NCBI GenBank assembly: GCA_023078555.1
Contig: CM041199.1
Coordinates: 1,426,001 to 1,490,000 of the forward strand
Origin: Ulva prolifera
Taxonomy: Eukaryota; Chlorophyta; Ulvophyceae; Ulvales; Ulvaceae
Direction of reading: 5' to 3'
Length of the DNA: 64,000 nt
Positions within the stretch are counted from its first letter, which is position 1; every line of letters starts with the position of its first letter. The position numbers and the translations under genes are program-made. Positions 1 through 64,000 of the stretch are shown in pieces. The notes beneath the pieces are model-generated. The model saw nothing but the letters and a program-made list of their open reading frames with translations. It was not told the origin of the DNA and searched no databases.

Positions 1-150
1 CTCCAGCCCATCCTTCCAGCACAGTCTGGCGCATGCATGAGGCTGCACATCGCCATGAATGCACCGAGGTCCAGCAACACCGCACACGGAGGGACGCATC
101 CACCGAATCCACCGTGTCCGTGTGCGCAGAAGCATGCACCTCACACACCA

Positions 151-238
151 GCACACGCGTACATACATACGCACATGCGCACAGCACACGCGTACATACA
201 TACGCACATGCGCACAGCACACGCGTACATACATACGC
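151..238. repeat. 33-bp minisatellite, about 2.7 units
   Basis: A 33-bp unit beginning GCACACGCGTACATACATAC starts at 151, 184 and 217. The third unit is cut at 238 by the LINE insertion. Each unit contains the TACATACATAC stretch that this LINE family uses as a target. Confidence 0.85.
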
Positions 239-1425
239 CGTGCAGCCACCCTTTGGTTGAGCACCCTGCCGCTCTCCCAGGCGCTGCGCATGACTGACAT
301 TGAGTTCATGCTGTGCATCAGGTATCTCCTGGGCATGTCCCCAGCCCCTCCCAATGCGGTCGGCTCGCGCTGCGAATGTGGCACTCTCATACAGCCGCAT
401 GATCTCGACCACGCGATGAATTGCACGCACAATGCGGGGACCTGGACTTCGCGCCACAATATCGTTGAAAAACAATGGCGCGAGATCGGGTCCCACGCGT
501 GTGTGGCATCCACCCGCATCCCGCGCACAGCGCCGTTCGTCCGCGCGCGGCTCGCGGCCGCATCGAGGCAGATCCATGCTAGCCCGTTGGGCTCGCCCCC
601 CCCTGCTCCGCCCCAGCCCGCCACCCAGGTCGCGGGCCCTTCGCGTGGGGCAGCCTTGCCCGCGGCGCCGATGCCTGCAGCCCCGCCGCCGCCGCCAACC
701 GCGCGCGCGGACGAGGCGCCGGCACCTACGCCTGCTCCGGCCGCCGACGCCAATGCTGGACACAGCGCCCAGATGGGGTGCCACACGCCGAACGCAGCGC
801 GGGCTGCGGCCCTGGCGGCGGCGGCGGCGGCGCCGGGTGGTCAGGATCCGGCGGGGCCTGGGGAGCAGGCCGCTGCCGCGCAGGCAACGGCGCTGGATCA
901 GGTGTTCAGGGCAGTGGCCCACGAGAAACTGGGGGACATCATGTTTATGCCGCCGGGTGACCCTTTGTGCATAGGAGATGTGTCGGTTGTGAACCCCTGT
1001 GCCGGTTCCTATTGCGGCCGTGCGGCCCGCGAGGACGGGGGTGCTGCGGAGACGCGGGACGTGCAGAAACGCACTGCTTATCGTTTGTACGACCCTGATG
1101 CGTATAGTTTTGTGCCGTTGTCGCATGAGACGCATGGTCGATTGGGACGGCCTGCCATGAATCACTTGAATCGGCTGGCGGAGGTTGCGTCTCGGTGTGG
1201 CAAGGTGAACCGTGCTTTGTTTGTGACGAATGCTCTGCGCCGGTTGAGTGTGGCGTTGTGCAAGGGGAATGCTCTTGTGCTCCGTGCGGGGCTTCGATCT
1301 TTGGCTGGCATCACCGGCCGAGCTGTGGTACGTGCTCGTGCCCGGCCTAGTGCCATGACTGCGTGAGTGGATTTGCGTGTGTATTCCTGGCAACGGCTCG
1401 CTTCCCGGCCTCTGTCCTTTGTAAC
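239..1425 (+). mobile_element. 5'-truncated non-LTR retrotransposon (LINE), 3' end with ORF2 C-terminus
   Basis: The open frame through this copy (to the stop at 1366) encodes the C-terminal part of a LINE polyprotein. It starts downstream of any reverse transcriptase core. A zinc-knuckle-like motif (CxC, then HDLDHAMNC) lies near 380-425. A Pro/Ala-rich linker follows, then a conserved C-terminal block (HGRLGRPAMNHLNRLAEV...) at about 1130-1365. The non-coding tail ends CTTTGTAAC at 1425. The 9-bp TACATACGC occurs at 230-238 and 1426-1434 as a target-site duplication. Six other fragments of the family are in this window, and the copy at 44301-45247 is nearly the same protein in the shared part. 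The frame is intact but cannot be autonomous without the RT domain. Assignment to a LINE clade is not possible from this part alone. Confidence 0.8.
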
Positions 1426-1434
1426 TACATACGC

Positions 1435-2614
1435 ACACCAGGCTCAGACCTGTGGCAGGCATCGGCCTGCCGCTGCATGCACGCCCAGGCACCCCGCACA
1501 GCTGCGCGGCCATCGGTCAGCAGCCTCCAGGGCCATGCTCCTCTAGCACCGCTGCCTCAACAGTGGGTGTTTCACCACCCACATTGCCCCGAAGCGCATG
1601 TGTATGTACGCATGCATGAATAGTCATACCCATTCAGTGACCACTCCGAAATCCGGGACCGGACATATTCTGCCATGTCAAGCCCTGGAGGGCTGCGTAT
1701 GTGCATCTCAGTGTACCTCTTGCCCGTGTACATTGCCTCGTCAGCATGCCTACCGCCAGCTTTACTAACGACTCTCATCTTCATGCAGCAATCCTCCCCC
1801 ATTTGATATGAATTACGGCCAGCAGCGTGCAGCTGGCACGTGACCACCACAGCTACAGCCAAACGCTAACGGGACTGCATGCCCAGCAGCAGACGGCAAA
1901 TGCACCTGTAGCCACCCAGGCGGGGCCGCGGGCGATCAGGCGCCGCCAGCGCTCGCCAGGGTTGAACCGTCCCGGCCCCACAGCCGCGCAAACGCGCTGC
2001 ATAGCAACGAGAACAGCCACATCTTGTGTAGCTGCCACTCCACTAGCCCCCGGTCCAGCAGCCCTCGACACCTGCAGCAACTGACACGCACTCAGGCACT
2101 TCGCACCGAAGCGTGGGGCTTGCCGAGGTCAAGGCGTCGGGTTTAGCTGCAGCCGTGGGCATGGATGACACAACACCTGGGGTGGGACGGCGACGTGCAG
2201 GCAAGTTCACAGAGGATATGTATGCAGCGGACGCTGCAGTGCTTTTACTTCGCTGCATGTGGCAACCCAGTGACACGACCGCCGTGAGCCGTGCAAGGGT
2301 CCAGTGGCACAGCGGCCACATCACTGTGTTGCTGCGCTGCACCCTGGCACGGGGGAAGCGTAAAGTCGGTTTCGGCAGACTGAGAGCTGCTCCGACGTGC
2401 CAGCGCTGCGCCGCATCGCATAGCCGCATCGCCACCCGCAACATGCATGCCAACATCCCCGCACATGCAGCACAGCGATGCCATGGCCACACGATCACAC
2501 ATCGTCGGCGACCGCGCTGCAAGCCACACGGCATTCCGGCCTTGTGCCGGCATGAATCCGATCACCAAGCCTACGGGATCACACAACTCCAGCATCCAAG
2601 CTGCGAGCCACACG
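1435..2614. other. intergenic; no supported gene
   Basis: Open frames occur on both strands but none has family-like sequence or consistent splice sites. The part next to 2614 is probably the 3' untranslated region of the ADCK1-like gene on the minus strand. Confidence 0.4.
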
Positions 2615-5600
2615 TCATTTAGAATCCAGCACAGGGGCATAAGGCCGACCGTCAAGCCACCGCGATGAAGAGGGGGGGATGGCGCACCGGGCGGCGACGG
2701 CTGCGGCGCCGGAGGCGCGTGCGGCGCGGTCCTCGGACAGTGCGCGGCAGCACGCGCGCGCGGTGATGGAGATGGCGTTGAGGGGCCGCCCGAGCTCGGC
2801 GTCGATGGAGCGCAGGCAGTCGTTCGTCTTGAGCAGCAGCAGCAGCTCGCGCGGCACCCGCCGCAGCAGCTCCGAGATCTCGGCCTGGTACTTTCGCGCG
2901 TACCCCCGCACCTCCTCGTTGTCCTGCAGCGGCGTGGTCACGGTGTCGCCGCGCTCTCTATGGCCTCAGTGAGACCTCTCCATCGTCCCAGCACAAGTTT
3001 CGGAAAGGCTTGGGTTGATGGATACGGGCGACTCGTGATTTCCTTTGCAGGGGATTACAGGCTTGGCTCCACGAAGGTCACATTTGTCCTGCGTACGGGT
3101 ATTCAAACAAATCCGTACTGTTGCTGTGCATCGGGGGCAGTTGCAAGAATGTGTTGCGCAGTGAGACAGATCATATCGGAGCGGCATGACCTCGCCCGAG
3201 CATGCTGTAGCGGGCCGGACGATCAGGCCCCACAGGGCTGCATCGATGCACAAACGATCACATAGCAGATGCACAAACGATGTACAATCTGTTTCTGCAT
3301 CTGCTATGTGATCGCTTGCGCGGGCGGGTCGCCTCCGGAGCCAGCAACGCTCCAACCAGGACACCGCCACGGTTGCCCAGCAGCGGTGGTTCACAGTGCC
3401 CGCACGACCACATCACAGGAGCAGGCCAGCAGCGCCTCTGAATCCGCACGCGCTGCACCTGTCCATGCATGCTGGGCGAGCGCACCGCGTCGCCGCCGGC
3501 GGTGCGGAGGTTCTCGAAGGAGCGCTTCTGCAGGCGCTCCCAGGGCCGCAGGGTGAGCATGGAGGCGAAGAGGGGGTACAGGTCGCCGGCGTTCATGGCG
3601 GCGGAGTGCGTGCGGATGGCGTCGACGTCCGCGAAGATGAGCGCCCGCCACAGCGCGGCGTAGCTCAGCCGGAAGTCGTCCCCGATCTGCCTGCACACCG
3701 CGCCTGGTAGTATGTGTGTAGTGACCGTATGTAGTTACAAAGGACAGAGGCCGGGCACGGAAGCGTTTCTCGAAGTGGCCGTATGTATGAATGTATGTCG
3801 TCGCTGTCCTGGCTCCTTCAATGTAATGAGCCGTGCTGACCCACGTCGCTAGAGTCCGCCGGGAAATGTGCCACACAGCAAATGCCGCCACACAGCCGTT
3901 CTCGTTCCCACCAAGCAGCGAAGCCCTGGAGATTGGCGCACTGTGACAGCTGCGCCAAACCGCCCGGCCGCGCTCGTGATCAAGTCATAGCGCCTTTGTC
4001 AAGGACGCACCGCGTGGCGGCACACCGGCAGACGGCGGTCATCCAGGGTGGTTTGACCGGGTATGGTGGTTGTGGCATGCATGCATTCGAATGCAGTGCG
4101 TTCAGCCGCAATGCTTCACAGTGAGCTCTGATGCTCTGCCATGCCACATGACGCAAGCTCATCACAACACAAGAAGAAAGAACCCATAACAGAAACTCAA
4201 CCTTGATTAAAAAAAAAAAAAACAAAACAGCAATGCAAACAGAATCCAAAGAATCAAAATAACAATGCAATCAGTGACCAAATGGAAACCACTAGACGAA
4301 TCGTCCGCACCGGTAGAGGCCGTGGTCGAGTAGCACGAGCTGCACCGGGCCGGCGCCGCGGGCGCCACGGCGCACGAGCATGTTGGCCGCGTGTGGGTCG
4401 CAGTGCACGTCCCCAAAGTGGAAGATCATCTCGTCAAAGACGGCGGCGACAAGGGCCGCGACCGCGCGCGGCGGCGCGCCCAGCGCGCGCAGCGCGGCGG
4501 GGTCCCGCACGGAGGCGCCCTCACAGAACTCCATCGTGATGACCCGCCGCGAGGTCGCGCCGCGGTGGACCTCGGGGATGTGGACGTGCTTCCCGAAGCG
4601 CGACCTGCAGCGCCCCTCCGGGAACTGCTTGACTGACCAATGTAATCATAGTAGATGTTACAAAGGAGGGAACGGGCGTAAGCAAGCCTACCCCGATCAA
4701 CACATGGTTGGGCCCCCACACAACTTCGGCGGGTTGAATCACGGCTGTCGCTCCTGCGTACGCTGAGGATGTAGCTTCCACACCAGCGCAAGAAATCATG
4801 GCTTGGCTGAAGGGTATGTCGTCTCGTCGGGGCCCCCACATTCATACCGGGCGGCCCAATGGGGACATGCAGGCTGCATCATGCGTGGCCGTGCTGTGAC
4901 ATGACCGCTACACCCCTGCATCTTCGCCCGTCGCCGCATTGTGTGCTGACTCCGCAGCAGCACTCTCGTAGGCTGGGGGTGCGGCAGCACCGCGCTGCGG
5001 CAGCAGTGTGAAACGACTTCCATCCCACAGGCATGCGGCGGCTTCATGCGGGAGGTGTGTGTGTGCGCGTGATCATATGGCTATGGCCATAGGGGCATAG
5101 CTGAGTGTATTTGCATGTGTGAATATTATGGATCATATTTGTATGCATACAGGGTTCCAGGGCGGCACCTTGGGCTTGCAAAGTTGCGGCGGCAGCGGTC
5201 GGCGTTGTCGGCCTCCGCCGCAAAGTCGAGCTCCCGCGGCAGATTCACGTTGACCTCGTCGACGAGCCACCGGAAGTCGTACCGCGGGAACGCCCACCTG
5301 ACCGCCTCCACTAGCACCCTGCACGGCGCTCTCCTGGCATGGCTGGCACGGCATATTCCCAGGTTGCGTGGATCAATAGCACGGACTGTCATGTGTGCCA
5401 TGGTCACATGCCGATGACCCACGCCAGGTGTGTCGACACTGCCACGGTATCATATGGTTTGAGCAGTGTTGAGCGCCTCTTGATCCACGTTCTGTTGATG
5501 TATGACACGATCCGGACATGGTTGAATGGCGTACGATCTTTTGACTGGATCAGGGATGCAAGCGGGGCGGATGTGGTTGCAATCCACGAAGTTTGGGACA

Positions 5601-6746
5601 GGTGGCGATCTCGAGTGCAGGGGAGCTGCATACCACAGGTCTGAGGATCTGTGGTGTGGCGGAGGAGCGGTAAAGCGCACGTGATGGTGGCAACATCTGC
5701 AGCAGCTGTCTCTTGCAGGCCCTCATGCTGCACCTTGACCGCGACCGTGCGGCCATCATGCATCACTGCCCGGTGGACCTGGGCCAGGGAGGCGCTTGCG
5801 AAGGGCGTCTCCTCGAAGGATGCAAACATGTCGCCAGGGAGTTGGCCAAAGTCCTCCCGGAACGTCCTGCACAAGGAGTCGTAGGAGGAGGTTGGGCAGC
5901 GGTCCAGCGCGTGGTCCCGCATCTTCTTGACATACTGCGCAGGTAGCAGGTGATCCTGCACAGGGGCGGCAGGTGTGGCTGTTTGAAGACCGGCTGTGCG
6001 GTGTGATGCAGTAGATGTGGAGTTGGCTGGGTGCACAGCTTGGCTAGTGGTGTCTGAGGGGACATGCATCAAGCCTGGCACATTTCAAAGCGCATAAACG
6101 CGCAGGGCGGACCCAGAGATTTCGTGACGTTCGCTGGCGTTGCCTGCAGCTGCACTGCGCGAGAATCCTCTACGTGTGGACGTTCGGGCTGAGGCGCAAG
6201 TCAGATTGTGCATGTTCTTGTGGACACGAGGGCGTGGCTGTGGAAAAAATACCACTGAAAACCGGTCAAGCAGCATACCAATTGACCGATGTGTTGGGCG
6301 AACTTGATGTAAACGCCGCTGTTTGCGAAGCATAGATTCAAAAGCATCTGGGCGCCTCGTTCGTGACACTCTTGCATCTCCTCTTTGCGTGCGGCCTCAT
6401 CCTTTATTCGTGAGACAGCCGTATAGTCTGGAGAAGCGTAAGTTCAGGTACGGACGAGTATCTGCTTCTCCTGAGGGCGCGATGCCGAAGACGGAACTTC
6501 GCCGGAGCGCAGTGCCGAGGAGCATGTGGCACGACCTTCCTGAGACGATAGCACCGCAGGCGATTCAAGAGTCGTACCAGAAACCATAGTGATCACTGCT
6601 GATATATCTCGTGTTGCTCTCACGGCCATCAGGCCTGTCCTTTGTGCTGAAGCGACTGGGGACTCCCCATACGCAAGACTGGTACCCACCCATGCTGCTG
6701 CTGCAGTCCCGATCACCGCCGATGTCTTATATAGTATACTAGTCAT
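2615..6746 (-). CDS. ADCK1: ADCK1-type ABC1/UbiB atypical kinase, 7 exons
   Basis: This is an ABC1 (UbiB) family atypical kinase-like protein of the ADCK1 branch, whose animal member sits in mitochondria. Proposed exons (- strand): 6746-6578, 6427-6279, 5955-5681, 5318-5169, 4604-4311, 3690-3459, 2923-2615. All junctions are GT-AG and in frame, giving 525 residues, close to the usual ADCK1 length of about 530. Recognisable parts in order: a hydrophobic N-terminus; the KxGQ region, read here as IKFAQHIGQL; the Ala-rich nucleotide loop FASASLAQVHRA; the VAIK-type lysine in VAVKVQH; the catalytic-loop equivalent HCDPHAANMLV; the metal-binding DHG in LLDHGLY; and the family C-terminal segment RVPRELLLLLKTNDCLRSID. 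The first four introns and exon 5 are secure; the exon 6/7 junction is less certain because other donors exist near 3485. The KxGQ glycine is alanine. Intron 5 holds a 45-bp LINE insertion. Confidence 0.9.
3734..3778 (-). mobile_element. 45-bp LINE 3'-end insertion in an ADCK1 intron
   Basis: About 25 bases of the family 3' end (reverse complement, gttacaaaggacagaggccg) plus about 20 unmatched bases are flanked by 9-bp repeats CCGTATGTA at 3725-3733 and 3779-3787. It is an extremely 5'-truncated insertion. Confidence 0.75.
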
Positions 6747-7727
6747 TCTTCAATTTTCCAGCTCACAGAATCGCGCAACTACGTGTGTATTTGATGTTTC
6801 ACATCTTCCATCATGTGCCAGGCGCAGCGTTGCGAGTACTCCGGCTGAACTACAAATCATGTGCACTGACGTGCGATTCAGGAGCTTGAGGTACCGTCAT
6901 ACGCACGGGCGCATATCATGGCCACCATGCTGGGCTGGACGTCGGGCGCAGTGATCGGTTCAGCAACAACGTCGAGTGTCAGGGCATCGCACTTGCAGCC
7001 ATGGAAGCATGCAGCACAAATCACCCGGCACGGCGTGCACTGTAGACAGCCTGCCACGATTGCATCGTCACTGTATACAGAGTTTTTGCCACGTTCGAAT
7101 AATACAGGAGAGATGTTGATGCTAGTGTGGTTCACAACATATGAAATGTGTCTGGTCTAGCAGCATCAACCTGCAATGATCAATGATGACATGACACACG
7201 AGCAGCGATTGCTGCGCATGGCTACAGCTGCATCGGCTTCCAACCAGCTGCATCTGGACCGCTGATGAATCGCTCACGACTTCACAGCCATGCATGAGTG
7301 CACCCCGTGGCCATCGCACAATGCCGCAATGCACACTTGTGGATGGAGCATGCTAGAACAGCTGTTCTGTGTTGCGCCAATGCATGTCTGTTCAATGCCA
7401 GCTTGAAGCTCACAATCAAAGTTTCATGCGGCAGCTGCCACACAGATGGCATGCGGTGTGCACAGCCAAGATGCTCCCTCGACGACTTGCCGGCAGGCGC
7501 GGATGGTTGTACGGATCATTGGCCTCGGAGGTGTTGGCAGCAGTATCTGTGACATATCGGGCAACATGGCGAGTCAGTGATTGTGTGAGTCTGTCGGCAG
7601 AAATTCTGCTTCAGGTCCCACCCCGAGTATTCCTCACTGCCTTACACAATGGACACCTCGCCCAAGCTATGTTCATGTCTCGTCAAGTAAAAAATGCATA
7701 CAACGCTTGGTGGTCAGCGTTGAGCTG
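6747..7727. other. intergenic; upstream of the ADCK1-like gene
   Basis: I see no supported exon. The region lies between the start of the ADCK1-like gene and the end of the rubredoxin gene, both on the minus strand, so it should contain the ADCK1 promoter. A plus-strand frame of 160 codons ending at 7851 overlaps the rubredoxin 3' exon and has no family character. Confidence 0.35.
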
Positions 7728-8366
7728 CTACCACTCGCGAGCTCTCATGCGCGCAACCATTGACTTGTTGTCGTTGCGTGGCTTCTTGCCTGCGTTTCCC
7801 TTGTATGCCTTAAAGCGCTTCTTGGCTGAGGAGCACACCGGGCACTTGTAGCCATTTGGCTGCTCACTGAAGGGCATGCGGCCATCGTAGATGTAGCTGC
7901 ACAGTATCACTGGTGTCAGCTGCATGTAAAATGCTCACATAGACGTCTGACGGTGTCATGGATCGCCATATTATCATGCATACATGTCTGGCCTGGTTGC
8001 AGAGGTAGCTATGTTAGGCCACAGTGACCGGGAGGTCCATGCCTTGGCACCAGCCAATACGAAAAAACATAGATCAATGCGATGGAAATGATATGCGCCT
8101 CAGGTTGCTTTAGATGGGGCAGTGCTGTACCCACAGTCAACGCAGATGTAAGGCTTGGAGTCATCAATGGCAGCACCACCACCGCCGAATAGGCCACCCA
8201 GGAAGGCTACTTTCACCTCGCGAGTCTCAGCAGCAAGCACTGTGCGAGCTGGGAGCACCTGCAACAGGGACCCACGGATCATCGACGACGATGCTGCTGC
8301 TCTCGCCGGCACTGCGAACACCGGCAGCCAGACAACGGGACGTGTACCGAAATATTGACCACTCAT
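7728..8366 (-). CDS. rubredoxin-like protein, probably plastid-targeted, 2 exons
   Basis: This is a small one-iron electron-carrier fold of the plant rubredoxin-like family. Exons 8366-8131 and 7896-7728 join in frame (GG|gtacag ... gtgcag|C) and give 134 residues. The four iron-binding cysteines are in CVDCG, at the end of exon 1, and CPVC, in exon 2. The intron falls exactly inside the first CxxCG knuckle. The core reads YICVDCGYIYDGRMPF, then YKCPVCSSAKKRFKAY, which is the usual plant pattern. About 70 residues rich in Ala, Arg and Ser precede the core and look like a plastid transit peptide. The basic C-terminus has no membrane segment, unlike membrane-anchored rubredoxins such as RBD1. 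The exact start is uncertain because an acceptor-like site (gttcgcag) lies within the N-terminus, so an upstream exon is possible. Confidence 0.85.
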
Positions 8367-9173
8367 CTACGGGCCCCAGGCGGCTGGTTTTGGGGTCTGT
8401 GTTGCGATCGGCCGGCTTGCTGCTAGGTCATGTGAGGCAGCAGTGCTGCCATGAGTCGGTGAGCTAGCTGGCACAAATCATCCACCGTTTATGGACATCA
8501 GGCGTACAGAACTTTCCACGAGCTACCCAAACGCCAGCAGGTAGATACGAAGTAAATGTTTCGGCTGCATTGTCTGTTTATGCGCGCAAGTCCTGTCCAC
8601 GGTCAGATGTCGCGAACGCATTTATGGATCAGCGAAGAGCCGAGGCGGGCACATACACACGACCCCTCCCCACCTCACGCCACCATTGTTGGCTGTTTGC
8701 AACATTTAAATCAAGGAAGAATACCTTTCCAACGAACGCTTTACGCGCAGGCTGCCTGATGGCAACGGCCGGCCCGGCAACACGCCCCACGCTCGCCTGC
8801 ATTCTGCCTATCTGAGGTTGTTACTGCTACAAGCTGAAATAATTTGATACGCTCTGTCGTAATGACATGGCACGTATAAATCGTAGAATGCTGGACACCG
8901 CTGTGCACTGTGAGGAGTGTACCAGCTGTGGCGGTTCAGCTGCGGTGAACCGCGAAGGGCGTGACTACAAGTGGAGAATGGCTCCGCACGTGTGCATCGG
9001 ATGGCTGAACGCACTCAAGCTGTCCATTTTGTGCACAACGATCTTTCGAAACGCCTCTACACACTGAGAATTTGCACATTGTCGTATGTCGATGAGCTGG
9101 CCCCGACAAGTGTACTTCTGGGATGCGCAGCAGTTCTTTCGGCATGCTTCCGTGTAATCTGTAGCGGCAATCC
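8367..9173. other. intergenic, between divergent genes
   Basis: No coding region is supported. The stretch separates the minus-strand rubredoxin gene from the plus-strand acidic protein, so it may serve as a shared promoter region. Confidence 0.35.
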
Positions 9174-12036
9174 GTGGGCACCATGCCACCCACGTCGACA
9201 GGGACAGCATGTATGCATACCATATGTGACCTGCGTTGTCTCCCACGTCGGGCGCCGAGGGCCCGTGGTGCACGTCCGTTTTGTGCCTCTGGAAATTGCC
9301 GCACGGTTGCGGCAGCAGCTGCACGCGATCCCTATGGCTCAGGCTACGACGCGTATAATGATTATGAAGACAGCTATAGTAGGGAAGCAATCATGCCTGC
9401 GGCTGAAGATCCCATGAAAATCCTGCTTGAGGAATTTGACCTCGAAGTTGACACTTTGTTTGAGAAGCAGTCGCCAGCACAGACGGATTATCAATCCTGG
9501 GAGTCCACCCCGCTTGGACAGGACTCGATCGGCATGAATGAAGCCTGGATGACGTGAGCTCCAAGCCGTGGTTGCCTTTGCTGGGAAGGTGTGCAGAGGT
9601 GTAACAGGGCACCACCATGTATTTGCAGGGAGGAGTATGAAGAGGAGAGCGTGCTCCTCGAAGCCGAAGATGACGAGTACGATGTTGATGAGCTGCACAG
9701 CGCACAGACGGACTTTGCGCTTGAGGGCAGGCAGATGCATCAGATGGAACAGGTCTACGTGTGCATCTGCCTCCTCCTGTTCCCTTGTACCTCGTCGTCC
9801 CTTCCGACATCATCACATCACTGGCGCATGTCAGCTCTGCCAAATGAGACAATGCTATCAGCCACGAGCCAATGCTATGCGTTGCAATGTATCAATACAT
9901 TCTGTGTGTTGCGTTTGCCACCTCGAGGCATGGCGCTGGTCACCACACGTTCAAAGGCTGTCTAGCAACTATCGTTTGGCACCCATTGCAAAGCGACAGC
10001 ACAGGAACAGCACATTCAAGCAAAGATTGCATGCCAGTCATCAACTCCTCTGGCGGCAGTTTGGGTCATGGTGGCAACGAGGCACAAGTGATCACAAAGC
10101 ATACTGCTGCAAACCAACAGCCACAACAAGCCGCCTGCATGGGCTAGCAGTCACCACCTCGCAATGCTGCACCACACCCTCACAGATCACATCAGCCCGG
10201 CTACCAACGTCTCTATCAACATTGTACGCCCGAGCCAGGCCTGCTGTATGGGCACAGCTATGCTTATTGCCAGACTCGCGCCTTGCAGCAGGTGCGGTCG
10301 AGGTGCCCCCCTGCTGACCACAGCTGCAGCCGTGGGCCCGATGCGGAAGAGATTCTTCTGCTGTGTTTGTCTGTGCCCGTGCACTCGTTCGTCACTTCAA
10401 GCAGAGGGCACAGCTACTCCACCACGCCCACGCCCACGCTCACGCTGGCAGCAAGCGCAATCAACGCAGCGCCCGCACCGGATGCGCCGCCAGGAGCCGT
10501 CCACCGTTGCAGGCAGTCATGGAGCACGCGCCTGCGCACATGGGGCTACACACGTGCGACATCACACAGCCATGGCCACAGGTGCATGCAGGAGAAAGCG
10601 TTTGAGATCCACCACGAACAGATGGCGCGCTCCGTGAACCCCTACGCCACGACGCTCTTCTACGCGAACGTCCTCGAGGACATGTCGAAGATCGACGAGG
10701 CCGGGGAGACGTCGGAGATCCCGGCGTGGATCCGCGCGCTGTACGTCATGGAGCGCAACTTCGACGGCTGGAACGAGGTGCTGCGCGAGAAGCTACTCGC
10801 GAGCCAGGTCGCGCTCTCGAAGAACTACAAGACGCAGAAGCTCGCGGAGTACCGCGAGTCCGTGTCAGACCTGAATGTGCCCCCCCCCCCCCCCCCCCCC
10901 ACAACCCTGTGTGGCGTGTGTGTTGTCTTGTTTTCCTTGAGTTCGGCGGTTGTTCTGTCCTCGGCATGTTGGCGTCGCCCGTGCCTGATGCTGTCATGGA
11001 GGATCGGGCGTGGGAGGATGGTCTGTACCTGAGTGATGAGCGTGCATCACGCGCCGCGCCTGTATGCTGGGCGCTTTGCGGGTGCTGCCGCTGCAGTGTT
11101 GCCCATGTGGGCCGATATATACTGCTGGTGGGCCAATCGAGCCAGAGGACCTCCCATCCCTGCCCACCTCCCAACATGCGATCTGTTGCCTGCTGCGATC
11201 TTTTGCCTGCTGCCCAGAGCCGTGGCCAGTCCTGTTCAACGACATGTGGCCACATCCTGCCCACCTCGCTGGCCGCGCCTTGCATCCCCGGCATCGGAGC
11301 GTGAGTCTCAGCATGCATGCACGTGCGTGTGGAGCGTGCCCTAGGGCAGGCCGCCCAGTCTCCCTCCACCATGAGCTCCGTGCCAATGCATGCAACATGA
11401 ACCAGGACCCAGTGCTTGCTGCCAATGCGTGTCGATCCGGGTGTCGCAGGGCCTGCTGTTCTGGACCCCCCCGTGCTCTGCTGCCGCGGCGAGGCCCGTC
11501 CGGGCGGGCAATGTGTGGTCATGCATACACGCACGCATGCGAAGCAGTGCCTCGTAGTTTTGATCTGGTGCTCTGCCATGCAATGGGCCGAGTCCTTGTA
11601 ATCTGCCATTCCATGGTCATGCATAGGTGTGCACATGTGGTCCCGTGTATCTGGAGTTGTCAATGTCGTCTTCAGGGTACGAATGAGTAAACCCAGGTAT
11701 GCTGCACTGCGCGGCGCATGTGTGCAGGGCGACTTTGACTACTCGCAGCTGACGTTTGCGACGGCGGCGGCGGCCGAGGAGGAGGCGGCGGGGGCGGAGG
11801 AGGACATCTCCGGCACCGGCGACCGCCTCGAGCCGCTGCTCGACGTGCTGCCCGGCGTCAGCGGCAGCGACGCGGCGCAGGCGGCGCAGTACGCGGAGGA
11901 GCTCATGCTGCCGGGTGGCTTTGGGGGCGGCGCGGCCGGGAGCGACTCGGACGAGGAGCGCGGCGCCGGCAGCGACAGCGGCGTGAGCCTGGACGAGTAT
12001 GACGACGACGGCGAGGAGGAGGAGCTGGACTTCTAG
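9174..12036 (+). CDS. unrecognised acidic protein, 4 exons, possibly plastid-targeted
   Basis: Exons 9174-9553, 9629-9752, 10592-10876 and 11728-12036 join in frame at GT-AG sites and end at TAG, giving about 365 residues. I do not recognise the family. The N-terminal ~50 residues are rich in Arg and Ala and end in a TVAAAAARD-like cleavage region, suggestive of a plastid transit peptide. Exon 2 is strongly acidic (EEYEEESVLLEAEDDEYDVDE). Exon 3 is the most globular part (NPYATTLFYANVLEDM, IPAWIRALYVMERNFDGW). Exon 4 is Ala/Gly-rich and closes with an acidic tail (DEYDDDGEEEELDF). Intron 3 starts gtg followed by 21 C, and its donor could also be placed a few codons earlier. The first exon's start is a choice among in-frame Met codons. 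An acidic plastid protein such as a nucleoid accessory factor is one possibility, but that is only a guess. Confidence 0.65.
10880..10900. repeat. C21 homopolymer just inside an intron
   Basis: A run of 21 C starts three bases after the proposed donor GT of the preceding gene's third intron. Confidence 0.9.
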
Positions 12037-13296
12037 CCTGGCTGGGGTATGGGCTGTGGGGTGGGTGTGTGTGGGTGTGACGAGGAAAGGTACCTGGATA
12101 GGCAGGTACTGCCGCAGGAGCATCGCACTCGGCAACAAAAAGGTACACTGTACACGCCAGCCACCCCACAGCCACCCCACCACACGCCGCAACTCCACGT
12201 AGAATGTGACCCAGACACTGTTGCGCATCAGCACCACCCGCGTGCTGCGCGTGGCTCCGCGGGCGCGTGCCATGCACATGAGCAAGGCCGAAGGGGAGGA
12301 GGGGCGGGGCTTTGCGAGGAAGCTTGTGGCGCTGCCGGTTTGTTTTGGCGTGGGGTTGCGGGTTCGGGCGCGTTGGGCAGGTCGGCCCCGCCAAGCTTGA
12401 GCGTGGGTGCCGGAGGGGAATGGACGGGTGGGCCGGGATGGGTGGGGTGCACATGAGGTGGCTGGCCCAAGAGGGGCGTTTGCAGCAGCCGTGGTGACAG
12501 AGCTGCCGCTCAGGTGGTGTGGGGTTCATGTGGCATCTGCACAGAGTGTTTTGAATACACTCGTGCATTTGGAGCGGCCGCGGGGAGGGGGGGGGGGGGG
12601 GAGCGACCGGCCATTCATGATGTGTGGCGCAGATGTATGCGACGGGTCAGTGCGTGTCGCGCAGCAGGAGGGTTTGGTGGCTCATCCGAGTTGCTGGTGT
12701 GGGCACTTAACGTGATGCATGTGGCCTTGAGGCGCACTGATGCAACGTGAGTGTAGATGCATGTACTTGAGGCAGGAATATGATGCACTGTGGTCGGCCA
12801 GCTGGTCGTGCTGCAGACCCATGGGCCGAGACGGCCAACGTGGTGCAAGGGCTTCCATGCAACTGCGCGAATTGTATCCGATCTTCCCACGTCACGTGCC
12901 TGTCGTCAGTACATGCATCCGATCTTGCCATATGTGGGCCATGTGATTCGTGATGTTATGCTCTGCGTCGTTGGTAAGCGTGATCCACACACGCAAGCTC
13001 GTGATCATGATGCGCTGTGCTGCTTTACTTTTTAGACTGTAGCATGCGTGCAGAGCGGCGAACGGAATTCTGTGCACGTGTTGCAGCAGTCGATACGCTG
13101 TTGCTTTGAGCTTGTCGATTGTTGCGGCGGTACACAGGCAAGCTCCCCGATGGGCATAGCGGAACGGACTTCCGTATGCTTTCCGATGAATCTTTTGCGC
13201 GCACGTCTTTTCTCCCACGCGACGAACAAACTTCCACATTCTCATTCCCGTCTGATACCCAGCCGTGGTCACAGTCGGACAGTAACTGCACACGCA
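12037..13296. other. intergenic; no supported gene
   Basis: It holds a G-run at about 12586-12601 and G/T-rich sequence. Short open frames exist on both strands, but none shows family features or consistent splicing. Confidence 0.35.
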
Positions 13297-14409
13297 ATGA
13301 AAGGGGACGTCGATGCCCGCGCTGATGCCGTATTGAAATACTGGTAGGTTTTCTTGCTCCTCGATCAAGCATATAAACTTTGTGTTGACGATGCTGTTCA
13401 AGATACTGCAGCGTCTTGATTGCGCAGATGACCACGCCGAAGTGCTTTCGCAGGTTTGACGACGAGTATGCATCCTGGCCAAAAGGAAAGCTGTCCGAAG
13501 AATGGATGCCAAAATGGTTTGGGAAGTCTGATGGTACCGACGCTCAAATCAAAGAAAAATTTGAGGAGTCAATCGAGGCTATTCGCAGCGGCGCTGTCGA
13601 TACCTGGCTCGCGAGACCGCTGGAATGTCTGGCAGGCATCATCCTCATGGACCAGTTTACAAGGAACATCTACCGGGGAACGCCCGAAATGTGTGACGTT
13701 TTCATTGAAGTTCCTTCCGTGCAGCTTTCAGCATGAAGTCAGTGTAGGCTGTTGTGCTCGTATATTAAGCACCATGTTCCCAAGTCAAGCTGCTACACGG
13801 AGTACCATTGTAGACATGAACAGCCAAAAGACGTTAAAATATTGCAAATCAATCGAGAAACGGCAACGCTTGACCGTTTATTTTCAGCGATTTGGCCAGG
13901 CATCCCGAGCCTCATCATCATTGCACGATGCAGGTACTCCCTAGACGACAAAGCCAAGCAGTGGGCTGCGCATCTCGCATCCGATCCCGCATACTCGAAG
14001 CTTCATCCGCTACAGCGGATGTTTGTCTGGCTGCCTTTCATGCACGGAGAAACTATGGCTGATCAAGAGGTGTGCATCGGATGCCACGATTGCTGGCACA
14101 ATCTCAGCCAACTAGCGAACCACTCAATCATGCGGCCATCACATCTACAGGGTAATCTCGTCTGACACAAGAATCTGTATGCAGCAATGTTTGGAGCTGA
14201 ACAAGAGCACGGCAGCAGAGTGTAGCGCTGAGCTAGGAGAAGATCACCCATTGGCCAAAACAATGAACTCCAGCATTGCGTTCAGCCAGAGTCACCTAGA
14301 CATCATTGCGAAGTACGGCCGCTTTCCCCATCGAAACGAGTTGTTGGGGCGTGCATCCACTGAGGAAGAGAAGGCGGGCCTCGCTGACGGCAGCATCAAG
14401 GCATTCTAG
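13297..14409 (+). CDS. DUF924 family protein, 4 exons
   Basis: This belongs to the DUF924 family, whose biochemical role is unknown. Exons: about 13297-13343 (start MKGDVDARADAVLKYW), 13412-13690, 13934-14069 and 14185-14409. The junction GAAAT|gtgtga ... gcag|GTAC restores the family pattern IYRGTPEM-YSLDDKAKQWA. Family motifs are clear: WFGKSDGTDAQI near the start, LAGIILMDQFTRNIYRGTPE, FVWLPFMHGETMADQE, and IIAKYGRFPHRNELLGRAST at the end. The length, about 228 residues, is normal for the family. The exon 1-2 junction is uncertain: joining at 13412 turns the expected Trp into Cys, and the alternative acceptor before the ATG at 13428 is out of phase. No targeting signal is obvious. Confidence 0.85.
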
Positions 14410-15889
14410 GAGGTCTCCGTCCACTCCTGCATAGACGCAGAGTTGAATTCATCTAATTTATGTGGCCCTGCAGCCAATCATCTCTTTTGTGGCGGTTTCC
14501 TCGCTCAACAGCCTGTCAGGCATGTATCGTGACTGCTCAGAGTCTCAACATATGTCACGTGGCCGACAAGCCACATCTTCAAGCACATGATCTGGTCGCT
14601 ACAATGGAATAGAGTGGGTCATGTCACCCATGGCTTAGGCGGCAATGCGGAGTTATACCGTTTGCTGTCCGTGATTCATGAGGGGCGTATGCTGGCAACA
14701 TTTGCTACTCCTGTTGCTGAGTACAACGGTTTGCATCAGCAACGCAAGCAATTTGTTCAAATGGCCCGCTTATATATCATGTAAGCGGACGCATTCACCC
14801 GTACATGACTGATGTGCATTGTCGCTGATCATTGTGATGATGGCCATGACGAAAGTGTGACTTTTGACTGATCTATGACTATTGTGCAGAGTTTTTGAAG
14901 CGAGCTTCGACAACAGTTCCACGTGTTGCCAATATGCATCAGCGTACCCGATCGGAATCATTCAATCAGATCTGTGATGCGAAAACCGTTGTGACAACAT
15001 GAAGCTGGCATGCAAGTGCGGACATGGCGGAGTCACATACACATGCGTTTGCTTCACAAATCATCTGTGACCATCGCCATTCACCAGAGTCATGCAGCGA
15101 TGCTGAGTAAACACATCACCGCCCCGTGCCGCAGCTAATAGTGGCTGTCCACATTCAGCCTCACATACATGCAAGTCCGGCGGCTGTCGCAGCTCCTGTT
15201 GCAGCCTGCAGCACCTGGGCAGGGGTGCCATACCACAGCCCCACTATCACAGTCGCTGCCCTTTCAGCCGTGACCCCGCCATAGATTCTGGGGGGTAGGC
15301 CCATGCGGAAGCCAGTCGTTCTCGTCTCAAACCATTCATTCTGTGACTCTGCACACTGCCGCTGGGCTTGGCGTGCTGCACGCCTCTCGGGCGCTCGCGC
15401 CAGACACCCGCGCTAAAGCGCCTGCCTACCGTTCCCTGCACGCTTCTGTCAGCTGACATGGCCCGTGGGGCTCTTCATCGCACCCTCACTTCATCTGCCC
15501 TGCCCAATGCCTCCACTTCAGCCCGGGAACTTCGCGGAGGCCCCACCTAGAGGCCCCTCTAGATCCGAACGCGGCGCGATCATGCCGGTAAGGGGGCCCG
15601 GCTGCTGAATCCCTTGCCCCACCACCGCCGCACCGTCTGGTTCGCATCAGAAATAGTGAAAGTACCACGCTGCAGCGCACGGTCTGAGGGGGTGTGTCAT
15701 CATGCCCGCACCAAGTCGCCCCCGTCAGGCGTGCTTCTCCATGCAACAAGTGCATAACTCCCTACGCCATGCAGCATGCCCTGGTCGCCCCCCTGCCCGC
15801 CCCGGGTGTAACACGCCGCAACACCACCGCTTTCACCTTGACCCTCCCCGATCGCGGACACTCCATCCGCACCTGCCACCGCGGCGCAC
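14410..15889. other. intergenic; no supported gene
   Basis: A 65-codon frame at 14587-14784 and proline-rich frames near 15700-15890 are present. The latter are antisense to the adjacent acidic exon, and none is supported. Confidence 0.35.
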
Positions 15890-18800
15890 TCAGCCGGTTC
15901 GGTGCCTCAGGGAGCGCTGCGGCGCAGCCCGCTGCCGCGGCGCCGCCCGCTGCTGCGGTTGCGCACGCTGCCGGTACTGCATCCGAACCGACGAGACCTT
16001 CGCCTCGTAGTCAGCATCGGCCCGTGCGTCCGCCACCGCGTCCTCCACCCCCGCGTAGTCCCCCATATCCACCACCCCTGCGACAACAGCATCGGCCTCC
16101 AGGCCGCCGTCATCATCATCATCATCCTCCTCCTCCTCCTCCTCCTCCTCCGCCTCGTCCGACTCTTCCACTGGATCCGGCTCTGGGTCGGTCCAGCCGT
16201 GAACTTCGTAGTCGCCGTCATCGCCGGCGCGCTTCGCGGCGACGATGTCCCCGTCCCCATTCTCGCCCCCCGCAGCGTCCACCCCAGCGCGGCGGCCCAT
16301 GCTCTTGACAGGCCACACCGTCTTGGTCTTCACGCCGGTACGTCGCGTCTTGTACACGTCCCCCGCGCTCCGGCGTACAGCCTGGGAGGCCTCAGCGGTC
16401 CCCTGCGGACCTCCCTCCTCCTCCTCTGCATCTCCCGCCGGCTCCGCCTCCTCCTCCTCCTCTGGCGCGCCCGCATCATCGCCCGAATCATCGCCCGCAA
16501 CTTCGCCTGCATCATCGTTTGATAGGATGTCCACGTACCCGTCTGCGTCCTCGTCGGGGATGTCTGCGCCGAGCGCGGCACCCACGCTCCTGTCCTCGCC
16601 AGCATGCGATGCCTTGTCGGCCAAACGCACCCCCATGGCGTCCTCCACGTAGCTGTAATCGATCTTGAACCCGAAGCCGTCCTCTGCCAGCGCCTTGTTC
16701 GCGAGCTCACCCGCCTTTCGCACCTCTTCCTCCTCCCGCTCCGGCACCCCGACTGCGGACCCCTCCCTCTCGACGTCGTACAGCTCGTCCCCCTCCTCTA
16801 TCACATCATGCTCTCCGCCAACGCAATCGCCGACACAGCCGGTCGCAGCCGGGTTGTCGCCGAGCGAGACGTCCCGCGTGGCGCCGTCACCCACCGCAGA
16901 GTTCGCCGGCACAGCTGGCTGCGGGATACCGCCGCCGCCGCCGACGCGGCGGCTGCCGACGACGAGGTCATCGGCCGACCCAAAGTGCACGACGCGGGCG
17001 TCGTCGACGATGCGTTCCCGGAGGACGCCAGCGGCGGCGCCGTCGCCGGCATCGACCGGCTGGCGCAGCGTGTCGGCGTCGGTGACCGGCCAGCCTGTGG
17101 GCAGCGGCTCCTGCCACTCCGGCGGCTGCAGGAGCTTCCGCGACGCGCTGCTGTGGCTCTGGGTCGAGTACTGCGCAAAGTTGTGCCGGTGCACGAGCAG
17201 CCGCTGCAGCTGCATCAGGCCCTGCACGCCGCAACACGTGCCGTCACACCGCCTGGTGCAAACAGGCACCAGAGACTCGCACGTGATGCGACTTGCCCCC
17301 ACGTTGGCTGCATTCATGCGCGCCATTGCTTCCGTCCTCTCACACAGACGATCTCAGTCCGCCCCGGCCGTTGCATGTGTACAAACTTTTCAATGAGGCT
17401 GGCCTGATCAGGCGCACGGACCAGACGCTGCTGCTCGGCGGCGCACTGCAGCACCGTCGTGAAGGCCCGCATGGAGCCATGCTATGCTCGGTCCGCTGGC
17501 TTCAGTCGAGCTCAGCCCCACACCGCCGCCAACACAGACATGCACCGCGACAGAGCGCCTCGACCACGGCATGCGCCGCCGCGGAGGGATACAGCACGCC
17601 GCTCAGGCCGCACCTGGTAGTTGTTCCAGCCCGCGAGGTGCACCAGGAGGTGGCCAGGCCGCCAGATGCCCGACCGGATCTTGCTGCCGGCCGTGAGCCA
17701 CCGCCACCACTGCCGCACCGACACGCGCCACAGGTACGAGTTGAGCGCGCACTGCGGCGGGTACGCGATGCGGCGCGCGCGCGTCGCCTTGTCCATCTCC
17801 CGCACCAGGTACTTCAGCGCGTCGTTGTCCCCGGACTTCGTGTCGCCCTTCTGAGGCCCGTTGCGCAGGCGCGCCTCCGCCCGCGCTCCAGACTGCACGC
17901 GGCCGCAGGTCAGCAGTGGTGCGATGATTCAGGGAGCTGCCGGGGGCGGCGAGCACATGCCCTGTGAGTTGCGTCAGGTTGCCTGAGGGGGGTTTCCAGG
18001 TGGGCCACCCCTTCAGCATGTGGCCCCTCTCATTCGGGGTTGTTAATGTCCTCGGAAGGACATGGCTCAACAAGTCCAGATGGACGTTACTTGCATGCAG
18101 GCCGCACCACCTCAGCAGGCGCGCCGAGCGCGGGGTGTGAATTCACCGCGTGCACCACAGCGGGCCTGAAGCTGCTCCCGCGATGACGCCAGTTTGACAT
18201 TGCACACAATGCACAGGCCATGGCGTGGTATCGAGCCAGAGCAGGAGCCCGCGACGGCACAAGCAGGGGCCGGGAGGCGCACCCGCACGAACGACTCCAA
18301 GCCCCACCACTCCTTGAGGAACGCCCGCGACCAGTCGCTGCTGCGGATGATCCACGCGCCTGCGTTGGCGCCGGCGGCGTCTTCCGTCACGACAAAGTCC
18401 GCGCCGCCCTGCGCCGGCAGCAGCGTCTCCAGCGGGATCTCCGGGTTCGTGATCCAGGCGTCTGAGTCCAGGTAGAACACCCAGTCAAAGTCGTTCAGGA
18501 CAGACTCCACGACCTGCAGCACAATGGCTGGCCTCGCCCGTGAACAGAGTGTCCACACTTCTGGGCTGCTGACGCGCCTGCGACTGCAGAGCCTGGCGGA
18601 GAGGACGAATGCGCCATCAGCACACGGTAGGCAGGTTGAAAACGCTGGACGGTGCCGCTTTTGCGGCCAAGAAACAGGGTCCAGGACGAGCAAACATGTG
18701 CGTCATTGGATGCAGCCACAGCAGTCATGCTGCTGAGCACGGTGTGGAGTTACTTCTCCGTTGGGGCGCATGCCCAGGCCGCTGAGCTTCGACGGATTGG

Positions 18801-20140
18801 CAAACATGATAAATAGCACCAGCTCGCGGATCAGCATGGTCACACAAGCCGGGGTGCCAACATCCCCACCGCAAGGTTGAATCATGGGTCTGGGACCTTT
18901 GCTGTTGGCAGACGGACCAACAAGCAAGCAAGGCTGTTGGAGGACAGATGCCACCAAGCCGTCATACAGCGGACAACCACGTGGCATGTGCTGACTTTGA
19001 ACAGAGAAAGTACGAGTTTGCTGCAGGTAGAGCTCGCGCTGGAGCAGCACCTTCAACTTGTACCAAGCGGGAGGCCGGTCATCACCAACGATGTCGGTGC
19101 CATTGAGAAGAGTGTACCCATGGCGGTCAGCGTATTCCTTGCGGTTCCGCCAGACAACCTGCACCAGTTTGCCGATGCAAATTTGTGCTCACAGTTGCTC
19201 ACACGATGGTTGTAAATGCAACCGGCATAAATGCATAACAGTTTGAACAAGGCAACTCTGCCTGGCGCCAGTTTCAGCACCACAGCTGCAGCCATGCTAT
19301 CATGCAAGCGAACATGCGATATCCAGGCCATATCAAGTGTACACGGGCAGACACAACAACACGGCTGCAGGCAATGAGGTATGCAGACCATAGAATAACA
19401 TGTATGAGGAAGTGGTTTCAGACCTGCAGGATATCGACCTCAGTGCCCTCTTCAATGCCTGTCATGTACGACAGTTTCCGTGGCATTGGCATCTTCCGTG
19501 AATCTGCCATTGTGACCATCGCGATGCGGGGACGGGGCTCCCCCAATGCACCCATTACATCCTCATGCTCAGCAAGGTGCTGTGCACCTGAACTCTTCAG
19601 GCGTCGCAGCGACGGGATCAGTGTGTCATAAGAAGGCTCACACGCAGCCATGTTGGATGCAACGCTAAATGGGCCACCACTGCGGATGCTGTGGACCACC
19701 GCAAAGGTGAGGAGGAGAACCGCGGACAGAGCCAGGGCTGCACGGACTGCCAGAGAGGAATGCCATGCCTTGTACGGTGAGAGGCTGCCTCTTGATGGAT
19801 ACCGGTCAATTGAATTGATCAGGGGAATGTTGGACTGTCCAGTAGTGGAGAAGGAGAAGTGTGTGGGGAGGCCCGCAGTGGGGGGTTCGCTGGCCAAGTA
19901 CGATTGCCTCAACCGCGCTGTGGGGAGGGGTGCAGAATCGTCGACAAAGGCCGAAGATGTCATCGCCAGACGTGCAGCACGAGCGTGTGGAGAACGAAGG
20001 ACGGTGGAGTCGTCACGGTCTAGCCCAGTCGGTCGCCCGGTGTTGATGGCTGGACCACGACGAGGGCTTGTGATTGTCATTGACACAGAGCTTGACCACA
20101 GGGAAGAATCGTGGATATAGCAGTGTAACAGTGCAGTCAA
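15890..20140 (-). CDS. GT34 family glycosyltransferase (type II membrane) with long acidic C-terminal extension
   Basis: GT34 enzymes are Golgi retaining glycosyltransferases: plant xyloglucan xylosyl- and galactomannan galactosyltransferases, fungal alpha-1,6-mannosyl- and galactosyltransferases. Exons (- strand), all GT-AG and phase 0: 20140-19424, 19158-19051, 18513-18283, 17850-17614, 17445-17422 (24 nt), 17221-15890, totalling about 882 residues. A cytosolic N-tail precedes one membrane segment at about residues 130-150 (AALALSAVLLLTFAVV). The catalytic domain starts at PRIAMVTMADSR and continues with NRKEYADRHGYTLL, PPAWYKLK, the metal-binding DSD in WVFYLDSDAWITNPE, GANAGAWIIRSSDWSRAFL, PPQCALNSYLW and HLLVHLAGWNNY. 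The last exon adds 443 residues, largely Asp/Glu/Ala/Gly-rich with runs of 8 Glu and 6 Asp, unlike ordinary GT34 enzymes of about 450 residues. The donor substrate cannot be told. The start could be Met21. The 24-nt exon and the tail's link to the enzyme rest on frame consistency only. Confidence 0.8.
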
Positions 20141-21569
20141 GGATTAGGACTCGTTGCAGACAGCGTGCACCTGACATGCCTCAATTTCTGTCAGCTCAAG
20201 TGCGCTACCGCAGGGCTACCTCCGAATCCGACAAACACAAATGTGACGCACCTCCTGAAGCAAGATTCCGCCAGCAGAGGAAGTGAAGGGAATAGAAGGA
20301 AAGCTTTTCTGCTTATTGGCAGGTTCTTCGACGGTCAGAAGATGCTTGCGCGGGCCCATTCAGTGTGCAGAGGTGGACCTGCGCATGACCTCGCGTCCGC
20401 AACGAGGTCACGAGCGAATACTACACTGCAACAGCACGTAGTCCATGATACAATTTCGATTCAGAGACTGAGGTTGTCACAGGAGCTATGCTCGCAGCAG
20501 AGGGCGGCCGATGATGGGGATGGCGACAACAGAGACAGCCGTACCAGCGTATCTGCGAGAGCGGTGTCACTGAAGAGGTACTTGAATTATGAGTGCTTGC
20601 GACACCCGTGCCCTTTCATTACGGCTGTTCCTGTCGGAAGAAAACGCCCATCGTTGCAGCTCCGCGATAACTCGTGCCACAGCACTTTGCAGCCTGTGCC
20701 CTAGAACGCGAACTGTATCGCCTGAAACAAACATGACGTGTATGTAGGATGCCATTTGGCCTCGTCACGACCATTTAAAGATGTGCGGATGTGGGAGGCA
20801 AGTACTGACAATGAGTACCTCGTACCGTGCTTTGTGTACAAGCGCTCACTGCAAATACAAGAATTATGTCATGATGGTCGTACGTGACATATCCTGTATT
20901 TCTTGCTTGCAAAAGCGATGTGCCTCTTGGGCTGTCAACTCGTGTTGGTGCGTTTGGGACAGTAAGTGTCCTTTGCTTGTGCATGAACATTTCGTAAGCT
21001 CGTCTGGCGTTGTTAAGACCGTACCCGCCGCGGCGCTGAAATCAAGCAAACGTGTCACAGCAAAGACCATGACGTCAACAGAGGACCTGACCTAGACCTC
21101 AAACGCTTTGTTTCCGGAACAAGGTCGACCCGCGAGAAGTCAGCGCGCCCTGAAAGAGCGGCCTGCCTGTTCACCCTGACCCATGCATATCGCGAAGACC
21201 CACACACTACCGGCGCAGAGCGCGGCCGCATGGCAACGGACAATGAACACTTGCGACACCATACTGTGCGCGTATTAAGCGAAACAAGTGCCATCATGTG
21301 AACTTTGTTAGGATTTCGCTTGGTCCCGAAGCAATTGTGCGCAGCAACAAATCGGATGCCGTTGGGGTCGTCTAGATGGAGAACACCGCCAGTGCTGTGC
21401 ATTATTTCGAGTGTACAAGTTTATCGATCGTTGCGGAGATGCAGTGACTCTTGTTGATCCTGCCCCGATGATCGCAGCCGTGGTCACCTTCGGAATTGTG
21501 AAAGAATGGCTTGTGAGGCCTCGTGATGCAGGATCCCGAACCCACCGCAGCCAAACGAAAGCAGCTTCG
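20141..21569. other. no firmly supported gene
   Basis: Two minus-strand stretches could be stray exons: 20567-20728 (after a tttcag acceptor; AVARVIAELQRWAF) and 21110-21402 (GGVLHLDDPNGIRFVAAHN). I could not join them to each other or to the next gene, so they are not called. Confidence 0.3.
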
Positions 21570-22557
21570 CTACTTCTTGTCAGATATCAAGGCCTTCATG
21601 ATGCTCGCGCCCTGCTCTGTGTGCTCGGTGAAGTCGTTCTTTTTCCGGTGCACACGCTTGTCCACCACAGGAATGCAACTATAGTCCAAAGTAAATGCTT
21701 GATGAGCTGTGCTGATAGGCAGAGATGTGTAGTTGGGCATACACCCTGGGTTGATGGTCTTCCACAGTTGTGTCGTCCGCACGTTGTGCGCCTGCATTCA
21801 CAAGAGTGTCAATACTGCAGCCTTCAAAACACCAACTTCACTGCAGTCCTCTGCACCTGCATGCGACATGTCACAAGCATCCAAAGACTTTCAATGGATT
21901 GACGAATTCCTGTGCACATGCCGTGGGTGATGGCAGTTGTTTGTGACGTTGAATTCACACCACCGCGCCCGATCCCGCATGTGTGGCCCCAGCTTTCAAG
22001 ATCTTCATCCCTCGAGCAGTCGCATCAACGCAAGTTTCTGGTTTGCTCACATGGCTGACGGGATTGCCAGTCGTGTCCACGACGACCATGCCCTGTGGTG
22101 GATTAGGGAGGCCATTCTGGTTGGCTTTGGCTGCGGCGGACAAGCTCCCAGTTGTCTCTAAATTTTCAGCACGGTCTTGAACAGGGACGTCCAAACGAGG
22201 TCCTGAACCATCTGTTTCGGCAAGGATGGAGTTGACACTGTGAAGTTTCCACCTGTCTGTTGCAAACGCCTCCTTGTAGGCTTTTTTCGTCTGCAATAAC
22301 ATATTATACCAATCGGGGCGTACACGTGGACCGAACACAGGCAAGAGCATATCCGGAATTGTTGCACACTCTCCATTGTATCCCTTCCGGTAGCAACGCC
22401 AGGCCTGCCCTGGCAACGTGGCTTGACGTGTCATCTGGATCGTACTGCCAGTCTTTCTACAAATTGCCGCCACAATTGCACACTTAGAAGCGAAGAAAGC
22501 CGAATTAGGCACGAAAGGGAGAGGCTGGCTCATTAGTAACGCTGCCGCGTCCGCCAT
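21570..22557 (-). CDS. unrecognised protein, 271 aa, 2 exons
   Basis: Exons 22557-21964 and 21791-21570 join in frame (GCG|gtggtg ... aatgcag|GCG) and end at a TAG. The first exon is a long open frame beginning MADAAALLMSQPLPFVPNSA; the second ends EQGASIMKALISDKK. I recognise no domain. Short Pro- and aromatic-containing segments (GPRVRPDWYNMLLQTKKAY, NYTSLPISTAHQAF, PVVDKRVHRKKNDFTEH) resemble the unstructured style of many small axonemal proteins, but that is only an impression. There is no signal peptide or membrane segment. Confidence 0.5.
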
Positions 22558-23108
22558 TTCAGACCATACCCTTGCAGAACATATTGGCCACAGCTAAGTT
22601 ACATACCATATACTGCTTGGAGATCGCCATGATGTCCCGATGATATGCTCTATGATCACACCGCTGTGAAGATGTTTAGTGCCTCCCACTGAATCTGGGT
22701 TGTCACCGAACGCCAGTCTTTCGTACGACTCCCGCACAAACAAAGCCAGCAGGTTTAATTGGCGAGCCTATGAGTGATCTGCAGTGCCTCATTATTTTCT
22801 GCAGACACCGATGCTGGAAGCGCATTCAGCGCTGTTTCTTGATATCATGTATCAGAGCAGCGCACTTTCGCCATGTCCATGTCATATGCTGGGGGGGCGA
22901 ATTCGCGTGAAGACTGTGATAAGTGGAGTCCATGCTTCGGCGATCGAGACACCTCATTGTTGGATATTTGCATCACGTATGCTTTGCATCCGCGATGCAG
23001 AAATTCAGACTTGGTCTAAATATGGCGCTGCTGCTGGGAGAGTGCGCAGGCTTGTCCGATCATCGCACGCAGCCGCGTACATGGTCAATAGCTGTCTGAA
23101 TTATTGCA
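22558..23108. other. intergenic, upstream of the WD40 gene
   Basis: It separates divergent genes (minus strand to 22557, plus strand from about 23109). A plus-strand frame at 22784-23116 is not supported by splice sites or family features. Confidence 0.3.
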
Positions 23109-26100
23109 ATGACTGAGGTAGAGAATGACGCTCCTGCCTTGGAGATCGATGTGGAATTGTCCATGGACATTTCTCCTGAGCTTCGCACACATACCACTCG
23201 CACTGGCAGGCACGGGCCAGCTGTGTCGAAAGAGAATGGAATCTCGTGCCTCATTCACGACTGCATTCTCTGTCGAATCTACATCGGGATGCAGCTTGGG
23301 CAAGTCCTGTTTTGGGACATGAAATCATCAGCTCAGGGAGCTGACTCCAAGCTGTACACAGGCCACAGCTGCCATAGGCTCATCGGACAGCATGCGGTGT
23401 GCCCAAAATCCAGTTTGTTCTGAATTCAGGCTTTGTCTCGTGGTCTTCACATCAAGTCATTCGCACCTATTGTGATCCAGGGGTCTGTCAGCTGCCTAGC
23501 ATGCCTCCCACCAAGCATCAACCTGCCTATGCCGCTGCTGCTGAGTGGCAGTGCAGACCGCTGCATCAAGATATGGGATCCCAAGCGTGGAAATGCTATC
23601 TCCCCCTCCGTGCTGGTCCAGACACTGTACCGCCATGGAGGCACCGTCACTGCACTCGCAACCTGCGCTGACCACATCATTTCAGGCTCAACAGACAACA
23701 CAGTAAGGCTCTGGCGCTGTTCAGAAAACTGCCAGGCGTTGCTGTACCCACCGTTCGAACAAGTCAGGATCCTTGTGACCATGCCTGCATGGATTGTGAG
23801 CATCGCAGTTGCGGACTCGGTCGTCCAGCACAACTCAGATGGCAGCCTGATCATTGGTGACTTTGAAGCCAATATCAAGCAGATCTACTTCACCATCGAT
23901 ACCCGCCCGGGAATTCGCCGGTGTGACCACAGCTGCTGCTGCACAACAAACGTAGTTGCCACTTAACAGCATACCAGCACTGGATCCGTTTCTGCTCGTT
24001 GTATCGGCTTTCAATCACAGGACATCTTCTAGCGCCTGTATGTTCTGCACAGCACCATTGAGATAGATGTCTCACATACACCGTCAGAACGACCTGAGCA
24101 CCTAGCCTGACTCACAATGTCCCCTTGCTTACCACCTTGCCTTGCTGTACAGTATCGTAGATATTGGAACCATGCCGTCTTGCAAGAGCTTGACAATTCC
24201 GAATGGCTCGGACCACCGTCTTAGCCGTAGGTGGCATTTGCAATGCGCACCCATGCTCGTGTGAGGCCAGCCGGTGGACACTCCTTCATCTGTGGAAGCG
24301 GGGCTGTGAACGAGGGCCACAGGCACCGGCTATCGAATCCCAGATATCCCGTGCAGATGTTGCAGCGCCAGATGCGGAGAAAACAACTACCAGCGTACCT
24401 TGTCAATGTCCGTATGACTATGGCAAAGTGGTCATATCTTCAAACTTCGCTGTGGCGTGCACGAACCGCATCCCCCCAGGGCCCCTGCGCTACGTCAGTG
24501 CAGCACCATATACTCCCTTTATATATATCAAGTAAAACAAGTTTGGTCATCCTTGCTAGATCCTTGTCATCGTATCTTGCAGGAGGCCCCGGACAGGCTG
24601 ACACACCTCGCCTGGGAGCTGCCTGTGTTCAAACCACCTGTGTGTGCATGAATGCACGGCCTGATCCATTGAAACATGGATGAAACATGGATAACCTCGA
24701 AGTCTGGGATCGGATGCTTGTGGTCATCCGCAAGCATATGTGTGCAGCCTGGCTCCCGACGGCGGCCCCCGCATGCTCGTGCCGCCGCAGCAGGACCGAG
24801 GCCTCATCGCGCTCGCCTTTGACGCCGAGCACGCGCTGCTAGCCACGCTCTCCTGGGACAACTGCCTGCGGGTGTATGACACGAGCACCCCCGCGGCCGC
24901 CGCGGCCCCCGCGGCCACCGCGAACGAGCACGGCTGCCCATTCACAGCCCTGCACTACGACCGCACTCACCAGCAGGTGCGCTCCCCCTCCTCCCGCTAG
25001 CACAGCGCATGCCGCAACCCCATGCATGTATGTGGTGACAAAGGACAGAGGTCGGGCATGGAGCCGTGTCGCGGAATCCACTCGAAAATCCACTCACGCA
25101 TTCATCGCACCAGGCCGGGCACGAGCGCGTACCACAGCCCTGCCGGTGATTCCAGCCAAAGATTGAAGCCCCGCACGGAGCACATGAGCATTCCGTTTGC
25201 ACAACGCCACACTCAACCGGCGCAAAGCATTCGTCACAAACACGCCATGGTCCACCACACCACACCGAGACGCAACCTACATGTAGTTACAAAGGACAGA
25301 GGCCGGGCAGCGAGCCGTTGCCAGGAATACACACGCAAATCCACTCACGCAGTCATGGCACTAGGCCGGGCACGAGCACGTACCACAGCTCGGCCGGTGA
25401 TGCCAGCCAAAGATGCCAACCTACATGTATGTATGTGTGCGTGACTATGTACGCTTTGAGACATGGACAACTCCGGAATCCAGGACCGGATGAGGCATCC
25501 ATGCTACATGCTGCAGTACGTGCTCTGCCACTCAGGTGTATCTCACAGCCATCATGAGCCATGGGCACCGTCTGCTGTCCGGTGCTGCACGCACACCGAG
25601 TCTCATGCAACGTCTCAATCTCTCGCAGCGCAGCAGCGGCGGTCGTGATTGCTGTAGGGAAGCTGCTGTAGGCACTGCAACACAGCCACAGCCTCACAGT
25701 GGTCCGCCACGTTGCCAATGGTCAGACACCACAGTGCCAGTGATGTGTCGCAGCAGGGCACACACACACACACACGCATGGGCTGCGACGCACCACTGGC
25801 ACCATGCCCCCGGAGTCCTGGGCCAGAACACATGCACCATATCCACGACGGCCTGGCGTCGCCGCCACAGAGTCGTGGCCGTGGGCGTGCAGGTGGTGAC
25901 TGTCGATCGGCAGGGCTTCGTGGCGCTGCACCGCGCGGCCGACGCGGCGATGCTCGCGACGAAGCGCGTCTGCCGCGGGGCCGCGGTGGCGCTCGTGGGC
26001 GCGGCGCCAGGCGCGCTCGCGGTCGCGACCGCCGCCGGCGCCGCCTTCTGGCGCGTCCGCCGGGAGCTGCCCTACAACGTCCTCCGCGGCGGCCACAGCG

Positions 26101-29100
26101 GACCCGTTGTCGCGCTGTACACCTGCTCCGGCGGCCTGGTGCGCCGCCCTCCGCGCCGTTGCACCGCGATGCTGTCGTCGATTTGGTGGCCATGTGCGTG
26201 CGGCATGCGCAAGGAGATGTGTTGACTGATGGCTCAATGCATTGGTCTTCGATGCTCCCCCCCCTTGCCCCGATGAACTGGCCGGAATTGGTTGTAAAAC
26301 CTTGCCAGCTCCTATCAACCCTGTCTCAAGACGTGGACCTCCCATTGATCTGGCTCCATCACTGTGCTCAAGATTGATGTACAGAGACATCGCTGCACGC
26401 CTGATTTTGAGCATGCACAACATGGTGTTTTTGCCTTGCTATCAGTGTGATGGTCTCTGCAATAATCGCAGTCTGAGCTGCTTCTCCGCCGCCTGCCCGA
26501 TCGTTGCTGGAGTGCGTATATGTGAAGGCCGCACTGAATGCGCGCGAGATAAAAACAGGCCTGTGCGGCCGTCAAGTCATACGGCTTCAGCCGGTCCGAA
26601 GGGTAGGCGCCTGTCCTGAGTTGCCAGCAGGGCTCCTCCCAGAGATCCTAGACGGAAAGACATGGAAACATGGATGTTGAACTATTAACATTGAAGACAG
26701 AAAGAAGAAGGAAATGATATGCAGGGCCAGGTTCCAGGGGAGCGGGATTTCCGCATCTTCAGTGCGAGCCTCGATGGCACGCTACGGCTGTGGCACCCTG
26801 AGACACTCGCGTGCCTGCGCGTCTTCCGGGGCGTGCCGTCCGACATCTCCACGGCGACGTTCTTCGAGGCATGGGATACGCTCGTGAGCGGCCACGAGTG
26901 CGGCGCGGTGACGCTGTGGAACGTCGCCACCGGCGTGCCGCACGTGCTGCGGCGGCACCGCAACACCGTGTCATGCATGGACCTCGGCATCGTCGGGGTG
27001 CGGCATCAGAGCGCGGCGGTCCCCATGTGTGCATGTGTGGGACTTTTTTAGAATGTGCGCGCATGCATGCGTGATGTGCAAGGAGTTGCCGGCAGAAGCC
27101 ACAGGCGATCTGGGAGGCGCCCTCGCACATGAAAGCCCTGGTGGCCGCTGCAGCATGTTCTCGCACTCACGCCCAAGGGTTCAGTGCACTGCAGCTCGAC
27201 GTCGTGTGGTACACGAAGGCAGCGTGACGGCCACGCTGCTGGCGATTGCGGCAACCCCGTTGCAATCATCCTTCACCAACTGATGCTAGCTTCGACCCAG
27301 CGACGACGCATCGATCACATGAATCAGCACTGCAGCACCCCCCAGCCTCGGTGTGCCAGCCGTGTCTCCTGTGCGATGGACAGGCAGCGGTCCTGCTGCA
27401 TGGACAACGATTACACATGCACGCAGAGAGACCTGGAGCACCTCGTGACGGGCAGCTACGACGGCCACCTCGCCGTCTGGGACATCCGCAGCGGCGGCGG
27501 CCACCGTCCGGACCTGTCCTTTCGCTGGCTGGCCTCCGGCCACCGCGCTGGCGGTAACAGCACCACTTGTACCACGGGCGCCGCGCAGCTGTGCGGCGGC
27601 CGCGGCGACGCGAGCCCGGGCGCTGCTTGCGAGCCCCGCGGCAGCGCTGACGCCGCAGAGGCAGCATGCATGGGCGAGCGGGGGGCGGCCGTGTGTGCGG
27701 ACGCGACAGGACGGCAGACCGCATGTGGCCATGGCACGCCGCACGCGCCGAACAGTTCACGTGATCGAGATACAGCTGCCGCCTTGACAGCAGGCACAGC
27801 ACACAGCGTGCCGCGCAGCACGGCCACAGACTCGGACCATGTTCCAGCAGCCGGCCGGGCATCGGCAGTGACCGCCGTGGCCACGGGTGCGGCGTGTCCT
27901 CCTGCGGCACCGCTGGCGGCAGGGAGGCTGCCGGAGACGGAGCCGGCTGCGGCGAGGGACCACGCGGAGGGTGCCATGGGCACGGCAGAAGCGAGTGGCG
28001 TGAGGGCTGCAAGTGGCTCCGGCGCAGTGGGCAGGGTAGGCGAGGGTGGAGCTCAGGAGGCACCCGTGGTCGGGTCGGGCTCCGCCGCAGCCCCGGCAGG
28101 CCGCACACTCCGCAAGTTTGTCAGCTTTGCCAGTGGCTCCGGAGAGGCAGGGGGGCCTGGCTGCGATCAGGGGACCGGCGGCAGTGGCAGCATGCGTGAG
28201 CGACAGGCTGCAGGCGGCCGCCGTGGGTCGGGGCAGGGGGAGGCTGGGGGACGGAAGCCGCTAGCGGCGGGGCTGGAGCGGCGGACGGGGCTCGTCCCGA
28301 TGCCTGCGCTGCGCCGCGAAGTGCGCTGCGTATGCTTTCAGCTTGGCGGCAGGCTGCTGTGTTCTGGCGGGGCTGATGCGCTGGTCCGGGTGCGCCGCGT
28401 GCTGCGTGCTGCCGCACAGCCTGCGCGATCCATGGAGGCCGTGGACACATGCATGTGTCGCCACGGTCGCCGCTCGCGTCCGGTCAGTATGTCCAGGGTT
28501 CCGTACTGTGCATGCTGTGCGTGCTGAAAGTGTGGTGTCCGCGCAGGTGTGGAAGCCGAAGCATGCGGAGCTCATGGCCGTGGGCGCCGGCCACCGCGAG
28601 GCGGTGACATGCATGGCGCATGACCGGAACGTCCTATTCACGGGCTCCGAGGACACACAGGTACTGGCGTGGGACCTCTGCGGTGCGCGGCGGCAGGCAG
28701 GTGCGGCCCCCCGTACGTCTGTGAGAGCGCTACACACGCATGGACAGAGGCCGGGTGCCGGGGGTGCCCCTTTGCAGAACCTCCTTGGCCCTGTTTTTTT
28801 CCAATGTATGGGTGCCCCGCTCCTGCGCTCGATACCACGGTGCCTTGCACCCGCGCCGCTACACGGCTGGCGTGCACGTCGCGAGTGAGAGACGCATGCA
28901 TGGCATGCAGGCGCCCCTGCGCAGCTGCGGCCGCTATTTGCGCTGCAGGGCCACACGGGGACCGTGACGGCCGTCGCGATGCTGCACGCCGCGGCGCGCC
29001 TCGCGTCGTGCGGCGCGGACGGCACGCTGCTGCTGTGGGACTATGTCGCCCGCCGCCCCACTCGCCGCTTCCAGCACTCCGCCCCCCTGCTGTGCCTCGC

Positions 29101-29791
29101 GCCGCGCGCCGACCGCGCCGAGGTGCTCGCGGGCTCGCAGGACGCCCGCATCCTCCGCTTCCCAATGCATGAGCCGGTGTGTGCCGTGCATGCTGCGCGC
29201 TCGCGGCGCCGCCTCTGGCGCCACGTTCTCCGCAGCCTGGGTGGTTGGCTCGATGTCATGACCGCTTTGCGCTGATGGATGCATTGATGGTAGCAACAGG
29301 CCACAGCTGTGACGGCTGATGCATGCGGCCGGGGGGGGAGGGGGGGGGGGGGGGGGGGGGGGGTGCACAGCTCTGGAACACATGGCCGCACAGGGTCCAC
29401 AGCAGACTGCATTCCTGCTGAGTTGCCTGCAGTAATCGTGTGAATCTGGCTGCGAAGGGATGTGTACAACGCAAATGGCTGACGAAGTTGTGCGCAGCAG
29501 GAGCCGAGGCGTGAGCCCATCACGATGGAAGAAGCGGCAGCAGCGGCTGCGGCACAGGCCGACCCCGCACAGAACTGCAGCCAGGGCGTGGCCCGCTTCG
29601 GGCTGGTGCCTGTGGTAGAGGCTGCATTGGCTGCCGGCAGGCTGCAGAGCAGGCAGCGCAGCGCCGCCGGAGCTGCCAGCCCTGACGCTGACGAAGACTG
29701 CGAGCCACCCCTGCAGCAGAAGTGCCCCGGCAGCCCGCTGGAACCGCTGCCATCATGCGTCACGGACTGCAAATTTGTTGGGAGGGGCTGA
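23109..29791 (+). CDS. giant WD40-repeat protein, many exons
   Basis: Plus-strand blocks across 6.7 kb all encode WD40 blades, so I treat them as one gene. Proposed start MTEVENDAPALEIDVE at 23109. Clear blades: GQVLFWDM (~23300); LLLSGSADRCIKIWD and HIISGSTDNTVRLWR (23540-23720); ALLATLSWDNCLRVYD (24830-24880); FRIFSASLDGTLRLWHPE and DTLVSGHECGAVTLWN (26745-26925); HLVTGSYDGHLAVWDIRS (27440-27495); RLLCSGGADALVRV (28350-28395); NVLFTGSEDTQVLAWDL (28629-28680); RLASCGADGTLLLWDY (29000-29045). Several blocks are preceded by good acceptors (gtgtgcag 24733, gcgtgcag 25890, atatgcag 26721, cgcgcag 28547). A low-complexity Ala/Gly/Arg linker occupies about 27530-28290. The last exon probably starts near 29495 and ends GRG* at 29791. 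Organisation resembles large flagellar WD40 proteins, but the orthologue is not identified and not every exon is placed. Nested antisense LINE insertions lie in the intron at 25035-25417. Confidence 0.75.
25035..25273 (-). mobile_element. 5'-truncated LINE 3' end (older, interrupted copy)
   Basis: Reverse complement of the LINE 3' end, more diverged than the others (gtgacaaagg instead of gttacaaagg). It abuts CATGTATGTG on the left. The matching CATGTATGT-type sequence on its right now lies beyond the second insertion, near 25424. Confidence 0.75.
25286..25417 (-). mobile_element. second LINE 3'-end insertion, at the edge of the first
   Basis: 132 bp of the family 3' end, closely matching the copy at 44301. 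It is flanked by a perfect 12-bp duplication AACCTACATGTA at 25274-25285 and 25418-25429. Confidence 0.85.
29332..29363. repeat. G-rich homopolymer tract
   Basis: Nine G, one A, then 23 G, inside the last proposed intron of the WD40 gene. Such tracts are prone to slippage and to quadruplex formation. Confidence 0.9.
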
Positions 29792-30972
29792 CATGGAGTC
29801 CTGGTGCTGTTGGATTCATGTGGACAAGACCAAAGCAGTGTGGCGAGATGTATGGATGCACATGTGGAAGCTCAGCGTACGGTGGGTACTGATGAGTGGC
29901 CGTAGCATCGTGGCTTTGTAAGCACAGCAGGTATTGGAGACGGGGAGAAACCTGTGGGAATGAATGGATCCACATGCTGCAGCTAGAGGGACGGCGATCG
30001 ACAGCCAGTCCTGCGATGCGCTGCCGGTCATGCCCCATCGGCGGCATGTCTGTGTTGTTGCACCAAACACTGATGCAATGCAAGAAACTTTAGCTGGTCA
30101 TGCTCGCTGCACCATTGCTCGAATGATTGATTCCACCTCTTATACATTGTGGCTAGAGCTTTTAGGGTGGAAAGGCGGGAGCCTAGGAAGGCACAGCCAG
30201 CCCAGCATACCATTCGACAAAGATTATGCTTCGTTACTTCCACTGCTCTGTCGCATTCCAGATATGTACTGTGGCCAATGCAACGAAGACAGGCGCTTCC
30301 AAGGTGGCACCCTCCATGCACTGCTGCAAAGCATCAAGCACACAGCAACACGCAGATCTAATTGTCTGAGCCTGTCATGTGTGCCCATACACCTTGGGAC
30401 TTGTATGAGCTCTCATGTCAGTTGGTTTCTTGGAGACTCTGGTCCGTTTGGCTGCCGGCGACACGCTTGTACCCAGCATGTGCTTGTGATCCACAGTCGT
30501 GAGAGTGGCCAGGCCAAACAAGCAAGCACACACAATGATTGCAACAGAGCACTCTTCTGAGTCCACAGGCCAGAACATTGATCCATGTCAACAACAGCTT
30601 GGTCACCAGCATTCAAGTAAAAGGCTGACAGTCAGCTGCCAAGGTGCTGCCCTTATCCAGCACAATGGCCAGACAAATACTTCCTTTCCATGCCTTACGC
30701 CGAACACACATGCCTCCTGCATACTGCTTGTGCCACCTGCACAAACCACATGCACATGCATCACAAGGCGCTCAAAAGCCTACTCTGCCTGTGAGTGTAC
30801 GTCCAGTTCCGGTCCGCGTTGAAGAAACAACCACCGCAGCTGCCTTGACATGTTGCAGGGTGCTCCCAGGAAGGTCAACGAGGAGCAGGCTCAAGCAATA
30901 GCCCGTGCATCCAACTCCATGTGACTGTGACAGCCCAGCGCGCCAAGCCAGATGCTCACTGTGCGTCAACTG
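29792..30972. other. intergenic between convergent genes
   Basis: It lies between the ends of the WD40 gene (+) and the IQCH gene (-). A plus-strand frame of 198 codons at 29964-30560 shows no family features or splice logic and is not called. Confidence 0.35.
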
Positions 30973-33900
30973 CTACGCATGCTGCCCATGCGGATCAAGC
31001 TGCTGTGCCAGGTACTGTAGTGCGGCGATAATCGACCGCAGCTCGGCCGCCTCCGCCGCCTTGGCAACGCCGACACTTGCCGCCAGCGTGTCGTCAATGA
31101 GTTCCAGTGCCGCCACGGCCCGCCGCATCGCGGCCGCCGGACAGTCAGCAACCGCCACCACCGCCCCAACTGCCCCCGCCGCCGCGCTGTCCGTCAGCGA
31201 CAGCGCCGCGCCCGTCCGCGTCGCGACATCAAAGCCACCGCCAGCCACCCGAAACGCGCGCAGCAGCGCCTCGTACCCCACCGCCTGGAGCACTGGGTGG
31301 CGGAGCAGCTCGCATGAGACGTAGTGCCGCTGCGACGCGTCGCCGGCCGCGGCGGCGCTCATCGCGGGCACAGTGCCGGGCCCGAGGGGCGGCGCCGACG
31401 AGGCGCCGCTGCAGTCACTGTGACCGAGGGACGGCCCGGGGCTCGGCATGTGGAGGGGGCCGGTGGGGGTGTCGGCGGAGGAGGCCGCGTCGGCGTCGAG
31501 CAGCGTGTAGGCGCCGCGGCGTGGGTCAAAGTCACCGGCGGCGAGAAAGTCGAAGAGCTGGAAGGCGGCGAGCGCCGGGGAGGGGCCGACGGCGACGTCG
31601 GTGGCCCACATGCGCAGCAGGGTGTGGGAGTCGTGGAGCACGGCAAAGTCGATGGTAACGTGGCCTGCGCACCACACCGCACGAGCCTTGTTTCTCAACA
31701 AGGTCGTACATGAAAAAACCTTCGCTGCTCTTTCAAGTTCAGCGCACTGCACTTGCACCAGCCGACTGTAAAGCATGACTTCAACGGCCGCTATGAGTAC
31801 GCGATGCACGTGCAGATTGTGGGAGAGGTAGAGCGTTGTGGTAACACGCTTCGGAGCCAAGCCTCGGAAGCATTTAATCCGGACGCCAGCTGCGGTGTCT
31901 CATGCGAACTCGCTCTCGACCAGTGTGCAGCACGAATCCGCACCCAGCAGCAGCCACACCCTCATCGCACACGACCGCCGCAATGACTGGCGGAGCCACA
32001 CAGCTGGAGACAACGCAACGCATGCACGCCCCTCAGACGCATGCGGCGCGTTGCAGCGGCTGCAGATGGGGCGGGGCCGCACCCATGAACGCGTGGCGTG
32101 CGAGCGTCTCGCCGACGGCGACGGCGGCATCCGCGAGCGCGGCCGGCGTCACCGAGATCTGCGGGAACGCGTGGCCGACGCAGACGTGCGCGGGGCAGAA
32201 GATGCGCTCAAACGTCGCGACGATGGAGACGGTGCCGCTGGGCTGCACAAGGAGGCTGACCGAGGGCGCGCCGAGGGGCTGCGCCGGCGCCGCCTCCACC
32301 ACCGCCCCCCGCTCCCGCACCGCCTGCATATGCGTCTTTGTGTAGTTACAGGCGTAAAAATTAAAGTGGGCTCGCATCGGCAGAGCCTGAGCTCAACAGA
32401 TGCAGTACTGTGTGAAGCAAGGACCTTCCACATGTGCTTGCAGCAGTTTCTACCCAGCCAGGCGCGTACGATTCAACACATGTGTATGGGCGCCGCCGCC
32501 GATACCGGTCGCAAGAGCCGGCAGAGCCAACATGCGGCCGTCGCGGCGCTGCGGGGCATTTTCGCCGCAGTATAACACTTGCAATCCTGCCAGCAACAAC
32601 GGAACCCTGGGGGCAATTGCAGCAATGGCAGGAGTGATGCGTGAGCAGAAACGTCGCACCTGCACGAACGCACGGTAGCTCGGGTACGCAGACGGCGCGA
32701 GCACCCGCAGCGCTCCACGCAGGCCCCGTAGCAGCAGCGCCGCAAGCCGCTGCACGGCGGCCAGCCGCTCCTCCTCTGCGGTGCCCGCCGCCGCGCTGAC
32801 GGGCGCCGGGACCGGCCGGGGGCGCCCCGCTGCGCCCGCGCTGCGCGGGTTGGACGCCGCGGCCGAGTCTGCAGCCGCCGCGGCGCGGCGGGTCGCCGCG
32901 AGCTGGCACCACGCGTCCGCGTGGGCCGCAGCGAGGTCGCGGACGTCCGCCGCAACGAGCACTGCGGCGCCTGTGGCTGTCGCCTCGCCCTCCAGCTTGA
33001 TGAACCACCTCTGCAGATGCCGGCACAGCACTGTCGGAGCTGCCTCACTCATAAAACATGAGCTGCTCCGTGTTGAAGCAGTCATAATTATGCCATCGTC
33101 TGCGATCCTCCAGCGTCACGCCAGAATTGGTATAGATCAGCGCTGAGCAGGCCCCTGGGTCGATCATGCACTCTGTGACACTTCACTCCAAGCAATCCAG
33201 GTCACGACTGTGAAAGCCATGGTATGTATAGCCTCCTGAGGCACGGCCTCTATTCTCCAAAGCGGGGCCTAGAATTTTCCGGGCTCCATGCTGTTTCCAT
33301 CTCCAACACAGGCATGGGGTGTCCAAACGACACATGTAGACTCGGAAGAAGGAACGAGATATGCTTCATCACTCCTATGCCAGGACTGCGGCCATACCTT
33401 TGTGTGCTTGGTGCCAGGCTGCAGCATCGCAGACGCGATGCCCTCGCACAGCGCCCGGTCCTTGCGCTCGTGCCGCGGGGGCCTCGGCGGCTCCTCAGCC
33501 ACCTGCAGCTTCCCCTCCTCAAGCGAGAAGCTCAACTTCACAGTCGACCCCGCTCCCGCTCCCACCCGCACCGCAGCCCCCTCCCGCCTCGGCCCCTCCC
33601 GCACCCCCTGCATCAGCGATATACCCGCCTCCTCCACCCCCTCCCCAGCATCGGCAGCATGTCCACCTGTAGTCACAGTGTCCACAGGGGTGCCAATTGC
33701 AGCAGCAGCCTCGGCCGCGGGGATCGCAACGCCGGGAGGGACGTTCACGCGGGCCTGCTGGAGCAGCGCCCGCGCGCCAGCCTTGCCGGACACGGCCGTG
33801 GCGACCGCCGGCGCGGCGCCGAGCAGCGGCACCCCCAACGCCACTGAGAGCTCGACGTCCGCGTCGCTGATACCCCCAGGCACAATAAACGCGGCGCGGC

Positions 33901-36027
33901 CGCGCGTCACGGCCGCGAGCCGCCGCATCGCGCCCGGGCTCGCGAGGATCTTCGCCGCAAGCGGCATGCGCTGTGGCAGCCGCGGCGCGTTCTCGGCGTG
34001 CACGACGCTGAATCGCTCCGCCGCCGGCGCCGGCACGCCCCCGGCCTCCAGCAGCCGCACCCAGTACTCCTCCACCTCGCCGGGCAGCGGCTTCGCAACG
34101 ACGAACACGACATCCGTGAGGGGGTCCGCGGCGGCACAGATCCGAGGCAGCTGCGCCGTCTCCAGCGCACGCGCCGTCGGCAGCAGCCGCCCGGCCCCGC
34201 CCACGCGGCTGTCAGCGAGCGTCGCTGACGGGGCAGACCCCGGGAGGTGGATGACGACGCGGTGGTGTGTGCGCATGCCGTCCCAGGACGCCCGCAGCGT
34301 GTGCTGCAGCACCGCGAAGCGCTCGTCGCGCAACATGCGCGCGTCGGCGATGCGCCGCAGCGCCCGCTGCCGCATGCGCAGCACGCGCCACTCTGACTGG
34401 ATCAGCCGGCACGCGCCGTGCTGCTTCCGCAGTGCTTGCGTGGTCTGCAGGTACACCCCCGTCATAATGTCTTGGCCGCGCCACACAGGCACCCCTCACA
34501 CCCACTTAAGGGGAATCCCCTTGGGAAATGGGAGGGACGGGGGGGGGGGTTTCATACCCGCCGGGCGTGCAGGCCGCGCATGAACGCCTGGATGACCACC
34601 ACCGCCGCCGCCGGCCCGTTCGGCCCCCGGAACCGCTGCCCGGGCCGCTGCAGCACCGCAGCCACTTCCTGGATGTTCTCGATGCATGCCAGCAGCCTCT
34701 CGATGGAGAGCGGCGGTGGCGGCCGGGCCCCCCCGGCAGCCGCCGCCGCCTCCGCCGCCTCCTCCCCGAGCTCCAGCACGCGGCGGCCGGCCACAGTGGC
34801 CAGGGGCACCGCGTACTGCACGCAGATCGCCTCCAGCTGCACCAGCACCGCCGCGACCGCCGGCCACGCGCCGCCGCACGTCCGCTGAAACGATTCGTAC
34901 TCCGGCGTTGCGTCCAGCACTTGCCCCTTCCGGATGATCACGCTGTGCACGGCAAGGTCATCCATGAGGTCCTCATACTCCCTCGCCTCCGCCTCGTCGC
35001 CACCGGCTGCCACGCCGTTCCCCGCCGGGCTCAGCGGCGTAGCGCGCCCGCCGGTGTGGTGAGCATGCGGTGCGCCGCGGCCGCCGTACCCGACAGATGC
35101 GCCACTACCCACACCGGACAGCAGCGACGCTGACGCCATGCTGACTGGGGGACCGGCCGCTGAGCTGTCTTGTATAGACACACTCGACCCCTGACTGGCG
35201 CGCATCGCAACCTCGACGTCCCGCACGTGATGCCGTGTATGGACTTGGCTGGTAGATGCATCCTGCGGTGCTCCAGGTGTTGCGGCCTCATCCAGGCACC
35301 CCGCTGAGTCAGAGTCCAAGCTGGCATCTGCCACGAGCCTGGTGACGATCGCTGGGTCTGCTTCGCCATGTCCACTGCGCGAGTGGGCTGCGCTTGGCCC
35401 TCGCGGGGGCCGGGCTGCGGCGTTTGCAGATGGAGCGGTCCGTCCGTTGCGCCCGGGCGAGAGATGACCATTTGGATTGCCCAGACCCCTCGGGGCGCTT
35501 CCTATGCCAGAGCCACAATCATCTGCGCTGGAGCAGCCGTCAGATGACTCACGTTCACCATTGTTAGCTGCCGGAAACTGCATCCCAGTGTTCCCTGCAG
35601 TTGTGGCATTGCCTTCCTGGTTTGCCTTGTATCTGCGGGCCCCGAGGCGGGCGTACACGCCATACTCCTTGGCTGCCTCAGGAGCACTTGAAGAGGCGAT
35701 GAATTTGTGTTCATGGGGTAAAAGGTGCACTGCTTGAGCGTGTAGGACATTTGACTGGCCTGTGAGAGCCCCGGTGATGTCTGCACGGGGAGGAAGGAGT
35801 CCGCGGTTGGACAGGTGAAGCAGACCACGTTTCACCTCACGATCCAGGCACGACAGAAGCGTAGCTGTGTATTCGTGAGTGTTCATCAATGAGGCAGATG
35901 CTGGGAGAGGATGCGGTGCAGGAGCCGTGGAGCCTTTGGCCAGGCCAGAAGGAGCTGCTGGACAGCCATGGCCTTCGCCTGGAGGAGATGCAGGAGTGGA
36001 GAAGGGAATCCCATAGCGCGTCTGCAC
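30973..36027 (-). CDS. IQCH: IQ motif-containing protein H (IQCH) homologue, 5 exons
   Basis: IQCH is a calmodulin-binding IQ-motif protein with an ATP-grasp-like C-terminal region, best known from animal sperm. Exons (- strand): 36027-34558, 34444-33398, 33010-32660, 32323-32083, 31664-30973. All are GT-AG and in frame, giving about 1266 residues. Family landmarks in order: VKRGLLHLSNRGLLPP; VIIRKGQVLDATPEYESFQ with AVPLATVAGRRVLEL; PGQRFRGPNG followed by the IQ motif VVVIQAFMRGLHARR; a second IQ-like segment RLIQSEWRVLRMRQRALRR; VVIHLPG; AFIVPGGISDADVELSVALG and VPLLGAAP; RWFIKLEGEATATGAA; YPSYRAFVQ; VVEAAPAQPLGAPSVSLLVQP with CVGHAFPQISVTP; and VTIDFAVLHD with MWATDVAVG. It is longer than human IQCH (about 1027) through low-complexity inserts. 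More N-terminal exons upstream of 36027 are possible. Intron 1 starts gtatgaaa and then 11 C. Confidence 0.9.
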
Positions 36028-37876
36028 AGGACAATAGCTTTGTTGAGGTGTGATGCGGACATCATCAACCCAATATGTGCAGGAGCGTGCGTATTGGGTT
36101 GTCAGCCTCGTTCCTGTAAGAAGTGCCTGGCCGTGTTGGTTGTTGGATTGGCGATGTAGCCAGCCTTGACAGGTCGCATTGCATCCATGCTGTCAACGGC
36201 AGCCTTCTGGGTTTTCCAGGGTAAGCTCTGGCTTTGCATAGTGACCCTGCCTTTGGCATCCTGGGATGCTGACGCCTCTGCTGCTTCAGCCTGCACCGGC
36301 ATGGCGGACTCTTCAGGAACTGCCCGTAGCAGGATCAGGGCGAACAGTGTACAGCTTTTCGCAAAACATCACACCTTTGATTGCAGCTGCAACGCTTGAT
36401 GTATCGTTTGTAGGCACTGCAACCCGTCTTCAGACGCCACATGTTTGCGGAGTGCTCCGAGTTCTGCAAGAACCTACAGCACGACGTAATAATCGTGGCG
36501 GTTTATGTACTTCAGGCCCTGCACACGGCATGCGAAATGTCTGACACAGAGCGTCACGCACATATGCCAATGCTGCTCGATCCGGACGACTCTGGTCGGG
36601 TTCAGCCTGGACTGGCCCTGTCATCGAGAGAGAACCAATGGTGTAATATCGAGCAGCCGCAGAAATCAGGACCCGCAGATACAAATCATCATTACCATGT
36701 TGTCGATGCTACCAGCCGATCACGAGTGCTGCTGAGCTGCTGGCTATGTATCGGCCAGGGCACTGCACTGAGAGCAGGTGCACATGACATCCTTACTCGA
36801 TCTGCGCGGTTGCCAGGCTTAACGTACATAGCTCCAATCAGGAAGGCAACACATTGGATCATGAACGCGATCGGAAGCGTGCGCTGCATGCATGATTCTA
36901 CGCTCGCTCCTGAGCTGAGCCACTCAGCACACCACCTGAATAAAGACAGAAGACGCAACCGCACGTGCGAGACAAGTCGCAAGCTCGACTGATTGTGCGA
37001 ATTATGTGGCCGTATGCCTCCAGCATCGGCTCGACACGGAAATCGGCACCACGAAGCCTTGACAAGTTTGGCCATTCATAGGGTGACTTGTGACACCGCC
37101 ACAGAGGATCATGATCCAGACTGAAATGCCTCTTCAAACATAGGTGACCAGCATTGACATAATGTCTCAAGCTGACGCTGTGCAGCATGATCTTTCAACT
37201 CACGTGACTGCTGTTTTTTTTGTCCGCTCTTGACAATATATCCATATGAGATTGTATGTGGATCTACAAGCCAGGTCTGTATGGAACCTTCGAAGCTCCG
37301 GACACCAGTCAAGGACCTAGTGACAGCGTTCAAGTTCAGGAGCACAATTACAGCGTGCCAAGCTGCTCAGAAGCAGGAATCGAACGACATTTCTACTACA
37401 CCGGACACGCCAAGCAAAAATGTGACGTTTATTTGCTCAGCAAACTCACTTTGTTATCAGCCCTGAACTTCGTTCGATGTCAGAGTCGACAACTCGGCTT
37501 GAAGCAGGCGATGCTGACGTTATGGTGCAGCGGGCATATGCCGCTGATGGTGTGCCATGCACCTTGCCGTTGCCTGCTAGTTGGGACCAAATCTGCCCTC
37601 GCATACTTATGGTGGAGCTGACCTTGGGAAAAATAGCACCAGTCCATCTTCAGCCTCTGAAGCATGTTTCTGATTCTGCAAAATCATCCAAAACCAATGC
37701 TGTGAATACAGCTAGTGAATTGTCCATCTACACTTTGAGTAATATATTGAAAGTAACAAAGAAAAACTCACACAGCTACGATTTGGGCCACACACCAATT
37801 CACAGCTACGACGGCCAATTGCAACGCCTCAATCAGATGGTCAAGCTGACGTCGTTGAGGCACTAGCACTGAGCAA
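36028..37876. other. no firmly supported gene
   Basis: Minus-strand stretches 36790-36960 (a hydrophobic segment PIAFMIQCVAFLIGAMYV) and 37200-37345 (VTRSLTGVRSFEGSIQTWL) look coding-like and could be further exons of the gene at 37.9-40.2 kb or of IQCH. No consistent junctions were found. A 183-codon plus-strand frame at 36441-36992 is unsupported. Confidence 0.3.
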
Positions 37877-39503
37877 TCAGCAGTGATTCGACGGCTGTGC
37901 TCGACTTCCAAAGCGAGAAATATCACAGCAGGCACGAGTAAGGCAATAACAGCTACATGCAGTGCAAGGCGGCGTCCGCACCAGGAGCTCATTTGGGAAG
38001 AAGTAAAAGTCTCCCAGGGGCGTCCCGAAGTCGCCTTCGTACGTCGTGCGAAGTGGCCGCAACCACTCTGGAACAAGGCAGTCCAGTAATTCTGACTGCT
38101 CAGAGAGGTCTAGTGCTGCCAACGCTCCCTGCAACAAACAGGCAGCCACTTGAAAGCATGGCATGGAGACGCTTCCCATCTGATGCATAGCTTTGGCAGG
38201 ATATTTCCAGCTACAATCTGAGACACAGGCATTGGCCTTCTGCTGTTGAGGATTCTTACAGCCCCACCACTCTGCTACAATTTGCTCCGAGTTGTGGTTG
38301 TGTAATTCTGCAATGGCTCTTGGCCGCACCCCTCTCGCCACCCCGGGGACGACAGACTGCAAGGGGTGCAACAGCACGGTGTGTACCAGGTGCAATGTGG
38401 ACTGTGCCATCAAGAGGTATCGTACAGGTGCACTCGAACTGCACCTTGACTTGTGCTGCGGCTGTAGAACTTCATGATGTATACAGCAAATCAGATGTAG
38501 CTTGTTGTGGTTGCGGTTGTGTTGATGCGTAACCCCAACACAGGCGTGAAGCGTGAAGCCCTTTGCAGTGAGACAAAGAAGTTGCCATGGCTCAGCAGTG
38601 TTAAATGCCAGTGCAGCCAGTTGCAGTTGCACTTTTCCGGTTCTAGTTGCTTACTAGGTCATGGATATGTGGCATGCCCTTGAGAGCCGTGCTTCAAGAG
38701 CTCCGAATGGCACAGTGGAACTGTATATCTTCGAATTCTGGATAGCTACACAATGTCGGCAAGGCCAGTGGGTGCGTGATAGAGAGTTCTGCGGTGTGTC
38801 ACCGTGACAATCTGTTGGATCAACAGTCGGGCCGACTCGATGCAGTGTTGAGCGATGCGCAGCCGCATGACCTGTGCAGCCCCACTGCATGCTGATTCAA
38901 CACAATCACCACAGCTACTCACTTGCGTGCAGATATCCAGAGACGCTCTGATCCAACGGAATGAAGGCAGCTCAGGCACACCGCTAGAGGCGGCTGCCAA
39001 CCGGCCACCATCACGATCACAAGCACCCACATTCAGCAGCTTTGCATAGGGCATTCTATATACAGAGATCGATGCAGAATCGTGTGCAGCAAGCCAGCAT
39101 GCGAAAGTCAACGGGACAATGCCTGATCCAGGCGATACCACAGTAGGCTGCTGGCAGCAAGGAACAGAGCGAGCCATGACAGCTCGTGTTTCACTCTTGA
39201 GTCTAGATACGGTGCTATCTCGATACAGCAGCCACCTGTTTAAAAAACAACAAGATAAAAATTGAGCAGGTAATTTCACCTCTTGCACGGAGGTGTGAGC
39301 AGGATCACCGGAGTTGACCAGTGCGCTGTGACAGATGGGCCTCGTGAGGTCGTTCGCTCTGTGTCGAACTGGTGTATCGAGGGCACCTAAAGGTCAAGGG
39401 CCACTCCATCTAGACGACACTGTGACTGGCGCCATGCCTTTGGCCGAGTTCAAGTGCATAGGCATGGAGCAGCTTGGGCAGGCGGGCTGATGTGGGGGCG
39501 TAC

Positions 39504-40225
39504 CCGGTGCCAAAGAAAGTTGCGCCAGTCCATGCCAGCCTGGGAGAACTCGAGGTGACTGCTGGACTGGCAGTAGCCGAGGTTGTATGGGAACGACTTG
39601 TTCTGTTGCGGGAACTCTTGTGCATGGAACAGCAGCCCAAGAGACTGGGTTGGGGTCACAAAAAGATGGGCGTGGAATAGATCGAATCGATCCAGGTTCA
39701 CCTGCAAGTGCGACCGCGGATTGAGGGCTGCAGCACTTGTTGTGATGATTTAGAGAGATGATGACATATTGAATCACTGTACCATAAATGTGCTGCTGAC
39801 TCTTGCTGATTGGCCTCCTCAGTGGAGATCAGTCTTTTATAAAGATCGGCTGAGCTGAACGTGACCGAAGTATGCTGAATTGATAACCTGAAACACGAAG
39901 CTGTGCCGTCCACAAGGCCTAGCTTATCGAACAGTTTTGGATTGTTGACCAGATCAGCACCTGCGGGATTGACTTGAGGTCAGCTGTTGCGGTGTGAATG
40001 GTTGCGAACAGGTTGCCAACGAACTTATTGATGTCTGCATCTGTGAACACGAACGCCTTGTCCACAGGGAACAAGCTGCAGTGGTCGGTGCTTGCGCACT
40101 GGATGTCAGGCAGGCTGTGGCGAAACTCATGCAGGTGATCGTGGAGGTTGCTCATATCTGCTGCTACCGCAGCCTCGACGTGTGACCATTCCTTGGGTGA
40201 CGCGTCCTCCGAGAGAATGACTATT
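39504..40225 (-). CDS. unrecognised gene, two well-joined internal exons
   Basis: Exons 40225-39961 and 39701-39504 join in frame (CCGCAG|gtgctg ... cttgcag|GTGAAC). They read as globular protein: IVILSEDASPKEWSHVEAAV, HDHLHEFRHSLPDIQ, FPVDKAFVFTDADINKF, then RFDLFHAHLFVTPTQSLGLL and FPYNLGYCQSSSHLEF, ending DWRNFLWHR. The style is that of a conserved eukaryotic family, but I cannot name it. Coding-like stretches further downstream on the same strand may be later exons: 38830-39180 (MPYAKLLNVGACDRDGG, MRLRIAQHCIESARLLIQ) and 37980-38165 (LLDCLVPEWLRPLRTTYEGD). A possible first exon near 40280-40339 reads IEKLLIFKCDGTILQ but is out of phase with exon 40225. Gene limits are therefore unknown. 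Confidence 0.5.
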
Positions 40226-40339
40226 CTGCGACAGGGAGCCCATGGAAGAAGGGAGCATGCTCGATGCAGCAACCTGCAGGATCGTTCCATCGCATTTGAA
40301 GATGAGCAGCTTCTCTATTGGTGCAGTGGCGGCAGTCAT

Positions 40340-41785
40340 GTGCCTTACCTTTGTGGGTGCTCGGACCGCACCACTTCAATGGCTGTTGATCAAAGGTGCA
40401 TCGTTCACAGCAATTCAACACGCGCCGTGCAACAGCTCCACATGCTTGAGAGCCATACGCAATGATGGAATATGTTCGATGGTGTTCAAGCGATGCGTGC
40501 TGGCGTGTCTGCCACAAAGGAGAATTCACTGCCGCTGTTGCGCCACACACAACGACGCCAGAGACAGCCGCTAGCCTCACACTGGACGCAAGCATTAGCT
40601 GAGCGCTCAACAAACTCCTGCCAAGCCACATTCAGCGTGATCGCTCTGCGTGGCTCGCATTGAATCGTCGATTGACATGGTCGCGCTACAGGACGACTTC
40701 GCAGCGGACAAGTAGTACCTCTCGGGTCCCCCATCACACCGGCTCTACACGCGTGTTCAGCCTGAAAATAAATTTTGTGATTGGAGCACCATGCAAGGCG
40801 GTGTCTACAGGATGACGCAGCTGAGCTCTGGCTCAAAGCAGGGTGTCCACCAGTGGTACTCACACGGACTTGATTTATTTTTCAAGTTGAATATTCGAGC
40901 AATTCCACAAAAGTGTATGTAGTTACAAAGGACAGAGGCCGGGTATCGGGCCGTTCCTAGGAATCCATCCGCAAATCCACTCAGTCATGGCACTGGGCCG
41001 GGTACGAGCACGCACCACAGCCCTGCCGGCGATGCCAGCCAAAGATTGAAGCCCCCCGCCCCCCCCCCCCCATAAAAAAGTGTATGTATGTATGAATACC
41101 GGTATATGCAAAATCTCATACCTGGACGTTGACAACTCCGAAATCCTTTTGTACAATTGTACACAGGTTTGGGCAGTGCAAGAGCACAGCCTACAGCAAT
41201 CAGCCCAGGGAGACTGGAGCAGACAAAGAGGCCATCTAGCGGTCCATGCATCGCCATCGTGAACATCATATGCCCGGGCGCAGCAACAAGGCAAAGAATA
41301 GGCAGACCTCAGGTCGAGCATTGCAGACCATCCGCTCTCCCGCCATCGGAGTCTCATAACGCGCAGCCTGCACAGGCACAAGAGCTGCCGCATGCACTCT
41401 GCACAGCACAAGCACCACCGGCCTACCCCTCTGCCCCATCTTCACAACAGCATGTTCCACACACCATCTTAGTCGCACGTCTAGCTGGCAACACGCTTAC
41501 GCTGGTTTCAAGCGAGGCCCCGAGGAGCACATGGACACGAAGCCCCATATATGCACGCTCGTGGTCGCAGTTACGCTGAAACAGTCGGGCATTCCCGGCA
41601 GCAGCTGTAGCAAACGAGTCAGACAGCCACGAACATCCGCACTCCGACCAGCAGCACTGCCATGGCGTACATGCATCGGTGCCGTGCACTACCAATCAAC
41701 ACACACGCTCAACATGGCACCCTGACCGTCGCCGCCCGCGCTCAGGCGCCCTCTGCAGAGCGGTGACAGCACCCCGCGGGAGCAG
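40340..41785. other. intergenic, with a LINE fragment
   Basis: Apart from the LINE 3' end at 40922-41075 I see nothing supported. Open frames at 41157-41579 and 40221-40631 have no family features. Confidence 0.35.
40922..41075 (-). mobile_element. 5'-truncated LINE 3' end with 13-bp target duplication
   Basis: 154 bp matching the reverse complement of the LINE 3' end, terminating in a C-rich run. AAAAGTGTATGTA is present at 40909-40921 and 41076-41088. Confidence 0.85.
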
Positions 41786-42487
41786 CTACAGCCTGCTCTG
41801 CATGCCCCCGGCGACTACGAGCGTCTCGCCCGTGACGTACGCCGCGTCGCACGACACCAGGAACGCCGCCGCGCCCGCGATGTCCTCCGGCGTCCCGAGC
41901 CTCCCGAGCGCCGTCTGCGCCTCCTGCACACACGCACATGCCTTGTCGTCGTTCCGCGCCAGGTGGCGGATGTGGTGTGGCTCGGTCAGGCTGTGGTTGT
42001 TCGCGCGTCCGGAGGTGCCCCCCGCGCGCCCATCTGTGCCCTTGTACCGCAGCGTGGCGTTGCCGTGTGCTGCGATAGATGCGTGCGCGAGAAACACATG
42101 TGCATGCATGCATAACCGCACGGTTGGATCCGCAGGGCCACCGGCAGCCACGCCGACAGGGCCTGGCCGCAGCCACGCGTCGCGGCACCCACACAAGAGT
42201 GCGGTCAGGCACGCGCGGATGTTGCAGGAAACAGCCGCACCGAGCATGGGCAGAGGCCGCTGCAGACCGGAACATGCGGGGGGCATGCGACAACGCCACC
42301 ACGTCCGGCTGAAGTCTCGGGGCGTGACTCTGGAGTCTCCAGTCACTTTGTCGATTCTCCATCGACAACGTTGCCTGTCCCACCCTGAGACTTCAACATG
42401 GCGCCACGTCCGTGGCGGTCATGCCGCATCCCAATTCAGCAGAAATCCAGCAAAGGACATGTGCTGGTGAGAGGTGGAGATGTGCGG

Positions 42488-42521
<34 letters not shown>

Positions 42522-43950
42522 AATGGCCACACCTGCTGCTCGCGCAGCGCGTCCGTGGCCACAAGCGCCGAGCTGAACTTTGTCGGCACGATCCCCGGCG
42601 CGATGCCATTCACGCGCACCCCGGAGGGCCCCAGCTCGTGCGCCAGCGCCTTCACCACGCCCAGCAGCGCGGTCTTGGACACCGCGTACGCCGAGATCGG
42701 CGGGGATGCCCGGAAGGCGGTGATGGACGTCACGAAGAGGACGGCCGCGTCGGCGGCGAGGTGCGGCCGGGCGGCGCCGACGAGCGCGACCGCCGACTTG
42801 ATGTTGACCGAGAGGATCTTGTCCATCGCGGCCGCCGGGGTGTCCAGGAGCGGCCCCATCGTCGGGTTGACGGTGGCGTTGAGGACGAGGACGTCGATGC
42901 GGGCGTACGCCTGCACGTGTGCCGTGAGGTGTTGGGGCTGCGACCCGTAAAGAGACCTTACAAATACCGGGTTGGTCGGTGGTTAGATGCGAATGCGCAT
43001 GCATGCTAGCCTTGTAGGTGCTAAGGAGTAGATGAGCGGGGTGATCTATGATGCGCCATGGCAGGTCGAGCGAGTGCGAGCGAGTGCGATGGCAAGAATG
43101 TAGGGGCGGTCGTATTATCAGGATGTCCCAGGTCACAGGCCCTCTGCTCTTTTCCCTTGAATCACTGGCCCGACTTTGGGCTGCATGGACGTAGGTTCGC
43201 CCATCGGTCAGTCTCGCAGAACCGATCCAATCGGAGATCCAGCGCAAAACATTGGGCAATCGGTGTCCGCTACTTCAAGACATGACTGTGCGGCACTAGG
43301 CTGAGAGGGAGGCGGATTGGAAGTGCCTTGCATGCCTCACATGACCGGCCCAGAGGGGTGTATGGGTGCATGGCCACATGTGGTTCGCTGTGTTTCAGGC
43401 AGACGTGACAGGAAAGATACAGCTGCGTCAAGGGAGCTGGAAGACCTCGAGGTTTTGTGTGCGGGAGGTGTACGGCATAGCTTGCAGCATTCTGGGGCAC
43501 GTGAGGAATGGTCAGGTCAGCTGGATGGGAGCAGGCATGGTCCCAGGTTCGCAGGTGGACATTGAGGTCACAGGGAGTTGTCGAAGCGGACGGCGTGCCT
43601 GGATGGCGAACTTGATGAGGGCAGCCTGTTGCTCGTCTGAACCGACATGGCATGGCATGCCAATGCAGTCGATGCCCTGTTCACGAAGCCGGGCCAAAGC
43701 TTCATCGACTGCACTCTGCCTCCTGCTGCTGATAACAACTGCACAATCGCTTGTACAGTGACGCCGATCGCAACGTGCCGGAGTGTCGCTGGTGGGTTCA
43801 GGTCAGGCGAAGCAGCTGCGCACCTTTGGCGCCTTCTTGGCCAAGCCTTACAGCAGTCGCTAAACCTATACCAGCTGTTGAGCCTGTTATCACAGCAACC
43901 TTGTCTCTGAACCGTTTCCCCAGCCCTTGCACGTCGATTTCAACACCCAT
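41786..43950 (-). CDS. DHRS4: DHRS4-type short-chain dehydrogenase/reductase, peroxisomal, 4 exons
   Basis: This is an NADP(H)-type carbonyl/retinal reductase of the SDR superfamily, DHRS4 branch. Exons (- strand): 43950-43824, 43738-43599, 42910-42533, 41923-41786, giving 260 residues, the normal length. Motifs: the nucleotide-binding TGSTAGIG; VVISSRRQ after beta-2; LVLNATVNP in place of the usual NNAA/NAA; the structural Asn in SVNIKSAV; the catalytic Ser in FVTSITAF; YAVSK with the catalytic Tyr and Lys; the PG motif in NGIAPGIVPTKFSS; and a C-terminus GETLVVAGGMQSRL. The final SRL is a type-1 peroxisomal targeting signal, as in animal DHRS4. The exon 2-3 intron appears to start with GC rather than GT (ATCCAG|gcacgc). 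Intron 3 starts gtgtggccattt followed by 30 C. An upstream Met at 43980 is also in frame. Confidence 0.9.
42491..42520. repeat. G30 homopolymer (C30 on the gene's sense strand)
   Basis: A run of 30 G on the plus strand begins 12 bases inside intron 3 of the DHRS4-type gene. Confidence 0.95.
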
Positions 43951-44300
43951 TGTGGCACGTTCACGATTTGTGGTCCGCAAGACCGGAGGTGACCAATAGA
44001 GTCACACGTAACCGTCGAGACTTGTGCCTTGGTCACCACATGGCTGGCGTTAAGGGTATCCTCGGCCCGACAAGCCTTTGATCGCGTCCGCGAGACGAAG
44101 CCATCATCTACCATGGGATCGAGGACACTTGCATGTAGGAGCGAATGCCCGGTTGTCCATCTTGCATACTAGGCCAAGTGGTATACTCTGTGTCCTATGA
44201 TAGGCATACTTGAAGATGCCTGGAAGTCTTTGAAGAATGTTCAGGCCAAGCCCTGTTGCAACACATATGCTTTGATCACACACAACGTATGCATGATGTA
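43951..44300. other. putative promoter region of the DHRS4-type gene
   Basis: It contains the in-frame upstream ATG at 43980 and the 12-bp LINE target site at 44289-44300. No promoter motif is obvious. Confidence 0.3.
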
Positions 44301-45247
44301 GTTACAAAGGACAGAGGCCGGGCAGCGAGCCGTTGCCAGGAATACACACGCAAATCCACTCACGCAGTCATGGCACTAGGCCGGGCACGAGCACGTACCA
44401 CAGCTCGGCCGGTGATGCCAGCCAAAGATTGAAGCCCCGCACGGAGCACAAGAGCATTCCCCTTGCACAACGCCACACTCAACCGGCGCAGAGCATTCGT
44501 CACAAACAAAGCACGGTTCACCTTGCCACACCGAGACGCAACCTCCGCCAGCCGATTCAAGTGATTCATGGCAGGCCGTCCCAATCGACCATGCGTCTCA
44601 TGCGACAACGGCACAAAACTATACACATCAGGGTCGTACAAACGATAAGCAGTGCGTTTCTGCACGTCCCGCGTCTCCGCAGCACCCCCGTCCTCGCGGG
44701 CCGCACGGCCGCAATAGGAACCGGCACAGGGGTTCACAACCGACACATCTCCTATGCACAAAGGGTCACCCGGCGGCATAAACATGATGTCCCCCAGTTT
44801 CTCCTGGGCCACTGCCCTGAACACCTGATCCAGCGCCGTTGCCTGCGCGGCAGCGGCCTGCTCCCCAGGCCCCGCCGGATCCTGACCACCCGGCGGCGCC
44901 GCCGCCGCCGCCAGGGCCGCAGCCCGCGCTGCGTCTGGCGCGTGGCGCCCCATCTGGGCGCTGTGTCCAGCATCGGCGTCGGCGGCCGGAGCAGGCGTAG
45001 GTGCCGGCGCCTCGTCCGCGCGCGCGGTTGGCGGCGGCAGCGGGGCTGCAGGCATCGGCGCCGCGGGCAAGGTCGCCCCACGCGAAGGGCCCGCGACCTG
45101 GGAGGCGGGCTGGGGCGGAGCAGGGGGGGTCGGGCCCAATGGGCCAGCATGGATCTGCCTCGGAGCGGCCGCGAGCCGCGCGCGGACGAACGGCGCTGTG
45201 CGCGGGATGCGCGTGGATGCCACACACGCGTGGGACCCGATGTGATC
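44301..45247 (-). mobile_element. 5'-truncated LINE with 12-bp target duplication
   Basis: This copy is the reverse complement of the element at 239-1425. It starts at the family 3' end and runs back to the GSHACVASTRIPRTAPFV part of the protein, about 0.95 kb. The encoded protein is nearly the same as in the first copy and the frame is open. ATGCATGATGTA lies at 44289-44300 and 45248-45259. A few unmatched bases (gtgatc) occur at the 5' junction, as is common for LINE insertions. The zinc-knuckle part present in the first copy is missing here. Confidence 0.88.
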
Positions 45248-45259
45248 ATGCATGATGTA

Positions 45260-46410
45260 TGCATGATCACATAGCCGTATCCATTTGGACATTGGACATT
45301 GGACAATAGTCTGGGTCGCCAGTGTGCAAGACCTGAAGCATCGCGGCCACTCCATGTACGCATTTGTACTGTTGCGTAATGCAGCAGCCCCAGACCAATC
45401 ATGCCAACACACATTTCTTGTGGAGGGGCACCAAAGCGGGACCAACGGAGTCGCCGTCATGCACAGCAGCATGCATGTTGGTTGTCCTGTGAAAAAGGGA
45501 CCTTGTCAGCGACTGGTCCCGCAGGAACACTCTGCGCTGTTGCATAGTGTACGCAGCCTGCATCAACCTACTCGACAACATGGGCAGGCTGCTGGAGATG
45601 TGAAGAGCATAACCAAAGCACTCGCCTGGATACCCTGATGAGCGAGGCTATGGCACTGCATATCACCATGCATGACCAGTGTGCCAATGTTCAGTTCTCC
45701 AGGAACAAACGCATAGGTGATCTTGACCTGAGGTCACACCGACAAGTTGCAAACGCAGACCATGACGCGGCGCAGTGCGGTAACACTTCATGCGTTCACA
45801 AGAGGACACACATACCCACATGCCTTGGGAGTTTGATGCCTTGTGGCATAGGTCCTCAGCAGGACACGATATACTGCTTACAGAGTCTGGCGAGATCGGT
45901 CCCATGATTCACAATTCTACGTAAAAATGAGCTCAATGTGGCCACGGAGATCGGACGGGCGGCAATAGACCTTCCACGGCCTAGCTTAGACAAAGTCACG
46001 CCGTCAGTCCCGACGTGGTCCACATGACCGCACTCCCATTCCTGGGCTGCATACACTCGCAGACGCTCTCCCTCAAGCTGAGTCACAAGGAGAGCACTGC
46101 AAGGTGACCCCGACATTTCCACAGGCGGGGCACTGGAAAACACCACACAACACGCCACACCGCAGCTGCATGGGCTCCGGAAGCACTGCTGGTGACAGTC
46201 ACGCTTACGAGCGCCTCGTGGGGATGCAGGTGGCGGTGGACACACACCAGCCCATGACGATTACCCAGGCACAAACGGCCCACAGGTCGCGGAAGGACCG
46301 GCACGACCTGGGAGCAACCTGCTCTGGGGTGGACTCGCGGCGAAACGCGCACAGCAGCTCACGCCGCTCCCCTCCCCCCTCCCTCTCCCCCCCCCCCCTT
46401 CTCATCACGC
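45260..46410. other. intergenic; no supported gene
   Basis: A minus-strand frame at 45856-46120 (VYAAQEWECGHVDHVGTDG) looks mildly coding-like, but no junctions connect it. A pyrimidine-rich run occurs at 46370-46400. Confidence 0.3.
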
Positions 46411-49400
46411 TTACTCCGAACGCCCCTGCGTCTGAACCATCTCGGAGTTCTCCAGTTTGATCGCTGCAAGCTCCTCTTGTCTGGTCTCAACCTCGGACAG
46501 CGTGGACGCCATCTGCTGAATCATGGCGTCCTTCTCATCTGCATGCTCGCGGCATTTACGTGTACATGCATGATGGCGCAGCGATACCCATTTGGACATT
46601 GACAACTACAAGCGGTCCCGCTTATCCGGAGCTGTGGATGTAATCTTGGCAGTCGGGGGGGTACATCCAGGTTTACATTACATGACACGGAAGGCTTTCA
46701 AAGCTGGCCGGTCCGCAGAACCTGCTGCAAGGCCACAGGCGGACACGCATGGTGGTCGGCCGTGATGGGTAGCGTGGGACCCCGGGATGTGCCTGGAAAT
46801 TTAAGCCGACTACCTGCTCCACATGCAGATGCAATCGCAAATAGCACACAGGCGTGGGCATTCGGTGGAACGCCCGGTGCTGACTAGTGCCCGTGGTTCT
46901 TTGGTCATGGTGGCGGCTGAAGAGCGGCAGAACACTCGTACAGGTCTGGCGATGAGCGGGTGTCTGCTGGGTGACGCTGAGACACATTTCCCACCGCTTG
47001 CATGCAAGCAGGGCCTTGTGGATGCCGAGCTGGAGTGTCAGGCTCGCCGCATGCGGGATCAGGGCGCAAGGAACCTGGCTTGCAGGCCGGTGGAACTAGA
47101 TGTCGGCAATGTGCGAAGCACAGGGGGCCCGCCTGGTGGCTGTAAAGCGCATGTTGACACGACAACGCCGTGCGGCAGCCAAACATTGCCGCGCCTTCGG
47201 GGAGGTCGGCATGCATGAGATGCCGGCGCGCAACTCAAACTCGCATGCCGCGGGAACCACAGAAATCGGCAGTCAGTGACCATGCAGGGGCCCCGCTCAT
47301 TGCAGCCTACACAGCGTGCCAACGAGGAGGCTGTGGCCAGCAGTGGCTGAAAGGTGTGGCACATGGCGACTCACAGAAGTCCAGGCAGATGGGAAGCCAG
47401 AGTGTGGGGGTGTTGTGAGCGGCCGCCAGACCGGGCGGGTGGCTCCCCAACCGCCCCGCAAAGCCGGTGCCCAGCCTGGCGTCCCGCGCGCAGCCTGCTG
47501 TAGGGCAAACGCCGCCAAGCTGACGGAGCCGACCACGTTTTCGTGGACTCATACACGTGGACTGATGTAGCAGTCGTGGTTGTTGCTGGGTGTTGCTGGT
47601 GCTGGCGGTGATGCTGGGAGGCCGGGTGTTGCAATTTGACCGTCCGCTGAGTTGACTCGTGTTGCTGCAGTCTGTGGCGCAAGTCAGAGTCTGCGGCGGC
47701 ATGTAGCTTGGATGCCTCTTGCGGTCCCGCATTTTGGAGTTGTCAACGTGCAAATGGGTTTGTAAACATGCATACATACATACATGCCCGCGGAGCCGAT
47801 GCCTGCAGCCCCTCCACTGCCGCCGGTCGCGCGTGCGGACGCGGCGCCGGCACCTGCGACTGCTCCGGCCGCCGACGCCGATGCCGGACATAGCGCCCAC
47901 ATGGGGCGCCACGCGCCAGGTACGGTGAAGGCTGCGGCCCTGGCGGCGGCAGCGGCGCCGGGTGGCCAGGATCCGGCAGGGCCTGGGGAGCAGGCTGCTG
48001 CCGCGCAGGCAACGGCGCTGGTCAGGTGTTCAGGGCAGTGGCCCAGGAGAAACTGGGGGACATCATGTCTATGCCGCCGGGTGACCCTTGGGCCGTAATC
48101 GCAAATTTGCATACGGCCACGTCGCTGGCAGCGGTGATCGATCGTAATCGAACTCAGCACCGCCTGGGCGGTGTCGGCGCGCAGTGGGCACCGCAAATGC
48201 AGAGGTACCTGCCTCTGCAACTTTGTTGTTGGTGGCACAAACGTTGGGAACACAAGGCACTGCCGGTGGCGACCGGTGGACTCAGGAGCGCCAGGCACCA
48301 TGGACCAGCATACCAGCATGACGTGTTGGAGCTTTTCTTCGATCTGCTTGATCCGATCATGCAGCAGGCTGGCTCGTCGGCGAAATGCTGCAGCTCTAGA
48401 ACGTGCTTCCGTGTACGGCTCTACATGCCGATCGGTTTCCCGACAAATTATGAAAAAAGGGGCGAAGTACCGACGGCCAGCGAAGCGAGCCGTCGGTTTT
48501 CCCGGCGACGCGAGGGGTGTTGCGGTGCAAACCGATCGTGTTCCCGCCGAAATTTGGAAAATGTGGCAAAATCCCGACGGCGAGCGGAGCGGGCCGTCGG
48601 TGTTCCCGCCAGGAACAGTTCCAGCCGTGGAGCACTGATTCAATGATGGTCCATGGTGCCCCAGCTCGAGCTGCTCCCGGAATTCGAATGGCCATGCACG
48701 TCGGCTCATCCAGTGACGAGCTGTTCAAGATTTCGCAAGACTGCCCGATGATTGTAACCGAGCAAGGGAGGACAACAAGGCGAACACGCAAGTCTCAGAA
48801 ACCCTCCCCGGATGAGCACGGACGTCCCGCCCGCCCGATTTAAGCTCGCGTGGCGCGCAAAAACACAGAAACAGGGCACGGCAAAATCGCCAACACGCAG
48901 CAGCGTATGACATTGTTAGATCTTGCTAAATGGTTGCGCTATTGCAAGTACCGCGCCAAGGCCTGTTTGGTGCCATGCTCGTTCCTGGGGACAACAGTTT
49001 CAGACCACGCCGACGACAGGTGCAGCCACGACCACGCAAACGCACACAAAAATGGCTTGTTGCGTCTATTTTCACTGAGCTGGGATTACTCAAATGATGC
49101 AGTGTGCACGAAACTCCGCGACAATATAATGTACGTGCGCGACACGCGAACGCAGCAAAAGCCGGGGTTAAACAGGCCACCTCAAGCCAAAATTCCCAAT
49201 GTGCCATAAGCTTCCCCTTGCCGTATGCTGATGTCATTGATAGCCGTTTGCTGTGACCATATTCTTGCCAATCAGTTTTGTCATTATGGTTTGTCGCCAC
49301 CAATCATAGCGGTGGGATCAGCATACCTCTGACGTGTTGGAGCTTTTCTTCGATCTGCTTGATCCGATCATGCAGCAGGCTGGCTCGTCGGCGAAATGCT

Positions 49401-49778
49401 GCAGCGCTGGAACGTGCTTCCGTGGCCTCTGCAGTCAGGCGCGCGACCTGGCCTTGCAAGTCCACCGCACGCGAGCTTACATTCTGCAAAACGGAAACCA
49501 CCCAACTTGGTGGGTGGGTCTACACTGAACATGCACATGCAATTCGGACACGCCTGAGCAGCGGGTGCTACTTGAGATACCTTGACTGTATGGACGGCGT
49601 AGTCTTCAGAGTAGCAGTCTAGTAAAACTCCTGCCGGAGACTCACACATGTCTTCGTGGATGTGTTGTTGCAGGTTGCCTATTCCAGTCGCCAGATGTCG
49701 CAGCTGGTTCACCGCATGATCATCCTCGCCTCCGGGCGGCGTACCTTGTGGCTCCATCCTCCCACCTTCAACGCGCAA
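46411..49778 (-). CDS. small coiled-coil protein, 3 exons
   Basis: Exons 49778-49581, 49483-49327 and 46538-46411 join in frame (GTCAAG|gtatct ... tttgcag|AAT; AGAG|gtatgc ... atgcag|ATGAG) and end at TAA, giving 160 residues. From about residue 67 the chain is a continuous heptad-rich helix (LQGQVARLTAEATEA, HDRIKQIEEKLQHV, MASTLSEVETRQEELAAIK), so it is predicted to form a coiled coil. The N-terminal part (MEPQGTPPGGEDDHAVNQL) is short and unstructured. The family is not recognised; a small complex subunit is plausible. The second intron, 2.8 kb, carries a LINE fragment, a partial copy of exon 2 and two tandem hairpin units. An in-frame Met follows seven codons after the first. Confidence 0.6.
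47785..48089 (+). mobile_element. internal LINE fragment
   Basis: It matches positions 657-966 of the first LINE copy (Ala/Pro-rich linker through the MPPGDP segment) but lacks both ends. Its left edge abuts TACATACATACAT, the family's usual target type. The 3' end has been lost. Confidence 0.75.
48307..48413. repeat. partial duplicate of coiled-coil exon 2
   Basis: About 107 bp are almost the same as 49320-49425, covering the HDRIKQIEEKLQHV part of exon 2 and its donor site. The copy lies in the downstream intron, about 1 kb away in direct orientation, and has a donor-like GT of its own, but no matching acceptor was seen. Confidence 0.8.
48429..48604. repeat. two tandem ~105-bp units, each with a hairpin
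   Basis: Units begin CGATCGGTTTCCCG at 48429 and CGATCGTGTTCCCG at 48534. Each contains a perfect 8-bp inverted repeat CCGACGGC/GCCGTCGG with an 11-base loop (48470-48496 and 48574-48600). The loops differ in sequence while the stems are the same. Confidence 0.8.
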
Positions 49779-50642
49779 TAGTTACTTTCTATGATTGGAC
49801 GTTCAGAAGTCTGTGGCGAGCCAGTGCATCTTGATCAGGTCAGGTAAGCCCTAGACACGTCCATACACAGACTCGATATGTCAATATAGATGGCTGGGCA
49901 GCGCATCCATACGGGGAAATCTATACACAATGTTGCAACACTTTCATATTATGCAAATCTGCGTACCTCTTCGTTTCCGCCTGTCCTCGACCTCGGGTAC
50001 CTGGCAACGACCAGGACCAAGAGAAACGTGCCCTCGAGAGCGGCAAGCCGATTCGATGGTAAGCCTCGTTTGGCATGGATGATATAGTAAGCGTAAGCTG
50101 ACACTGGTAATGTTGACCTCCTCCAGCAAGCGAATCGGCAGCTTGACGTGCTGGTCGACCGATCGCGACCGTCAGCACTCCCGGCGCCCTCTTCGGAAAC
50201 GCGATCCAGGTCTGCAGTTGCCTATGCCGAGATGTGATGTCGAATGTGGATGCATGGAAATAACATCGTGCTGCACGCACTTCAGCGGACTGTCTAATGG
50301 AAGTAAAGTAGTTACAGATTCGCGACATCCCGTATCCCTTCAGCAGGGTTCGCATCTGCAGCGAATCTAAGCCTATAGGTTTCAAACTTGTGGCACAGCC
50401 GGGCTCACTATCCAGTGGCTCGCGGGGGCCGACGGTTCTATACCTGTGTAGGACGGCTACAAGGCGACGCAACAAATCCGTAAAGTATGCTGATGGTCTC
50501 AGGCAACCTCGAGCAGCTCAGAATCGCTCTGGCGTCTAGCCAATGCGATGCACACAAAGCTGCAGCGTCGATGAAGGGTGGTTGCTGAAGCTTCCAAGAG
50601 TGTTGCTGTACGATCGCGATGAGTGGGCCGCAGCATCCAATA
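49779..50642. other. intergenic; nothing supported
   Basis: A 184-codon minus-strand frame at 49921-50475 shows no family features. The region ends at the ATA target triplet of the first DNA transposon. Confidence 0.35.
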
Positions 50643-53600
50643 CACAGGCAGGATCGACAAATGAGCAAAGGGGAGGTAGCACGGTGGTAAAGTGGCATCG
50701 CTGGTAGTACCGTGTTGTGCCCGGCACCTCAGAGCCGGAGTTACCGGGCTGTGCGGGCTCATACGAGGGCCTTTACCCAATTTGCCCTAGTTACCATCGC
50801 GATGCATCGACATACCACGCTCGGCCGCGGTAGGTAAATGCGTCAAAAGGCACAGAGCAACAGATCGCCGCTGCACCGCTCCTACGCCCACGCATGTGAT
50901 GTCAATGTTACAAATATGTTTATTGCGAGTCAAACAGCCGTCTGTGTGGCCATTTAGAAATGTCCGTACCAGCCGCTGTGCGGCAGCGTACTGCTGAATA
51001 CCATACGGTACGAATGCGCACGGCCAGGCCTCCCGACAGGAACTATCACCGCACCAGACCAACTTGCAGCACATAGTCTTCGTTATTGTCATCCGTTTCA
51101 TTCTGTACATGAGTATGTGGCTGCTCCAGCGGTCCAGAAGATGTGCCAGCTATGCACACATCTGCGCCTGAGGTACGTTGACATATTTTCCAGCTGCTGA
51201 AGTCGCTGCATAGTTGTACACACATGACCTGCGGCTTATGAAATGATTTATTCCGGCTGTTCATCAGGCTGCCGCTCTGCTGCCTCAGGTTGGTCTGGGG
51301 ACGCTGTGCTGATCAGTCTTGTGATGAAGCCGGCCGCTGACAAGACGTATCTCTCCAGAATGATTGCTGCATGGCTTGCAACTTTGTCCGGCGCATCTTT
51401 TTGCGCGTGCCTGTGTGGCCTGCAATTATGAATGCTGTGAGATGCAATTGCTTGCCAAGAATTGCCGGGAACAATCAGAGGCCTGTCCGGAGGTGCATGA
51501 CGCCAGCATCATACAGTCGGGTTGAAGCACCTAATTTGCAGCTTCTTACTCTCATCATCGGGTATACGCCCAGTTCGATAATGTGATGTGATGTCGGGGA
51601 GCCGGTGTGCTTGACCGTGTTAACGTGCTCATCCCGTCGCAACCAACACAGTGTCCACGGACGTCCTCGAGTTTGCAGCTTATTGCGGGTATAAATCCCC
51701 ATGTGCAAGCCGTCATGATCTCATGACAGTTGAGTTTGAGTATCCACCAATGACTGCTGTGCCGAATTCATAGGTGCATCAGTGGTCACATTGCAAGTAG
51801 AAGTCTTTTAAGACCTGCATCATGTACAGTACAAACCTCATGCCTGCATCATGTGCCTAGTAAGATCACTCCATTGCTCAGGCATGCACCATTGTTGAAT
51901 GTACTGGCGCCGACCTGTATGTGCAGGCTACTCGATAGTCCAAGGAAAACGCCCTGTCGTGTTGTAGCGATTGTCTGTGTTCCACGCTGGTCGCCATGAC
52001 TCTGTCCAATGTATTCCAATGGCTCATTGAGCTGCACAGGGATCACCTATTCAATATGGGAGTTTCCGTGCTGCATGCCTCCACGATCCACATGTCGCAG
52101 TCTGCTTCCTCACCTTGTGCTCATGTGTCAACAATACTGTCCTTGAGCAGGGCGTAGAGCGGCACAGAACAACACTGGTAACACATCTGAAGTGAATGCT
52201 TCAGAGGATTCTGCTGCTTCCACGGTTGCCGCGAGTGGCTTTGTGCTCGAGGGCGTCTAGCTGCTTCACCAATCCAGCCTTCACTTCCAGCATTCCTCAC
52301 AGAATTCGAAACAAGCAGCAGTTTGCATCTGTGCGACGAAGATGCAATCAAATCGTCGAAAAACAAAGCTCGAGGTCATGCTGACCTTTCGCAGCGCGAA
52401 AAGAATGCTGTGGCGCTACATTCCGAGGGGCCTTGGGCTATCATATCGACGCAAAGCAAATAGGTACAGAATACTACGTAATGGACAGGGCGAGGTGGGG
52501 GCGCGACTGGGTACAAACAGCTATCGCGAAGCGTTTCAGCAGTGCACGGTCGAACAGGGTCAGTGTGTCTTAATAAAACTATCACGTTTAGCAGCGCTTT
52601 TGAAGTTCATTTGTGCATCTTGGTGTGTAGTTGTGTTGAAATATCTACGGAGCGCTTGATCAGCCGCTACCGCAGCGACATGCTGTGGCAACGAGGGTGT
52701 GCAATAACCAGCGACCAAAATTTCTGCCGGGGCCTCATAGGACCGCAGCTCCAAGGGCACCCTGCTCATCAACCGGTCGCGCTCGGAGGAGCGGCACGGA
52801 TGCCAACATCATCTATGTGGAAGTGTCTCAGTGCTTTGAATGGTTGCTTCGGGGTTGTGACAGAAGCATCTGGGTTTGGTGTGAGGCAGTGTCATGCTCA
52901 ATCGCATTCCAAGAGTTGAGTGTTGAGTTCTCGATTCCCGTTTGCTTTGAAGAAAAACAAGGAACTACTGAACAACGCCAGTGTCCACACCATTGGCATT
53001 CATGGCTCTGTGCGGCTTGGCAAAAGGGCAGAAAAGCATTCTTGGTGTGAAAGTGCTCAGGCTGGATCTGGCTCACGCCATGGTCACGACCACATGGTCA
53101 GATGTTGTCCTGCACAAAATTCTGAGCACATCCCTGGATTCATATGTTCCCTTTTCAGCTCTTTACGAGCGGCCTCACGTACTTTCAGAGTAACGGAGTG
53201 TACGTGGACAAGACCCGAGCAGTCCAAGCTGCCGCTCATAGGCCCTAAAACTAGACAGAGTCACAGCTAAAGCAAATGTGGATGGCTTCTGTCAAAGAGA
53301 TGCCCGATCAGGCTGGCCAAAGGCCTGATCGAGCTCTGTCGACGTAATTCAGCGGTACGGACGGGTAAGCGGGCACACTTGCAATACACCGCCACAACAT
53401 ACCAAGGCTCCAATTAGAGCACAACCAACGCAATTGAGCACTCAACAGCAACAGCGATCCATTCGACCCGGTGTCACAATGAACCGGGGCGCTTGCATAC
53501 TCTCCGGTGTACTCGAGCGGTAACCCGACGTAAAGCGGCGTTCTCCATGACAGAGAAATTCATCGGGGTGCGTGCACAGACCTCACCTGAAGCCCCAAAA

Positions 53601-53731
53601 AACACCAATGTGAAGCGCAGAAGATGAGGACTTGAATGCAAGTGGTTTTGCAGCGTTTTGTGTTTTTGCCGAAAATACCTAGGCTGCCATCGGAATACCT
53701 CCAGTCTGCTCATTTGTCGATCCTGCCTGTG
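50643..53731 (+). mobile_element. CAC-type TIR DNA transposon, copy 1 (3.09 kb)
   Basis: The left end starts CACAGGCAGGATCGACAAAT, and the right end is its reverse complement (ATTTGTCGATCCTGCCTGTG). The terminal repeat is perfect for 25 bp and continues imperfectly to about 45 bp (shared GGAGGTA). The flanking triplets are ATA at 50640-50642 and ATA at 53732-53734, a 3-bp target duplication. Ends starting CAC with a 3-bp duplication fit the CACTA (EnSpm) superfamily, though PIF/Harbinger-like elements also make 3-bp duplications. No transposase is recognised inside, so it is probably non-autonomous. The orientation given is that of the coding-like cargo. Confidence 0.75.
52184..53192 (+). pseudogene. 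coding-like cargo of transposon copy 1, damaged
   Basis: Stretches here match the reverse strand of copy 2: VNASEDSAASTVAASG near 52190, then SPIQPSLPAFLTEFET in another frame after an indel, REAFQQCTVEQGQCVLIKLS near 52530, and LGVKVLRLDLAHAMVTTTWS near 53040. The family is not recognised. The first block is frameshifted relative to copy 2. Confidence 0.4.
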
Positions 53732-53786
53732 ATACGGCCGCCAGGATCCAAGACGGCCCGGGCCGCCGGATTTACGAAATCTCGCG

Positions 53787-54134
53787 TGTCAGAAAAGCTA
53801 TCATATGTGCAGGCCAGGACGCGCAGTCCTTGTTCAGGTCAGGTCAGGACAGCCAACATCTCATACCTGCTGCGCACAGAGGTAGAACCGAGAGATGTTG
53901 AAGGGAAGTACTAGTACCGGGAAACAGTAAAGATAATGGTTACAGATCTCAGTGTGCACATGCTTATATGCACACTGAACACTCAAGGTTACGGCGGGAA
54001 ACCCTCGCAGGATCTCTCTCACTACATCGAGACAATCTAGGCTGGCGGCTTACCCCTGCACTGGATCCGCGGATCGTCCGTGCATGGGTGCACCTGTCAC
54101 CACACTGCTGCCCGCAGGCTCATGCATTGTGACA
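53787..54134 (-). repeat. copia 3' LTR (348 bp)
   Basis: It begins TG and ends CA, and reading base by base it is the same as the LTR at 60019-60366. It is flanked on the outside by TCGCG (53782-53786). Confidence 0.95.
53950..53977 (-). promoter_or_regulatory. palindromic TATA region, 3' LTR copy
   Basis: CAGTGTGCA and TGCACACTG are perfect 9-bp inverted arms around a 10-bp centre. On the element's sense strand the segment contains GCATATAAGC, a TATA box. The active promoter copy is the one in the 5' LTR at 60182-60209. Confidence 0.65.
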
Positions 54135-54146
54135 CTCCCCCATAAA
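54135..54146 (-). promoter_or_regulatory. polypurine tract
   Basis: On the element's sense strand TTTATGGGGGAG lies directly before the 3' LTR, the expected plus-strand priming site. Confidence 0.8.
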
Positions 54147-54151
54147 CCCTG

Positions 54152-57100
54152 CTACGTCTCCACTAGCTGGAGTTTATTACGAACTTCTTGCAAGGCAGGT
54201 CCGGGCAGCACTTTAGTAAACACATCCGCTAACTGATCAACAGTGCCAACCCATGCTATCTTAAGTTCGTCCATCTGGACATATTCCCGCACTCGCAAGT
54301 GCCGCACACGAATGTGCTTGGATCTGTCAGTGGACACAGCATTCACAGCCAAGATATTGGCACTTTTATTATCACCCCACAGAGTTGGTTTATACGGGAC
54401 GAGCTTTAGGTCGAGAAGCAACTGCTTCACCCACATCAACTCGTTGGCTGTTGCACTCATCGCAATGAGCTCAGCCTCTGTTGTATCCCCAGCCACTATA
54501 CTCTGTTTCTTCGAACGCCAGAGAACACAGTTCCCATGCACCCGAATAACCATACCAGACACGCTTTTCAGATCAGCAGAGTTCGCAAAATCTGCATCTG
54601 AATAAGCCTCTATCAAACACCCATGTCCCTCAGAGCCTATAAATTGTATTCCTAAATTCTTTGTGGACTGCAGGTATCTCAGAACGTGTTGCACAGCCAA
54701 CCAATGTTCCTTCAGACTACTGGACATGTGCCGGGCCAGGGCATGTGCCACGTAGCTGAGGTCAGGTCGTGTCACTCCTGCAATGTACTGGATGCTTCCT
54801 ACAGCACTCATGAACCTGGAATGCTCAGCAGCACTGGCTTTCTCCAGGTCCGGATGCTCTTTCACACTCCTTAGTTGTTGCCGCGGCACTAACGGAGTGG
54901 GAGACTTTCGACAATCAGACATACTGTACTTTTCAAGCAGGCTATGGATTTTGTTTCGCTGTGTCATGGTGATTGTCTTGGCCTTACGATCACGCATGAT
55001 CTCAGTGCCAAGTGCCCATGCTAGTTCACCCAGGTCTCTGCCTTCGAATTTTGTGAGAATTATGTTGACAAGTTCTTGCAGCCCCGCAGTGCCGCTGAAT
55101 ATGAACAAGTCGTCAACCCACAGGAAAATAAAACAAAGACCCGATGTTCTAACATACAGTCCGGGATCACTTTGTGCGCACACAAATCCCATCTCTGCTA
55201 AAACCTTTATTAAAGCTTTATGCCACTCGCGAGCAGCTTGCTTCAGGCCATACAGGGTTTTATGCAATCTCCATACGCGTGCTGTCCCGTCAGTGAAGTA
55301 CGGGGGCTGTTCAACGAACACTTTCTCCTCCAGCTCTCCATTCAGAAAAGCGCACTGTATATCTATGTGTCTAATTTCTAAATCTGCCTGAGCAGCAACT
55401 GACAGCAACACACGAAGTGTCGCATAGCTCCCAACAGGTGACCAAGTCTCAAAAAAGTCTACACCCTCTACCTGAGAAAAACCCCGTGCTACATAGCGTG
55501 CCTTGTAGCGCTGAATCTCCCCCGCAGGCCCACGCTTGATCTTGAGCACCCATTTGCCCGAGATTGCCCGTTTGCCCGCAGGCAGATAGCACAACCCGAA
55601 GGTTCCGTGCTCACCCAGTGCATCTACCTCCTCCTGCATGGCGCGCAGCCATGCATCCCTGTCCGGACCCGCAAGTCCTTCCTTCATAGAAGGCATATCA
55701 GGGTCGGAGGAGGCCTTCTGCTTCCTGGCGGCAGCTGCTCGGCGCGACCCACGACGCTGAACACTCTGCTGCTCACCAGACTCCACATGCTGAGGCTTCA
55801 GGCCTGCACAGGACACTCCACAGTCAGCCGCGGCTGATGTGTCCTGGCTACAAGCTGAAACTTCAATAGCAGCAACAACTGTTTCACTACTAGCATTAGA
55901 GCCCGCAGGCTCATTCATATGCACAGCTGCTACATCCGCAGCCAATGGAACAAGGCGTCTGCGTACAAGAGGATTGATTTTAATACGAGGTAAGGCAGCT
56001 GGAATGGCCCTCACCTCGTCAGGCAAATCAACCCCAACTGCGGCTGAGGGGTCCGGATCCTCTCCCCCTAATTCGGACCCGGTCTCCACCTCATCTGGCT
56101 CATCCTCCCAGAAGGGCCTCGGCGCCTCAGCTCCTCGCAAGGGCTGAGCAACTGCCCCCGCGCCAGATGCTGAGGCCGCTGCCGAATTACTCCCGGAACG
56201 GACCCGCTGAGCCTCCAGATTCTGATGAGCCGCAGCTCTTTCATCATCTGAGACGGTGTAGTCCATGCGCTGTTCGTCATCGTCGTCATAGATGCCACGA
56301 CTGTCATCATCGGACGGATCCTCCATGTCGTCATCAGACGCACTGACAGACATTGGAATGGGGAACGCAACTTCTACACCAGGGTCGTGCAACACAGCAT
56401 TGCGCGCGACAACATACCGCGCGGTGCGAGAGGGCGTGGCGACAGGATGATGCACTTCGCCGTGAACACGAGGGGGGGCAGGGACGGCAGGGTGAGCAGC
56501 AGCTCTGGACATTGCACGCGTGCGGTGCAAAGCTGCTCTGGCTATTTCCGGCGTTGCCCTAGCAGGGTCACGTCGGATAATCTCCGCAGAGGAGCCAGCT
56601 CCAAATCGTGGAGAGTACGCAGTAGGATCAGGGTCAGGGTTGTCCTGCCGGAATGTCATTTCCATGACAGGGACCCTACCATGACCAGGGGGGGTGTGAA
56701 GCTGGTCACGCAGACGGCGCAACACTCCCCCATCATACGTGTGCTCTGCCGCGAAAGGAGGGACATCGGCGTCAGTCACACGCTCACCCTCATCGTCCCC
56801 CTCGAAAGCAACCGTATAGGAGTTCGCAAACTCCTTAGGTTCCCTTTTGTCCACAACGGCGGACGCATCGTACTTGCGTACGTGCCGGATCATCTGATCC
56901 GCAGTGCACATCACCTGACGCACAACAAAAACCCTACCCCCAGGAACATCCTGGGCGTACACACGCTGCATGCTGGGGCCTAACCCAGCACCGACCCAGT
57001 ATGCAGGCACACCCCGCGGGGACAACTTCCGCAGCTTGTCATCCCTAGGGTATGCATACACTTCAACCCCCCATGGACGCTGCTGCCGCAGCAGATCTTG

Positions 57101-59710
57101 GAACACCTCGACGGAGGTGTCTCTGAAAAAGGCCATATAAGGAATGATATCCTTATCACAAGACCGCACTAAAAACTCATCTAATTCTGTCGTCGCAAGC
57201 AACTTGTACTTGCGTTTCTCCTCATCCCTCAACTTATCGCGCTCGGCCTTTTTCATGCGCTTACCTTTCCCCAGGCTTTTCTCAGCTTCGTCAACGTCCG
57301 CAGACGCATTGACAGCATGCTGAGTTTTCAGCCCCTTGAGGATGCTCGCCAGTTTGTCATGGTACAATGCCGATGATGGCGTGAGATTGTGACCATGGAC
57401 AACGCTGGCGAGGCATTCTATCCACAGGAACAGAGGCAGGCCGCTCGCGAGCAGCACAGCACGGAGTGACTCAAAGGCCACTCCGATCCTCCTCTCGATC
57501 ATGCCATTACAGCGATGAGCGGCTGTGGGGGTCAAGCGGTGAGTGATGCCACGACGCTGGAGGTAGAGCTTTAAGGCCGCGACCATAAACTCTCCCCCTT
57601 TGTCGGTGTGTAGGATGCGCACACCCGGTTCACCTGGCTTCACCACATTCACCCGAATGCGTTCGATAATATAAGAGATCATGACCGCAGCCTCACTCTT
57701 TTTGCGCAGACCTACCACGAAAGTATAACGGGTAAAGGCACACATCACAAACAAAACATATTTCACACCACCAATTCCTACCGGAGAGACAGGACCAGCT
57801 AAATCGGCGTGCAGTTGCTCACCAGGCCACTTGGCCTGACCCATGAGCTCACGATCATTGGCAGAGAACTTGCCCGCAGGCACTTTGCCAATTCTGCAGC
57901 CGTGACATCGATTCCCTAGTGGCTCGGAATCGACATCCAAATTCAAATGACCATAAAATTCACTATTAGATTGCATGCGTTTAAGGACCCAATTTGACTG
58001 GTGAAAAGACAAATGCGCTAGAAAAGCAGGTTCCAGCAAGTATGCATCATATGGAACCTCAGCTCCCCCAGCATTGGGTCGCTTCAGGTCAATGGCCGCA
58101 ACCGCCATATGATGCCACTGCTGTTGATCCTCAATAACTGAGGTCGGACTGCTCTGGTTAGACCAGACTACCCCCCTATTGACAGGCGCACCGACGAGAA
58201 TAGGTTTGGTCTCTACTGCCATTTTAAAAGCAAAGACAGGGTGACCATCCACATCTAGTTCCTGATATTTGGCATCGTCCTCTACGTCGGTGGCCATATC
58301 ACCCAGACCAGGGACATACAAGACATTCCTACGCGTGTCTAAGAACATCTGCTCGTGTCTAAGACCCATCGTGCTGAGCAGGTTGTACGGACATTCAGGA
58401 GCATAGTATACGCCAGGAATTTCCACATCCAGTGGATGCTTGTTCCCATGCTTGTCCACATAAGCACCTAGGTTCACCTGAATGGTTCCCCTGCCCATGA
58501 TAGAAAGCTGCCCTGGTCCCGCGAGATTGGCAACTTTCTGACATGGGCCGTACTCAGTGAACATTTCCCGATTTCCTACTATATGCATGTCCGACCCACT
58601 ATCAACAATTATGTTCCACGGCATGGACGCGTCCGGCTGTGGATACTTGGCAGGCATTTCAATAGTGCAAACATCTCTGGCCGCAGCCTGTTTGCGTTGG
58701 GGGCAGTTCGCACGCAAATGTCCCTTCTTCTTGCAGAAGAAACAGGTCCTGGTCTCCTCGCGAGGAGCCTGGCCAGCTGCGAGAGCAGCGACCACAGGAC
58801 CGTCACCACGGGGCTGCTTGCGCCAGCCATGGCCTGGTTTGCCCGCGGGCGCCCCAGACCTAGCCTGCAGCGACCGCTGTTGTTTGAGCAAATCAGCATG
58901 CTCAGTTAAACGCGATATTATCACATGAGGGGAGGAGTGTTGAACTTCGCCGCGCACAGCGTTGAACTCCTCCCCCACCTCTAACAGTTTCAATCGTAGC
59001 CATCGCTGGCCCACATCGGCACCTAGTGCCTCCAGTTGAGTGTAAACACTCATCACTTCACCACAGTATGTCGCAACATCTTTATTGTGTTGTGATAAAG
59101 AATTAAACCGACTCCACAGTCTGTGGATTTCGGCTTCAGTGCTAGGTCTGTACTTGGCAGTCAAGTAAGACCATGCTTCACACAAGTGTGACATGCGATA
59201 GACAGTCGTCCTATCCGCGTCAGGCAAAGACATTAGGACCTGTGTCCTCGCCCTAGCATGAACACGCTGTTCGTCCGCAGACGGTGCGTGCTGCAGCAAA
59301 TGATCTAACTCGAATTGACCTAACCACAAAAAGACTTTCTGTTCGTACGCAACGAAACTTTCAGTCTTGTAATTCCAATCAGGCAATTTCCCTTTAGTCA
59401 AATCAGGTTCGCTACGTCCCCGAGACGCGCGCAGCGCCTCGGTTAACGTCTCGAGTGATATGAGTGACTCAGTGTGACCAGGATCGTTCACAACATGAGA
59501 GGAAAAAGGCACCTGCTGACTGCTCTGCCCAGTGTGGGAAGAGGGTGGTGGCCGGACAATTCGGCCGCCTCGGAGCAACATACCCGCAGGCTGTTCTCCG
59601 TCAGGGAGCTGCTGGTCAGCGTCCCTGTTGACGAGAGGCTGCTGGTCAGCATCGTCACGCCTCTCTTCGCGAAGAGAGTCGGCGTTGGAGTTTGCGTTCG
59701 AGAGAGACAT
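54152..59710 (-). CDS. copia gag-pol polyprotein, 1852 aa, intact
   Basis: A single uninterrupted frame. Gag spans about residues 1-345, with a CCHC zinc knuckle CFFCKKKGHLRANC at 323-336. The protease active site DSGS is at 369-372. Integrase follows with the HHCC-type zinc region (AHLSFHQSNW ... CHGC, ~565-605) and the catalytic triad D636, D703, E739 (D,D-35-E spacing; HTDKGGEF, NGMIER). A poorly conserved acidic/proline-rich spacer covers about 780-1340. The RT starts near 1350 (KWVLKIKRGPAGEI, HIDIQCAFLNGEL) with the YxDD box as LWVDDLFIF (D1533, D1534). RNase H has EAYSDADFANS (D1704) and DTTEAELIA. Copia elements commonly encode gag and pol in one frame, as here; how gag is made in excess is not evident. 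Start Met at 59710 is the first in frame. Confidence 0.96.
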   Translation of the reverse strand: MSLSNANSNADSLREERRDDADQQPLVNRDADQQLPDGEQPAGMLLRGGRIVRPPPSSHTGQSSQQVPFSSHVVNDPGHTESLISLETLTEALRASRGRSEPDLTKGKLPDWNYKTESFVAYEQKVFLWLGQFELDHLLQHAPSADEQRVHARARTQVLMSLPDADRTTVYRMSHLCEAWSYLTAKYRPSTEAEIHRLWSRFNSLSQHNKDVATYCGEVMSVYTQLEALGADVGQRWLRLKLLEVGEEFNAVRGEVQHSSPHVIISRLTEHADLLKQQRSLQARSGAPAGKPGHGWRKQPRGDGPVVAALAAGQAPREETRTCFFCKKKGHLRANCPQRKQAAARDVCTIEMPAKYPQPDASMPWNIIVDSGSDMHIVGNREMFTEYGPCQKVANLAGPGQLSIMGRGTIQVNLGAYVDKHGNKHPLDVEIPGVYYAPECPYNLLSTMGLRHEQMFLDTRRNVLYVPGLGDMATDVEDDAKYQELDVDGHPVFAFKMAVETKPILVGAPVNRGVVWSNQSSPTSVIEDQQQWHHMAVAAIDLKRPNAGGAEVPYDAYLLEPAFLAHLSFHQSNWVLKRMQSNSEFYGHLNLDVDSEPLGNRCHGCRIGKVPAGKFSANDRELMGQAKWPGEQLHADLAGPVSPVGIGGVKYVLFVMCAFTRYTFVVGLRKKSEAAVMISYIIERIRVNVVKPGEPGVRILHTDKGGEFMVAALKLYLQRRGITHRLTPTAAHRCNGMIERRIGVAFESLRAVLLASGLPLFLWIECLASVVHGHNLTPSSALYHDKLASILKGLKTQHAVNASADVDEAEKSLGKGKRMKKAERDKLRDEEKRKYKLLATTELDEFLVRSCDKDIIPYMAFFRDTSVEVFQDLLRQQRPWGVEVYAYPRDDKLRKLSPRGVPAYWVGAGLGPSMQRVYAQDVPGGRVFVVRQVMCTADQMIRHVRKYDASAVVDKREPKEFANSYTVAFEGDDEGERVTDADVPPFAAEHTYDGGVLRRLRDQLHTPPGHGRVPVMEMTFRQDNPDPDPTAYSPRFGAGSSAEIIRRDPARATPEIARAALHRTRAMSRAAAHPAVPAPPRVHGEVHHPVATPSRTARYVVARNAVLHDPGVEVAFPIPMSVSASDDDMEDPSDDDSRGIYDDDDEQRMDYTVSDDERAAAHQNLEAQRVRSGSNSAAASASGAGAVAQPLRGAEAPRPFWEDEPDEVETGSELGGEDPDPSAAVGVDLPDEVRAIPAALPRIKINPLVRRRLVPLAADVAAVHMNEPAGSNASSETVVAAIEVSACSQDTSAAADCGVSCAGLKPQHVESGEQQSVQRRGSRRAAAARKQKASSDPDMPSMKEGLAGPDRDAWLRAMQEEVDALGEHGTFGLCYLPAGKRAISGKWVLKIKRGPAGEIQRYKARYVARGFSQVEGVDFFETWSPVGSYATLRVLLSVAAQADLEIRHIDIQCAFLNGELEEKVFVEQPPYFTDGTARVWRLHKTLYGLKQAAREWHKALIKVLAEMGFVCAQSDPGLYVRTSGLCFIFLWVDDLFIFSGTAGLQELVNIILTKFEGRDLGELAWALGTEIMRDRKAKTITMTQRNKIHSLLEKYSMSDCRKSPTPLVPRQQLRSVKEHPDLEKASAAEHSRFMSAVGSIQYIAGVTRPDLSYVAHALARHMSSSLKEHWLAVQHVLRYLQSTKNLGIQFIGSEGHGCLIEAYSDADFANSADLKSVSGMVIRVHGNCVLWRSKKQSIVAGDTTEAELIAMSATANELMWVKQLLLDLKLVPYKPTLWGDNKSANILAVNAVSTDRSKHIRVRHLRVREYVQMDELKIAWVGTVDQLADVFTKVLPGPALQEVRNKLQLVET

Positions 59711-60000
59711 CCTGCATCAGGACAGATGGTTGTTTGTCGCGCGCAGCAACTAACCAGTGGGATTGCTCGCAAGCAAACAGGTTGAGAGAACAAGCGAACG
59801 CGTTCGCTTTTCTCAGCGCTGATCATTAAAACAAGCTTCTCGAATTGTGTCTAACAACAATATACTACGAGAGAGCTAAATGATGCCTGCGCTTTTGACC
59901 GCAGTCTGAGCGCCGGCGGAACAGTGGAATGCCCGCCGTGTCTGCGCGCAGACATTGGCCGACGGCTTTCCTGAACAAGACCATAAACGGACATAAAACG

Positions 60001-60018
60001 CTAACATCATCGATACCA
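60001..60018 (-). promoter_or_regulatory. primer binding site next to the 5' LTR
   Basis: On the sense strand the bases directly after the 5' LTR are TGGTATCGATGATGTTAG. The first seven match the TGGTATC complement of initiator tRNA-Met seen in many copia elements. The rest does not match the common initiator, so another or an internally cut tRNA could be the primer. Confidence 0.6.
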
Positions 60019-60366
60019 TGTCAGAAAAGCTATCATATGTGCAGGCCAGGACGCGCAGTCCTTGTTCAGGTCAGGTCAGGACAGCCAACATCTCATACCT
60101 GCTGCGCACAGAGGTAGAACCGAGAGATGTTGAAGGGAAGTACTAGTACCGGGAAACAGTAAAGATAATGGTTACAGATCTCAGTGTGCACATGCTTATA
60201 TGCACACTGAACACTCAAGGTTACGGCGGGAAACCCTCGCAGGATCTCTCTCACTACATCGAGACAATCTAGGCTGGCGGCTTACCCCTGCACTGGATCC
60301 GCGGATCGTCCGTGCATGGGTGCACCTGTCACCACACTGCTGCCCGCAGGCTCATGCATTGTGACA
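60019..60366 (-). repeat. copia 5' LTR (348 bp)
   Basis: It is identical to the 3' LTR by reading. It carries the promoter with TATA (GCATATAAGC) inside a palindrome at 60182-60209. A TGTAA motif, the usual green-algal polyadenylation signal, occurs on the sense strand near 60173-60177. Confidence 0.95.
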
Positions 60367-60371
60367 TCGCG

Positions 60372-60653
60372 AGCGGTCAATCCACACCATGTTGAATCAC
60401 ACTTTGTAAATGGCATTGTTGAATCACACAGGTGGCAGAGCCGTGGCCCGTTCCGGACCTGAAGAGGTGAGGTGGCATCTTCACCGCGGCGGGTTCATGC
60501 ACCTGAGGGGGCGTGCAGACGCAACGAAACTTCGCCAAGATTGAATATTCATCACTTTGTGCAAGGCATTACAGTCCCAGTCCCTCACGATCATATGGCC
60601 GCGGTGGCGATACGTCCTCGCCAACACCTTGCGGCCCTGGCGGTGTAGACACG
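60372..60653. other. spacer between copia and the second DNA transposon
   Basis: Together with 53732-53786 this is the original ~340-bp spacer into which copia inserted. A minus-strand frame (MDPACACLHRQGRKVLARTY) runs through it, but no gene is supported. Confidence 0.4.
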
Positions 60654-63600
60654 CACAGGCAGGATCCACAAATGAGCAGTCAGGAGGTATTCCGATGGCA
60701 GCCTAGGTAATTTCGGCAAAAACACGAAACGCTGCAAAGCCACTTGCATTCAAGTCCTCATCTTATGCGCTTCACATTGGTGTTTTTTCGGGCTTCAGAT
60801 GAGGTCTGTGCACGCAGCCAGATGATTTATCTCTCATGGAGAACGCCGCTTTACGGAGAGTGTGCAAGCGCCGCGTTTCATTGTGAAACCCGTTCAAATG
60901 GATTAATGTTGCTGTTGAGTGCACGACTGCGTTAATTGCGCTGCAATTGGAGCCATGGTTTGTTGTGGCGGTCTATTGCAAGTGTGCCCGCTTACCCATC
61001 CGTACCGCTGAATTACGTCGACAGAGGTCGATCAGGCCTTTGGCCAGCCTGAAAGCGTCTCTTTGACGGAAGCCATCCACATTTGCTTTCGCTATAACTT
61101 CAGCTGTGACTCTGTCTAGTTTTAGGGCCTATGAGCGGCAGCTTGGACTGCTCGGGTCTTGTCCACTTACACGGCGTTACTCTGAAAGTACGTGAGGCCG
61201 CTCGTCAAGAGCTGAAAAGAAGACATATTAATCCAGGGATGTGCTCAGAATTTTGTGCAGGACAACATCTGACCATGTGGTCGTGACCGGGGCGTGAGCC
61301 AGATCCAGCCTGAGCACTTTCACACCAAGAATGCTTTTCTGCCCTTTTGCCACGCCGCACAGAGCCATGAATGCCAATGGTGTGGACACTGGCGTTGCTC
61401 AGTAGTTCCTTGTTTTTCTTCAAAGCAAACGGGAATCGAGAACTCAACTCTTGGAATGCAGTTGAGCATGACACTGCCTCACACCAAACCCAGATGCTTC
61501 TGTCACAACCCCGAAGCAACCATTCAAAGCACTGTGACACTTCCATGTAGATGATGTTGGCATCCATGGCGCTCCTCCGAGCGCGACCGGTTGATGAGCA
61601 GGGTGCCCTTGGAGCTGCAGTCCTAGAGGCCCCGGTCACTGGTTATTGCACACCCTCGTAGCCACAGCATGTCGCTGCAGCAGCGGCTGATCAAGCGCTC
61701 CGTAGACGTTTCAACTACACACCAAGATGCACAACTGAACTTCAAAAGCGCTGCTGAACGTGATAGTTTCATTAAGACATACTGACGTTGTTCGACCGGG
61801 CACTGCTGAAACGCTTCGCGATAGGTGTTTGTACCCAGTCGCGCCCCCACCTCGCCCTGTTCATTACGTAGTACTGTGTACGCTTTTGCTTTGCGTCGAT
61901 ATGATAGCCCAAGGCTCCTCGGAATGTAGCGCCACAGCATTCTTTTCGCGCTGCGAAAGGTCAGCATGACCTCGAGCTTTGTTTTTCGACGATTTGATTG
62001 CATCTTCGTCGCACAGATGCATACTGCTGCTTGTTTCGAATTCTGTGAGGAATGCTGCAAGTGAAGGCTGGATTGGTGAAGCAGCTAGACGCACTGAGCC
62101 ACTCGCGGCAACCGTGGAAGCAGCAGAATCCGCTGAAGCATTCACTTCAGATGTGTTACAAGTGTTGTTCTGTGCCGCTCTACGCCCTGCTCAAGGACAG
62201 TTCTGTTGACACATGAGCACAAGGTGAGGAAGCAGACTGCGACATGTGGATCGTGGAGGCATGCAGCATGGAAACTCCCGTATTGAATAGGCGATCCCCG
62301 TGCAGCTGAGTGAGCCATTGGAATACATTGAACAGAGTCATGGCGACCAGCCTGGAACACAGCCAATCGCTACAAGCAACACGACAGGGCGTTTTCCTTG
62401 GACTATCGAGTAGCCTGCACATACAGGTCGGCGCCAGTACATTCAACAATGGTGCATGCCTGAGCAATGCAGTGATCTTACTAGGCACATGATGCAGGCA
62501 TGAGGTTTGTACTGTACATGATGCAGGTATCAGATGACTTCTACTTGCAATGTGACCACTGATGCACCTATGAATTCGACGCAGCAGTCGTTGGTGGATA
62601 CTCAAACTCAACTGCCATGAGATCATGACGGCTTGCACATGGGGATTTATACCCGCATTAAGCTGCAAACTCGAGGACGTCCGTGTATACTGTGTTGGTT
62701 GCGACGGGATGAGCACGTCAACACGGTCAAGCACACCGGCTCCCCGACATCACATCACATGATCGAACTGAGCGTGTATCCGATGATGAGAGTAAGCTGC
62801 AAATGAGGTGCTTCAACCCGACTGCATGATGCTGGCGTCATGAACCTCCGGACAGGCCTCTGATTGTTCCCGGCTGTGCTTTGCAAGCAACTGTATCTCA
62901 CAGCAATCAGAATTGCAGGCAACACAGGCACGCGCACAAAGACGCGCCGGGCATAGTTGCAAGCCATGCAGCAGTCATTCTGAAGAGATACGTCTTGTTA
63001 GCGGCCGGCTCCATCACAATACTGATCAGCACAGCGTCCCAAGACCAACCTGAGGCAGCAGAGCGGCAACCTGATGGACTGCCGCAATTAATCATTTCAT
63101 AAGCCGCAGGTCATCAGAGGTGTTCAACTATTCAGCGACTTCAGCAGCTTGAAAATATGTCAACGTACCACAGGCGCAGATGTGTGCGTAGCTGGCACAT
63201 CTTCTGGACCGCTCGAGCAGCCACATACTCATGTACAGAATAAAACGGATGACTGTAACGAAGACTATGTGCTGCAAGTTGGTCTGGTGCGGTGACGTTA
63301 CCTGTCGGGAGGCCTGGCCGTGCGCATTCGTATTCAGCAGTACGCTGCCGCACAGCGGCTGGTACGGACTTTGCTAAATGGACACAAAGACGGCTTTTTG
63401 ACACGCAATAAACAGATTTGTGACATTACCATCACATGCGTGGGCGTAGGAGTGTTGCAGCGGCGATCTGTTGCTCTGTGCCTTTTGACGCATTTACCTA
63501 CCGCGGCCGAGCGTGGTATGTCGATGGTACCTGGGGCAACTTGGGTCAAGGCCCTCGTATGAGCCCGCACACCCCGGTAACTCCGGCTCTGAGGTGCCGG

Positions 63601-63678
63601 GCACAACACAGTACTACCAGCGATGACACTTTTCCACCGTGCTACGTCCACTCTGCTCGTTTGTCGATCCTGCCTGTG
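60654..63678 (-). mobile_element. CAC-type TIR DNA transposon, copy 2 (3.03 kb), inverted
   Basis: It is the inverted, diverged copy of 50643-53731. It has the same ends (CACAGGCAGGATCCACAAAT at 60654; TTTGTCGATCCTGCCTGTG to 63678) and matches over the full length, with an overall length difference of 64 bp. The flanking triplets ACG and TAT do not match, so no target duplication is visible for this copy. Confidence 0.75.
61205..62145 (-). pseudogene. coding-like cargo of transposon copy 2
   Basis: Minus-strand stretches read as exon-like protein: MNASADSAASTVAASGSVRL to WAIISTQSKS at 62145-61880, and YREAFQQCPVEQRQYVLMKL near 61820-61760. Later parts correspond to LGVKVLRLDLAHA of copy 1 near 61330-61290. 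The first block is open here but frameshifted in copy 1. I recognise no transposase signature or host family. It could be a captured host gene or a degraded transposase. Confidence 0.4.
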
Positions 63679-64000
63679 TATATTACAAAAGACTCGCTCA
63701 TAGTGAGTACGCGAATCTCAGCAGCGCATTGACAAGCCACGTGCCGAACGGCCTGTGCGACGAGGACTAAAGCAGTTAGTGGCTTGTCCAGTCCCGCAAT
63801 ATATGCGCGTGACGAACTGCAAAGCAATGATTCGCATGTCTGTCCCGGTCACGCCAAAACTGGACACGAAAATCAAAACAATTGTTCCCGCGTCTCGTCC
63901 CACCTAGGACCGCAACGAACTTTCACGTTCATTGCGGTAGTTCATGCAGCTTGAGGCGGCTACACGGGGTGCGTGGACGGCTGTGCAAGCGACAAACCCC
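63679..64000. other. window end; nothing supported
   Basis: No repeat, RNA or coding feature recognised. Confidence 0.35.

Follow-up and report, generated by a model that had tools for sequence, protein, structure and literature searches.

Evidence for target-selective insertion of a LINE at TACAT-type sites in Ulva prolifera

LINE A is a retrotransposon of the green alga Ulva prolifera that clearly selects its landing sites, with most copies at short TACAT-type words. Its insertions number in the hundreds and occupy TACAT-type sites on many contigs. The overall reading, to which we assign a probability of about 85%, is that LINE A is a selective element that inserts at TACAT words in (TRCA)n-like surroundings by target-primed reverse transcription. 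The preliminary description of this DNA had proposed a target-selective, target-primed retrotransposon, and this is supported by a constant 3' end, 5' truncation of varying extent, target duplications that start at TACAT and a roughly 1000-fold enrichment of the word at junctions. Hundreds of copies in one genome provide a dense, base-pair-level map of the natural preference of a site-selective LINE.

Copies in the window and junctions across the genome

The window is a 64,000-nucleotide stretch of contig CM041199.1 (assembly GCA_023078555.1, positions 1,426,001 to 1,490,000). The LINE A copies, their target duplications and the adjoining features are listed below; for minus-strand copies, the 5' and 3' duplication copies are named in the sense orientation of the element.

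230..238, plus strand: target duplication of copy 1, 5' copy TACATACGC, 9 bp
239..1425, plus strand: copy 1 of LINE A, 5'-truncated, 1187 bp
1426..1434, plus strand: target duplication of copy 1, 3' copy TACATACGC, 9 bp
3725..3733, minus strand: target duplication of copy 2, 3' copy TACATACGG, 9 bp, by eye
3734..3778, minus strand: copy 2 of LINE A, a 45-bp 3' stub
3779..3787, minus strand: target duplication of copy 2, 5' copy, by eye
25035..25278, minus strand: copy 6, an older fragment of LINE A, 87% identical to the L039 reference
25273..25285, minus strand: target duplication of copy 3, 3' copy TACATGTAGGTTG, 13 bp
25286..25417, minus strand: copy 3 of LINE A
25418..25430, minus strand: target duplication of copy 3, 5' copy
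40909..40921, minus strand: target duplication of copy 4, 3' copy TACATACACTTTT, 13 bp, by eye
40922..41075, minus strand: copy 4 of LINE A, aligned part 86% identical
41076..41088, minus strand: target duplication of copy 4, 5' copy, by eye
44289..44300, minus strand: target duplication of copy 5, 3' copy TACATCATGCAT, 12 bp
44301..45247, minus strand: copy 5 of LINE A, 5'-truncated
45248..45259, minus strand: target duplication of copy 5, 5' copy
45260..45290, minus strand: 3' end of a different LINE, LINE B (...ATGGATACGGCTATGTGATCATGCA), adjoining copy 5
47802..48097, plus strand: degenerate LINE A remnant in two pieces, found by tblastn, ~80% identity, residues 979-1078

Direct reading confirmed the original observation that copies 1 to 5 all end in GTAAC followed by TACAT, and that TACAT lies inside each target duplication: each of the five sits between exact duplications of 9-13 bp with the word at their start. 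The automatic rule caught three of these duplications (copy 1, as L002, copy 3 and copy 5), and those of copies 2 and 4 were identified by eye. Copy 1 codes for the knuckle, the probable endonuclease and the stop, followed by a 59-nt 3' UTR with the terminal GTAAC, and the top score of its last 276 bp is tied with four other genome copies. The older copy 6 ends in GTCAC and adjoins CACATACATGCATG on its sense strand, where the flank reads CACATACATG. Copy 3 landed on the 5' edge of copy 6, as shown by the overlap of its duplication (25273..25285) with that edge, and the landing site of copy 5 is the LINE B tail. A scan of the window against Rfam at gathering scores gave no match.

The exact 19-nt 3' end of LINE A occurs 777 times genome-wide and the reversed control 0 times. 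TACAT follows directly in 597 of the 777, the majority of copies, and is missing from the junction in the other 180. Background TACAT was counted in the window with copies excluded (91 at 122,334 strand-positions), and the enrichment at junctions over this window background is about 1000-fold (computed, about 1030-fold). TACAT at junctions is beyond chance. A sample of 100 junctions, all on contig C1 and selected independently of the following sequence, had TACAT at 75. Seventeen of the other 25 were one base off TACAT (CACAT four times, TACAC and TAAAT twice each and nine single variants), and 8 were further off. TACATACA was present at 51 of the 100 sampled junctions, that is at 51 of the 75 with TACAT versus 8 of the 91 background TACAT words, and this context is strongly preferred by LINE A. 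The proposal that insertion is guided to TACAT-type microsatellites is too narrow, since single TACAT words are used too (the next base is C, G or T in 89/597). What LINE A recognises is a short (TRCA)-phased motif, which can lie outside a microsatellite.

Target duplications and the source of TACAT

Both ends were in hand at 138 sites; duplications of score ≥9 were found at 73, and the rule used gave none at 65. In a swapped-flank control 290 of 2742 pairings (10.6%) reached the same score because landing sites resemble each other. The detailed comparison set consists of the 48 unique non-tandem sites having a duplication. Duplication length was 11-14 bp in 29 of these, over a range of 9-22 bp where 22 is the measurement limit. 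The duplications start at TACAT and continue into non-repeat target sequence.

The upstream copy of the duplication reads TACAT in 37 of the 48 sites, and in 21 of 31 when the unselected C1 sites are taken alone. TACAT at junctions is mostly target sequence. Two of the conditions that the preliminary description named as refuting its claim were checked and neither was borne out: TACAT adjoins the majority of exact copies (597 of 777), and the word also stands in the upstream duplication copy (37 of 48). It is hardly credible that LINE A's own 3' end consists of TACAT or of a (TACA)n tail and that the site preference is illusory. Besides the 37 upstream TACAT words, many sites carry an upstream duplicate of TACAT together with the non-repeat sequence after it (TACATGTGGCTGCCGG, TACATATTGCAAAGAG and TACATGGGGGCG are examples), and some copies keep a non-TACAT target on both sides (GACAACACACCGA, CACATGGAAGTT and AACATACATGCA). 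This upstream duplication of the flank is the ground on which an element-owned microsatellite tail is rejected. Position 2 is the place where an element contribution, with TA partly templated by LINE A, may be seen. The two duplication copies differ there in 7 of 48 sites, and the 3' junction always has A (six G>A and one T>A), versus 10 differences in 521 comparisons at positions 1 and 3-12 (p 2e-4). The element template may sometimes write TA, and for this reason the original attribution of the word to the target alone stands for most sites and may fail at some.

The TG>TA change also fits an RNA-guided scheme in which the element RNA runs on into the parent copy's TACAT flank and the resulting tail, by pairing with the nicked target, helps in the choice of site, so that less protein specificity is needed. 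A primer ending in ATG on the template ...GUAACUACAU would produce this change, and the strong re-use of sites beside LINE A's own 3' ends (21/87) points the same way. Four of the seven position-2 differences lie outside repeat tails, and three (L025, L076 and L083) sit in (TACA)n tails, in which altered repeat length would give the same picture; exclusion of the B-tail sites leaves 4/42 versus 8/455 (p 0.013). The placement of these three in repeat tails makes the RNA-guided scheme, and the fuller version given below, less probable. The preference also reaches upstream of the putative nick, into positions that an RNA tail could not read: in the 42 sites outside B tails, C is at -2 in 29, A is at -1 in 29 and A is at -5 in 28. 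Copies whose first target base is non-T keep that target base, and L022 has TGCAT on both sides of the insertion. Guidance by RNA is unlikely, though far from negligible. We regard as decidedly unlikely a fuller version with a target-specific lineage of LINEs that have a restriction-like endonuclease (RLE-LINEs) in a green host. In this version the RNA tail, read into the parent TACAT flank, would help in pairing with the new target, the element would take its address from its previous landing site, TGCAT would be edited to TACAT on insertion, and the repeat tail of another LINE family would be a renewable pad. The possible TG>TA shift gives a direct test of template pairing in target choice, a matter relevant to LINE-based gene insertion.

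In the preferred reading, selective target-primed insertion at TACAT, the LINE A protein probably binds a (TRCA)n-phased site with a consensus of about CAnnCA|TACATACA and probably makes a nick beside TACAT in the bottom strand. Reverse transcription, beginning at the terminal GTAAC of the element RNA, would then be primed by the released 3' end, which would read ...ATGTA or perhaps at times ...ATG. A top-strand cut mostly 11-14 bp away would generate the target duplication, and cDNA synthesis that stops early would leave the 5'-truncated copies. Because every insertion duplicates it, the TACAT site would remain open, and copy arrays would therefore build at one spot.

Arrays, LINE B tails and element C

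Placements of LINE A next to LINE A and on LINE B far exceed random placement. At 21 of 87 sites the 60 bp upstream contain a LINE A end, and at 10 of 87 they contain LINE B with its (TACA)n tail; both counts include duplicate sites. The (TACA)n tails of LINE B act as landing pads for LINE A, and the landings on them show how a selective element can be sustained by a target that other elements continually produce. Unequal crossing-over or segmental duplication might instead account for the arrays, and some sites are evident duplicates (L009/L017/L018, L143/L150/L151 and the repeated unit in L056). Among the arrays examined, the neighbours in L037/L038 differ in length at the truncation point (62, 381, 302, 111 and at least 699 bp), and several other pairs differ in truncation point as well. 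Duplication alone is ruled out for the arrays examined and retained for a few sites; as an account of arrays in place of repeated insertion it is quite improbable.

Element C is ~0.9 kb long, has TACAT-like flanks and has only the last ~60 nt in common with LINE A. It was considered as a diverged LINE and rejected, since blastn similarity to LINE A stops ~62 nt from the end, and tblastn of the LINE A protein (E up to 1e-5) gave no match inside it. Element C has little more of LINE A than the 59-nt 3' UTR and is probably served in trans by the same machinery.

The LINE A protein and its relation to known LINEs

LINE A is 4.05 kb long with one 1208-codon frame, which encodes a zinc finger-like motif, a reverse transcriptase (RT), a knuckle and a probable restriction-like endonuclease in that order, and a 59-nt 3' UTR. 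L039 contains two tandem copies with stop-free 1208-codon frames and 16 nt differences between them, and their exact 5' 22-mers are spaced 4064 bp; this 22-mer is found at 33 places. LINE A is an autonomous LINE with a single ORF, and its reverse transcriptase, its constant 3' end, the varying extent of 5' truncation and its target duplications mark it as a non-LTR retrotransposon. Its near-identical copies suggest recent activity. A Pfam search of the protein identified RVT_1 (8.5e-11). The C2H2-like motif at residues 14-39 scored 11.2 bits against Pfam zf-C2H2, below the cut-off. These two were the only Pfam matches at E up to 1, with no endonuclease domain ahead of the RT. The best solved-structure relatives are R2 proteins (7.3e-06), and L1 ORF2p reaches only 0.48. 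The knuckle at residues 878-895 reads C-X1-C-X10-H-X3-C and is followed by endonuclease-type motifs seen by eye, an RH after the knuckle, GD-X13-D and KRTAY, that have no profile match. The endonuclease region of the window copy, searched alone, had no match in Pfam, and the region had only low-complexity matches in the PDB. The motifs and the domain order indicate that the C-terminal domain is probably a restriction-like endonuclease. The missing profile match would also suit an APE-type LINE carrying such motifs by chance, to which we give little credence in view of the single ORF without an APE domain before the RT (Pfam, E up to 1), an RT whose nearest solved LINE relative is R2 and the placement of the motifs after the knuckle.

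The RT motif of LINE A reads YHDD, where YADD is the usual form. SINE/LINE partners share 3' ends, and the ~0.9-kb element C is comparable in having its last ~60 nt in common with LINE A. Short-repeat targeting, with head-to-tail arrays in some, is a property of Waldo, Dong and the telomere-targeting LINEs MoTeR, TRAS and SART. Their targets differ from that of LINE A, as does the endonuclease type of Waldo, TRAS and SART. With the RLE-LINEs (R2, R4, NeSL, HERO and CRE) LINE A shares a single ORF, an N-terminal zinc-finger-like motif, an RT, a knuckle and a probable restriction-like endonuclease, together with a precise 3' junction, variable 5' ends and target specificity. The differences are the knuckle spacing, GD for PD, the YHDD form of the RT and a target that is a TACAT motif and not a gene. 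RLE-LINE motifs are given in PMC5678591 as a CCHC knuckle CX2-3CX7-8HX4C, RH, PD...D and KX2KY; the LINE A knuckle does not match this spacing, and the catalytic PD reads GD. The R2 clade is marked by insertion in 28S rDNA, and LINE A sites are TACAT-type on many contigs. Searches of the open-licence PMC literature turned up no TACAT-targeting LINE, which does not show absence in print. PMC4640811 describes Togen, a (TG)n-specific RLE-LINE of fish whose placement near NeSL/HERO it leaves unresolved, and microsatellite-specific HERO families. As described there, these are RLE-LINEs with a simple-repeat target, a likeness to the TACAT-type targeting of LINE A; the repeat differs, and Togen has a fish host. 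Microsatellite-targeting RLE-LINEs are already known, and LINE A looks like a variant of these in a green host.

TACAT at the 3' junctions of LINE A

The coordinates of the five copies of LINE A (hereafter A) in the preliminary description match those re-derived here. Direct reading of all five shows a sense-strand GTAAC terminus directly followed by TACAT, and exact duplications of 9, 9, 13, 13 and 12 bp beginning with TACAT flank the copies, which places the motif inside each target duplication as that description had claimed. The automatic duplication rule recovered 3 of these 5 copies. An older sixth copy ends in GTCAC followed by CACATACATG.

Copies of A in the window
239-1425: copy 1
3734-3778: copy 2
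25286-25417: copy 3, sited at the TACAT flanking older copy 6
40922-41075: copy 4
44301-45247: copy 5, in the (TACA)n tail of a second putative LINE, B
25035-25278: copy 6, older

The 88.9-Mb assembly (44 contigs) was searched for the exact 19-nt A 3' end, GGCCTCTGTCCTTTGTAAC. It occurs 777 times (387 + 390; reversed control, 0) and continues into TACAT 597 times, both counts being restricted to copies whose 3' end matches the 19-mer exactly. Relative to the window outside A copies, where TACAT occupies 91 of 122,334 strand-positions, TACAT is enriched ~1030-fold at A junctions. The first 100 genome places of the 19-mer, all on contig C1 and unselected for flank, have TACAT at 75 junctions; a manual count of the remaining 25 gave 17 one base off and 8 further removed. 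TACATACA is present at 51 of the 100 and, given TACAT, is favored over background (51/75 vs 8/91, p = 7e-16). The whole genome holds 7120 TACATACA words, and extrapolation from C1 puts roughly 400 of them (5-6%) directly behind an A end. The proposed targeting of microsatellites thus stands as a preference for TACATACA, but a repeat is not required: the base after TACAT is A in 508 of the 597 and C, G or T in 89. With this correction, and a weaker point concerning the second base of the site, the TACAT preference of A is well supported.

The duplications distinguish a motif of the target from one of the element. Both ends were known at 138 of 162 sites: 87 of the 100 on C1 taken regardless of flank, and 51 of 62 on other contigs selected for C, G or T after TACAT. 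A duplication scoring at least 9 was found at 73 of the 138, and 290 of 2742 swapped-flank pairings passed the same threshold. Dropping same-site repeats and tandem sites left 48 (31 on C1, 17 elsewhere). Their upstream copy of the duplication reads TACAT in 37, TGCAT in 5, CACAT in 2 and otherwise in 4; the 3' copy is TACAT in 42, in part through the selection of sites. On C1 alone, TACAT stands in the upstream copy at 21/31 and in the 3' copy at 25/31, and the selected set has it upstream at 16/17. TACAT is therefore a property of the target, as first proposed.

Arrays and B tails as landing sites

New copies of A often land near earlier insertions. Of 87 sites, duplicates included, 21 have an A 3' end in the 60 bp preceding the new copy and 10 have a B end there, both far above random placement. 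In the arrays examined, neighbors mostly differ in truncation point and are therefore separate insertions, with a few duplicates as exceptions. The 1.1 kb of B seen contains a 360-codon open frame running to a stop codon, then TCATGCA and (TACA)n, and B copies start at varying points. Both this layout and the appearance of the encoded protein suggest that B is a LINE; a tblastn comparison of the A protein with B gave no match.

Putative LINE B
L025:1-1093 (L numbers denote genome loci); also L006, L014, L032, L048, L049 and L076: frame to the 3' end, TAA, TCATGCA, (TACA)n

Exact B ends number 92 in the genome by a 23-mer and 106 by a 19-mer stopping before CATGCA. On C1 up to 10.9 Mb, the stretch in which all exact A ends were listed, an A copy lies directly in the tail at 7 of 12 B ends (L014, L025, L032, L048, L060, L069, L076), the other five being judged from coordinates alone. 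Given the ~6% of TACATACA words used, chance alone would rarely produce this occupancy (p = 2e-6, assuming that rough rate).

B-related ends with a TTTAC-type tail (GGATACGGCTCAGTA...) occur at L060, L082 and L099, and an older B-like end (TCCCGGATTTCGGAG...GACTATTCATGCATGCGTACATACACA) lies near the downstream side of copy 1 (window about 1600-1690, minus strand). At L069 (C1:7163096-7164875), two oppositely oriented A ends share a single palindromic TACATATGTA site. Three C1 loci at 16 kb, 1.268 Mb and 1.274 Mb (L009, L017 and L018) carry one and the same A insertion in identical flanks; a segmental duplication between the end of the contig and its interior is the probable cause.

The second base and a wider recognition motif

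The two copies of the duplication differ at the second base of TACAT (position 2) in 7 of the 48 sites, with G upstream six times and T once and always A at the junction, against 10/521 mismatches over positions 1 and 3-12 (p = 2e-4, Fisher test). L025, L076 and L083, three of these seven, are located in (TACA)n tails, where an altered repeat number would give the same appearance. With B-tail sites removed, position 2 differs in 4/42 (L016, L035, L043 and L113, all G>A) vs 8/455 (p = 0.013); TGCATACAGTGCC/TACATACAGTGCC is a clean example. Such shifts might arise if the primer at some sites stops short of TA and these two bases are copied from the template, or they may reflect later mutation. 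A fixed GTAACTA end of the element is disfavored by other copies whose duplications both start with a base other than T (GACAACACACCGA, CACATGGAAGTT, AACATACATGCA) and by L022, which has TGCAT on both sides. Upstream of the site, C at -2 (33), A at -1 (35) and A at -5 (34) are preferred among the 48, and these counts are 29, 29 and 28 among the 42 outside B tails. This pattern fits (TRCA)-phased recognition over ~14 bp.

Anatomy of A and relation to known LINEs

Locus L039 on contig C2 carries two tandem A copies, the second whole and the first lacking its initial ~340 nt, which lie beyond the stretch examined; their exact 5' 22-mers are 4064 bp apart.

A and element C
L039:3723-7773: second tandem A copy, 4051 bp, duplication TACATACATACAT
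L020:681-1519; also L013, L083, L088, L095 and L096: element C, ~0.9 kb

Both L039 copies contain a 1208-codon stop-free frame (stop to stop) with the first ATG at codon 12, and the frames differ at 16/3624 nt and 10 residues. The protein has an N-terminal C2H2-like motif scoring under the Pfam cut-off (11.2 bits), a proline-rich stretch and a reverse transcriptase (RVT_1, 8.5e-11). Among solved structures the reverse transcriptase matches R2 proteins best (7.3e-06), with L1 ORF2p far behind (0.48); few LINE reverse transcriptases have been solved, so this match does not fix the clade of A. A knuckle-like C-X1-C-X10-H-X3-C at residues 878-895 is followed by RH, GD-X13-DV and KRTAY. For LINEs with a restriction-like endonuclease (RLE-LINEs), PMC5678591 describes a knuckle of the form CX2-3CX7-8HX4C, a variant PD-(D/E)XK core and a KX2KY motif whose second K is poorly conserved; R2Bm has RH. 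The knuckle spacing of A differs, but the resemblance of the motifs makes a restriction-like endonuclease, if one with several unusual residues, the probable identity of the C-terminal domain; profile searches gave no confirmation of this region. Only 59 nt separate the stop codon from the end of GTAAC. The exact 5' 22-mer occurs 33 times vs 777 3' ends, and the median length of the 87 C1 copies with both ends is 84 bp, a value biased short by the omission of copies exceeding the examined stretch.

At 8 of 100 C1 sites the terminal ~60 nt of A, its 3' UTR, is preceded by a different upstream sequence. Full copies of this element C, ~0.9 kb in length, have the same 5' terminus (TATTGATTATCG...) in each of three flanking contexts (L013, L083, L096/L088) and terminate in GTAAC followed by TACAT-like sequence; in the L020 copy one frame is open for ~245 codons. 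By its anatomy, C looks like a non-autonomous partner of A and suggests that the A 3' UTR may be sufficient for recognition.

Other frames in the window and genome
54155-59716 (minus strand): copia-type LTR retrotransposon, 1854-codon stop-free frame; RVT_2 (3.6e-54) and Pol_BBD above cut-off, integrase core and gag just below
30976-31899 (minus strand): weak IQCH ATP-grasp domain match (2.6e-4, 20.9 bits, below cut-off)
Whole genome: RVT_1 matches in 150/150 scored of 452 candidates, many in stop-free frames >1300 codons; several further retroelement families, which look young
Whole genome: chlorophyll a/b-binding proteins gave 38 matches, several divided as if by introns, and a single frame hits 58 distinct PDB sequences of these proteins (E up to 1e-100); this places the host among eukaryotes with chlorophyll a/b, whether plant, green alga or secondary green alga

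A literature search of partial coverage found no TACAT-targeting LINE. According to PMC4640811, RLE-LINEs are mostly target-specific, microsatellites serve as targets for Togen ((TG)n) and certain HERO families, and Utopia occurs in Amoebozoa, SAR and Opisthokonta; according to PMC5035012, R2 had yet to be found in a host other than an animal. On the basis of these statements, a target-specific, microsatellite-type RLE-LINE is a known kind of element. The target of A, the possible junction shift and the use of another LINE's tail appear new, as perhaps does the host group.
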